From the NCBI GenBank assembly GCA_949751835.1, contig CATKHK010000006.1, positions 682,001-746,000 of the forward strand: 64,000 bases of DNA, read 5' to 3'. Both the position numbers and the translations under genes were made by a program. Source of the DNA: Blepharisma japonicum (taxonomy: Eukaryota > Ciliophora > Heterotrichea > Heterotrichida > Blepharismidae). Below the pieces are notes generated by a model that worked only from the letters and a program-made list of their open reading frames with translations, made no database searches and was not told the origin of the DNA. Positions 1 to 64,000 of the stretch are shown piece by piece (the stretch's first letter is position 1; every line of letters begins with the position of its first letter).

Positions 1-294
1 GTTTTCCAGCGCTTTAATAAGTGACAATTTTAATTCTTCTATTTTCTTATATGTTTCTTTGATTAAGTTTTCTTTTTTATCAAGCAATTCTTTTGATAAT
101 TTGCGTAGCTCTTCAATCATGAGTTCTTTATTTTTTTGATTGACTTTTAATTTCAAGATTTCATACCTGTCCTCTTTAATAAAAGAAGCTTGAGTATGCT
201 CGTATATATGGATTTCGCAAGAGTAGCTTACAGGATCCGCCCATTTGAAGTAAACTTTGACTTCATTTTTGCATCCTTGCTTCCAACACTCCAT
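1..294 (-). CDS. KB1: B-box/coiled-coil/kelch protein, N-terminal part only (runs off left edge)
   Basis: The first 98 codons of a kelch-family gene are present and the rest lies outside the window. The start ATG is in the context shared by the whole family (MECW, with Trp as TGG here). The zinc-finger-like head keeps C3 and C8, but the C16-x-C18 pair of other copies is changed to FKW, so metal binding is probably weakened. A Lys/Glu/Leu-rich stretch from about residue 50 begins the coiled coil. The frame is open to the window edge. By homology the missing part should hold about five kelch blades. Family assignment is firm; whether this copy is whole cannot be seen. Confidence 0.8.
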   Translation of the reverse strand, partial: MECWKQGCKNEVKVYFKWADPVSYSCEIHIYEHTQASFIKEDRYEILKLKVNQKNKELMIEELRKLSKELLDKKENLIKETYKKIEELKLSLIKALEN

Positions 295-364
295 GATTAA
301 GATAAATTTATAAAATTAATGAAATGAAAATAAATAAAAGATTATTCCTTAAATATTTAAATAT

Positions 365-500
365 AATTTTCTTAAGTAATTCATAATTCAGATTTTATTT
401 AATTTCCTTCAAATTTTGATATGTGAAACCTCAGTAATTCCAACAATTGTAAAACCATGTAAAGCATAATAAAGTTATCATAAATCCCACATTTTTATTG
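365..500 (-). pseudogene. TLC-domain gene fragment (middle part)
   Basis: This matches the part of the intact TLC gene (17543-18268) around its His-His motif, in minus orientation. It has no start, no end and no long frame. It abuts the 3' flank of KB2, so the rest of this TLC copy was deleted. A near-identical piece lies at about 3121-3245. Confidence 0.6.
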
Positions 501-556
501 GCATTTATAGAGAATTTACGCATTCTATAAATTAAATTATTGAAATTTTTTATGAA

Positions 557-1813
557 TTAAACCTGGGTCATCGTTAATTGCAAACTGTTCATATCAAATT
601 TATATATTTTGCAATTTCTGTCCATAAAATAGCAATTATGATTGAAATAAACTTGATATGTTGCTCTACAACCAAAGCTAGTCTTCAATTTTCCTATAAC
701 TTTTCAATCGTGTAGTTGATTTGGCTCACTTTCATATATATTTTTATAGGATTCGATTAAAAATACTCGACTTTCAGCTTGAAGCATGACTTTGTTAGTA
801 TTTAATGCAAAATTGAGATAAATCTCATTATAAGTATCTTGATTATAATCGTATGAATATAGTTTGCTGCTTTGATAGCCAACAAATAAAATTCCAAAAT
901 TTCCTGCAAGACATGAAACTTGACTAAGATTTTCTTTCAGAGGGCAAATTTTATATCACTTATTAGATGATAGCTCATATTTTGCTGCTTGATTTCATGA
1001 ATTACCTGCATCATTTCATCCTCCAAATAAGTAAATAAAGCCATCATGATATACAGCACCCATGTTTCCTGATGGGTCTCCACCTGAAAGCTGTTTAAAA
1101 CTGCTATCAGGATATAATATAAACGCTGTTCCGGAAATAGGATAATTGCCGTGGCAAAATATAGATTTATCTGGGAGAAGACACATAGAAATATAATGAG
1201 GACTCTCAATATTGCTTTGAAGAATATCTACACACTGCTCAGACTTTGAAAAATTGTTTAAATTTACTCTAACTGAGTTTTTTGTGTTAGTCCTAAAAAA
1301 TACAATTTCATTTGTTTCAGCATTATCAATGCTATCATTTTTGTTGAAATCAAAAGCTGAAGGATTAAAACTACATCCAAATTCACTCAATTTTTTTCTG
1401 GCACTATCTAGATCTAAGCTTAATAGTTTTTCAACTGGATTTTGATTTATTTTTGATATTGATTTTATTGAGTAAATCTTTCTAATTAAATCAGCTTGAT
1501 TTATTCTAACTTTTTCAATATTTTTTAGTGCTTTAGTAAGTGACAAATTTAATTCTTCTATTTTCTTATAAGTTTCTTTGATTAAGTTTTCCTTTATATC
1601 AAGCAATTCTTTTGATAGCTTCTGTAACTCTTCAATTAGGGCTTTGTTGTTTCCCGGATTTATTTTTAATATCAAGGATTCAAGCCTGTGCTCTTCAACA
1701 GAAGGAGCTTGAACATGTTCGCATACATGGTTTTTGCAAGAGTAGCTGACAGGATTCGCACATTTGCAGAAAACTTTGACTTTATTTTTGCAGCCTTGCT
1801 TTCAGCACTCCAT
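557..1813 (-). CDS. KB2: B-box/coiled-coil/kelch protein, intact, 418 aa
   Basis: With TGA as Trp the frame is open from ATG to TAA (419 codons). Residues 1-45 form a B-box-like zinc module: C3, C8, C16, C18, C26, H29, H33 and H42. Residues about 50-140 are charged heptad-like coiled coil (KLSKELLDIKENLI). The C-terminal 240 residues carry about five kelch-type blades, including the hallmark IYLFGG followed by Trp (TGA at 1016-1018). Five Trp codons I checked are TGA. The layout resembles a TRIM protein without a RING, so a role as a protein-binding scaffold or ubiquitin adaptor is possible, but no substrate can be inferred. The start is fixed by the conserved MECW and a TATA-like block just upstream. 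Confidence 0.88.
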
Positions 1814-1861
1814 GATTACGATAATTTATAGATTTAAGAAAATGAAATAATAAAGCAATGA

Positions 1862-2626
1862 TTGATATATTAATAAAAGATATTTTTTAGTTCTAGCACA
1901 AAAAACTCGGTTAGGGTAAATTTAAACAATTTTTCAAAGTCTGAGCAGCAGATCGGCATTCTTCAAAGCAATATTGACTCTCCTAGTTATATTTCTATGT
2001 GTCTTCTCCCTGACAAATCTATATTTTGCTATGGCAATCATCCTGGAATCGGAACAGCATTTATATTATATCCAAATGGTAGTGTTAAACAGCTTTCAGA
2101 CGGAGATCCATCCGGAAACATGGGTGCTGTATATCATGATCGTTTTATTTACTTATTTGGAGGATGAAATGCTGCAGGTTATCCATGAAATCAAGCAGCA
2201 AAATATGAACTATCAACTAATAAGTGGTATAAAATTTGCCCTCTAAAAGAAAATTTACACTTTGTTTCATGTCTTGCAGGAAATTATGGAATTATGTTTG
2301 CTGGTTATCAAAGTAGCAAACTATATTCATACAATCATAATCAAGATACTTATAATGAGATTTATCTCAACTTTGCAGTAAATACTCACAAAGTCTTGCT
2401 TCAAGCGGAAAATCGAATATTTTTAATAGAATCCTCTAAAAATATATATGAAAGTGAGCCAAATCAACTGAGTAATTGAAAATTTATAGGAACATCGCAG
2501 ATTAGCTATAGCGGTAGAGCAACATATCAAATTTATTTCAATCATAACTGCTATTTTATGGACTATGATTACAAAATATATAAATTTGATATGAACAGCT
2601 TGCAATTAACGATGACCCAGGTTTAA
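1862..2626 (+). pseudogene. KB3: inverted, 5'-truncated kelch copy (kelch half only)
   Basis: This is the only kelch copy of the main family on the plus strand. Homology starts inside the right end of the 137-bp TA-bounded insertion seen in KB9 and KB20 (TTAATAAAAGATA), then runs in one frame through all the blades to TAA. The B-box and coiled coil are missing. The first in-frame Met (1997) would give 209 residues of blades. TGA stands for Trp at the usual places, such as after FGG and in SNWKFIG. It lies head to head with KB2 and is followed 188 bp later by a plus-strand TLC fragment, so a whole kelch-TLC unit was inverted. It is probably not expressed as a normal protein. Confidence 0.72.
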
Positions 2627-2813
2627 TCAATCAAAATTTCATTTAATTAATTTCCTTTTATTTTAAAATTTAAGTTATGACATTATCATTTCTGTATATT
2701 TTCAAAATTAACAATTAATCCAAATAGATTTTCATAAAAGTTAATTATTTAATATAATTTTTCAAACTAAACAAAGCTATAAACCTAAAAGTAAATATTT
2801 ACTAATTTAAAAA

Positions 2814-3120
2814 ATGGTTAATCCTCTACTCATGGTTCTCCTTCCAGTTCCCGCATAGAATAACGTATTTATACTTGCATCTCTTGTAACAAATATAAAT
2901 TTGCCTACCAAAAGCTTTGAGATTTCCGAAATCACCTTATTTCCTTAATCCATGGGCTCTTTTTACTTGTTTCAACTACAATAGCAGTTTATATAGGTCG
3001 ACACATGTAATATCTAATTGATGACTTTGAAATCACAGCAATTGCCATTTCTTTAGGATATATTAAATGTAATGCCTTGAATATGTGGAAAATTGGGATT
3101 TATGATAACTTTATTATGCC
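2814..3120 (+). pseudogene. TLC-domain pseudogene, plus strand
   Basis: It starts like the intact TLC gene (MVNPLL) but soon meets an in-frame TAG. It also carries the KSFEISE frameshift that several other TLC copies share, and further stops follow. Remnants run to the GIYDNFIM region. It is the partner of KB3, with the same 188-bp spacing as kelch-TLC pairs on the other strand. Confidence 0.7.
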
Positions 3121-3245
3121 TAAGTAATTCATAATTCAGATTTTATTAATTTCCTTAAAATTTTGATATGTGAAACCTCAGTAATTCCAACAATTGTAAA
3201 ACCATGTAAAGCATAACAAAGTTATCATAAATCCCACATTTTTAC
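3121..3245 (-). pseudogene. TLC-domain gene fragment
   Basis: This is a near-identical second copy of the fragment at 365-500, in minus orientation, placed directly against the end of the plus-strand TLC pseudogene. It marks the right breakpoint of the inverted unit. Confidence 0.55.
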
Positions 3246-3289
3246 GCCATTTATAGAGAATTTACGCATTCTATTAATTTCTAAGTAAT

Positions 3290-3678
3290 TCACAAATCAG
3301 ATTTATTTAATTCCCTTAAAATTTTCATATGTAATTTCAATTGTCAAATCCCAGTTATTCCAACGATTCTAAAACAAGTATAATAAATTATCATAAATCC
3401 CAAATTTCACATGCACATGGCATCATATAAAACAGCCTAAAGAAATCACAATTACTGTGATTTTAAAGTCTTCTATAGGCCTCCCATTCTCCTGTCAGTC
3501 GAAATTTCTGTATAATTAAAACAAATAAAAAGAGTCCATGGATTGAGGAAAAATTACTATTTTCGGAAATCATAAAAGCTCTTTTGTAGGCAAATTTGTG
3601 ATGATAACCAGAGATATAAGAATAAGCATTTGCCAATACAGGAGCTGAAAGAAGAGACACAAGTGCATGTTTAACCAT
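3290..3678 (-). pseudogene. TLC-domain pseudogene, 5' two thirds
   Basis: It begins with ATG and resembles the intact gene (SLLSAPV, SIHGLFLF), but is frameshifted between these blocks and again after the second helix. No copy of the His-His half remains in frame. It lies downstream of KB4 on the same strand, as in other units, but the spacer is about 70 bp longer because of an extra AT-rich repeat. Confidence 0.7.
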
Positions 3679-3828
3679 GCTTTATAATAATAATTTTTAG
3701 ATTTAATTTAATAATAAACTATGTTTTGTTTGAGAATTTATATCAATATTTGTTTATTTGGAAATCAATTTGGATTAAGTACTAATTATAAAATAAAAAT
3801 ATACACTTTCTTTTTATCTTTTCCAATT

Positions 3829-3880
3829 TTATTGGCATTTATAGAGAATTACGCACTCTATTAATTTCTAAAATAAATAA
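3829..3880. repeat. Short dispersed repeat, three copies (497-545, 3236-3285, 3829-3880)
   Basis: A block of about 45-50 bp containing GGCATTTATAGAGAATT followed by ACGCA and TCTAT occurs three times in the left 4 kb, always in the spacer between TLC and kelch sequence. Intact spacers elsewhere in the array lack it, so it was inserted once and then copied. I see no coding capacity. Confidence 0.55.
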
Positions 3881-3942
3881 ATCTATTAACACTTGCATAT
3901 ATTTATTGCATATAGAGTATTAATTATTGAAATTTTAATGAA

Positions 3943-5198
3943 TTAAACCTTGGTTATCGCTAATTGCAAGCTGTTCATATCAAATTTATATATTTTGCAA
4001 CTTGCGTCCATAAAATAGCAATTATGATTGAAATAAACTTTATATGCTGCTATATAATAAAAGCGAGTCTGACATGTTCCTAAAATTTTTCAATTGCTCA
4101 GTTGATTTGGCTCACTTTCATATATATTTTTAAAAGATTCGATTAAAAATATTCGATTGTTTGCCTGGAGCAAGACTTTAGTAGTATCTACTGTAAAATT
4201 GTTATAAATCTCATTATAAGTATCTTGATTATAATCGTATGAATATAGTTTGGTGCTTAGATAGCCAACAAATATAATTCCATAATTTCCTGCAAGACAT
4301 GAAACTTCAGTTAGATTTTTCATCAGAGGGCAAATTTTATATCACTTATTAGATGATAGCTCATATTTTGCTGCTTGATTTCATGGATCACCTACAGCAT
4401 CTCATCCCCCAAATAAGTAAATAAAGCCATCATGATGCACAGCACCCATACCCGCCGATGGATTTCCATCTGAAAGCTGTTTAATACTGTTATCCGGATA
4501 TAATATAAATGCTGTTCCGTTTCCACGATAATTACCATAGCAAAATATAGATTTATCAGGAAGAAGACACATAGAAATACTATCAGAACGAGCAACATTG
4601 CTTTGAAGAATATCTACGCACTGCTCAGATTTTGAAAAATTGTTTAAATTTACTCTAACTGCGTTTTTTGTTTTATTCCTAAAAATACAATTTCATTTGT
4701 TTCAGCATTATCAATGCTATCAATTTTATTTAAATCAAAAGCTGAAAGATTAAAACTACATCCAAATTCACTCAATTGTTTTCTGGCACTATCTAGATCT
4801 AAGCTTAATAGTTTTTCAACTGGATTTTGATTTATTTTTGATATTGATTTTATTGAGTAAATCTTTCTAATTAAACCAGCTTGATTTATTCTAATTTTTT
4901 CAATATTTTTTAGTGCTTTAGTAAGTGACAAATTTAATTCTTGTGTTTTCTTATAAGTTTCTTTGATTAAGTTTTCCTTTATATCAAGCAATTCTTTTGA
5001 TAGCTTCTGCAGCTCTTCAATAAGGGCTTTGCTATTTCCCAGATTTATTTTTAATTTCAAGGGTTCAAGCCTGTGCTCTTCAACAGAAGGAGCTTGGACA
5101 TGTTCGTATACATGGTTTTTGCAAGAGTAGCTGACAGGATTCGCACATTTGCAGAAAACTTTGACTTTATTTTTGCAGCCTTGCTTTCAGCACTCCAT
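3943..5198 (-). pseudogene. KB4: kelch copy with one frameshift
   Basis: The full B-box, coiled-coil and kelch layout is present, but the span is not a multiple of three. A run of six A in intact copies (plus-strand view) has five here, near 4680, so the frame leaves the family sequence at EIVFLG and stops. Beyond that the kelch half continues cleanly in the shifted frame with the usual TGA Trp codons. KB6 has the same missing base. It is closest to KB2. Either a young pseudogene or a homopolymer sequencing error; the shared lesion favours a real mutation. Confidence 0.75.
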
Positions 5199-5277
5199 GA
5201 TTACGATAAATTTATAGATTTAAGAAAATGAAATAATAAAGCAATTGTTTCCTTAAATATTAATATAATTTTCTTAG

Positions 5278-5662
5278 ATCATCATTAATTGAAAGCTGTT
5301 TATATCAAATTTACATATTTTACATTCGCCATCAATAAAACAGCAATTATGATTGAAATAAACTTATTATGCTTCTCTTCCACTATAGTTAATCTGCAAT
5401 GCTCCTATAATTTTTTAATTGCTTAGCTGATTTGGCTCGTTTTCATATATATTTCTATAGGAACCGATTAAAAATATCCGATTTTCTGCCTAAAACAAGA
5501 ATTTGCAAGTCTTTACTTTAAAGTTAAAATAAATCTTATTACATATATCTTGATTATGATAATATGAATATAATTGCTGCTTTGATAAGCAACAATTGAA
5601 ATTCCATAATTTCCTGCAAGACATGAAGCATAACTTAGATTTTCCTTCAGAGGGCAAATTTA
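5278..5662 (-). pseudogene. KB5: kelch 3' fragment
   Basis: Only the last two to three blades remain, with decayed stops. It belongs to a subgroup with KB7, KB9 and KB11 (blade with FKVKTCKVL-like sequence). Its right end breaks off within the first bases of the 119-bp TA-bounded insertion seen whole in KB9 (TATATTCT), so it derives from a copy that carried that insertion. Confidence 0.65.
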
Positions 5663-5696
5663 TATTCTAATTTAAATTATTGAAATTTTTAATGAA

Positions 5697-6979
5697 TTAA
5701 AGCTGGGTCATCGTTATTTGCAAGCTCGCCATATCAAATTTATATATTTTGCAAGTATAATCCATAAAATAGCAATTACGATTGAAATAAACTTGATATG
5801 CTGTTCTATTTCCAAAGCTAGTCTTCAATTTTCCTATAACTTTTCAATTGCTCAGTTGATTTGGCTCACTTTCATATATATTTTTGGAGGATTCGATTAA
5901 AAATATTCGATTGTTTGCCTGGAGCAAGACTTTGTTCGTAATTACTGCAAAGTTGTTATAAATCTCATAATAAGTATCTTGACTATAATCGTATGAATGC
6001 AGTTTACTGCTTTGACAGCCAACAAATATAATTCCATAATTTCCTGCAAGACATGAAACTTGATTAAGATTTTCCTTCAGGGGGCAAATTTTATATCACT
6101 TATTAGATGATAGCTCATATTTTGCTGCTTGATTTCATGATTTACCTGCAGCATTTCATCCTCCAAATAAGTAAATAAAGCCATCATGATACACAGCACC
6201 CATGTTTCCTGATGGATCTCCATCTGAAAGCTGTTTAATACTGCTATCAGGATATAATATAAACGCTTTTCCGTTTCCTGGATAATTACCATAGCAAAAT
6301 ATAGATTTATCAGGAAGAAGACACATAGAAATACTATCAGAACGAGCAACATTGCTTTGAAGAATATCTACACACTGCTCAGACTTTGAAAAATTGTTTA
6401 AATTTACTCTAACTGCGTTTTTTGTTTTATTCCTAAAAATACAATTTCATTGGTTTCATTGGTTTCATTGGCTTCATTGATTTCAATAGTATCGATTTTA
6501 TCTTTTGTGTTGATATCAAAATCCGAACTATTAAAACTACACCCAAATTCACCCAATTGTTTTTGGGCACTATCTAAATCTAAGCTTAAAAGTTTTTCAA
6601 CTGGATTTTGATTTATTTTTGGTATTGATTTTATTAAGGAAATCTTTTTGATTAAATCAGCTTGATTTATTCTTATTTTTTCAATGTTTTTTAGGGCTTT
6701 AATAAGTGACAAATTTAATTCTTCTATTTTCTTATATGTTTCTTTAATTAAGTTTTCTTTTATATCAAACAATTGCTTTGATAATTTGTAAAGTTCTTCA
6801 ATTATGAGTTCTTTATTTTTTTGATTTACTTTTAATTTTAAGGGTTCGAGCCTGTGCTCTTCAATAGAAGGAGCTTGAATATGCTCATATATATGGATAT
6901 TGCAAGAGCAGCTGGCAGGATCTGTGCATTTGCAGAAAGCTTTGACTTTATTTTTGCATCCTTGCTTTCAGCACTCCAT
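5697..6979 (-). pseudogene. KB6: kelch copy with the same single frameshift as KB4
   Basis: The complete family layout is present from the MECW start to the TAA stop. The length is off by one because of the same missing base in the A-run near 6433. A short Asn-Glu-Thr repeat (encoded by 9-bp units) sits just before the lesion. The kelch half is otherwise open with TGA as Trp. As with KB4, it is probably a recent pseudogene. Confidence 0.75.
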
Positions 6980-7247
6980 GATTAATAAATTTATAGATTC
7001 AAGAAATGAAAGCAATAATAAAGCAATTATTTCCTTAAAACTTGAGTACAATTTTCCTAGCAATTTTTAAATCTAATTTTTAGATTTAGTATTAATAAAC
7101 TTTGGTTAAATTGAAAATTTATAATAGATATTTTACTTACGTGGAAATCAATTTTTATTAATATCAATTTTAAAAATAAAATAAATTGGATATGAAAATT
7201 TAAATTTGATGCTAAAAAAAAAATTAAATTATTGGATTTTTAAATTA

Positions 7248-8159
7248 TTAAACCTGGATTATCGTTAATTGTAAGCTGCTTATATTAAATTTATATATTT
7301 TACATCCACCGTCAATAAAATATCAATTATGATTGAAATGCACTTAGCATGCTGCTCTACTACTATACTAATCTGCAATGTTCCTATAACTTTTTAATTG
7401 CTTAATTGATTGGTTTCACTTTCATATATATTTCTGTATGAATCGATTAAAAATATCCGATTTTCTGCCTGAAACAAGACTTTGCAAGTCTTTACTTTAA
7501 AGTTGAAATAAATTTCATTATATATATCTTGATTATGATAATATGAATATAATTTGCTACTTTGATGAGCAACAAATAAAATTCCATAATTTCCTGCAAG
7601 ACAAGAAACATAACTTAGATTTTCCTTCAGAGGCAAATTTTATATGATTCAGAAACTATATAATTTCATCAGTTTCAACATTATCAATTCTATCTTTATT
7701 GTTGAAATCAAAATCCGAACTATTAAAACTATACCCAAAGTCATTCAATTCTTTTCAGGCACTATCTGGGTCTAAGCATAATAGATTTTCAAGTGGATTT
7801 TGATTTATTTTGGGTACTTTTTTATGAATCCAATCATTTTAATTAAATCAACTTGGCTTATTCTTATTTTTTCAATATTTTCTAATGCTTTAATAAGTGA
7901 CAATTTTAATTCATGTATGTTTCTTTGATTAAGTTTTCTGTTATATCAAGTAATTCTTTTGATAGCTTATACAGCTCTTCAATCATGAGCTCCTTATTTT
8001 TTGATTTACTTTTAATTTCAATATTTAAAGCCTGTGCTCTCCAATAGAAGGAGCTTGAGCATGCTCGTATATATGAATTCTGCAAGAGTTGCTGACAGGA
8101 CTCGTGCATTTGCAGAAAACTTTGACTTTATTTTTGCATCCTTCCTTTCAGCATTCCAT
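7248..8159 (-). pseudogene. KB7: internally deleted kelch pseudogene
   Basis: The B-box start and coiled coil are present (with an in-frame TAA after the B-box and frameshifts). The sequence then jumps from the left end of the 137-bp insertion (TATAGTTTCTGA near 7652) straight to the KFCPL blade. The middle blades and most of the insertion are deleted. The terminal blades are still readable. It forms the first member of a repeated trio: broken kelch, broken TLC, whole kelch. Confidence 0.75.
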
Positions 8160-8172
8160 GATTAAGATTATT

Positions 8173-8491
8173 GTAAGATCATGGCAAAGATTAATAAAGT
8201 TATCATAAATCCCAAATTTCCACATGCAAGGTATCATATATAAAGTAGCATAAAGAAATCGTAATTACCTCAAATTCAAAGCCGTCATTTAAGTCACCCA
8301 TTTTTTGGCTTGTAGAAATTGCCATAGTAATTGAAGCAAGTAAAAAGAGTCCATGGATGAAGGAAACAATGCGATTTGGGAATCCCAAAGCTTTATGTAA
8401 GCAAACTTATATTGACTACCAGAGATACAAGGATAAACACGATTTTCTATGCAAGAGCTCAAAGGAGAGATACAATTAGAGAGTTAGCCAT
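8173..8491 (-). pseudogene. TLC-domain pseudogene
   Basis: The second-helix part (IVSFIHGLFLL, MGDLN, FIYDTL) is well kept, but the first 35 residues are in another frame and the His-His half is missing. It sits 197 bp downstream of KB8. Confidence 0.7.
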
Positions 8492-8687
8492 GCTTTATAA
8501 TACTAAGCATTTACTATTTAGATTTATTTAATAATAAACTGCTTTTATCTTGAAAATTTATAGAAATATTTTATTTATGTGAAAATTAATTTGGATAAAT
8601 CGCTAATTATAAAAATATATTAAATTGAATATGGCAAATTTTTAAATTAATGCTAAAAAGTAATTAAATTATCGAATTTTTGATGCA

Positions 8688-10007
8688 TTAAACTTGGGTC
8701 ATTGTTAATTGTAAAGTGTTCAAATCTAATTTATATATTTTGCTATCGCTGTCCATAAAATAGCAATTACGATTAAAATAAACTTGGTATGCTGCTCTAT
8801 AGCCAAAGCTAATCTGCGATGTTCCTATAACTTTTCAGCTGCTTAGTTGATTTGGCTCACTTTCATAAATATTTTTAGAGGATTCAATTAAAAATATTCG
8901 ATTTTCTGCTTGAAGCAAGACTTTGAAAGTTTTTACTGCAAAGTTGGTATAGACCTCATTATGTATATCTTGATTATGATCGTAATAATATATTTTGCTA
9001 CTTTGCTGGCCAACAAATACAATTCCATAATTTCCTGAAAGACATGAAACTTGAACAAGATTTTCCTTCAGAGGGCAAATTTTATACCACTTATTAGTTG
9101 ATAGTTCATATTTTGATGCTTGATTTGATACATTACCAGCTGCATTTCATCCTCCAAATAAATAAATAAAGCCATTATGATGCACAGCACCCATGTTTCT
9201 AGATGGAACTCCATCTGAAAGCAATTTAATAGTATCATTCGGATATAATATAAATGTTGTTCCAGATGCTGGATCATTGCCATAGCAAAATATAGATTTA
9301 TCAGGGAGAAGACACATAGAAATATAACTAGAATATTGAATATTGCTTTGAAAAATATCTACACGCTGCTCAGACATTGAAAAATTGTTTAAATTTACTC
9401 TAACTGCGTTTTTTGTGTTATTCCTAAAAAATACAATTTCATTGGTTTCATTGGTTTCATTTGTTCTATTGGTTTCATTAGTTTCATTGGTTTCATTGAT
9501 TTCATTGGTTTCAATAGTATCGATTTTATCTTTTTCGTTGATATCAAAATCCGAACTATTAAAAGTGCACCCAAATTCACCCAATTGTTTTTGGGCACTA
9601 TCTAAATCTAAGCTTAAAAGTTTTTCGAGTGGATTTTGATTCATTTTTGATATTGATTTTATGGAGTAAATCTTTCTAATTAAATCAGCTTGATTTATTC
9701 TTATTTTTTCAATATTTTCTAGTGCTTTAATAAGTGACAATTTTAATTCTTCTATTTTCTTATATGTTTTTTTGATTAAGTTTTCTTTTATATCAAGCAA
9801 TTCTTTTGATAATTTGTGCAACTCTTCAATTATGAGTTCCTTATTTTTTGGATTTACTTTTGATTCCAAGGTTTCAAGCCTGTGCTCTTCAATAGAAGAA
9901 GTTAGAGCATGCTTATATATATGGATTTTGCAAGAGTAGCTGACAGGATCTGTCCATTTGAAGCAAACTTTGACTTCATTTTTGCATCCTTGCTTTCAGC
10001 ACTCCAT
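8688..10007 (-). CDS. KB8: B-box/coiled-coil/kelch protein, intact, 439 aa
   Basis: The frame of 440 codons is open with TGA as Trp. The B-box-like head is altered: the C-x-C pair reads CFKW. The coiled coil is typical. Between coiled coil and blades lies the longest Asn-Glu-Thr tract of the family, encoded by imperfect 9-bp units at about 9436-9520. The blades follow with FGG-Trp (TGA at 9147) and end in LTMTQV. It is one of the two longest family members, with KB10, and the pair arose by duplication of a block of about 3.4 kb. Confidence 0.88.
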
Positions 10008-10581
10008 GATTAATAAATTTATAGATTCAAGAAAATGAAAGTAATAATAAAAGCAATTGTTTCCTTAACACTTGAGTATAATTTTCCTAGCAATTTTTAA
10101 AACTAATTTTTAGATTTAGTAATAGTAGACTTTGATTAGTTTGAAAATTTATAATAGATATTTTACTTACGTGGAAATCAATTTTGATTAATATCAATTT
10201 TAAAAATATAATAAATTCGATATGAAAATTTTAAATTTGATGCTAAAAAATAATTAAATTATTGGATTTTAAATTATTAAACCTGGATTGTCGTTAATTG
10301 TAAGCTGCTTATATCAAATTTATATATTTTACATTCACCGTTAATAAAATATCAATTATGATTGAAATGCACTTAGTATGCTGCTCTAAGCTATCCGGTT
10401 TTCTGCCTGAAACAAGACTTTGCAAGTCTTTACTTTAAAATGAAATAAATCTCATTATATATATCTGATTATGATAATATGAATATAATTTGCTACTTTG
10501 ATAAGCAACAAATAAAATTCCATAATTTCCTACAAGGCAAGAAGCATAACTTAGATTTTCCTTCAGAGGGCAAATTTTATA

Positions 10582-10700
10582 TTCTCTGTTAGAATTTTTT
10601 CCCTAATTTCAACATCTCAATAGCTTAATATAGCATTTCACGTAATGAGGCAAATTCTCTAATATGCCAAAATTATGCTGCAAATTGTATTCAGATAATA
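10582..10700. other. TA-bounded insertion in KB9, 119 bp (IES-like)
   Basis: The paralogues read CAAATTTTATACCACTTA here. This copy reads the same up to TA, then 119 bp, then TA and the rest. The ends form a short inverted repeat: TATTCTCTG on the left and TATTATCTG on the reverse complement of the right. It has no coding capacity. A GT-AG intron of frame-preserving length does not fit. KB5 keeps only the first bases of the same insertion. Confidence 0.7.
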
Positions 10701-11054
10701 CCACTTATTAGTTAATAGCTCATATTTTGCTGTTGATTTGAATACATTACCTGTTGCATTTCATCCTCCAAATAAGTAAATAAAGCTAAAGCCATTATGA
10801 TGCACCTTACCCATGTTTCCTGATGGATCTCCATCTGAAAGCTGTTTAACACTGTTATCAGAGCACAATATAAATGCTGCTCCGGATGCTGGATGATTGC
10901 CATAACAAAATATAGATTTATCAGGAAGAAGACACATAGAGATATCACCAGAACAACCAATATCAGTTCGAAAAATACCTGCCTGCTGCTCAGATTTTGA
11001 AAAACTTGTTTAAAATAAGTCTAACTGAGTTTTTTGTGTTACCTCGAAAAAATA

Positions 11055-11191
11055 TCTTTTATAAATATATAAATCATTGCTTTAGCAGCAATTAAAAAAT
11101 ATCAACTTTACGCATTTAAGCAACCATTCTCTAACGTATTCAAATATCTTAAATTCTGCCTAAAAAAATAAAAAATACTTTAGAAACTATA
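11055..11191. other. TA-bounded insertion in KB9, 137 bp (IES-like)
   Basis: It is inserted between the codons for EIV and FF, at exactly the same position and with the same length as the insertion in KB20. The two are clearly related in sequence. The ends form an imperfect inverted repeat: TATCTTTTATAAA versus TATAGTTTCTAAA. It contains no gene. Confidence 0.7.
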
Positions 11192-11566
11192 CAATTTCAT
11201 CAGTTTCAATATTATCAATTCTATCTTTATTATTCAAATCAAAATCCGAACTATTAAAACTACACCTAGATTCATTCAATTCTTTTCGGGCACTATCTGA
11301 GTCTAAGTATAATAGTTTTTCAAGCGGATTTTGATTTATTTTTTTGGTACTCTTTTTATGAATCCAATCATTTTAATTAAATCAAGCTGGCTTATTCTTA
11401 TTTTTTCAATTTTTCTAATGCTTTAATAAGTGACAATTTTAATTCATTATTTTCTTATATGTTTCTTTGATTAAGTTTCTTTTATATCAAGTAATTCTTT
11501 TGATAATTTGTATGGCTCTTCAATCATGAGTTCCTTATTTTTTGGATTTGCTTTTAATTTCAACTT

Positions 11567-11925
11567 TCCCATAAATTCCTGAAACTGCAACCAAATCTTA
11601 ACTATTGTAAGACCACGACAAAGATTAATAAAGTTATCTTAAATCCCGAATTTCCACATGCCATGATATCATATATAAAGTAGCGTAAAGAAATAGTAAT
11701 TACCTTAAATTCAAAGCCGTCATTTAAGTCATCCATTTTTTGGCCTGTAGAAATTTCCATAAAATTGAAGCAAGTAAAAAGAGTGCATGGATGAAGGAAG
11801 CAATGCGATTTGGGAAATCCCAAAGCTTTAGGTAAGCATACTTATATTGACTACCAGAGATACAAGGATAAAAACGATTTTCTATGCAGGAGCTCAAAGG
11901 AGAGATGAAGTAGAGAGTTAACCAT
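11567..11925 (-). pseudogene. TLC-domain pseudogene
   Basis: It runs from the ATG region through SFIHG-like and FIYD-like parts to the region after His-His, with several frameshifts. Its left end is joined to KB9 by a deletion that removed the TLC 3' end and the KB9 start. It lies 198 bp downstream of KB10. Confidence 0.7.
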
Positions 11926-12122
11926 ACTTTATAATATTAAGTATTTACTTTTTAAGTTTATTTAATAATAAACTGCTTTTATCTTGAAAATTTATAGAAA
12001 TATTTTATATTATGTGGAAATTAATTTGGATAAATTGCTAATTATAAAAATATACTAAATTGAATATGGCAAATTTTTAAGTTAATGCTAAAAAGCAATT
12101 AAATTATCGAATTTTTGATGTA

Positions 12123-13442
12123 TTAAACTTTGGTCATTGTTAATTGTAAAGTGTTCATATCGAATTTATATATTTTGCTATCGCAGTCCATAAAATAGCA
12201 ATTATGATTGAAATAAACTTGGTACGCTGCTCTGCGACCATAGCTTATCTGAGATGTTCCTATAACTTTTCAACTGCTTAATTGATTTGGCTCACTTTCA
12301 TATATATTTTTAGAATCTTCGATTAAAAATATTCGACTTTCTGCTTGAAGCAAGACTTTGAAGGTATATGTTGCAAAGCTGGTATAGAGCTCATTATATA
12401 TATCTTGATTATGATCGTAATAATATAGTTTGCTACTTTGACTGCCAACAAATACAATTCCATAATTTCCTGATAGACATGAAACTTGATTTAGATTTTC
12501 CTTCAAAGAGCAAATTTTATACCACTTATTAGTTGATAGTTCATATTTTGCTGCTTGATTTGATTCATTACCATCTGCATTTCATCCTCCAAATAAATAA
12601 ATAAAACCATTATGATGCACAGAACCCATGTTTGCTGATGGATCTCCATCTGAAAGCAATTTAATAGTACTATCCGGATATAATATAAATGCGGTTCCAG
12701 ATACAGGTCAATTGCCATAGCAAAATATAGATTTATCAGGAAGAAGACACATAGATATATTAAAAGAACCCTGAATATTGCTTTGAAGAATATCTAAACA
12801 CTGCTCAGATTTTGAAAAATTGTTTAAATTTACTCTAACTGAGTTTTTTGTGTTATTCCTAAAAAATACAATTTCATTGGTTTCATTGGTTCTATTGGTT
12901 TCATTGGTTTCATTGGCTTCATTGATTTCATTGATTTCATTGGTTTCAATAGTATCGATTTTATCTTTTTCGTTGATATCAAAATCCGAACTATTAAAAG
13001 TACACCCAAATTCACCCAATTGTTTTTGGGCACTATCTAAATCTAAGCTTAAAAGTTTTTCAACTGGATTTTGATTTATTTTTGGTATTGATTTTATGGA
13101 GTAAATCTTTCTAATTAAATCAGCTTGATTTATTCTTATTTTTTCAATATTTTCTAATGATTTAATAAGTTTCAATTCTAATTCTTCTATTTTCTTATAT
13201 GTTTCTTTAATTAAGTTTTCTTTTATATCAAGCAATTGCTTTGATAATTTGTAAAGCTCTTCAATTATGAGTTCTTTATTTTTTTGATTTACTTTTAATT
13301 TTAAGGGTTCGAGCCTATGCTCTTCAATAGAAGGAGCTTGAATATGCTCATATATATGGATGTTGCAAGAGCAGATGGCAGGATCTGTGCATTTGCAGAA
13401 AACTTTGACTTTATTTTTGCATCCTTGCTTTCAGCACTCCAT
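12123..13442 (-). CDS. KB10: B-box/coiled-coil/kelch protein, intact, 439 aa
   Basis: 440 codons are open with TGA as Trp, the same length as KB8. All B-box-like ligands are present (C3, C8, C16, C18, C26, H29, H33). The coiled coil is followed by an Asn-Glu-Thr/Ala/Ile tract (12880-12955, 9-bp units) and the blades. An extra TGA Trp appears after CYGN. Its neighbours (TLC pseudogene downstream, broken KB11 upstream) repeat the arrangement around KB8, which shows a block duplication. Confidence 0.88.
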
Positions 13443-13713
13443 GATTAATAAATTTATAGATTCAAGAAAATGAAAGATAAAATAAAAGCAATTGTTTCCT
13501 TAACACTTGAGTATAATTTTTCTAGCAATTTTTAAATCTAATTTTTAGATTTAGCAATGATAAACTTTGATTAGTTTGAAAATTTATAATAGATATTTTA
13601 CTTACGTTGAAATCAATTTTGATTAATATCTAATTTTAAAAATATAATAAATTGGATATGACAATTTAGATTTGATGCTAGAAGACAAATTAAATTATTG
13701 GATTTTTAAATTA

Positions 13714-14115
13714 TTAAACATGAATTGTCATTAATTGTGTGAGCTGCTTATATCAAATTTATATATTTTACATTTACAGTCAATAAAATATCAATTATGA
13801 ATGAAATGCACTTAGTATGCTGCTCTAACACTATAGCTAATCTGCAATGTTCCTATAATTTTCAATTGCTTAGTTGATTGATCTCACTTTCATATATATT
13901 TCTGTAGGAATCGATTAAAAATATCCGATTTTCTGCCTGAAACAAGACTTTGCAAGTCTTTACTTTAAAGTTGAAATAAATTTCATTATATATATATCTT
14001 GATTATGATAATATGAATATAATTAGCTACTTTGATAAGCAACAAATAAAATTCCATAATTTCCTGCAAGACAAGAAACATAACTTAGATTTTCCTTCAG
14101 AGGCAAATTTTATAG
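13714..14115 (-). pseudogene. KB11: kelch 3' fragment
   Basis: Only the last blades remain, ending at the KICPL region. It shares with KB7 a missing base in AGAGGCAAA. It marks the right end of the left-hand kelch array; the remaining 70 bp before the next gene show nothing recognisable. Confidence 0.65.
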
Positions 14116-14184
14116 AGCGATGTAAATTTAAAGTCTCTACTTCTGATTGTGCCTACTTTACAGCAATCCAAATAAGAGGATACC

Positions 14185-15814
14185 CTAGGATGAATTGCTC
14201 GCCACTGCCATCATATTAAGCTTCCATTCAATTAGTCTTTTTGTATGCCATTCTCCTCCTTTCTTTACTGCCATCTCAAATGCTATATCAACATTAATAT
14301 TATCTTTCGCTGAAGTCTCATAAAATGGCATATTTCCATTTTTTCTACACCATTCGCTTGCTATTTCATATGATACTTCTCTCTTATTTCCTTTATCAAT
14401 TTTATTTCCTATTACCACAAATGGGAAATTTTCATATGGTTTTTTGTCTGAAATTAATAATATACATCTTCTAAGTTTTTCAAGATAAGCAAAGCTGTTT
14501 CAAGATGTTATATCATATACTAGAATAACACAACAAAACTTTTCGCTAAAAGGTAAATATTGACGTAATAATAATGAAGACGCAGCAATACATATAATAT
14601 TTAACTTTTTATCACCAATAGAAACAGTTTTAGTATTTGTAACATTTCGCTGAGATTTTGGAATTTGCAGATAACTAAATGTTTTAGCAATGTATTGAGT
14701 AATGAGACTATAACTGCCAGAATTTCGTGTTCCACAAATATTTATGTGTAAGTTTATATTTGTGAAAGAAGGAAATTTTCTTGTCAATAGCAATGCAGAT
14801 ATTGAATCCAAATCTATAAACTCTTCACACTTACCCTTTATGCCAATATTTTCAGCAAATCTAATCAATCTAAGATCTGCTTTGCTTTCTTGCATTTTTC
14901 TTATTAAATTCTCTTTCTTCGTGCTAAATTCTTTAATCGTCTGCTTTACCTTATTTTTATATCTACTTTTTGATAGATAATCCCACATAGTAAATTTCAA
15001 TTTCAGAGCATGAGGATTTATTTCTGAAAATCCACATCTTTTGCAACTTGAAATTAGAGGATAATTCTTATCTGAGAATTTATGAAACCAAATACAAGAT
15101 TTAGTAATAAGAAAAAAGTATTTTTGTTTATAGAGCATCTCTTCATCAAACTTTATATTCTCAAAATGTTTTAAGCAATAAAATTTTCATAGCTCTTCAT
15201 TACAAGAAATTTGATATAGCTTTCCGGGAAAATTAATATTTTTGAAAAGATAACAATAGTTTAATGCTCTACTCTACAGCCTCTAAAATCTATAGTCATT
15301 ATTATAGTAGTAATACCTCAAATTAAATATACAAATTTTTATTGACACGAGAAATGGATTTGAGAACTTCCATAGGATCGATAAATTTAAGGATTTCTAA
15401 TCATGCTCGTCTATTTTTATACAGCTTTAAGTTATCTGTTTGAGCCTTATTATCAGGAGTCTTATTATTAAGAGCTTTATTATCAAGATCTTTAGTATCA
15501 GAAGCCTTATTATCAGGAGCTTTATTTTCAGAAGTATAATTTTCATTTGTATCTGAGGAAATTCAATTTTTATTTCACTCACTAAGCCAGAGGTCAATAA
15601 TCCTTTCTTTTTCTGAGTCTAAGAACCAGATATCTATCTCTTCTTTGTTAATACATCTTTTAACTTCAGGAGTATAACAATTTAAATGAAAATAATAAAA
15701 TTTAGCAATTTTTTGAGTTCTAATCATTAAAGCTTCATCTTCTATTATTCCAGAACACTGCTTGCAGGTAGTTCTACGCTGATTGGCTTCTATATAGAAT
15801 AAAGATTTCATCAT
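14185..15814 (-). CDS. PARP-type zinc finger / F-box / Rab-like protein, interrupted by a 115-bp TA-bounded insertion
   Basis: Leaving out 15217-15331, one frame of 505 codons runs from MMKSLFY to TAG with TGA as Trp. Residues about 16-48 look like a PARP-type zinc finger (C-x2-C ... H-x2-C). A low-complexity NKA/DNK linker follows. Residues about 138-175 read as an F-box (FIDPMEVLKSISRVNKNLY, then QISCNEELWKFYC), and the insertion lies precisely inside it. The C-terminal third is Rab-like: VILVYDIT, then GNKID (G4) and ETSAK (G5). The P-loop has lost its Lys (GTRNSGSYS) and the DxxGQ block is absent, so GTP hydrolysis is unlikely. An SCF-type adaptor with a pseudo-GTPase partner domain is a reasonable inference. 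Without excision the F-box is destroyed. Confidence 0.72.
15217..15331. other. TA-bounded insertion in the F-box gene, 115 bp (IES-like)
   Basis: Both ends lie at TATA. Removing 115 bp with one TA joins NKNLY to QISCNEELWK and restores an F-box in frame; left in, it brings several in-frame TAA/TAG. It has no ORF. GT-AG intron borders that keep the frame are absent: the only AG near the end gives 113 nt. The left end, TATAGCTTTC, resembles one end of the 137-bp insertion of KB9 (TATAGTTTC). Confidence 0.7.
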
Positions 15815-15969
15815 TTTATATTTACTGAGTATTTCAAAAATTAGCTGCTTTAAATATTTCTAATCCAAAGAAATTAATTAAGCTTATTTCATAATAGTTG
15901 CCCCTACTATTTATTAATAAATAGAATTCATTATCTGCTAAATCCTACTTATTTTTCATAATAATTGCA

Positions 15970-17527
15970 ATGAAGGAGAAGAAATGTGTCGAGCCAGGCT
16001 GTAAAAATGAAGTTGACTATGCGTGTAAATGCACCTCTCCTGAATCTCTCTTCTGCATATCAGAAGGCATATTAAAAAGAAAATTGCTGATGGGAATCAT
16101 TCATTTGACTCTATTTTTACAGAGCTTAATGAAGAGACAAAGCAAGATGTTTTAGATTTCTTATGAAAGAAGATTCAAAGTATAGAGAGCTAAAGAAGCC
16201 AATTATAGACTCCTTTAATCTGAGTCTGTTTATTTTAAAAAAAGATTTAAAGAATACACTGGAAATTTAGAGACTTATTAAGCTACTATAGAAAATTCGA
16301 TTTTAAGAACTTGCGAAGCTAAAAAAGTATTAAAATCGGACCAAGACTCATTTTTAGAGCTATTGACTTTACAGCCTGAAGAAGCTGTAAACAAAGTAAA
16401 ATCGATGATCTCAGCTGAAAAGTATTGGTAGAAGGGTGCAAAGTTGTTTTATATACACAATGAAACTTAGAAAGTTTAATTGAATCTTTCATTAAATTGG
16501 GATTTCAAGCATATCTCAATATTATACTCTCCTGCAAAGAAGGCAGTATTGAAGCAAATAATGAAATTATAAATTCTGCTGGGATTAATTTAGCAAGCAT
16601 TAAGAATTCGATTTCTTTAAAAGCAAATGAGATCAATCAGACTTTAAAAGAGATTCAAAATTTAATAAGACTAAAAGCAGAGAATGAGAGTGAGACAATA
16701 TTGCTTAATTCTAAAATAAACTCGATTACGAGTGATCTCAACAGTAAACTCAAAAAATAGAAAGCCCATTAAATCTTATGAATATTAATACCTTAAGGCA
16801 TAAAACAGCTGAGTTCTTGAGTAGACCAAATAATCCAGAATTAGAGATGGATTTCAGAGTCAAAATCTTGAAGACTCCAGTGCAAATAGATCAAGACACT
16901 TGCATAACTCAGCTTCCAAATGGCAAGTTATTCTGTTTTGGTAATTTACTACTTTCTAGAATTACAGTATTAGTTGATGTGAATAGTAGAATAGAAGTGC
17001 TGCCATCTGTATCTCCTTGCATGCGCTCATCATGCATCTATTTAAACAACAGCGTCTATTGCTTTGGAGGGGAAGATAATAAAGGTAATTTAACTCTATC
17101 TAGTAGATTTGGATCAAAATCGATGAATTCAATTAAAAAGATTGCCAAAAGCTGATTATCTATGCAATAGTATAATATTTAATGGGAATATTTTGATTTC
17201 TGGATTTTTTAATAGAAATCTCTTGGAATATTCAATTGATAGCAACTCTTTCACAACAATTCCTTATGAGTTTGTATATATCAGAAAAGAAAGATCCTGA
17301 TAAATAAAGAGAGACTGTATTTTGATTGAATGTTACAGTGGGTTCTATGAAAGCGAAATTTGAAGTAACACGAAGTGGAAAAGAAATAGCAGATTCAGCA
17401 ATCAATTATTATACTAATCAAGTGTACTTTTCATATAGCAAAGGAGGAATATACATTGGGATGTGGCAGATCAATGGGATACTTCAAGTTTGATTTGAAT
17501 AAAAAGAGATTGATTAATTTAAAGTAG
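15970..17527 (+). pseudogene. Old, divergent B-box/kelch pseudogene, plus strand
   Basis: A B-box-like start (C6, C11, C19, C21, C29) is followed by coiled-coil pieces and kelch blades (LPNGKLFCFG, then VYCFGGEDN). The frame is broken repeatedly: near 16060, near 16190-16290, by TAG around 16430, and in the last blades after 17155. It is much more diverged from the array copies than they are from each other, so it is an older relative. Coiled-coil and blade pieces of 87 and 125 residues remain open. It faces away from the F-box gene across a 155-bp spacer. Confidence 0.7.
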
Positions 17528-17542
17528 CCATAATATGTTTAG

Positions 17543-18268
17543 TTACTTATCTTTCTTAATTTCCACAAACCAAGGCAAACTTTGTCCTGTTTTGCATCTT
17601 ATTTTGTACTCTCTATATCTTTTCTTCACGATAAAATACATAGTATACGCCCATTTAAACGATTGCATTTCTAATAGAAATCCCATAAGTCTAACTAGCC
17701 AAAAAACGTTCCATGAAGTTACGACTCCATAAGTTATAGGTGGTCCAAGAATAAATCTTCCAATGAAGAAGGCTATGATAAAGACTAATTCAGCAATTAA
17801 ATGGGACTTGGTTTCCTTTTGTCCAGTGCACTTTAGAATTTCTTTTATATGTAAGAATGGATTAGAAACCTCAGCAAAAAAAGTCCCATACATAATTTCA
17901 ATTGTCCCATATGTTCCGGAAACCCCAGTTAATTCTCCAACAATTGTAAGGCCATGATGGAGCATAATAAATTTATCATAGATCCCAAATTTCCACATAC
18001 ACAAGGTATCATATATAAAGTAGCCTAAAGAAATCGCAATTACCGTGATTTCAAAGTCGGAATTTAGGTCTCCCATTCGCCTGCCAGAAGAAATTGCCAT
18101 TGTGGTGGAAACAAGTAAAAAGAGTCCATGGATGAAGGAAACAATGCGATTCCGGAAATCCCAAAGCTCTTTGGTAGGCAAATTTATATTGACTACCAAA
18201 GATACAAGGATAAACACGATTGTCCATACAGGAGCTGAAAGGAGAGCTACGAGTAGAGGATTAACCAT
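17543..18268 (-). CDS. TLC-domain membrane protein, intact, 241 aa
   Basis: This is the only whole TLC gene in the window. TLC (TRAM/LAG1/CLN8) proteins are multi-pass ER or plasma membrane proteins linked to lipid sensing or synthesis; this one is short like the TLCD4/TMEM136 type. Hydrophobic segments lie at about 10-30, 43-60, 74-91, 101-118, 157-176 and 184-212. H47-G48, D87, the H104-H105 pair and E133-S-N-P match conserved TLC positions. A basic tail (KKRYREYK) should be cytosolic. All its Trp codons are TGG. It lies 187 bp downstream of KB12 on the same strand and is the likely source type for the TLC pseudogenes. Lipid substrate unknown. Confidence 0.85.
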   Translation of the reverse strand: MVNPLLVALLSAPVWTIVFILVSLVVNINLPTKELWDFRNRIVSFIHGLFLLVSTTMAISSGRRMGDLNSDFEITVIAISLGYFIYDTLCMWKFGIYDKFIMLHHGLTIVGELTGVSGTYGTIEIMYGTFFAEVSNPFLHIKEILKCTGQKETKSHLIAELVFIIAFFIGRFILGPPITYGVVTSWNVFWLVRLMGFLLEMQSFKWAYTMYFIVKKRYREYKIRCKTGQSLPWFVEIKKDK

Positions 18269-18455
18269 GTTTTATAATAGTAAATATTTAAATTTTAGGT
18301 TAATTTAATAATAAAACTTTGTTTAATTTGAAAATTTATATTTAATGCTTGACTTAGCTGAAATCAATTTGGATTAATTGTAATTATAAACTAAACTGTG
18401 GCAAAGTTTAAAATTTATGCTAAAAAGTAATTAATTTTATGAAATTTTTGATGGA

Positions 18456-19707
18456 TTAAGCCTGGGTCATTGTTAATTGTAAACTGTTGATATCAAATTT
18501 ATATATTTTGCAAGCATCGTCCATAAAATAGCAATTATGATTGAAATAAACTTGATATGCTGCTTTATAGCTAAAGCTAATCTGCGATGTTCCTATAACT
18601 TTTCAATTACTCAGTTGATTTGGCTCACTTTCATATATATTTTTAGAGGATTCTATTAAAAATATTCGACTTTCTGATTGAAGCAAGACTTTGCTTATAT
18701 TTACTGCAAAGTTGAGATAAATCTCATTATAAGTATCTTGATTATGATTGTATGAATATAGTTTACTACTTTGCAAACCAACAAATATAATTCCATAATT
18801 TCCTGCAAGACATGAAACATGAGTTAGATTTTCGTTTAGAGAGCAAATTTTATACCACTTATTAGTTGATAGTTCATATTTTGCAGCTCGATTTCATACA
18901 CCACCTGAAGCATTTCACCCACAAAATAAGTAAATAAATCCATCATGATGCACAGCACCCATGTTTCCTGACGGATCTCCATTTGAAAGCTGTTTAATAG
19001 TGTTATTTGGATATAATATAAATGCGGTTCTGGATATAGGTCAATTGCCATAGCAAAATATAGATTTATCAGGAAGAAGACACATAGAAATATAACTAGG
19101 AAAGCCAATATTGCTTTGGAGAATACCCACTTGCTGCTCAGATTTTGAAAAATCAGCTAATTTTACTCTGACTGAGTTTTTTGTTTTAGCCCTAAAAAAT
19201 ATCTTTTATTAATACAATTTCATCGTTTTCAACAGTATCGATTCTGTCTTTTTTATTATTAAAGCCACACCCAAATTCATCTAATTTTTTTCGGGCACTA
19301 TCTAAATCTAAGCTTAAAAGTTTTTCAACTGGATTTTGATTTATTTTTGGTATTGATTTTATTGAGTAAATCTTTCTAATTAGGTCAGCTTGATTTATTC
19401 TTATTTTTTCAATATTTTCTAATGATTTAATAAGTTTCAATTTTAATTCTTCTATTTTTTTATTTGTTTCTTTGATTAAGTTTACTTTCATATCAAGCAC
19501 TTCTTTTGATAATTTGTAAAGCTCTTCAATTATGAGTTCTTTATTTTTTTGATTTATTTTTAATTTCAAAGGTTCAAACTTGTGCTCTTCAATAGAAGGA
19601 GCTTGAATATGCTCATATATATGGATGTTGCAAGAGTAACTGGCAGGATCTGTGCATTTGCAGAAAACTTTGACTTTATTTTTGCATCCTTGCTTTCAGC
19701 ATTCCAT
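18456..19707 (-). CDS. KB12: kelch-family gene, whole except for a 13-bp TA-bounded insert
   Basis: B-box head, coiled coil and all blades are present. The only break I find is 13 bp at 19202-19214 (TCTTTTATTAATA), at the same site as the 137-bp insertions. Without it the gene is 413 codons in one frame; with it the protein stops at EIVLIKDIF after about 170 residues. A blade reads LFCGW rather than LFGGW. It is paired with the intact TLC gene, so this may be the least disturbed unit. It is either functional after removal of the 13 bp or a young pseudogene. Confidence 0.65.
19202..19214. other. 13-bp TA-bounded insert in KB12 (also 28038-28050 and 30823-30835)
   Basis: The 13 bases equal the first 13 bases of the 137-bp insertion in KB20, up to an internal TA. 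They look like what remains when the rest of that element is removed at the internal TA instead of the outer one. On the coding strand they can also be read as GTATTAATAAAAG, with GT-AG ends. Confidence 0.6.
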
Positions 19708-19954
19708 GATTAATAAATTTATAGATTCAAGATAATTAAAGTAATAATAAAAGCAATTTTATTTTTAGAAATTTAAATATAATTCAATTACTAATTAAAT
19801 TTTCATATTAGTTTGATGGCTAAATCTTTGGATAATAGCACCATAAGATCCCGCTAGTTCAAATAAATTTTAATTGTGAAAATAATATAAATTGAATATG
19901 GAAAAATATTTATTTTGATGATAAAAAGCAATTATAAATAGAAATTTTGAATTA

Positions 19955-21196
19955 TTAAACCTCGGTCATTGTTAATCTATATCTTTCCATATCCCATTTA
20001 TATACTTTATATTCACTGTCCATAAAATAAAAACTATGATTGAAATAAACTGGGTATGCTGCTTGGCGATTCCAGCTAGTAAATGATCCAATTAAATCTC
20101 AACGGGTTGGGTACTCTAAATCACCTTCAAATATATTATAGGAAGACATGATTAAAAATAATTTATTTTCTGCCCGAAGCAAGACTTTGAAAGTATTTAC
20201 TGGTAAGCCCAAATTGTACTCTTCGTAATTATCCCACCCGTATGAATATAGTTTACTACTTTGATAGCCAACAAATATAATTCCATATTTATTTAAAGCA
20301 CATGAAACATGGCATAGAGATTCCTTCAGAGGGCAAATTTTATACCACTTATCAGATGATAGCTCATATTTTGCTGCTTGATTTCATGTACAACCGTCAG
20401 AGTTGAACCCTCCAAATAGGTAAATAAATCCATCACGATATACAGAGCCCATATTTCCTGATGGCTCTCCATCTGAAAGCTGCTTAATAGTGCTATCCGG
20501 ATATAATATAAATGCTGTTCCGGTTGGAGGAAGATTGCCGTAGCAAAATATAGATTTATCAGGAAGAAGACACATAGAAATATAATAAGGCCTATCAATA
20601 TTCCTTTGAAGAATATTTATATGATGTTCAGACTTTGAAAAATCGGTTAAATTTACTCTGACTGAGTTTTTTTTGTTAAAAAATACAATTTCACCCTTTT
20701 CAACAGTATCGATTTTACCTTTTTTGTTGAAATCAAAATCCGAACTATTAAAACTACACCCAAATTCACCCAATTGTTTTCGGGCGCTATCTAAATCTAA
20801 GCTTAAAAGTTTTTCAACTGGATTTCGATTTATTTTTGGTATTGATTTTATTAAGGAAATCTTTCTAATTAGGTCAGCTTGATTTATTCTTATTTTTTCA
20901 ATATTTTTTAGGGCTTTAGTAAGTGACAAATTCAATTCTTGTATTTTCTTATATGTTTCTTTGATTAAGTTTTCTTTTATATCGAGCAATTCTTTTGATA
21001 GCTTCTGCAGATCTTTAACTAGGGCTTCCTTATTTTTTTGATCTATTTTTAATTTCAAGGGATCAAGCCTATGTTCTTTAATAGAAGGAACTTGAACATG
21101 CTCGTACATATGGTTTTTGCAAGAGTAGCTGACAGGATCTGTACATTTGCAGAGAACTTTGACTTTATTTTTACATCCTTGCTTTCAGCACTCCAT
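19955..21196 (-). CDS. KB13: B-box/coiled-coil/kelch protein with a divergent C-terminus, intact, 413 aa
   Basis: 414 codons are open with TGA as Trp. The N-terminal two thirds match the family closely; the loop before the blades is short (VFFNKKNS). The last 120 residues differ strongly: YSYGWDNYEEYNLG replaces the usual YSYxHNQDTYNE, and the end reads MERYRLTMTEV. Since the frame is kept while the blades change, this looks like real functional divergence of the binding face, or conversion from another subfamily. It has no TLC partner directly downstream. Confidence 0.87.
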
Positions 21197-21315
21197 GATT
21201 AATAAATTTATAGATTCAAGAAAATGAAAGCAATAATAAAGCAATTGTATTTTTTAAAAATATTAAATATGTTCCTGTATCCCTCGATAATTCTCGAATA
21301 TTATAAGGCAATGTT

Positions 21316-21603
21316 AAATCCCAAATTTCCACATATACAAGGCCTAACATATAATATATCCTAAAGAAATGACAATTACCGTGATTTCAAAGTCGCCATT
21401 TAGATCTCGCATTCGTCGACCAGTAGAAATTGCCATTGTAGTTGAAACAAGTAAAAAGAGCCTATGGATGAAGAAATCAATGTGTTTTCAGAAATCTCAA
21501 AGCTTTTGGTAGGCAAATTAATATTTGCTACAAGAGATGCAAGGGTAAATACGATTATCCATGCAGGAGATGGATGGAGAGCCATGAATAGAGGATTGGT
21601 CAT
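21316..21603 (-). pseudogene. TLC-domain pseudogene
   Basis: It keeps the first helix region but carries the KSFEISE frameshift after NINLPT, which it shares with copies at 2814, 23450, 27102 and 29887. The His-His half is gone. It lies 190 bp downstream of KB14. Confidence 0.7.
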
Positions 21604-21792
21604 GCTTTAAATAAGTAAATATTTACATTTAGGTTTATAAACTTTGTTTAGTTTGAAAATTATATTAAATATTTAACTTTTATGAAAATCTATTTGGATT
21701 AATTGCTAATTTTGCAAAATATACTGAAATGATTATTTCATAATTTAAATTTTAAAATAAAAGGAAATTAATTATATGAAATTTTTGATGGA

Positions 21793-23049
21793 TTAAGCCT
21801 GTGTCATTGTTAATTGTAAGTTTTTGATATCAAATTTATATATTTTGCAATTATGGTCCATAAAATAGCAACTATTATTGAAATAAACTTGATATGCTGT
21901 TTTATAACCATAAAGAATCTGCGATGTCCCTATAACTTTTCAATTACTCAGTTGATTTGGCTCACTTTCATATATATTTTTGTAGGATTCGATTAAAAAT
22001 ATTCGACTTTCTGATTGAAGTAAGACTTTGTTCATATTCACCACAAAGTTGAGATAAATCTCATTATAAGTATCTTGATTATGATTGTATGAATATAGTT
22101 TGCTGCTTCCATATCCAACAAATATAATTCCATAATTTCCTGCAAGGCATGAAACAAAGTGTAGATTTTCTTTTAGAGGGCAAATTTTATACCACTTATT
22201 AGTTGATAGTTCATATTTTGCTGCTTGATTACATATACTACTTGCAGCATTTCATCCGCCAAATAAGTAAATAAATCCATCATGATGCACAGCACCCATG
22301 CTTACTGATGGATCTCCGTCTGAAAGCTGTTTAACACTACCATTTGGATATAATATAAATGCTGTTCCGGTTGGAGGATAATTGCCATAACAAAATATAG
22401 ATTTATCAGGAAGAAGACACATAGAAATATAATAAGGACAGCCAATATTACTTTGAAGAATGTCGACCTGCTGCTCGAACTTTGAAAAATTGGTCAAATT
22501 TACTCTAACTGAGTTTTTTGTGTTAGCCCTAAAAAATACTATTTCATTGGTTTCAATAGTATCAATTTTATCTTTTGTGTCGAAATCAAAATCCGAACTA
22601 TTAAAACTACACCCAAATTCACCCAATTGTTTTCGGGCACTATCTAAATCTAAGCTTAAAAGTTTTTCAACTGGATTTTGATTTATTTTTGGTATTGATT
22701 TTATTAAGGAAATCTTTCTAATTAGGTCAGCTTGATTTATTCTTATTTTTTCAATAATTTTTAGGGCTTTACTAAGTGCCAAATTTAATTTTTGTATTTT
22801 CTTATATGTTTCTTTGATTAAGTTTTCTTTTATATCGAGCAATTGCTTTGATAATCTGTGCAGCTCTTTAACTAGGGCTTCCTTATTTTTTTGATCTATT
22901 TTTAATTTCAAAGGATCAAGCCTATGTTCTTTAATAGAAGGAACTTGAACATGCTCGTACATATGGTTTTTGCAAGAGTAGCTGATAGGATCTGTACATT
23001 TGCAGAGAACTTTGACTTTATTTTTACATCCTTGCTTTCAGCATTCCAT
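21793..23049 (-). CDS. KB14: B-box/coiled-coil/kelch protein, intact, 418 aa
   Basis: 419 codons are open with TGA as Trp. All B-box-like Cys/His positions are present, the coiled coil runs from about 50 to 140, and the linker IDTIETNEIVFF lacks the Asn-Glu-Thr expansion. About five blades follow, with FGG-Trp encoded by TGA at 22252. It is very close to KB15 in the N-terminal half. It sits in a regular series of kelch-TLC units about 1.7-1.9 kb apart. Confidence 0.88.
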
Positions 23050-23055
23050 GATTAA

Positions 23056-23067
23056 TAAATTTATAGA
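23056..23067 (-). promoter_or_regulatory. TATA-like block upstream of KB14 (found before nearly every kelch copy)
   Basis: On the coding strand CTATAAATTTAT lies within 20 nt of the ATG and is preceded by a conserved TTTCATTTTCTTGAAT-like stretch. The same arrangement precedes the other kelch starts in the array. It may be a core promoter, but copies share it by descent, so conservation alone does not prove function. Confidence 0.45.
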
Positions 23068-23149
23068 TTCAAGAAAATGAAAGCAATAATAAAGCAATTG
23101 TATTTTTAAAATTTAAATATATTTACTAACCCTAGTTAATTCTCCAATA

Positions 23150-23450
23150 ATAAGGCAATGCTAAATCTCAAATTTCTACATATACAAGGCCTAACATATA
23201 ATATATCCTAAAGAAATGACAATTACCGTGATTTCAAAGTCGCCATTTAGATCTCGCATTCGTCGACCTGTAGAAATTGCCATTGTAGCTGAAACAAGTA
23301 AAAAGAGCCAATGGATGAAGAAATCAATGTGTCTTTCAGAAATCTCAAAGCTTTTGGTAGGCAAATTTATATTTGCTACAAGAGATGCAAGGATAAACAT
23401 GATTTTCCATGCAAGAGCTGGAAGGATTCCATGAATAGAGGACTGACCAT
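23150..23450 (-). pseudogene. TLC-domain pseudogene
   Basis: It matches the intact gene up to the FIYD region with several frameshifts, including the shared KSFEISE one. It lies 190 bp downstream of KB15. Confidence 0.68.
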
Positions 23451-23639
23451 ATTTTAAATTAGTAAATATTTACATTTAGGTTTATAAACTTTGTTTAGTT
23501 TGAAAAATTATATTAAATATTTAACTTGTGTGAAAATCTATTTGGATTAATTGTTAATTGTGCAAAATATACTGAAATGATAATGTTATAATTTAAATTT
23601 TAAAATAAAGGAAAGTAATTGTATGAAATTTTTTAAGGA

Positions 23640-24893
23640 TTAAGCCTGGGTCATCGTTAATTGTAAGTTTTTGATATCAAATTTATATATTTTGCAAGTA
23701 TAATCCATAAAATAGCAATTATGATTGAAATAAACTTGATATGCTGCTCTACAGCTAAAGCTAATCTGCGATGTTCCTATAACTTTTCAATTGCTCAGTT
23801 GATTTGGCTCACTTTCATATATATTTTTAGATTCTATAAAAAATATTCGACTTTCTGCTTGAAGCAAGACTTTGTAAGTATTTACTGCCAAGTTGTGATA
23901 AATCTCATTATAAGTATCTTGATTATGATTGTATGAATATACTTTGCTACTTTCATAGCCAGCAAATATAATTCCATAATTTCCTGCAAGACATGAAACT
24001 AATTGTAGATTTTCTTTTAGAGGGCAAATTTTATACCATTTATTAGTTGATAGATCATATTTTGCTGCTTGATTTCATACACTACCTGCAGCATTATACC
24101 CGCCAAATAAATAAATAAATCCATCATGATGCACAGCACCCATGCCTCCTGATGGATCTCCATCTGAAAGCTGTTTAACACTACCATTTGGATATAATAT
24201 AAATGCTGTTCCGATTCCAGGATAATTGCCATAGCAAAATATAGATTTATCAGGAAGAAGACACATAGAAATGTGATGAGGATAGCCAATATTGCTTTGA
24301 AGAATGCCGATCTGCTGCTCGAACTTTGAAAAATTGGTCAAATTTACCCTAACCGAGTTTTTTGTGTTAGTCCTAAAAAATACTATTTCATTGGTTTCAA
24401 TAGTATCAATTTTATCTTTTGTGTCGAAATCAAAATCCGAACTATTAAAAATACACCCAAATTCACCCAATTGTTTTCGGGCACTATCTAAATCTAAGCT
24501 TAAAAGTTTTTCAACTGGATTTGGATTTATCTTTGGTATTGATTTTATTAAGTAAATCTTTCTAATTAAATCGGCTTGATTTCTTCTTATTTTTTCAATA
24601 TTTTCTAGCATTTTAATAAGTGACAATTTTAATTCTTGTATTTTCTTATATGTTTCTTCGATTATTTTTTCTTTTATATCGAGCAATTCTTTTGATAATT
24701 TGTGCACCTCTTCAATTATGAGTTCTTTATTTTTTTGATCTATTTTTAATTTCAAGGGATCAAGCCTATGCTCTTCAATAGAGGGAGCTTGTACATGCTC
24801 GTACATATGCTTTTTACAAGAGGAGCTAACAGGATTTGTACATTTGCAGAAAATTTTGACTTTATTTTTGCATCCTTGCTTTCAGCACTCCAT
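23640..24893 (-). CDS. KB15: B-box/coiled-coil/kelch protein, intact, 417 aa
   Basis: 418 codons are open with TGA as Trp. The zinc-ligand pattern is complete. A single-codon deletion gives IESKN instead of IESSKN in the fourth blade, which keeps the frame. The FGG is followed by Tyr rather than Trp, which supports an aromatic role for that position and for TGA coding Trp in other copies. It is one of the regular kelch-TLC units. Confidence 0.88.
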
Positions 24894-24963
24894 GATTAAT
24901 AAATTTATAGAATTAAGAAAATGAAAGCTAAAATAAAAACAATTATTTCCTCAAAATTTATTT

Positions 24964-25190
24964 TCTTAAGGAATTACAATTATAGTGAATTTAAAATCGT
25001 CAATTAGATCTTTCATTCTTTGTCCAGTAGAAATTGCCATTGTAATTGAGATAAGTAAAAAGAGTCCATATATAAAGGAAACAATGCGAAATTTAAAATC
25101 GTAAAGCTTTTATATTGGGTATCAAAGATACAAGCATAAACACGATTATCCATACAAGAGCTGAAAGGAGAGCTATGATAAAGGATTAAT
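24964..25190 (-). pseudogene. TLC-domain pseudogene, start codon lost
   Basis: The position of the ATG reads ATA on the coding strand, and frameshifts and a short deletion follow. Only the part up to the third helix remains. It lies 198 bp downstream of KB16. Confidence 0.65.
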
Positions 25191-25387
25191 TATGTTTTAT
25201 AATAGTAAATATTTACCTTTAGGTTAATCAATAATATAATTGGCTTAATTTTGAAATTTATATACATATTTTACTTGTATGGAAATAAATGTTGATTAGT
25301 TGTTAAGTATGAAATAAACTAAATTAGATATGGTAAACTCTAAATTTAATTTTAAAAAGTAAATTAAATTATGGAATTTTGGATGCA

Positions 25388-26608
25388 TTAAACACAGGTC
25401 ATCATTAATTGTAAGTTGCTCATATCAAATTTATATATTTTGGATGTATAGTCCATAAAATAGCAATTATGATTGAAATAAACTTGATATGCTGCTCCTG
25501 CGCTAAAGCTAATCTGCAATGTTCCTATAACTTTTCAATTGCTCAGTTGATTTGGCTCAGTTTCATATATATTTTTGGAAGATTCAACTAAAAATATTCG
25601 ATTTTCTGCCTGAAGTAAGACTTTGTAAGTATTTAATGCAAAGTTGAGATAAATCTCATTATAAGTATCTTCATTATGAGAGTATGAATATAGTTTGCTA
25701 CTTTGATAAGCAACAAATATAATTCCATAATTTCCTGCAAGACATGAAACATTGCTTAGAGCTTCTCTCAGAAGGCAAATTTTATACCACTTATCAGTTG
25801 ATAGCTCATATTTTCCTGCTTGATTTCATGTACCACCTGCAGAATTGCACCCTCCAAATAAGTAAATAAAGCCATCATGATACACAGCACCCATGTTTCC
25901 GGATGGATCTCCATCTGAAAGCTGCTTAGTAATTCTATCCGGATATAATATAAATGCCGTTCCGATTCCAGGATAATTTCCATAACAAAATATCGATTTA
26001 TCAGGGAGAAGACACATAGAAATACAATGAGGATGAGTAATATTGCTTTGAAGAATACCTACCTGCTGTTCAGACTTTGAAAAATTGTTTAAATTTACTC
26101 TAACAGAATTTTTTGTGCTAGCCCTAAAAAATACAATTTCATTGGCTTCAACAGTATCGTTTCTATTACATCAAAATTCATTTAATTTTTTTCGTGCACT
26201 ATCTAAATCTAAGCTTAATAGATTTTCAATTGGATTTTGATTATTTATTGGTATTGAATTTATAGAGTGAATCTTTCTAATTAATTCAGCTTGATTTATT
26301 CTCATTTTATCAATATTTTCTAATGATTTAACGAGTTTCAATTTTAATTCTTCTATTTTCTTGTATGTTTCTTTAACTAAATTTTTTTTTATGTCAAACA
26401 ATTCATTTGATAGCTTGTTAAGCTCTTCAACTAGGGTTTTCTTGTTTTCTGGATTTATTTTTAGCTTTAAGAGCTCTAGATGATGCTCTTGAAGAAATGA
26501 ATTTTGAAGATGCTCATATATATGATTGCTGCAAGAGTAGCTGGCAGGATTCACACATTTACATAAAGTTTTTACTTTATTTTTGCATCCCTGCTTTCAG
26601 CATTCCAT
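25388..26608 (-). CDS. KB16: B-box/coiled-coil/kelch protein, shorter linker, intact, 406 aa
   Basis: 407 codons are open with TGA as Trp. The B-box-like head is complete (C3, C8, C16, C18). The coiled coil is the most Lys/Asn-rich of the family. The segment between KKLNEF and the blades has lost about ten residues relative to KB14 without loss of frame. FGG is followed by Cys. With KB20 it belongs to a subgroup with NPASYSCS in the head. Confidence 0.86.
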
Positions 26609-26705
26609 GATAAGATAAATTTATAGATTTAAGAAAATGGAAAAATTGATAAGACCATTTCATTCCTGAAAAAGGAAGAATTAAGAAATATGCATTACTA
26701 AATCA

Positions 26706-27102
26706 CTTTAATTTTAAAAGTTCCATACATAATTTCAATTGTTCATATATTCCTGTATCCCTTAGTTAATTCTCCAAGAATTGTAAGGTATAGTTACGCA
26801 AAATAAAGTATCATAAATCCCAAATTTCCACATATGCAAGACATTACATTTAATATATCCTAAAGAAATGGCAATTACTGTGATTTCAAAGTCATCAATT
26901 AGATATTGTATTTTTCGACCTATATAAACTGCTATTTTAGTTGAAACAAGTAAAAAGAATCCATGGATGAAGGAAATAATGCGATTTCGGAAATCTCAAA
27001 ACTTTTGGTAGGCAAATTTATATTTATCACAAGAGATGTAAGGATAAATACGTTGTTCCATGCAGGAGCTGGAAGGAGAGCCATGAGTAAAGGATTAACC
27101 AT
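26706..27102 (-). pseudogene. TLC-domain pseudogene, longest of the dead copies
   Basis: It covers the gene from ATG to beyond the His-His region. It has the shared KSFEISE frameshift and further small lesions. It lies 190 bp downstream of KB17. Confidence 0.7.
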
Positions 27103-27291
27103 TTTTTAAATTAGTAAATATTTACTTCTAGGTTTATAACTTTATTTAGTTTGAAAAATTATATTAAATATTTACCTTGTGTGAAAATCTATTTGGATTA
27201 ATTGTTAATTGTGAAAATATACTGAATTGATAATATCATAATTTTAAATTTTAAGATAAAAGCAAATTAATTATATGAAATTTTTGATAGA

Positions 27292-28561
27292 TTAAACCTG
27301 GGTCATCGTTAATTGTAAGCTGTTCATATCAAATTTATATATTTTGGATGTATTGTCCATAAAATAGCAATTATGATTGAAATAAACTTGATATGCTACT
27401 CTAGCGCTGAAGCTAATCTGCGATGTTCCTATAACTTTTCAATTGCTTATCTGATTTGGCTCACTTTCATATATATTTTTAGAGGATTCTATTAAAAATA
27501 TTCTACTTTCCGCTTGAAGCAAGACTTTGTGAGTATTTGGTACAAAGTTGAGATAAATCTCATTATAAGTATCTTGATTATGAGAGTATGAATATAGTTT
27601 GCTACTCCGATAAGCAACAAATATAATTCCATAATTTCCTGCAAGACATGAAACAAAACTCATATTTTCTTTTAGAGGGCTTATTTTATACCACTTATTA
27701 GTTGATAGCTCATATTTTGCTGCTTGATTTCATGGCTGACCTTCAGCATTTAATCCTCCAAATAAGTAAATAAAGCCATCATGATACACAGCACCCATGA
27801 CTCCTGAAGGATCTCCGTCTGAAAGCTGTCTAACACTATCATTTGGATATAATATAAATGCTGTTCCGATTACAGGATAATTGCCATAGCAAAATATAGA
27901 TTTATCAGGAAGAAGACACATAGAAATATAACTAGGATAGCCAATATTGTTTTGAAGAATGCCGATCTGCTGCTCGAACTTTGAAAAATTGTTTAAATTT
28001 ACCCTAACCGAGTTTTTTGTTTTGGCCTTAAAAAATATCTTTTATTAATACAATTTCATTGGTTTCAGCAGGATCGATTTTATCTTTTTTGCTGAATTCA
28101 AAATCTGAAGGATTAAAACTACACCCAAATTCACCCAATTGTTTTCGGGCACTATCTAAATCTAAGCTTAATAATTTTTCAACTGGATTTTGATTTATTG
28201 TTGGTACTGATTTTATTGAGTAAATTTTTCTAATTAAATCCGCTTGATTTATACTTATTTTTTCAATATTTTCTAGTGCTTTAATAAGTGACAATTTTAA
28301 TTCTTCTATTTTCTTATATGTTTCTTCGATTATTTTTTCTTTTATATCAAGCAATTCTTTTGATAATTTGTGCACCTCTTTAACTAGGGCTTCCTTATTT
28401 TTTTGATTTATTTTTAATTTCACGGGTTCAAGCTTATGCTCTTCAATAGGAGGAGTTTGGACATGCTCTAATGCATGGATTTTGCAAGAGTAGCTAACGG
28501 GATCCGTGCATTTGAAGGAAACTTTGACTTTATTTTTGCATCCTTCTTTTCAGCATTCCAT
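27292..28561 (-). CDS. KB17: kelch-family gene, whole except for a 13-bp TA-bounded insert
   Basis: Without 28038-28050 the frame is 419 codons with TGA as Trp; with it the protein ends at EIVLIKDIF. In the head the C16 position reads Phe (VSFKC), as in KB19, KB1 and KB8. Blades are complete and well conserved. The absence of any other damage in a 1.26-kb frame argues that the 13 bp is recent, or is removed from the gene or message. Confidence 0.65.
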
Positions 28562-28723
28562 GATTAAGATAAATTTATAGATTTAAGAAAATGAAAATAA
28601 TAATAAAACAATGCTTCTTTAAATATTTAAATATAATGTTTTAATTGTTAAATTATAATAAATTTAATACGCCAAATTTAAAGATTTATTCTAAAATGTA
28701 AATTAATTTAAAATCTTTTTGAT

Positions 28724-29486
28724 TTATAAAGCCTGGGTCATCGTTAATTGTAAGCTGTTCATATCAAATTTATATATTTTGCAACTTTGGTCTATAAAAT
28801 AGAAATTTTGATTAAAATAGCTCGGTATGCTGCTTGACGATTTTAGCTAATCTGTGATATTCCAATAAGTTTTCAATTGTTTAGTTGATTTGGCTCACTT
28901 TCATATATATTTTCGGAGGATTCGATTAAAAATATTCGATTTTCTGATTGAAGCAAAATTTTGAAAGTACAAGCTGCAAAACTGAGACAAATTTCATTAT
29001 AAATATCTTTATTATGGTAGTATGAAAATAATTTGCTACTTTGATAACCAACAAATATAATTCCATAATTTCCTGCAAGACATGAAACAAAACTCATATT
29101 TTCCTCCAGAGGGCAAATTTTATACCACTTATTGGTTGATAGCTCATATTTTGCTGCTTGATTTGATACATTATCTGCAGCATTTCATCCTCCAAATAAG
29201 TAAATAAATCCATCATGATACACAGCACCCATGCCTGCTGATGGATCTCCATCTGAAAGCTTTTTAATAGTGCTACCGGGATATAATATAAATGTTGTTC
29301 CAGTTGGAGGATAATTGCCATAGCAAAATATAGATTTATCAGGAAGAAGACACATAGAAGTTTTGCTAGATTTACCAGAATTGTTTGAAAAATGTCTACC
29401 TTTTGTTCAGACTTTAAAAAATTGTTTAAATTTATTCTAACTGAATTTTTTGTGTTAGTTCTATAAAATATCTTTTATTAATATAT
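28724..29486 (-). pseudogene. KB18: kelch 3' half, broken at the 137-bp insertion site
   Basis: The blades run from KICPL to the stop in one frame (stop three bases later than usual), but a frameshift near 29385 separates them from the preceding blade. The 5' side ends within the first bases of the 137-bp insertion (TCTTTTATTAATATA), after which about 85 bp of unrecognised AT-rich sequence leads into a TLC fragment. B-box and coiled coil are missing. It is nearest to KB20. Confidence 0.7.
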
Positions 29487-29574
29487 TAAGTAATCTAAGA
29501 TCTAAGCTCTAAGATGAATATCTACCTTAATTGGTCTTTATTTCTATTAATTCTAATATAAAGAAATACAAAAT

Positions 29575-29887
29575 ATGTAAGAATGGATATAAATTTAGCA
29601 CAAAAAGTCCCATACATAATTTCAATTTTCCATGTGTTCCTGTATCCCTAGTTAATTCTCAAACAATTGTAAGGCCATAGTTAAGCATAATAAAATTATC
29701 ATAAATCCAAATTTCCACATATGTAAGGCATTACATTTAATATATCCATGGATGTAGGAAATAATGTGATTTCGGAAATCTCAAAGCTTTTGGTAGGCAA
29801 ATTTATATTTGCTACAAGAGATGCAAGGATAAATACGTTGTTCCATGCAGGAGCTGGAAGGAGAGCTATGAGTAGAGGATTAACCAT
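29575..29887 (-). pseudogene. TLC-domain pseudogene with internal deletion
   Basis: It begins MVNPLLIALL, carries the KSFEISE frameshift, then skips about 120 bp to the region before His-His. It lies 190 bp downstream of KB19. Confidence 0.68.
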
Positions 29888-30076
29888 CTTTTAAATTAGT
29901 AAATATTTACTTTTAGATTTATAACTTTGTTTAATTTGAAAAATTATATTAAATATTTACCTTGTGTGAAAATCTATTTGGATTAATTGTTAATTGTGAA
30001 AATATACTGAATTGATAATGCCATAACTTTAAATTTTAAGATAAAAGAAAATTAATTATATGAAATTTTTGATGGA

Positions 30077-31328
30077 TTAAACCTGGGTCATCGTTAATTG
30101 TAAGCTGTTTATATCAAATTTATATATTCTGCAAGGATTGTCCATAAAATAGCAATTATGATTGAAATAAACTTGATATGCTACTCTACCGCTATAGCCA
30201 ATCTGCGATGTTCCTATAGCATTTCAATTGCTCAGTTGATTTGGCTCACTTTCATAAATATTTTTAGAGGAATCGATTAAAAATATTCGACTTTCCGCTT
30301 GAAGCAAGACTTTGTAAGTATTTACAGCAAATTTGAGATAAATCTCATTATAAGTATCTTGATTATGAGAGTATTGATATAGTTTGCTACTTTGATAGCA
30401 AGCAAATATAATTCCATAATTTCCTGCAAGACATGAAACATAACTTAGATTTTCCTTCAGAGGGCAAATTTTATACCATTTATTAGTTGATAGTTCATAT
30501 TTTGCTGCTTGATTTGAATCATTACCTGCAGCATTTCACCCACCAAATAAGTAAATAAATCCATCATGATGCACAGCACCCATGTTTCCTGACGGATCTC
30601 CATCTAAAAGTTGTTTAACACTACCATTTGGATATAATATAAATGCAGTTCCGGATACAGCCCAATTGCCATAGCAAAATATAGATTTATCGGGAAGAAG
30701 ACACATAGAAATATAATGAGGAGCACCAATATTGCTTTGAAGAATGCCGATCTGCTGCTCGAACTTTGAAAAATTGTTTAAATTTACTTTTATTGAGGTT
30801 TTTGTGTTAGCCTTAAAAAATATCTTTTATTAATACAATTTCATTGGTTTCAGCAGTATCGATTCAAAAATCCGAACTATTAAAACTACACCCAAATTCA
30901 CCCAATTGTTTTCGGGCACTATCTAAATCTAAGCTTAATAATTTTTCAACTGGATTTTGATTTATTGTTGGTACTGATTTTATTGAGTAAATTTTTCTAA
31001 TTAAATCCGCTTGATTTATACTTATTTTTTCAATATTTTCTAGCGTTTTAATAAGTGACAATTTTAATTCTTGTATTTTTTTATATGTTTCTTTGATTAT
31101 TTTTTCTTTTATATCAAGCAATTCTTTTGATAATTTGTGCACCTCTTTAACTAGGGCTTCCTTATTTTTTTGATTTATTTTTAATTTCAAGGATTCAAGC
31201 TTGTGCTCTTCAATAGGAGGAGTTTTTAAATGTTCGAATGTATGATTTTTGCAAGAGTAGCTGACAGGATCCGTGCATTTGAAGGTAACTTTGACTTTAT
31301 TTTTGCATCCCTCTTTTCAGCATTCCAT
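30077..31328 (-). CDS. KB19: kelch-family gene, whole except for a 13-bp TA-bounded insert
   Basis: Without 30823-30835 the frame is 413 codons. The head has VTFKC (C16 lost), the coiled coil is almost identical to KB17, and the linker is shortened (SSDFW then IDTAETNEIV). All blades are present. It is the third copy in which the same 13 bp is the only visible break. Confidence 0.65.
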
Positions 31329-31491
31329 GATTAAGATAAATTTATAGATTTAAGAAAATGAAAATAATAATAAAACAATTGCTTCTTTAAATATTTAAAT
31401 ATAATGCTGTAATTGTTAAATTATAATAAATTTAGTATGCCAAATTTAAAGATTTATTCTAAAATGTAAATTAATTTAAAATCTTTTTGAT

Positions 31492-32888
31492 TTATAAAAC
31501 CTGGGTCTTCGTTAATTGTAAGCTGTTCATATCAAATTTATATATTTCGCAACTTTTGTCTATAAAATAGAAATTTTGATTAAAATAAACTCGGTATGCT
31601 GCTTGACGATATCAGCTAATCTGCGATTGTCCAATAAGTTTTCAATTGTTTAGTTGATTTGGCTCACTTTCATATATATTTTCGGAGGATTCGATTAAAA
31701 ATATTCGATTTTCTGCTTGAAGCAAGATTTTTCAAGTATTACCTGCAAAGCTGAGATAAATTTCATTATAAATATCTTTATTATGGTAGTATGAAAATAA
31801 TTTGCTACTTTGATAACCAACAAATATAATTCCATAATTCCCAGCAAGACATGAAACAAAACTTAGATTTTCCTTTAAAGGGCAAATTTTATACCACTTA
31901 TTAGTTGATAGCTCATATTTTGCTGCTTGATTTGATACATTACCTGCAGCATTTCATCCTCCAAATAAGTAAATAAATCCATCATGATACACAGCACCCA
32001 TGCCTGCTGATGGATCTCCATCTGAAAGCTTTTTAATACTGCTATCGGGATATAATATAAATGTTGTTCCAGTTGCAGGATAATTGCCATAGCAAAATAT
32101 AGATTTATCAGGAAGAAGACACATAGAAGTATTGCATGGTTCACCAAAATTGCTTTGAAAAATGTATATCTGTTGTTCAGACTTTGAAAAATTGTTTAAA
32201 TTTATTCTAACTGAATTTTTTGTGTTAGTTCTAAAAAATATCTTTTATTAATATATGAATCATACCTTTAGCAGTGATTAAAATATTTCAGCTTTCTGAA
32301 TCAAGGAAAGCATTCTTTCAAAGAATTCAAAAACCTCAAGTTATATCAAAATAATAAAAAATATTTCAGGAATTATACAATTTCATCACTTTCAATAATA
32401 TCGATTTGATCGTTTTTTCGGATTCCAAAATCTGAATAATTAAAACTACACCCAAATTCGCTCAACTGCTTTCGAGCATTATTCGGGTCTAAGCTTAATA
32501 GTTTTTCAACTGGATTTTGATCTATCTTTGGTATTGATTTTATGGAGTAAATCTTTCTAATTAACTCAGCTTGGTTTATTCTTATTTTTTTAATATTTTC
32601 TAGTGCTTTAGTAAGGGACAAATTTAATTCTTGGATTTTTTTGCATGTTTCTTTCACTAAATTTTTTTGTATATCAAGTAATTCTTTTGATAGCCTGTGC
32701 AACTCTTCAACTAGGGCTTTCTTGTTTCCTGGATTTATTTTTAGCTTTAAGGGCTCAAGTTGGTGCTTTACAAGAGATGAACTTTGAAGATGCTCATATA
32801 TATGAAGGCTGCAAGAGTAGCTGGCAGGATTCACACATATACAGAAAGCTTTTACTTTATTTTTGCATCCCTGCTTTCAGCATTCCAT
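31492..32888 (-). CDS. KB20: kelch-family gene, whole except for a 137-bp TA-bounded insertion
   Basis: The span is 1,397 bp; leaving out 32241-32377 gives 1,260 bp, or 420 codons, open from MECW to TAA. I read the whole blade half and found no other stop with TGA as Trp (FGGW, TWKILL-like, NNWKLIG and ISWYRQ). The first exon-like part ends exactly at the insertion (ESDEIV then TAA inside it). The stop is one codon later than in most copies (QVL), as in KB18. It should encode a normal family member if the insertion is removed. Confidence 0.75.
32241..32377. other. TA-bounded insertion in KB20, 137 bp (IES-like)
   Basis: Flanking paralogues read AAAAAATACAATTTC; here TA is followed by 137 bp ending in TA. 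Removal restores the frame exactly. Sequence and length match the insertion at 11055-11191 with moderate divergence. It contains no gene, and its stops would truncate KB20. It could also be read as a GT-AG intron of the same length on the coding strand. Confidence 0.72.
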
Positions 32889-33155
32889 GATAAGATAAAT
32901 TTATAGATTCATGAAAATAAAGCTATTTCATTCCTGAAAAAGGAAGAATAAAAATATAAAAGAATAAAGAAATAAAAAATTACTAAAATCATTTTAGTTT
33001 TAAAATCGATAATTTTTATTTAAGTATCAAAAGCAGCTATCTCAATATACTCTTATCTAGAAATCAATTTGGCTTAATTGTTAATTATAAAATATAATAA
33101 ATTTTACATGCAAATTTGTTGCCAAAAAGCAATTAATTAATAGAATTCTGATTTA

Positions 33156-34409
33156 TTAAACCTGCTCCATTGTTAATTGTAAGTTGCTCATATCAAATTT
33201 ATATATTTTGCCATTGTCGCCAGTAAAATAGCAATTATGATTGAAATAAACTTGATAGCCTACTCTTCCACTACAGCTAATCTCTGTAGTTCCTATAATC
33301 TTTCAATTGCTTAGTTGATTTTGTTCATTTTCGTATATATTTTTGGAGGATTCGATTAAAAATACTCGATTTTCTGCCTGAAGCAAGACTTTGAAAGTAT
33401 TTTCTGCAAAATTGGGATTAAATTCATTATAAATGTCTTGATCATGATAATATGAATATAGTTTACTGCTTTGATAGCCAACAAATAAAATTCCATAAAT
33501 TCCTGCAAGACATGAAACTTGACTTAGATTTGTCTTTAGAGGGGAAATTTTATACCACTTATCAGTTGATAACTCATATTTTGCTGCTTGATTTCATGGC
33601 TGACCTGCAGAATTGCACCCTCCAAATAAGTAAATAAAGCCATCATGATGCACAGCACCCATGTTTCCAGATGGATCTCCATCTGAAAGCTGCTTTATAG
33701 TACCGTTTGGATATAATATAAATGCTGTTTCGGTTCCAGGATAATTGCCATAGCAAAATATCGAATTATCAGGAAGAAGACACATAGAAATATAATTAGG
33801 AATATCAATATTGCTTTGAAAAATGTCTACCTGCTGCACGGACTTTGAAATATTATTTAAATTTACTCGAATTGAGTTTTTGGTGCCAGTCTCAAAAAAT
33901 ACAATTTCATTGGTTTCAAAAGTATCGATTTTAACATTTTGGTTGAAATCAATAACCGAGCCATTAAAAACGCATCCAAACTCATCCAATTTTTTCCGGG
34001 CACTATCTAAATCTAAGCTTAATAGCTTTTCAATTGGATTCTGATTTATCTTATGTATTTTTTTTATGGAGTATATCTGTTCAATTAAATTAGCTTGGTT
34101 TGTTTTTACTTTTTGAATATTTTCTAGTGTTTTTCTAAGTAACAATTTTAGCTCTTGTATTTTCTTTGATGTGTCTTTGATTACGCTTGCTTTTATATTG
34201 GTTAATTCTTTTGATAATTTCTGCACCTCTTCAATTAGAGCTCCCTTATTTTTTGGGTCTAGTTTTAATTTTAAGGATTCAGTATAGTGCACAATAGAAT
34301 CAGCTCGAATATGATCGTATACATGGATTGGGCAAGAGCAGATGGGAGGTTCCTTGCATCTGCAGAAAACTTTGACTTTATTTTTGCATCCTTCATTTCA
34401 GCATTCCAT
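33156..34409 (-). CDS. KB21: B-box/coiled-coil/kelch protein, intact, 417 aa
   Basis: 418 codons are open with TGA as Trp. The zinc-ligand pattern is complete, with a slightly different head (NEGCKNK, FCRCKEPPICSC). The coiled coil and blades are the most diverged of the intact right-hand copies, for example YFTGDNGKIYKF in the last blade. It ends the array and has no TLC partner, which fits an early duplicate or a founder at the array edge. Confidence 0.87.
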
Positions 34410-34546
34410 GATTAAAATAAATTTATGGGTTCAAGAAAATGATAATAATTACTAAAAACAATAAGTTTTTTAAAAAGAAAATTAAGCATCTATGAAAAAT
34501 GCAAGTATTATTAAAATCGTTTATTTTTGAAATAGATAATAATCAT

Positions 34547-35374
34547 TTAAGCATCAAAAGCAGTTAGTTCAATATCATCGCTTAGCTTTTCATTTCCTTT
34601 TGATCTTACAGAGTTCACAGTAAAAGTAAGCAAAAATCCTCTAAAAAATTGGCAAAAAATAGGTGGCAGCATTATAGAAATTGTCACTAAAATCCATTCA
34701 CAGATGGCCTCTGCATTTTCATTTATAAGGGTATTAGATGGTATCGAATAAGCCCAATTTCACTCGACAATATTAATAATCGAAATAAACACAAAAACTC
34801 CTAAGCATACAGACAAAATAAAAAACCAGCGTCTTTCTTGAGCGTTGAATGTATTTTTTGATAATAAAAGTAAAGAATATACAAGAGATGACCAGGCAAG
34901 GTTTGTAATGATAAAGCAGGTCGATAAAAATATGTAAATAAATTCGAGAGGAAGTATATGTACGCTGTTTACCTCATCAACTAAACTAATTATAGGTAAA
35001 ATCGAGCATGAAATAAATCCTAAGTATAATAATATGCACCTTTTTCACCTTGGCAAAGATGAACCAAAATGATAATAAGCTCCAGTGTACATAAAGATAA
35101 GGATAATTGCAAAGTATGTGCAAGATACAATAAAAACTCTGTCATGACCTCTAAAACAGCCTAAATAACCCAAAGTTGGCAAGAATGTAAAGCATGAAAA
35201 ATTAGTTGCACATGCTAGAATTAAATTTCCATAAACCATACCAATCATCAATCCTGAAAACCAAAACATAATTTTAGGAACATTAATTGAGTATATCGAT
35301 TTCCCTTCTTTTTCTCTATAACTAAACACTGGGAGTGAAAAAGAATGCCTAAACTCTTTGTCGTTCCCTTCCAT
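34547..35374 (-). CDS. DRAM/FRAG1-like six-helix membrane protein, 275 aa
   Basis: 276 codons are open with two TGA read as Trp (35045 and in EWNWAY). About six hydrophobic helices are visible: IMFWFSGLMIGMVYGNLIL, VFIVSCTYFAIILIFMY, ILLYLGFISCSILPII, FIYIFLSTCFIITNLAW, WFFILSVCLGVFVFI and WILVTISIMLPPIF. The FLPTLGYLG stretch after helix 1 and the late AICEWIL helix resemble the Frag1/DRAM/Sfk1 (TMEM150) family, whose members act in membrane-lipid and autophagy/lysosome functions. The N-terminal 30 residues are polar and cytosolic-looking. It is transcribed away from the giant gene across a 463-bp spacer. Family call is moderate; function is not inferred further. Confidence 0.65.
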
Positions 35375-35837
35375 AATATCTATTACTTAATTGAAAAATG
35401 AATAAAAGGTTGAAAAAAATTTTAAAATTACGAAATTTCTCCAAATTATCAATAAAATGAAGGCTAATATATTTTAAGCAAGCTTAAAGTACTTATTTTT
35501 CAGGATAAGAATACTTTATTTGAGCAAAATTTGAATTAGTCAAGGTCAGTAAATAGGAAATTGAAAAGAAGATTTATCCCGCTTCAATAGCAAATTATTT
35601 ATTTTTCCAATTTTATTATATAAATTCCAAAACTGTAAAAAAATCTTATAAAATTATACAAATTTTATTAATTTTATGCATTTCAAAGATTAAAATAAAA
35701 TGCGAAACTAAATTAAAATAAAAATGCTCTATTTATTAATTATTTTAATCAAAATATATAGAAATATGCCTAAATAATTTCATGATAAAAATTTAAAAAT
35801 TAATCTTGACTAACTTAAAAATATCTTATCATTTCTT
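35375..35837. promoter_or_regulatory. Intergenic region between two divergent genes
   Basis: 463 bp, very AT-rich, with long A and T runs and no credible ORF. It must hold the promoters of both the DRAM-like gene and the giant gene. I see no distinct motif beyond TATA-like stretches such as TATATAAATT near 35620. Confidence 0.4.
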
Positions 35838-38800
35838 ATGGAATTCGTTAGGGGAAATTCTAATTCTAATAATAATAAAATGCCGACCAATGCAGAACTT
35901 GGTGCGTGCTTTCTTTCGAGGACTCTTGACCTCACTGCAAGAAAGCATTACAACTCATTTTTCAAAGCAACAGCATGATCAAATGAGCCTCCTCCTATCC
36001 AGCCTCTGTCGCCTGCTCAATCGCCATTCCCTCTTCTATCTCCTTCTCCACTCCATTCTCCCTCTCAAATTTCACTTAGAAGCGAGTCAAGCCATGACCT
36101 ATTCTTTCCACGTCTAGACAATAATCAAGAGACCCAAATTTCTCAAGCTTCCCATGGCTCTCTACTAAGCATCTCATCCACAAGAAGGCGATACACTAGG
36201 ATCGAAATGCTCAGAAAAGTCATTGACAAGTTCATACTCAGTATCAAAATCAACATGGATCAAGAAGCTTTATGGAGATGGCAATTCGTCAACCAAAAAA
36301 TGAAAAAAATAGAGCAACTTAATGCACTTCGTGAAATCATGAAAAAGAAAAAAGAGCGAGATTTAGTAGGCTCCCTTCGTAAATTCAAAAAGCAATCAAC
36401 AGAAGATCGTCTCATACCCCTCAGAGGAAGACTCACCCCAGCAGACAAAAGAGATGTATTAATGAAATGTGTGAGGAAAATGATAATTGAAGGAAGAGTT
36501 AACTTAGAACAAAGAGGATTATGGAAATGGTATATAAAGGCTATTGATTTTTACCCATATGCTCCACAGCCTTCCAATCTTCAATTGAATGCTCAAGAAG
36601 TTTTGCATAGAACAATTATGAAGAATATATGCAGAAGAGTTAACTATAGAGAATTCCAGGCTAAAAAGAGGTGCTTTAATTCATGGAGAGACCCTGATGG
36701 ACAAATTTTGGTACAAGTAGTCAAAAGAACTGCTACAAATCCAGGAGAGTTGAGAGCAAATAAGAAGCTTTTCGATAAAGAAAAATCAGAAAAATTAGTT
36801 AAAGGGCTAGAAAGACTTGGACATCTTCGCCAAAACTTTGGAAAACAGGTAATTTGGAAATGGTATCTTAACACTTTCCTGCAAAAAACACGTCAGGACT
36901 CGATTAAAAAGATTTTGCTAAAGCTAAAACTCCTCAGACTTGGGAAAAAAGAAAGCTTTTCAACATGGAGACTTGCAAGTATGAGCAAAACTGAAATAAT
37001 TATAGAAGAAGAAGAGAAAATAGAGGTATCAACAAAGTCAAAAATAATTGGAAAACAAGAAGCAATTAAAGTCAGATCAGGCAGAAATCAAGGCCAAGAA
37101 GTAGCAGCCATAAACTTGTCAAATTTAATAAAAAAGAGAATTGCTTATACTATGAGCAATATGAGAATGGCTTCAGAATTTAATGATAAAAGAAAAGCAA
37201 TGATCAGAAAAACACTGCAGAATTTAGCCCTCATTGCAAAGCAGCATTTGAGAAAAGGCTTTGAAGAATGGAAATTTAATGTAAAAGAAAGAGAATTAGA
37301 AACCTCTAAAAGAGTAGCTAAATCTGATAAAAATCAGATTATGAAAAAAAGCTTGAAAAATTTAGCCCACATCGCAAAAGAAATTGTGCAAAAGAGGTTT
37401 AACCATTGGAAACTTTATTATAAAGTTGAAACAAACGACGAAGTCCACAATCAAAAAATCAAAAACAATAGAAAAACAATTGTAAAATCTAGCATGAGAA
37501 ACCTTTCACATCTTGCTAAAGAAAAAGTCCAAAGTGGATTCAACCTATGGAGAGCCCACGGATTTGAAGAAAACCTTGAAAATTTCAATAAAGAAAATGC
37601 TATCAAAAAAGCTCTTAAAAATCTGTCACATGTAATCAAAAATACTCTCCAAAAGAGCTTCACCATTTGGGAAAATGCTGCAGGTATTGAAATTACTAAA
37701 ACTAAAGAAAATTTGACTAGAAAAAGTTTGCAAAATTTAGCCCATATTTTCAAGGAAGGGCTGCAAAATGACTTATTCAATTGGAAATTATTTGTAGCAA
37801 TAAAAGCAAATAGAGCATTATCTAAAACAAGAGTAGGAATGACTGTGAAATCCTTTGGTGGGATTCAAAAAGTAGTTGTTCAGCCTTACGAAGAGTACGA
37901 AAATGATGAAATATTTGTTAAAAGGTTCAGCTCAGTTGTAAGACCAGCAATTTTGTTAGAAGAAACAAGCCAAAAACGCCAAGCTGCTTATAACCCTATA
38001 ACACGTGTACTTTCAGTTCCAGTATTTGAATATGAATATAAGCGCACAATGACAGCAGTTGACAACAAGCCGCTGATATCTTTAGAAATTATTGATGAAA
38101 ATAAAGAAATTTCGAGAAAAATCCTAAATCTGGAATGGGAGCAAAAAGTAATAAACAAGCTTAGAGTAGGAAAAAATTCACCTTTGCACCGAGTAACTAG
38201 ACCAATTTTAATGCCAGAAATAAAGCACTCAGTTAAAACTCAAACCTCTAGTCATAAACTACTCTCAAAGCCAAGCGTTCACATTGAGCTGCTGAATTTC
38301 AATAAAATCAGATCTAAATCTGTCATAAATAACCTTTCAGCACATGCTAGGCTCAGCTTACAAAAACTATTTGATAACTGGAAACAAGCCACAGTTTTGG
38401 CATCAGATAAAACTTATAAGCAAATATTATCCGACCGATTTTCAGCTGAAACTGATAAATTCGATAAAGATGGCTTTATGGGCAAATTAGTAAGGAAAAT
38501 GGCCCAAATTTCTGATATCCGAAATAAATTCAGACAAAATGCCTTATATAGATGGCTGAAATTCGCAAATAAAGATAAATACTCATCATTAGCTATCAAA
38601 ACATTGTCTTCAGCAATCTCAGAAAGAAATAGAAGAACCCTCAAAAAGGCTTTTGAAAAGCTTATCCCTGAAGATACTACTTCTCTGGATTTATCCAAAA
38701 AACTCCACCTAAATGTCCTCAATAAAATCGCTATGTTCAGCTTATTCAAAGCATTTGGAATTTGGAAACAAAATATTGTAGAATTTGAAGAAATCGAAGA

Positions 38801-41800
38801 ATTCATAACAACCTCTAAAGCTTCACAAGAAAGAAAGGTGTTTTTCCTTAAATCTAAAGTATTTACTGTTCCTTGCTTATATTTCAAAGAGCCAGTAATA
38901 GAAATTCAAAGGTTTGGAGTTGAAAATAAACCTTTAATTCAGCCTGAAATCATAGATTTCTTGAATACTTTTACTAAAGCCTGCTTAAGTAACTTAAAGC
39001 ATATGTCAAGAATTAAAACACGTCAAGCTTTTAACATATGGAAGGAATCAACTGATTTTGAAAATGACGAAATTTTATCAGCTGCAGTAAAAAGAAGATT
39101 CTTAAAAGGAAAACCATCCAAGCCCAGAAGCCAAAAAATGGACACTATGGTCAACTACTTATACAGAATGCATGAAACCAGAAGCCAACTACTCGGCCGT
39201 GCTTTATTTAAATGGCTAGGCTATAGGCTTGCAGGACTCTCTCACCAGACGACTCATAATCTTCTATACAAGCCTTTAACAATCCCTGAAATGGATTATT
39301 CATTTGATCTGAAAGCTATCAAATATTCAGGAATTTTAATGAAAAAGCCTAGAGTAATGATTGAAGAACTAGATGAATTCAAGAGAAATTCCCATTTATT
39401 AGCTGGAAAGCCGAAAGGGAATGAAAGAATGAGCTTAATTGTAGAGAAACTCTGTAAAATTGCAAAAGCAAAAGAACATGCAAATGAATTGGCATTATTC
39501 AAATGGTTCAGCCATGGTATAAGCGAGAAGTGTGAGAAATCATTTTATAAAGTATTTACAAAGCCTTTGACTGTAGCAGAAATTGAAAATTCGTATCAGA
39601 AATATACTGAAAAAGTATTAGCAAAACCAATTGCAATGATTGAGGAAATCCAAGAACTGACTCAAAATCAAAAAGAAATTATGAAGAAGAATATATTCAA
39701 ATTGGCAAGAATTTTCAGAGGAAATCTTCAAAAGGTTATTAATAGATGGAAAATTAATCATCATAAGAAAAGCACTGCAATTGCAAAAGGAAAGACAAAG
39801 GCAGTTAAAGTAAGATCTGCTCCAAGAAATAGACCAGTATTCGAAATACTGAATAAGCCTACAACTCAGCTTGAATTTATAGATCACTCAAAGAATGTTA
39901 AAGATTTACTTGCAAACTTAAGCCACGCAGTTAAATACAATTTATTAAGGTCCCTTAACTCATGGAAAAATACTGCACAGCTTATATCAGCAACAAAAAC
40001 TGAAGTTCAAGTCTCATTCAGCGTAATACAAAAGATATCACTTGCTCCAGAAATCAAATACGAAGAAGAAAATATTGCAAAGAAAATGCATTTAAGAGCC
40101 TTAAGCAAAATTGTCATGCTTGGATTGCATAAAGCATTTGACACTTGGAAACAAAATTTAGTAGAATATGAAGAAGTAGAAACAGAAATCCAAATCTTTG
40201 CTCCTGTTAACAAACTAATTGTTATTCCGGAAATGCAATCAGCACCAACTCTTATTTCCTTAGAAATACAAAAGACGTCTATTGTTATACTGCCAAGAGT
40301 TCTACCAGAGCTTTCAACAGAGAAAAAAATACACGATATGGAGAACAAGTATAAGCAAAAAGTTCAAGTTAACTCATTATCAGCAATTCTCCCTCCAATT
40401 ATTGTTCCTGAAATTTTGATGGAGCATGAAGGACAGCAAGTTCAATATTTCTCTATGTGTAACAAATCTATTGTTTTCCCGATTTATCAAGATGAAACTG
40501 TAAAGAAAATAGGCAACATTGCCAAGTATCTTTCAATAGCAGCTCAAAAGAGAGAAGAATTTGCGAAAATTGCTCTCTTTAAATGGTTTTCTAAAATCCA
40601 TGATAATGATGTTAAAGGTACCTCTAGGTCTATATTCTCAATATTTGGTAAACCTATAGTCATGATTCAGTACTCTCTAGATGCTAAAACAGTAGTATAC
40701 TCAGAAAGTGTAAAACAAAAGCCAAGGATAATGATCGAAGAAACTGATATAGTCAAGAAAAATTCCCATTTGTTATCTGAAAGGCCAAAAGATGATCAAA
40801 AAATGCAAATGGCTGTTGAAAAATTATTCAGAGTAGCACAACTTAGAAAAATATTGACTGAAGTTGCAATCTTTAAATGGATTAGTCGTGGAATTGCTGA
40901 CGAGGTCAAAAAGCTGGATTATAAATTATTCACAAAGCCTTTAACAACAGTTGAGTTTGAAAATTCTATTGAAGAGTACAGATATGCAGACAAAGTTTTA
41001 GCCAAACCTATTGTGATCATTGAAGAAAACGAAGAATTTACTGAAAGCCAAAAAGAAATCATGAAAAAATCAATTTATAATTTAGCTAGAATTTTCAGAG
41101 GAAATCTTCAAAAAGTAATTAATAGATGGAAAATTAACCATCACAAGAAAAATACTGCTATTGCTAAGAGAAAGACAAAGGCAGTCAAAGTTAGATCAGC
41201 TCCAAGAAATAGACCAGTATTCGAAATACTGAATAAGCCTACAACTCAGCTTGAATTTATAGATCACTCAAAGAATGTTAAAGATTTACTAGCAAACTTA
41301 AGCCACGCAGTTAAATACAATTTATTAAGATCTCTAAATTCTTGGAAGAATGCTGCACAGCTTATATCAGCAACAAAAACTGAAGTTCAAGTCTCATTCA
41401 GCGTAATAAAAAAGGTATCAATTGCTCCAGAAATCAAATACGAAGAAGAAAATATTGCAAAGAAGATGTGCATAAGAGCCTTAAGCAAAATTGTCATGCT
41501 TGGGCTGCATAAAGCATTTGACACTTGGAAACAAAATTTAGTAGAATATGAAGAAGTAGAAACAGAAATCCAAATCTTTGCTCCTGTTAACAAACTAATT
41601 GTTATTCCGGAAATGCAATCAGCACCAACTCTTATTTCCTTAGAAATACAAAAGACGTCTATTGTTATACTGCCAAGAGTTCTACCAGAGCTTTCAACAG
41701 AGAAAAAAATACACGATATGGAGAACAAGTATAAGCAAAAAGTTCAAGTTAACTCATTATCAGCAATTCTCCCTCCAATTATTGTTCCTGAAATTTTGAT

Positions 41801-44800
41801 GGAGCATGAAGGACAGCAAGTTCAATATTTCTCTATGTGTAACAAATCTATTGTTTTCCCGATTTATCAAGATGAAACTGTAAAGAAAATAGGCAACATT
41901 GCCAAGTATCTTTCAATAGCAGCTCAAAAGAGAGAAGAATTTGCGAAAATTGCTCTCTTTAAATGGTTTTCTAAAATCCATGATAATGATGTTAAAGGTA
42001 CCTCTAGGTCTATATTCTCAATATTTGGTAAGCCTATAGTCATGATTCAGTACTCTCTAGATGCTAAAACAGTAGTATACTCAGAAACTGTAAAACAAAA
42101 GCCAAGGATAATGATTGAAGAAACTGATATAGTTAAGAAAAATTCCCATTTGTTATCTGAAAGGCCAAAAAATGATCAAAAAATGCAAATGGCTGTTGAA
42201 AAATTATTTAGAGTCGCACAACTTAGAAAAATATTGACTGAAGTTGCAATCTTTAAATGGATTAGTCGTGGAATTGCTGACGAAGTCAAAAAGTTAGATT
42301 ATAAATTATTCACAAAGCCTTTAACAACAGTTGAGTTTGAGAATTCTATTGAAGAGCACAGATATGCAGAAAAAGTTTTAGCCAAGCCTATTGTGCTTAT
42401 AGAAGAACTCGAAGAATTGACTGAAAGCCAAAAAGTAATTATGAAGAAAAGTATATGCAATTTGGCAAGAATTTTCAGAGGAAATCTTCAAAAAGTTATT
42501 AATAGGTGGAAAATTAACCACCATAAGAAAAATACTGCAATTGCTAAGAGAAAGACAAAGGCAGTCAAAGTAAGATCAGCTCCAAGAAATAGACCAGTAT
42601 TCGATATACTGAATAAGCCTACAACTCAGCTTGAATTTGTTGATCACTCAAAGAATGTTAAAGATTTACTTGCAAACTTAAGCCACGCAGTTAAATACAA
42701 TTTATTAAGGTCCCTTAACTCATGGAAGAATACTGCACAACTAATATCAGCAACTCAAACTGAAGCTCAAGTCTCATTCAGTGTAATGCAAAAGATATCA
42801 ATTGCTCCAGAAATCAAATACGAAGAAGAAAATGTCGCAAAGAAGATGTGCATAAGAGCTCTGAACAAAATTGTTATGCTTGGACTTGATAATGCATTCG
42901 ACACTTGGAAACAATATTTAGTGCAATTAGAAAAAGCTACAACAGAAACCCAAATCTTTATTCCTGCAAATAAACTTATAATGACTCCTGAAATTCTATC
43001 AGTCCCAACTCTTGTTTCCTTAGAGATACAAAAGACATCCCCAATTTTACCTCCAAGAGTCCTACCAGAACTTTTAACAGAGCAACAAATTCATGATATG
43101 GAGAACAAGCATAAGCAAAAAATCCAAATTTTATCAGCATCAGTAATTCTTCCTCCAATTGTTGTACCTGAAATCCTTGTTGAGCCTACAATTCAGCATA
43201 TCCAGCATTTCTCTTTATCTAAGAAATCCATTGTTTTCCCGCTTTATCAAGATGAAACTGTAAAGAAAATAGGCAGCATTGCCAAGTATCTTTCAATAGC
43301 AGCTCAAAAGAGAGAAGAATTCGCAAAAATTGCTCTCTTTAAATGGTTTTCTAAAGTCCATGATAATGATGTTAAAGGTACCTCTAGGTCTATATTCTCA
43401 ATATTTGGTAAACCAATAGTCATGATTCAGTACTCTGTTGAAGCTAAAACAGTTGTATACTCAGAAACTATAAAACAAAAGCCAAGGATAATGATTGAAG
43501 AAACTGATATAGTCAAGAAAAATTCCCATTTGTTATCTGAAAGGCCAAAAGATGATCAAAAAATGCAAATGGCTGTTGAAAAATTATTCAGAGTCGCACA
43601 ACTTAGAAAAATATTGACTGAAGTTGCAATCTTTAAATGGATTAGTCGTGGAATTGCTGACGAGGTTAAAAAGTTAGATTATAAATTATTCACAAAGCCT
43701 TTAACAACAGTTGAGTTTGAGAATTCTATTGAAGAGCATAGATATGCAGAAAAAGTTTTAACCAAGCCTATTGTGCTTATAGAAGAACTCGAAGAATTGA
43801 CTGAAAGCCAAAAAGCAATGATGAAGAAAAGTATATACAATTTGGCAAGAATTTTCAGAGGAAATCTTCAAAAAGTTATTAATAGATGGAAAATTAACCA
43901 TCACAAGAAAAATACTGCAATTGCTAAGAGAAAGACAAAAGCGGTTAAAGTTAGATCAGCTCCAAGAAATCGACCTGTATTTGAAATTCTAAATAAGCCT
44001 ACAACTCAGCTTGAATTTATAGATCACTCAAAGAATGTTAAAGATTTGCTTGCAAACTTAAACCACGCGGTTAAATACAATTTACTAAGATCTCTAAATT
44101 CTTGGAAGAATACTGCACAGCTAATATCAGCAACAAAAACTGAAGCTCAAGTCTCATTCAGTGTAATGAAAAATGTATCAGTTGCTCCAGAAATCAAATA
44201 CGAAGAAGAGAATATCGCAAAGAAGCTGCACTTAAGAGCATTAAGCAGAATTGCAATTTTCGGACTACATAAAGCACTTAATACTTGGAAACAGTATTTA
44301 GTTCAATTAGAAAAAGCTACAACAGAAACTCAAATCTTTACTCCTGCAAATAAACTTATTATGAATCCTGAATTTCTATCAGTTCCAACTCTAGTTTCTT
44401 TAGAAATACAAAAGACATCTCTAATTCTTCCTACAAGAGTTCTACCAGAGCTTTTAACAGAGCAACAAATTCATGATATGGAGAGCAAGCATAAGCAAAA
44501 AATCCAAATTTTATCAGCCTCAGTAATTCTACCTCCAATTGTTGTACCTGAAATACTTGTTGAGCCTACAATACAGAATATCCAGCATTTCTCTTTATCT
44601 AAGAAATCTATTGTTTTCCCGCTTTATCAAGATGAAACTGTAAAGAAAATTGGCAGCATTACAAAGTATCTTTCAATAGTAGCTCAAAAGAGAGAAGAAT
44701 TTGCAAAAATTGCTCTCTTTAAATGGTTTTCTAAAGTCCATGATAATGATGTTAAAGGTACCTCTAGGTCTATATTCTCAATATTTGGTAAACCTATAGT

Positions 44801-47800
44801 CATGATTCAGTACTCTCTAGATGCTAAAACAGTAATATATTCAGAAACTGTAAGACAAAAGCCAAGGATAATGATTGAAGAAACTGATATAGTCAAGAAA
44901 AATTCCCATTTGCTATCTGAAAGGCCAAAAGATAACGAAAAAATGCAAATGGCTGTTGAAAAATTATTTAGAGTAGCACAACTTAGAAAAATATTGACTG
45001 AAGTTGCAATCTTTAAATGGATTAGTCGTGGAGTTGCTGACGAGGTTAAAAAGTTGGATTATAAATTATTCACAAAGCCTTTAACGACAGTCGAGTTTGA
45101 AAATTCTATTGAAGAGCACAGATATGCAGAAAAAGTTTTAGCCAAACCAATTGTAATTATAGAAGAAATCGAAGAATTAACTGAAATTCAAAAAGAAATG
45201 ATGAAGAAAACAATATGCAATTTGGCAAGAATTTTCAGAGGAAATCTTCAAAAAGTGATTAATAGATGGAAAATTAACCATCACAAGAAAAATACTGCAA
45301 TTGCTAAGAGAAAGACAAAGGCAGTCAAAGTAAGATCTGCTCCAAGAAATAGACCAGTATTCGAAATTTTAAATAAGCCTACAACTCAGCTTGAATTTAT
45401 AGATCACTCAAAGAATGTTAAAGATTTACTTGCAAACTTAAACCACGCAGTTAAATACAATTTATTAAGATCTCTCAATTCTTGGAAGAATACTGCACAA
45501 CTAATATCAGCAACTAAAATTGAAGCTCAAGTCTCATTTAGCGTAATGCAAAAGATATCAATTGCACCAGAAATTATATACGAAGAAGAAAATGTTGCAA
45601 AGAAGATGTGCATAAGAGCTTTAAACAAAATTGCTATAATTGGACTAAATAAAGCATTCGACACTTGGAAAGAAAATTTAGTAGAATATGAAGAAGTAGA
45701 AGAAGAAATCCAAATCTTTACTCTTGTTAACAAGCTTATAGTGATTCCAGAAATCCTATCAGTCCCAACTCTTGTTTCCTTGGAAATACAAAAGTCTTCT
45801 ATAATTGCTCCGCCAAGAGTTCTGCCAGAGCTTCTATCAGAGCAAATGATTCATAGCATGGAAAGCAAATACAAACAAAAAGTCCAAATTATATCATTAT
45901 CAGCAATTCTTCCTCCACTTGTTGCACCTGAAATTTCTATTGAGCACAAATCACATAAAGTCCAATATTTCTCTATGTCTAAAAAATCTATTATTTTCCC
46001 ATACTATCAGGATGAGACTACAAAGAAATTAGGAACCATTACAAGACATCTTTCGTCAATCTCACAAAAGAGAGAAGAATTCGCGAAACTCGCTCTCTTT
46101 AAATGGTTCTCAAATACTCATCAAAACGATGTCAAAGGAGCTTCTAGAACTATTTTAATAACACTTGTTAAACCATTATCTATTATTCAGTGCGAATTTG
46201 ACATAAAACCTATTAGATACTCAGAAACATTAATAAGAAAACCTAGAATTGTTATTGAAGAAATGGATATTGTAAAGAAAAACTCTCACTTATTGTCTGA
46301 AAAGCCAAAAGATGACCAAAAAATGCAAATGGCTGTAGATAAACTATTTAGCGTTGCAAAAGCAAGAAAATTACTGAGCGAAGTCGCAATCTTTAAATGG
46401 ATAAGTCGTGGAGTTTTCGAAGATAGGCAAAAGGTGCATTATTGGCGACTTACAAAGCCACTAACTACAATAGAAATAGAATTCTCTGTAAAATCATCTA
46501 TAAGTACAACAATTATTTTGTCAAAGCCGGTTGCAATGATTGAAGAAGTAGAAGAATTAAATGAAAGTCAAAAAGAAGTCATGAAGAAGACTGTTTTGAA
46601 CTTGGCAAGAATTTTCAGAGGCAATCTCCAAAAAGTCATTAATAGATGGAAAATTAATCACCACAAGAAAAATACTGCAATTGCTAAGAGAAAAACAAAA
46701 GCTGTCAAAGTAAGATCAGCACCTAGGAATCGACCTGTATTTACTATATTAAGTAAACCTACGACCCAGCTTGAATTTATAGATCGCTCAAAGACTGTAA
46801 AAGATCTCCTAACAAACTTAAACCACGTAGTCAAATATAACCTACTCAGATCTCTAAACTCTTGGAAAAACGCTGCACAACTAATAAAAGCAACAAAATC
46901 TGAAGCCAAAAAATCATTCAGCGTCTCTCAAAAGCTTTCAATTGCTCCAGAAATAAAATTCGAAGATGTTAATACCAAAATCCAAGTCTTTGTACCTTCC
47001 AACAAACTTATTGTGACTCCAGAAATCCAATCAGTCCCTATTCTTATCTCATTAGAAATTCAAAAATCTTCAGTCCTTATAACACCAAGAGTTTTGCCAG
47101 ATATTCTCACAGAACAAAAAATCCATGCTATGGAAAATAATCACAAACAAGCAGTACAAGTAATCTCATCATCAGCCATTCTTCTTCCAGTTGTCGTGCC
47201 TGAAATCCTATCAGAACCAGAAATCCAGCATTTCTCATTATCTAAGAAATCGATTGTGTTCCCATTCTATCAGGATGAAGCTATAAAGAAACTTGGTAGC
47301 ATTGCTAGACATCTTTCATCAGTGTCTCAAAAAAGAGAAGAATTTGCCAAACTGGCTTTATTTAAATGGTTCTCAAATATCCGTAGCAGTGATATTAAAG
47401 GAACATCTCGATATATTTTCTCAGTAGCTTCAAAACCTTTGTGTATAGCTCAGCAAGCTGAAGAACCATCTTTATTAAGTGCTTTAGGAAACTTGAAACA
47501 TGTGTCAAAACTAAGGTTGAGACAAGCCTTTAATAAGTGGAGAAAAGAAGCTGACTTAGAAAATGATGAGTTTTTGTCTGCAGCTGCTAAAAAATGGGCA
47601 TTGAAAGGAAAACCATCAGAGCCAAAAAGCAAAGAAATGGAAACTATTGTCAATTACTTAAATCAGACGCAAGAAACTAAAAGCCACTTACCTGAACGTG
47701 CTCTATTTAAATGGATTGGCTATAAACTTGCAGGTCTTTCTGATCAGTCTACTTATAAATTGCAATACAAACCTTTGATCGCCTTAGAAATAGACTATGC

Positions 47801-50800
47801 ATTTGAAAAGGAAATTAAAAAATATTCAGAAATAAGAAAACCATTAATAATGATAGAAGAAACTGATATAGTCAAGAAAAATTCACAATTTTTGTCTGGG
47901 AAGCCAAGGCTTGATAATGAAAAAATGAGCATGGCTGTTGAAAAATTATTCAAAATAGCTCAGCTTAGAAAAATATTGACTGAAGTTGCAATCTTTAAAT
48001 GGATTAGTCGAGGAATTACTGAAAAAGTCAAAAAGATGGATTATAAATTATTCACAAAGCCTTTAACAACAGTTGAGTTTGAGAATTCTATTGAAGAGCA
48101 CAGATATGCAGACAAAGTTTTAGCCAAACCAATTGTAATTATAGAAGAAGTCGAAGAATTGACTGAAAACCAAAAAGAAATGATGAAGAAAACTATATGT
48201 AATTTGGCAAGAATTTTCAGAGGAAATCTCCAAAAAGTTATTAATAGATGGAAAATTAACCATCACAAGAAAAATACAGCAATTGCTAAGCGAAAAACAA
48301 AGGCAGTTAAAGTAAGATCAGCTCCAAGAAATAGACCTGCATTCGAAATTCTAAATAAGCCTACAACTCAGCTTGAATTTGTTGATCACTCAAAGAATAT
48401 TAAAGATTTACTTGCAAACTTAGGCCACGCAGTTAAATACAATTTATTAAGGTCCCTTAACTCATGGAAGAATGCTGCACAGCTTATATCAGCAACAAAA
48501 ACTGAAGCTCAAGTCTCATTTAGCGTAATGCAAAAGATATCAATTGCACCAGAAATCAAATACGAAGAAGAAAATGTTGCAAAGAAGATGTGCATAAGAG
48601 CTTTAAACAAAATTGCTATCCTTGGATTAAGTAAAGCATTTGACACTTGGAAAGAAAATTTTGTAGAATATGAAGAAGTAGAAGAAGAAATCCAAATCTT
48701 TACCCTTGTTAACAAGCTTATAGTGATTCCAGAAATCCTATCAGTCCCAACTCTTGTTTCCTTGGAAATACAAAAATCTTCCGCCCTGAGACCACAAATA
48801 GTTTTGCCAGAGTTTTTGACAGAGCAACAGATCTATAGCATGGGAAATAGGCATAAACAAAGAGATCAAGTTATTTCATTATCCGTACTTATTCCTCCAG
48901 TATTATCTCCTGAAATACTTGTTGAACATAAGAAGCAGAATGTTCAATATTTCTCCTTGTCTAACAAATCTATTATTTTCCCATACTATCAGGATGAGAC
49001 TACAAAGAAATTAGGAACCATTACAAGACATCTTTCGTCGATCTCACAAAAGAGAGAAGAATTCGCAAAACTCGCTCTCTTTAAATGGTTCTCAAATACT
49101 CATCAAAACGATGTCAAAGGAGTTTCTAGAACTATTTTAACAACACTTGTTAAACCTTTGTCTATTATTCAGTGCGAATTTGACATAAAACCTATTAGAT
49201 ACTCAGAAACATTGATTAGAAAACCTAGAATTGTTATTGAAGAAATGGATATTGTAAAGAAAAACTCTCATTTATTGTCTGAAAAGCCAAAAGATGATCA
49301 AAAAATGCAAATGGCTGTAGATAAACTATTTAGCGTTGCAAAAGCAAGAAAATTACTGAGCGAAGTCGCAATCTTTAAATGGATAAGTCGTGGAGTTTTC
49401 GAAGATAGGCAAAAGGTGCATTATTGGCTACTTACCAAACCACTAACTACAATAGAAATAGAATTTTCTGTAAAATCATCAATAAATACATCAAATATTT
49501 TGTCAAAACCGATTGCAATGATTGAAGAAGTAGAAGAATTAAATGAAAGTCATAAAGAAGTCATGAAGAAGACTGTTTTGAACTTGGCAAGAATTTTCAG
49601 AGGCAATCTTCAAAAAGTGATTAATAGATGGAAAATTAATCACCATAAGAAAAATACTGCAATTGCAAAGAGGAAGACAAAAGCTGTCAAAGTAAGATCA
49701 GCTCCAAGAAATAGACCAGTGTTCGAAGTTTTAAGTAAGCCTACAACCCAGCTCGAATATATAGATCATTCAAAGAGTATAAAAGATTTACTTGCAAACT
49801 TAAACCACGCAATGAAATATAATTTATTAAGATCTCTCAACTCTTGGAAGAATACTACACAACTGATCAAAGCAGCGAAAACTGATGCACAAAAATCATT
49901 TAGCGTAGCACAAAAGCTTTCTATTGCTCCTGAAATTAAATATGAAGAAGAAAACCTAGCAAAGAAAATGCATTTGAGAGCCTTAAATAAAATTGCGAAA
50001 TTTGGGCTATATAGAGCTTTTGATAGATGGACAAAAGAACCAGTAGAGTTTGAGGAAGTCGAAGAAGTCACAACAACAGTCACCACAAAAACTAAATCTG
50101 CCCCAGATACTCAAACAATGTTTACAGCCTCATCGAAAGTCTCTGTAAGTCCAGTCATCTATTATGAGAATAGAGAAAAAGACACTTTAGCACAAAAACT
50201 TCATCTAAAAGCACTCAACAAAATTATTTTGTTCAGCCTCTATAAGGCATTTGACACTTGGAAACAAAATTTAGTAGAATATGAAGAGTTTGAAGAAGTG
50301 GTCACAGAAATCACAAAAATTAAAGCTTTACCTGTAGCAAGAAAAGTCTTCACTCCTGTTACTAAGGTTATTGTGATCCCTTGTTTCAATTTTGAAGCTA
50401 AAGAACAGACATTGACTCTCCAAAGATTCTTGGTGATGAACAAGCCAACCATTCTGCCAGAAATTGTTGATTTCTTAAGTACCTTTACAAAAGCATGCTT
50501 AGCAAATTTGAAGCACATGTCAAGAATTAAACTAAGGCAAGCTTTTAATACATGGAAAGAGGCCACAGACTTTGGAAACGATGAAATATTATCAGCTGCT
50601 GTCAAAAGAAGATTCTTGAAAGGAAAGCCATCGAAGCCAAGAAGCAAAAAAATGGACACTGTTGTCGACTATCTATTCCGAATCCAAGAAACAAGAAGTC
50701 AATTACTAAATCGTGCCTTATTTAAGTGGCTCAGCTATAAACCTGCAGATCTTTCTAATCAATTTACTTATGTTCCTCTATTAAAGCCTTTTATAACTCC

Positions 50801-53800
50801 TGAAATTGATTACTCATTCGATTCAAAAGCAATGAGATACTCAGAAATGATAATAAGAAAGCCAAGAGTCATGATCGAAGAAATGGATGAAATCAAGAAG
50901 TATAAACATTTATTGCATGGAGAATCAAAGCATGATGATGAGAAAATGAAGATGGCAGTAGAAAAATTATATAGTATTGCAAAAGCTAGAAAATCGATGA
51001 GTGAACTTGCAATTTTCAAATGGATTAATTTAGGGATTTCTGAAGAAAGTATTAAGATGAGCTATAAATTGTTCACAAAGCCTTTAGCTACTCTTGAAAT
51101 AGAGTATTCTCATAAGACATCTATAAGCACAGAAAACATTCTTTCAAAGCCAATTGCAATGATTGAAGAAGCAGAAGAATTAAGTAGTAGCCAAAAAGAA
51201 ACAATGAAAAAGAGTATATTGAGTTTGGCAAGAATTTTCAGAGGAAATCTTCAAAAAGTTATTAATAGATGGAAAATTAACCACCATAAGAAAAATACTG
51301 CAATTGCTAAGAGAAAGACCAAAGCTGTAAAAGTAAGATCAGCTCCAAGAAATAGGCCTGTATTTATGCTCTTAAGTAAACCAACAACTCAACTCGAATT
51401 TATTGATCACTCAAAGACTATTAAAGATCTACTTGCAAACTTAAACCATGCAGTCAAATATAACTTATTCAGATCATTTAATACTTGGAAAAATGCTTCA
51501 CAGCTAATTAAAGCAACCAAAACAGAAACTCAATTTTCATTCAGTGCTATTCAAAAACTGTCGATTGCTCCTGAAATTAAATACGAAGAAGAAAGCCTTG
51601 CAAAGAAAATGCATTTGAGAGCCCTAAATAGAATTGCACTGTTTGGACTTTATAAAGCTTTTGATAGATGGACAAAAGAGCCAGTAGAGTTTGAAGAAGT
51701 CGAAGAAGTCACAACAACAGTCACCACAAAAACAAAATCTGCACCAGATACTCAAGTAATATTTGCAGCCTTATCGAAAGTCCCTGTAATCCCAATCATT
51801 CAATATGAGAATAGAGAAAAAGACACTTTAGCACAAAAACTTCACCTAAAAGCACTCAATAAAATTATTTTGTTTAGCCTCTACAAGGCATTTGACACTT
51901 GGAAACAAAATTCTGTAGAGTATGAAGAATTTGAAGAAGTGGTCACAGAAATCACCAAGATCAAAGCGTCTCCTGTTGTAAGAAGATTCTTCACTCCTAT
52001 TAGTAAGCTTCTCGTTACTCCTGAAATTGATTATTCATTTGATGTCATAGCAACAAAATACTCAGAAACGATATTTAGAAAGCCAAAAGTTATAATTGAG
52101 GAAATGGATGAAGTCAAGAAATATAAGCATTTATTGTCTGGAGAGCCTAAATCTGATGATAAAATGAAGGTAGCAGTAGAAAAATTAGATAGCATTGCAA
52201 AAGCTAGAAAATTGATGAGTGAACTTGCAATATTTAAATGGCTTAGCCGTGGAGTTTCTGAGAAAAGTATTAAGGAGAGCTATAAATTGTTTACGAAACC
52301 ATTAACAATTATTGAAATTGAAAATTATGTTGAGGAATCTAGATATGCAGAGAAAACTTTAATAAAGCCTATAGTAATGATTGAAGAAGCAGAAGAATTA
52401 AGTAGCAGCCAAAAAGAAACAATGAAAAAGAGTATATTGAGTTTGGCGAGAATTTTCAGAGGAAATCTTCAAAAAGTTATTAATAGATGGAAAATTAATC
52501 ACCATAAGAAAAACAATGCAATTGCTAAGAGAAAGACCAAAGCTGTAAAAGTAAGATCAGCTCCAAGAAATAGGCCTGTATTTACATTGCTAAGTAAACC
52601 AACAAGTCAGCCCGAATTTATTGATCACTCAAAGACTATTAAAGATCTACTTGCAAGCCTAAACCATGCAGTGAAATATAACTTATTCAGATCATTTAAC
52701 ACTTGGAAAAATGCTCCACAGCTAATTAAAGCAACCAAAACAGAAGCTCAAGTCTCATTCGGTGCTATTCAAAAGCTTTTGATTGCTCCTGAAATTAAAT
52801 ACGAAGAAGAAAACCTAGCAAAGAAAATGCATTTGAGAGCCTTAAATAAAATTGCGAAGTTTGGGCTATATAGAGCTTTTGATAGATGGACAAAAGAACC
52901 AGTAGAGTTTGAAGAAGTCGAAGAAGTCACAACAACAGTCACTACCAAAACTAAATCTGCCCCAGATACTCAAACAATGTTTGCAGCCTTATCGAAAGTC
53001 TCTGTAATTCCAGAAATTCAATATGAGAACAGAGAAAAAGACACTTTAGCACAAAAACTTCACCTAAAAGCACTCAGCAAAATTATTTTGTTCAGCCTCT
53101 ACAAGGCATTTGACACTTGGAAACAAAATTCTGTAGAGTACGAAGAGTTCGAAGAAGTGGTCACAGAAATCACCAAGACCAAAGCATCACCTGCATTAAG
53201 AAAAATCTTCACTCCTATAAGCAAGGTTGTCGTAATTCCTGAAATCCAGACCCTACATAAAAATAGCTTCAAGTTCTTTGAAATTTCCAATAAATTAAGC
53301 ATCAAACCTTACCACAAAGATGAAGTGAAAACCCAAGAAATTTCATCAACTCAGCTAAGTATTATAAGTCCCCCAATAACAACCCCAGAATTCCTTATAG
53401 AAGCTGAAGAGCCTGAAGTTCAATATTTTAGCTGCAGACCAAAAGCTATTACACTACCAATTTATAAATCTGGAGAAAGGCTAGAAAAAACCAAATTCCA
53501 AGTATTTGATTTATTAAGTAAAGCAGAAGTCCACCCATGCTTCACAAGTGAAATATTAACTATAATTGAAAGAAAAACAGTTTTTAGATTGCTACTAGCA
53601 CCTATAATAGCTCCTGAGCTGCACGATGAGCAGCAGAAGAAACATAAGTCGGTTGATGTCGAATCAACAGTGCTTTCTGCAATTTCAAGACCAATTTTAG
53701 TGCCAGAAATGCTAAGGAGAAAGAGAAGAAGGACTTTCATGACTGAAACTCCTAAAGAGGAGATGTCAGATAGCAGCTATGAAGAAGAAATAGTGACTGA

Positions 53801-56800
53801 AATCACATTTGTGAAGGTTACTCCATCTGAGATAGAAAGAACTGTAATTTATCCTCAACAGAAAGTACTGGTTCCTGCTGTGGTAGTTAATGATGTAGAA
53901 GTGATTGAGATTCAAGAAATGCAAAGTGCTTCGATTATGCCTAAACAAAAAACTAAGCAAAGATCTGCTAATAAAGCAAAAGCACATTTGAACAATTTGG
54001 ATCATATCGTCAAGAGATGGATTGCAAGAGCATTCTACACCTGGAGAATAGAAGATCCTGAAGCAATAGAAAGAAGACTAGTTCAATCAAAGAAATTGAC
54101 AAAGGAAACAGAACTAGTTACAAAGGTTTATTATCCAGAAACTAAATGTGTTATTCCAATAACTCTATCTGAAGACACTGAAATAATAGAAGAATTTGAA
54201 ATCCAAAGCACTTCAATCAAAGCTAAGCCTAAAAAAGCTAAAGTAAGATCCTCAAAGCCACATCTGAAAAATCTCGACCATATTGTCAAGAAAATCTTGT
54301 CATTAGTTTTCAATCAGTGGAAATACGCTAAGGAAGATTCTCCATCACATGATATAAATGCTTCAAGATCTGTATTTTTCTTAAAAGGCAAACCAATTAC
54401 TTCTATTGAAATCGCTTATGAAGATGTAACATTCATGAAAAAGACAAGCGCAATTAAACGGCCAAAGAAAAATCAAGCTAAGCCTAGAAAACAAAAGAGC
54501 CATTTACTAAATTTAATCCATATAGTCAAAGACAGAGTTACTCACGCATTTAATAAATGGAGCAGAGAAGCTAAGCAGCCAGTTGCAACGCTTGATCAAC
54601 AATTAGCTAATCTCTTAGAAAGAAAAGAATACAAATTAGCATCCAAAGTAACTATTCCTATTGTATTTGCTGAAGAAATTGAAGAATTCCAATTAGCCAA
54701 TCTCTTAGAAAGAAAAGAATACAAATTGGCATCCAAAGTAACTATTCCTATTGTATTTGCTGAAGAAACTGCGATCGAAATTGAAGAATTCCAATTAGCC
54801 ACTCTCTTAGAAAGAAAAGAATACAAATTGGCATCCAAAGTAACTATTCCTATTGTATTTGCTGAAGAAGCTGTGATCGGAATTGAAGAATTCCAAGTCC
54901 AAACGACCTCAATTCAACCAAGACCTAAACAATCTAAAGTTAGGTCAGCCAAGAAAACTAAGCCTCATCTTAAGAATTTGGATCATATCATTAAAAAGAT
55001 GCTTCTCATTGCTTTTAATGCTTGGAAAAACAGATCTATCATCAAGGAAACAGATATCACAAGAAAAGAAATCAGCCTTGTCACCAAGCCATTAACTTCT
55101 ATTGAAATCTTCTTTGAAGAAATAAAGTTTAGCAAGAAGACTTCTGGAATTGTAAAGCCTCAAAAGAAAGCCCAGCCTCCTGCAAAGAAGCAAAAGAACC
55201 AATTTGTGATACTAAACCATATAGCTAAAAGTTTGCTATCCAAGCCATTTAATAAATGGAGACTATTAAGCTTGCTTAAGCATGAAAAAACTACTCAACA
55301 GTTTATTAGATATTCTCCAATAGCATTGCCAATAATTCCGGTAGAAATAATTGACGAAACAAGAAAGCCAGACTATAAGAAAGCTATTTCAATAGCTAAC
55401 TATCCAAGAATTCTACCCGAATTTATGACTATGAGAAGTCCTTCTCATTATTTCCAAAGAGAAATGACAATAATTGAAGTCGCAGAAACATTTGACTATT
55501 CTATAACTCTTCAGTCATTGCAGAAGCCACTCACAATGATCACTAATCAATCCAAAGAAGTACAAGATTTAGAAGTACCTGCAGAAGTAATTGAAAAAGA
55601 AATACTCAGTGAAGCCATAGAATATGATAGTGAAGCTTTATCATTTTTAATTCTTACAAAGCCTATATTAGTCCCTGAAGCAACTGATTCTTCAAGAAGA
55701 AAGAGAAAGCAAAGATTAGGAGAAATTGATCCTGAAGACCAATACTTACCAGAAGAAATTGAAGAAAAAGCAGATGTCATTGAAAGAACTGTGATTTGTC
55801 CTCAACAGAAAGTACTGGTTCCTGCTGTGGTTGTTAATGATATAGAAGTGATTGAGATTCAAGAAATGCAAAGTACTTCAATTAAGTCTAAGCCAAAAGC
55901 TAAAGTAAGATCTGCTAAAAAAGCAAAAGCACATTTGAGTAATCTTGATCATATCGTTAAAAGATGGATTGCAAGAGCATTCTACACCTGGAGAATAGAA
56001 GATCCTGAAGCAATAGAAAGAAGACTAGTCCAATCAAAGAAATTGACAAAGGAAACAGAATTAGTTACAAAGGTTTATTATCCAGAAACCAAATGTGTTA
56101 TTCCAATAACTCTAGTTGAAGACACTGAAATAATAGAAGAACTTGAAATTCAAAGTACTTCAATCAAAGCTCAGCCTAAGAAGGCTAAAGTCAGATCTGC
56201 AAAGCCACATCTGAAGAATCTCGACCATATTCTTAAAAAAGTTATTTTTGCAGCTTTCAGTCAATGGAAAAATATAAGAAGAGAGCCATTAATAGAAAGA
56301 AGAGAGCTGAAATTGATAAGCAAGCCTATAATTTCAATTGAAAAATTATTAGCTGAAACTGCGCCTCTTCAATCTTTCAGTATTAATATCTACACTATTG
56401 CCTCTAAAGTCGTTATTCCTGCGGTGTTTATTGAAGAAACCATTACAATTGAAAAATTTGAGATCCAGAGCACTTCTGTCCAAGTTAAGCCTAAGCAAGC
56501 TAAAGTCAGGTCATCTAAAAAAGTAAAGCCACATCTTAAGAACCTTGATCATATTCTCAAAAGGATTTTAATGCTAGCCCTCAATGTCTGGAAAAATGCA
56601 TATAAGCTTCCATTAATTAAAGAGACTGAGATTACTACTTATTCTCCTATTGCCCATCCGATAATCCCTATTGAAATGAAGGAAGAAGAATCTGAAATAC
56701 AAATTTATAAGAAGCCTCTATCAATTGAAGTGTATCCAAGGGTGCTACCAGAAACTATGACTATGAGAAGCCCATCTCATTATATCCAAAGAGAGACATC

Positions 56801-59800
56801 CATAATTGAAGTTAGCGAAACATTTGACTATTCTATAAGCCATAAATCTTTATATAAACCAATCACAATAATCGCTAGCCAAGTTAAAGAGTCAAGCAAG
56901 CCAGCGTTATCTTTAGATGCTGCTGAAAAAGAAGCCTCCTCAACTACAAAATTCTATACTTTTGAAAAAGCACATAAGGCTATAGTGAAGCCATATTGTC
57001 AGTTTGAAGAAGTCCAAGGATATTATGCTGATTCTTCAGCTTTCTTAATAACAGCTAAACCTGTTTTGGTGCCTGAAACTATAGAATCTTCAAGAAGAAA
57101 TAGAAAGCAAGGAGAAATCTCTGAGGATGAGGCCTCATCAGAAACTGAAAAAGCAACTACAGAAGAAGCAAAGATTTTAGCAGAAAGAATTGTACTAATT
57201 CCTCAACAGAAACTTCTAGTTCCTGCTGCTTTGGTTAATGAAACTATTGTGATTGAAGAACTCGAAATTCAGAGTACTTCTATTAAAGCAAAGCCTAAGA
57301 AAACGAAAGTGAGATCAGCAAAACCACATTTGAAAAACCTTGATCATATCCTTAAAAAGGTCTTGCTTATAGCATTTGGCCAGTGGAAAAATACTAAGAA
57401 AGAGCTTTTAGTTGAAAGAAAAGAACTGAATTTGATTATCAGGCCTATAGTTTCAATAGAGAAACTTACCAGTACATATCAGTCAGAACAATCTAGAGAA
57501 ACAGCAATATATCATATGGATTCAAAAATAGCTGTTCCTATTGCATTCATTGAAGAATCACCTATTGAAATTACTTCTGGCCAATGGAAGAACATGAAGA
57601 GCGAATTCTTAGTAGAAAGAAAAGAGTTGAAATTGGTTAGTAAGCCTATCATTTCAATAGAAAAATTATCAATCGCGCACCAGCCTGAACAATCATTAGA
57701 AACATCAATCTACTATATTGAGTCTAAAGTAGCTGTTCCTATTATATTTGCTGAAGAAACAGTCATTGAAATTGAGGAGTTCCAAGTTCAAAGTACCTCT
57801 GCTCAAACAAGACCTAAAAAGACTAAAGTTAGGTCAGCTAAGAAAGCTAAGCCTCACCTTAAAAACCTTGATCATATCCTTAAAAAAGCTTTAATTCTAC
57901 CTTTCAATATATGGAAAAATGCAAATAAGCTTATTCTAACTAAAGAAACTGATATAGTTAGAAATGAAATTTATCTAGTCACTAAGCCTTTAACATCAAT
58001 TGAAATAATTTCTGAAGAAGTAGCAATTGCAAAAAGGACTGCTGGAGTTAAGGAACCTCAAAATAAACAAAAGAATCAATTTGTGATACTGAATCATATA
58101 GCTAAAAGTATATTGTCAAAGCCTTTCCATAAATGGAGAATACTAAGCTCATTAAAGCAAGAAAAAGACTTGGTTATAAGCCAGCAGATTATAAAATACT
58201 CTCCAGTAACTTATCCAATTATACCTATTGAGACTGCTATTGAAGATTCTCAAATTAAATCAGATCATAAGAAATCATTATCAGTTGAAGTCTTCCCTAG
58301 AGTGCTGCCAGAGCTAATGACTTCAAGAAGCCCATCTCGCTATATTCAAAGAGAAGTTTCAGTAATTGAGGTGAGTGAAAAGATTGACTATTCGCTTAGT
58401 CTTGAATCTTTACATAAGCCACTTACAATGATTACAAATCAAACTAAAGAATCTTCAGAATTTTTGGAAAAAGTTACCATTAGCGATGCTAAAGCTAAAT
58501 CTGCTCCAGCAAAAATTTCTTCTATGAAATACTGCTCCTTTGCAAGCTTCTATAAGCCTATATTAAAGCCTAAATTCCAAGATAAATCTGAAAAAGCCTC
58601 TTATCATGTAGAAAACAAGATTAGCATTGCTCCTGAATCCTTAATAGAAATTGATCATAAGTCCAAGCATTATGATGGAAAATTGACAAGACAATATGCA
58701 CTTGAATCGAAACCTTTGATAATCCTTGAATACTTTGACGATGAAAGAATCATATTTAAGCTCAGAGAAGACCCAGTCATTAAAGACATTTTAAGCACTT
58801 CTACAATGCAGGTGCATTATCAGCAAAAGCCTGAGCCTTATTTCACCTCGATTGATAAGACAACTACTGTATCTCTTTTGAAGAAGCCAATTACTATTCT
58901 AGATAGCATAGTAGATTTGGCTAAGGTAGAGAAAGTTTACCAATGCTCTTTAATGACCTATCCAAAAGTCTATTTAGAGTCTGTTAATGCAATTAAGCCA
59001 GCAAGATACCTTCAAAGAGAAATTTCAGTCATAGAAATCCATGAAGATGTTGAGAACAAATTCCAGCTTTCTGCAATCTCTAAGCCAATAACCATAATTT
59101 ATAATGAATCGAATCTTCAAGACTCTTCATCTTTGCAATCATCTTCTGAAGAAATCCCTGAAGAAGAATTCGGAGTAGTTTCGATTCAAGTTGAAGAAAA
59201 GACCACCAAACTACAGTCAGAAATCCCTGAAGTCAAAAAACCATCTGCATTGTCATATACAGTTCAGTCTCTACTTCTGATTCCATTAGAAATCCACTAT
59301 GAGAAGCCAAACATTGAAGAGAAAGAAGTCATTATTTCTCCTGATGTACTTTTCTTTAACCCAATTGTTGATGACTCACAAGAAGAAGTATTTACAATGG
59401 CGACTAAGGTTGTTACAATCGCAGAATTCCATGAAGAAAAGATTGTAAAGGAGGTTGAAAGCTCAGAAGAAAAGCAAGAAGCAAAAGATATGAAGTATTA
59501 TGAACTAAAGCCAATGCAAAAGCCAGTTGCTATCATAGAAAGTGCCTTTATGATTACACCTAAGAGACTTTTACATAGAGAATTTTCAATAATAGAAATT
59601 CAAGATGAAATCGATAATAAATTCTCACTACAAGCATTTGTTAAACCTATTTCTATTCTTGAAACTAGCCTCTCAATTAAGAACACTATCACTTCTATAA
59701 AAGACGAGCAAAATCTTCCTGGAGCTCATCATGCTCAAAAAGAGTCAAATCTACCAGAAATCACTAAAGTTTCACCACAAAAATTAATAGCAATTCCTAT

Positions 59801-62800
59801 GCAGAAACCAGTTATTGTCGTTGAAAGCTATATAGGCATTCATGATAGCTCTGCTTCGCTTTTACCATCACAAAGAAATCCTCTTGAAGCTGAGCCACAC
59901 TTTGGAGACTCAGAAGGCTTCAACTCTATGAGCTCTTCTGGTGTGAAAATTGAAAAATCTATATTTACTGCTAGCCATAAAGCTCAAACTTTCCCTGATT
60001 TCAGAACAGAATCCTCATTAGAAAAGTTACTTAAAATATCAATCGAAACTTATTCTGTAGCTTCAAGGCCTCATATATTAATTGAATCATTCAGCGAAGA
60101 ACAAATAAGAAAATACATCATTAATAAGAACAAATTTGTTACTAGAAGCAGTGAGCAAGAGGTTTCTTATACTCATACAGCGATTTCAAGGCCACAAATA
60201 CTACTTGAAACACTATATAAAGAGAAATCAAGAAAATCGAAGGTGAGATATGAAGAACAGCAAGAATCAGCAATTTTGGAGCCAGCACAGGAGTTTTCTG
60301 CAATCAAATACTCTATTGCCATAAGACCTCAGATATTAATTGAAAAGCATGATGAAGATGAAATAAGAAGCCTTATAATAAAGAGAGAAAGCTTATCTAT
60401 GGGTAGACAGGTAAGCCAAGAAGTTCCATCAGCTCCTTTTGCAATTATATCTAGACCAGTTGTACCAATTGAAACGCTTATTAAAGAAAAAGTAAGAAGG
60501 AATCTGAGAGATACTGCTCTTTATGATGAAGATCAAGCCGAGGATCAAGAATCATCAGTAGTTTATTCTGCTATTTCAAGGCCGCAGATAACAATTGAAA
60601 AGCTATATGAAGAAGTCACCAGAAGACGTAAGATTAAAAAGGTTTACATTGACTCCACTGAAAGAAGTGAAATCAAAGAAATTATTCTTGGATCTAAGCC
60701 AATCATTATTGTCGAGCAACATTCTCATATGAGTGGAAAAGCACCTTTTGTTGCTACCGAAAATATTTTAATTCCACTTGTAAAACCACTTATAGTCTGT
60801 GCAGAAATATCTACTGATCAAACTAGCATTATTCTTGGAGCAAAAAGTGTTATAGCAGCAAGCCCTGATTCAGAGATACTTAAATTGCAAGCTTTCTTTA
60901 AGCCTAAGATATCAATGCAGACTATTTATAAAAAGCCTATTGGGTTATTAGAAGATCCAAAAGACCAATCCTCTTCTGAAGAAATCCCTGAAGAAGAACT
61001 CGGAGCTGTTTCATTCCAAGTTGAAGAAAAGACCACCAAACTGCAGTCAGAAATCCCTGAAGTCAAAAAGCCATCTGCATTGTCATATACAGTTCTGCCT
61101 TTACTTCTGATTCCATTAGAAATCCACTATAAGAAGCCAAACATTGAAGAGAAAGAAGTCATTATTTCTCCTGATGTACTTTTCTTTAATCCAATTGTTG
61201 ATGACTCACAAGAAGAAGTATTTACAATCGCTACTAAGATTGTTACAATCATAGAATTCCATGAAGAAAAGATTGTAAAGGAGGTTGAAAGCTCAGAAGA
61301 AAAGCAAGAAGCAAAAGATATGAAATATTATGAACTAAAGCCAATGCAAAAGCCAATTGTCACTATAGAAAGTGTGATTACTCTTACTCCAAAAAGACTT
61401 TTACACAGAGAAATTTCAATAATAGAAATTAGAGAACAAATTGACAATAAGTTCTCACTTCAAGCAATTGTAAAACCGATTTCTCTTCTGGAATCTAGCC
61501 TTTCTCCTAAGAGTATTGAAAAATCTGTAAAAGATGAACAAAATCTTCCTGAAGCTCATCAGACTCAAAAAGAAATCAATTTGCCTGAAATCTATAAAGC
61601 ATCATCACAGAAGTTAATCTCAATCCCTATACAAAAACCAGTTATCGTTGTTGAAAGTTACGTGCACACTCATGACAGTACTGTTTCGCTATTACCAGGA
61701 TCGCAGAGAAACCCTCTTGAAGCTGAGCCACACTTTGGAGACTCAGAAGGCTTTAGCTCTATGAGCTCATCTGGTCTGAAAATTGAAAAAGCTACATTTG
61801 CAGCTGACCATAAAGCCCAAGTTTTCCCCGAATTTATAACAGAATCTTCATTAGAAAAATCTCTCAAAATCTCAGTAGAAACATATTCTGTAGCTTCAAG
61901 GCCTCATATATTAATTGAATCATTCAGCGAAGAACAAATAAGAAAATACATCATTAATAAGAACAAATTTGTTACTAAAAGGAGCGAGCAAGAAGTTTCT
62001 TATACTCATACAGCGATTTCAAGGCCACAAATACTACTTGAAACACTTTATAAAGAGGAATCAAGAAAAGCTAAAGCAAACTACGGAGAGCAGCTAGAAT
62101 CAGAAATTGTGGAGACAGCAAAGGTATCATTTGTAGTATACACCAAATTCCAAATCCTTCCTGAGCTTTTAATCAAAACATCCATAGCAGAAAAATCTGA
62201 AGCTTTATCAGTTCATTCAGCTATTCTCAGACCTCAAGTATCAGTTGAAAAACTCTATGAGGCTAAAACTAAAAAGCAACCTAAATACATAATTTCTGAG
62301 CCTGGAGCAATATCTCAAAAACAATTATCAGAAACCTTCTCAATCATTTCCAGACCTATCATTCCAGTCGAGAAAATAACTCAAATTGTCAGATATGATG
62401 CCATAGAAGATACAGAGAGAATAGTAAAAGAAAGCATCCTTGCAGCAAAATACTCTATTATATCAAAACCTCAGATTTTGATTGAAAAATATGAAGAGGA
62501 TGAGTTAAGAAGCTGGGTAATAAAGAGAGATAGCCTTTCTGAAAGTCAGGTGGCTAACCAAGAAATTCTGCTGTCAGCCTTTTCAAGTATATCTAGACCT
62601 GTTGTACCGATTGAAATGCTTAGTAAGGAAAAGATAAGAAGGCATCTCAAAGAAATTGTTCTTTACGACGACACAACTCAATTCCAAGAATCATCAGTAG
62701 TTTATTCTGCGATTTCAAGGCCACAGATAGCAATTGAAAAGCTTAATGAAGAAGCCACCAGAAGGAGAAAAGTTAAGAAGGTATACATCGAAAATACTGA

Positions 62801-64000
62801 GAGAAGTGAAGTCAAAGAAATTATTCCTGGGTCAAAACCTATCACTATTATTGAGCAATATTCTCAATTTAAAGGAAAGATTTCATTACTAACTGCTGAA
62901 AATTCTTTCACTCCTTTGATGAAGCCACTTATAGTTTGTGAAGAAATTTCTAAAGATACTCAAAAAGCAAAAATGATTATTGGTGTCGAAAGTTCTTTAG
63001 TAGCAAGTCCAGATTCAGAAATATTCATTTTGAAAGCTATTAATAAGCCAAATATTTTAATTCAAACTGAATATAAAAAGCCTGCTAAAATCATTGAAAT
63101 CACAAAAGATATATTTAGCGTAGCCGGAAAAGTCAAAGTAAAGCCAATTTTCGAACAAGAATCAGCATTTGAGGAATTAGATATAGAGCCAACAAAAAAA
63201 CTCGAGAATTTGCCTGAAGACCGCCTTAAAAGCATTGAACAATCTCAAAGCCTCAAGGATTCTTTAAGATCTCAAACATCAATAGAAACCGTGCAAAAAT
63301 ACTCTCCAATGTCAAAGCCTCAAATTTTGATTGAAAAACATGATGAAGATGAAATTAGAAGATTGATAATAAAGAAAGGCAGCCGCTCTGAAAGCCAAAC
63401 AATTGACCAAGAAGCCCCGTTAGCAGCTTATGCAAGTATTTCAAGACCTATTGTACCTATTGAAACCCTCAACAAAGAAAAGATAAGAAGACATCTGAGA
63501 GAAATTGTTCTTAATAGTGATGCAACTGAACCTCAAGAATCCTCATCAATTGTTTATTCTGCTATTTCAAGACCACAAATAACTATTGAAAAACTATATG
63601 AAGAAGTTACTCGAAGGCGCAAGGTTAAGAAAGTTTACGTTGATTATACAGAAAGCAGTAAAGTCACAGAAATTATTCTTGAGTCAAGACCTATCATTAT
63701 TATTGAGCAGCATTCTGATATGGAAGGAAAAGAGCCTTTTGTCACTTCTGAAAATATTCTAAGTCCTCGATCTGAGTTAGAAAGCAAGCCTTCAGTGAAT
63801 TTACCTGAGCTTTCTAAAGAGATCTCTACAAGCAGGACTCAATCAGAAAGTGCTCATATTTTGTCTGCAGTTATAAGACCTCAAATTCCAATAGAAACTT
63901 TGTATAAAGTACCTAGGAGAAAATATGGATATGAAAAAATAATTTCCCCAATGGATGTTTCTGAATCCTTAACCTTATCAGTACTATCTCGACCTATGAT
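35838..64000 (+). CDS. Giant Sfi1-like (centrin/spasmin-binding) repeat protein, at least 9,387 aa, runs off right edge
   Basis: One frame is open from ATG (35838, after in-frame TAA at 35811) to the window end; I checked the frame at eight sites along it. Residues 1-125 are Ser/Pro-rich. Then come dozens of motifs of the form L-x-N-L-x-H-[IL]-x-K ... F-x-x-W-[KR], for example KNLAHIAKEIVQKRFNHWK, matching the Sfi1 centrin-binding helix. They alternate with [KR]P-x-[ILV]-x-[IPV]-E segments. Residues about 1150-5790 are higher-order repeats. After about residue 7,430 Trp motifs almost cease and RP/KP motifs continue. Sfi1-type giants scaffold centrin or spasmin in ciliate contractile networks (Paramecium infraciliary lattice, Spirostomum GSBPs), so a myoneme role is likely. 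Only codon 47 (35976) is TGA. Alternative starts lie at 35880 and 36207. Confidence 0.85.
36207..39290 (+). repeat. N-terminal Sfi1-like motif block of the giant protein
   Basis: This part holds irregularly spaced Trp motifs, about every 25-40 residues at first: RWQFVNQ, KWYIKAI, SWRDPDG, KWYLNTF, TWRLASM, EWKFNVK, HWKLYYK, LWRAHGF. Copies are diverged, unlike the array that follows, so this may be the ancestral form of the protein. Confidence 0.7.
39290..53200 (+). repeat. Higher-order tandem array inside the giant gene, 1,380-bp (460-aa) units
   Basis: The landmark GNLQKVINRWKINHHKK recurs at about 39721, 41101, 42481, 43861, 45241, 46621, 48223, 49603, 51244 and 52462. The first six are exactly 1,380 bp apart; later units are lengthened or shortened. 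Each full unit has about five Trp motifs (INRWK, LNSWK, FDTWK, LFKWF, IFKWI) and about ten KP-type motifs. All length changes keep the frame. Confidence 0.85.
53800..58140 (+). repeat. Second repeat block of the giant gene (HLKNLDHI-type Trp motifs)
   Basis: Motifs here read KPHLKNLDHI-x-K ... F-x-x-W, each followed by KP-[IL]-x-[SI]-IE and IPI-x-F-x-EE elements. Segments repeat over about 1,960 bp: around 53830 and 55790 the sequences are almost the same. A short triple repeat (LLERKEYKLASKVTIPIVFA) lies at about 54601-54895. Confidence 0.7.
58200..64000 (+). repeat. C-terminal RP/KP-motif block of the giant gene, Trp-poor
   Basis: Motifs such as AISRPQITIEKLYEE, IISRPVVPIETL and IAIRPQILIEKHDED recur every 30-50 residues, while Trp is almost absent (one seen at 62514). 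A segment of about 1,830 bp (610 residues) is duplicated: 59143 matches 60973, and 60061 matches 61894. The block continues past the window. Confidence 0.75.

Follow-up and report, generated by a model that had tools for sequence, protein, structure and literature searches.

Giant Sfi1-type or spasmin-binding proteins are present in Spirostomum. Giant proteins of the Sfi1 kind, whose binding-site repeats number in the hundreds, have been proposed as centrin/spasmin scaffolds in this heterotrich (PMC12661445, excerpts); the giant gene described here shares their size and kind of host, a likeness drawn from their descriptions. The contractile lattice of Paramecium is built of an Sfi1-like protein and centrin, and PtCenBP1, the scaffold from this infraciliary lattice, repeats motifs of the centrin-binding type, as the giant may do, in a host that is likewise rich in centrins (PMC5483020 and PMC6189993, excerpts); this comparison is again one of descriptions. 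Tetrahymena has a family of centrin-binding-repeat proteins, Sfr1-Sfr13, which are likened by description alone to three paralogs of about 700 aa in the present genome but are mostly basal-body proteins (PMC5112337, excerpts).

The giant frame and its genetic code

The window, that is the whole stretch of DNA analysed (64,000 nucleotides of Blepharisma japonicum contig C6), contained a frame on the + strand open from ATG 35838 to base 64000 without TAA or TAG (9,387 codons), in agreement with the single frame of more than 28 kb claimed by the sequence-only reading. With the following 30 kb of the contig added, as that reading had proposed, the frame ended at a TAA (74013-74015 in window-extended numbering, C6:756013) after 12,725 codons (about 1.47 MDa, about 38,000 bases). 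TAA and TAG accounted for 2.9-5.8% of codons in the five other frames of the same 94 kb, which excludes a chance open frame; the giant frame is real and longer than first stated. Its features in the window were:

35838..64000, + strand: giant coding sequence, window part, continuing beyond the window to the TAA at C6:756013
35976..35978, + strand: in-frame TGA (Trp), codon 47, the only one in the gene
36036..37000, + strand: N-terminal region, including a stretch common to the giant and the three paralogs of about 700 aa (TP.EKK...LW[RK]W)
37197..37811, + strand: five successive W motifs of the type NL.HI.K..L..AF..WK
39819..46739, + strand: five successive copies of a repeat unit some 460 aa (1,380 bp) long, with 5 W motifs and about 10 KP motifs (see below) per copy
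48321..49721, + strand: sixth, near-complete 460-aa unit, flanked on either side by partial copies that reach about 53,471
53970..58163, + strand: mixed region, HLKNLDHI.K..L..AF..WK motifs among KP motifs
54600..54896, + strand: 102-bp short tandem repeat within the coding sequence
58134..64000, + strand: tract free of W motifs called by position-specific scoring matrix (PSSM), with 46 KP motifs over 2,022 aa, extending past the window to 64200

Introns of B. stoltei are 15-16 bp long (PMC9942806, excerpts). AT-rich GT..AG stretches of 15 bp (at least 12 of 15 positions A/T) were absent from the giant (0 vs. 4.8 +- 2.7 in codon shuffles), so the gene is intronless as far as can be judged from the DNA, as had been claimed; hidden introns were also discarded for lengths of 15, 16 and 18 bp, none of which exceeded codon shuffles. 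Neighbouring genes yielded just two intron candidates, both 15 bp long and one of them antisense to the giant, and no 16-bp candidate, too few for use. No RNA families or tRNAs were found in the window.

As judged from an alignment of paralogs, TGA is a Trp codon in this genome: at five aligned Trp positions one paralog had TGG and its partner TGA, which bears out the code assumed at the outset, and two further TGA, one per paralog, stood opposite another residue. TGA represented 1 of the 113 Trp codons of the giant vs. 97 of 219 in 56 other frames, the single occurrence being codon 47. The attribution to a heterotrich also held, as the contig end bears a Blepharisma-type telomere. The B. stoltei genome has 41 Mbp, the telomere CCCTAACA and UGA as Trp (PMC9942806, excerpts); the genome analysed here has 45.2 Mb.

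Motif content and comparison with Sfi1

Two motif classes, in a defined order, were present along the giant. Eighty-seven Trp (W) motifs of a relaxed Sfi1 type, such as NLARIFRGNLQKVINRWK, were called vs. 0.2 in shuffles, together with 236 copies of a KP motif, [FY]Shh[SN][KR]Phh.[PIL]E, which was 2.7 times commoner (PSSMs trained on the giant itself, calls at 2% FDR). The W motifs covered 16% of residues and the KP motifs 33%, together 50% at this FDR; both classes proposed by the sequence-only reading were there, but the protein is not built almost wholly of them. Two tracts of 2,022 and 1,020 aa had KP motifs and no called W motif (3,042 of 12,725 aa, about a quarter). A PEVK-like entropic spring was considered for the KP tracts and was weakened by their low proline content (6.0-6.5%) and by the charge-hydropathy plot, where all regions of the giant, KP tracts included, fell on the folded side, except for the N-terminal 470 aa.

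The W motifs shared with those of yeast Sfi1 (PF08457) a Trp anchor, hydrophobic residues at -7 and -3, often K/R at +1, and many copies per chain. Scored against the consensus Ax7LLx3F/Lx2WK/R, as printed in PMC5112337 (excerpts), 61 of the 113 Trp of the giant had at least 3 of the 5 positions vs. about 7.1 expected per shuffle, the repeats not being independent of each other. F/L/I was found at -3 in 92, L at -7 in 59 and K/R at +1 in 60 of these 113 Trp, and Ala at -16 in 13, but none had all five positions. The giant also differed in its interspersed KP motifs, its length (about 12,700 aa) and the spacing of its W motifs away from 33 aa: none of the 86 strict spacings was 36 aa or shorter (median 83), and only 1 of the 97 spacings of the relaxed set lay between 23 and 36 aa, so one would not expect an unbroken helix coated with centrin as in Sfi1.

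The Pfam profile for Sfi1, PF08457, gave no row at E<=1 in six pieces of the giant (35838-59000) and none at E<=0.1 in three more (59001-63002 and C6:746002-755997), a scan covering the gene except for 63003-64001 (about 333 codons) and the last few codons; absence of such hits was the outcome that the sequence-only reading had itself named as speaking against its Sfi1 assignment. There was no row for any of the three small paralogs, and the genome search gave one match, on C113, with no visible relation to the giant. The Sfi1-like part of the original claim was therefore kept for the relaxed Trp pattern and dropped for the profile, the full consensus and the spacing of about 33 aa: the giant looks like a centrin scaffold, yet it is not assigned to Sfi1.

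Outside these motifs, an IQ motif lay near the C terminus of the giant (21.7 bits vs. the Pfam cut-off of 20.3). IQ motifs are calmodulin-type binding sites. All other Pfam rows were below their curated cut-offs and spread over unrelated families (the strongest being PF06430, E 7.4e-6, 26.8 bits vs. 27, and PF23590, E 2.2e-5, 24.5 vs. 27), and were taken for chance in a repetitive protein. Against the PDB, the W-motif profile had no match at E<=10, one 1,334-aa piece of the giant searched with phmmer had weak matches alone (E 0.28-0.65), and one small paralog had no match. One scan of the unit alignment against viral contigs found no relatives. Neither the giant gene nor the KP motif was described among the matches listed in the literature on centrin scaffolds, Blepharisma and ciliate contraction.

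The three paralogs of about 700 aa carried both W and KP motif types, and the giant, about 18 times their size, probably grew from such a gene by internal duplication, to judge from this shared content; the product of C7:549203-551452 matched window positions 36429-36686 (E 1.2e-9).

Centrin partners and putative mode of action

Centrin-like genes are numerous in this genome. Among the best 30 of 150 scored EF-hand matches (26 gene places), 13 were read as centrins by eye, nine of them very alike, and the set was judged to be expanded within this genome on these 30 matches. For one centrin-like product compared with the PDB, the five best matches were caltractin/centrin chains (E down to 1.6e-59).

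On balance, we lean towards the giant being a cytoskeletal scaffold that acts in the manner of the Sfi1-type centrin scaffolds in the contractile networks of ciliates. A short helix formed by each Trp motif would hold a single EF-hand protein, either a centrin or a spasmin-like one, with about 87-98 of these on each chain, and the KP segments between them would be linkers or weak stickers tying parallel chains and carrying tension. On a rise in Ca2+, the centrins held on the chain would alter their conformation or associate with one another, shortening the chain, which would re-extend when Ca2+ is pumped away; such chains may be located in myonemes or a cortical lattice. The W-motif helix is a prediction: the AlphaFold model of one unit had five helices over the five W motifs at very low confidence (pLDDT 31.7, pTM 0.20), and helices do not appear special to W motifs because others occurred elsewhere, including one at residues 377-403 over KP sites.

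Counted for this scaffold were the positional pattern around Trp, the excess of W calls (87 vs. 0.2), the constraint on W codons (see below), the modelled helices over W (pLDDT 31.7), the centrin genes, the IQ motif and the Paramecium lattice analogy. Counted against it were the lack of a PF08457 row and of a PDB match for the W profile, the 0/113 full consensus, the W spacing, the W-free quarter of the protein and the helices elsewhere in the unit model.

Alternative explanations and significance

That the giant frame arose through misassembly, or by the joining of several separate genes, is very improbable. Arrays of near-identical 1.38-kb units are places where assembly errors arise, the closest pair of units being 96% identical, and the gene is known from assembled sequence, the number of unit copies in particular being uncertain; but no stop broke the frame for 38 kb, which also takes in sequence beyond the array, and the units had dN/dS of 0.13-0.28 (15 pairs of six units, differences mostly synonymous) with DNA divergence of up to 24%, so the diverged units, at least, are not invented copies. 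By class, dN/dS between units was 0.15 for W, 0.24 for KP and 0.24 for linkers, W codons being the most constrained class (9 of 15 pairs). KP positions were no more constrained than linkers by these values or by invariant columns (100/181 vs. 104/166), which speaks against another alternative that we regard as distinctly unlikely, in which KP would be the main business of the protein, as a multivalent docking array for another partner or a self-association sticker, with centrin binding secondary.

The numbers of sites (236 KP vs. 87 W) and the folded side of the charge-hydropathy plot, where KP tracts lay together with everything outside the N-terminal 470 aa, would suit such a role. Calcineurin sites (PxIxIT) dock by beta-strand addition, and a relaxed PxIxIT pattern had 83 matches vs. 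25.4 +- 5.0 in shuffles, 66 of the 83 on KP motifs, though this enrichment may merely restate the existence of the motif; in 78 of the 236 KP sites a Pro occupied the position that has to be hydrophobic in PxIxIT, and the AlphaFold model of a KP region (pLDDT 28.8) gave no usable structure. Somewhat less unlikely is a centrin-binding scaffold that would serve basal bodies, their rootlets or connectors as a static spacer tying basal-body rows, and not a contractile fibre: most of the 13 Tetrahymena Sfi1-repeat proteins localise to basal bodies (PMC5112337, excerpts) and the three small paralogs are of ordinary size with the same motif types, but the amplified arrays and about 18-fold size of the giant would fit a long fibre better.

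A wider version of the centrin scaffold can be offered only tentatively: a mechanical scaffold with two ligands, in which centrin-type W motifs would alternate with a KP docking or sticker motif (KP to W 2.7:1), derived from a one-block ancestor of about 700 aa, with the KP-only tracts (2,022 and 1,020 aa) as cross-linking or elastic zones and a purge of TGA after codon 47 driven by gene length.

Models of how some ciliates contract very fast on Ca2+ and not ATP rest on giant scaffolds of which there are few sequences. The giant gene supplies a hypothesis on a second motif and defined peptides for tests, and the small paralogs suggest the starting point of its expansion. The near absence of TGA offers a natural test of whether reassigned stops go on exacting a termination cost, one that would be larger in longer genes. 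Its motifs make the giant a good candidate backbone for a Ca2+-driven contractile fibre.

Extent of the giant gene and codon usage

In the window, which spans C6:682001-746000, the giant frame opened at 35814, had its first ATG at 35838 and contained no TAA or TAG through 64000, in agreement with the sequence-only reading; joining the next 30 kb of its contig (C6) extended it to a TAA at 74013-74015 in window-extended numbering (C6:756013). The computed product has 12,725 residues, a mass of about 1,467 kDa and a pI of 9.3. AT-rich 15-mers of intron form were absent from the giant (0 vs. 4.8 ± 2.7 in codon shuffles). The next gene starts about 16 bases beyond the stop, and by eye its start resembles an adenylate or UMP/CMP kinase. 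Upstream, a minus-strand frame begins at 35374, and about 460 AT-rich bases separate both starts. Positions 557-34409 held, mostly on the minus strand, an array of genes that resemble one another, start with MECW and span about 406-439 codons (eight frames listed), with shorter recurring frames (KIFF...) between them; two of four tested pieces of this array exceeded a Pfam kelch cut-off. Two other genes lay within it:

14188-15273, minus strand, Ras-family GTPase (Pfam E 4.4e-21)
17546-18271, minus strand, TLC-domain protein (Pfam E 1.1e-15)

The right end of C6 bears GGGTGTTA repeats, a permutation of CCCTAACA, the published telomere of Blepharisma stoltei, a heterotrich for which the passages cited also give UGA=Trp and introns mostly of 15-16 bp (PMC9942806). 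The proposed reading of TGA as Trp held in this genome, because paralogous proteins encoded on contigs C114 and C7 aligned TGG in one with TGA in the other at five Trp positions; two more TGA, one per gene, stood opposite Tyr and Leu.

The giant used TGG for 112 of its 113 Trp codons, the lone TGA being codon 47. TGA was common elsewhere in the genome: 56 other open frames together had 219 Trp codons, 97 of them TGA. Four of the 97 came from frame L012, which is unlikely to be a gene, and many belonged to kelch-like paralogs in the window. Among the 15 of these frames with at least 480 codons, TGA accounted for 29 of 103 Trp codons. All comparison frames were taken as open frames as such. Excluding the repeat array, the giant had 1 TGA in 58 (vs. 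29/103; Fisher p 1e-5). No comparable shift was seen in other G/A-ending codon pairs between the giant and 26 window frames (G share for Lys 0.34 vs. 0.26, Glu 0.18 vs. 0.27, Gln 0.28 vs. 0.33 and Leu 0.34 vs. 0.33, respectively). High expression could explain the scarcity of TGA as well as length.

Motif anatomy and relatives

Beyond the N-terminal region, Trp-anchored (W) motifs of outline L..NL.HI.K..L..AF..WK alternated with a second (KP) motif, [FY]-S-h-h-[SN]-[KR]-P-h-[IV]-x-[PIL]-E-...-E:

to about residue 470, N-terminal region: Ser/Pro-rich stretch first, then a conserved core containing W-[RK]-W pairs
39819-46739, run of five adjacent units (about 460 aa apiece), with 5 W and about 10 KP motifs per unit
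48321-49721, sixth unit, with partial copies around
from 58134 onward, KP tract of 2,022 aa: 46 KP and no called W motifs
outside the window, second KP tract of 1,020 aa: 35 KP motifs
near the C terminus, IQ motif

Position-specific scoring called 87 W sites (vs. 0.2 in shuffles, with a W matrix trained on the giant itself) and 236 KP sites (vs. 4.5), of which 75 and 177, respectively, lie in the window; jointly they cover 50% of the residues. The sequence-only reading had named both motif classes but overlooked the dominance of the second. A looser W rule (F/L/I/V at -3) accepted 98 Trp, and a short fixed KP pattern occurred 102 times (vs. 1.32 in shuffles). KP spacing within the KP tracts was mostly 23-30 aa.

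The six units (467 codons each) diverged by 4-24% in DNA, with dN/dS of 0.13-0.28 (15 pairs). In a stretch of 53 codons that comprises the NLARIFRGNLQKVINRWK motif and its basic tail, any two units differed at 6-23 codons, yet the last 47 residues of the stretch were identical in all six units. NLARIFRGNLQKVINRWKINHHKKNTAIAKRKTKAVKVRSAPRNRP (42459-42596 and copies) had one protein sequence in all six with varying codons, a sign that this W motif with its basic tail may be under special constraint.

A search of the genome (45.2 Mb in 224 contigs) with the N-terminal part of the giant, and then with its finds, gave at least three related genes among the best candidates scored (C7:549203-551452, E 1.2e-9 with respect to the giant; C7:250557-252593; C114:57136-59181), with frames of about 680-750 codons. 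Each had 3 W and 1 KP matches at a score of at least 6 (shuffle means 0.01 for W and 0.04-0.10 for KP; maximum 1 in 200 shuffles for each), and 12 control frames (5,938 aa) had none. The KP match was clear in one paralog (21.4 bits) and only suggestive in the other two (7.8 and 10.2 bits). Neither the large unit nor one KP tract had another match in the genome at E 0.1 among the best candidates scored, and the unit had none in viral contigs. We infer that the giant arose from a paralog-like protein of about 680-750 codons via repeated internal duplication.

Sfi1 likeness, centrins and a putative scaffold

The proposed Sfi1 likeness stood in part. With respect to the motif printed in the cited text, Ax7LLx3F/Lx2WK/R (PMC5112337), 61 of the 113 Trp reached at least three of five positions in a relaxed form (I permitted at -3, any of LIVMF at -8 and -7), vs. 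about 7.1 per shuffle, though the repeats are non-independent and the effective number is smaller; 35 hand-chosen W motifs across 37197-58163 aligned without gaps in the same pattern. In contrast, the Pfam Sfi1 profile (PF08457) gave no row in nine scanned pieces of the giant or in its three paralogs, none of the 113 Trp had the full five-position motif, and the 33-aa Sfi1 spacing was absent between W motifs. The only PF08457 match of the genome search (L001, C113:20761-21018; 27.8 bits vs. a cut-off of 22) lay in a gene for a charged protein (805-codon open frame) with no visible relation to the giant. In its apparent mode of action the giant resembles an Sfi1-type scaffold, but it is not classed as an Sfi1 family member.

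Candidate partners were sought as EF-hand pairs: 150 of 1,191 candidates were scored, all above the cut-off, and at least 13 loci among the best 30 of these 150 (26 gene places) were read as centrins by eye. Nine very alike centrin genes (L020, L026-L031, L034, L035) were spread over eight contigs; six were identical except in roughly their first 15 residues, whereas the other three differed from these six at a few positions. One of these three had caltractin and centrins as its top five PDB matches and a fusion named after calmodulin as the sixth, with most calmodulins far behind. The infraciliary-lattice family of Paramecium is given as 36 centrins in the cited passage (PMC5483020).

The KP segments may act as linker, sticker or docking site. 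A plain entropic spring is disfavored for the KP tracts, since they, like all regions of the giant except the N terminus, fell on the folded side of the charge-hydropathy plot. The predicted structures (five helices over W motifs in a unit, four shorter ones elsewhere, one of these four covering KP sites; almost none in a KP region) were too uncertain to decide. A relaxed PxIxIT pattern matched the giant 83 times (vs. 25.4 in shuffles), and 66 of these matches fell on KP motifs, making a PxIxIT-like site a lead only; a docking role gains no help from the comparison between units, because KP positions were no more constrained than linkers.

Since the spacing between W motifs is long, the giant would consist of individual centrin-bearing helices in series, with KP segments linking them, rather than of a continuous centrin-coated rod. 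Most likely, each W motif would hold one centrin, and Ca2+ binding would shorten the chain or cross-link neighboring chains, as proposed for the Paramecium lattice (PMC6189993). A contractile scaffold, as the earlier interpretation had it, is plausible but unproven for this giant of Blepharisma japonicum.
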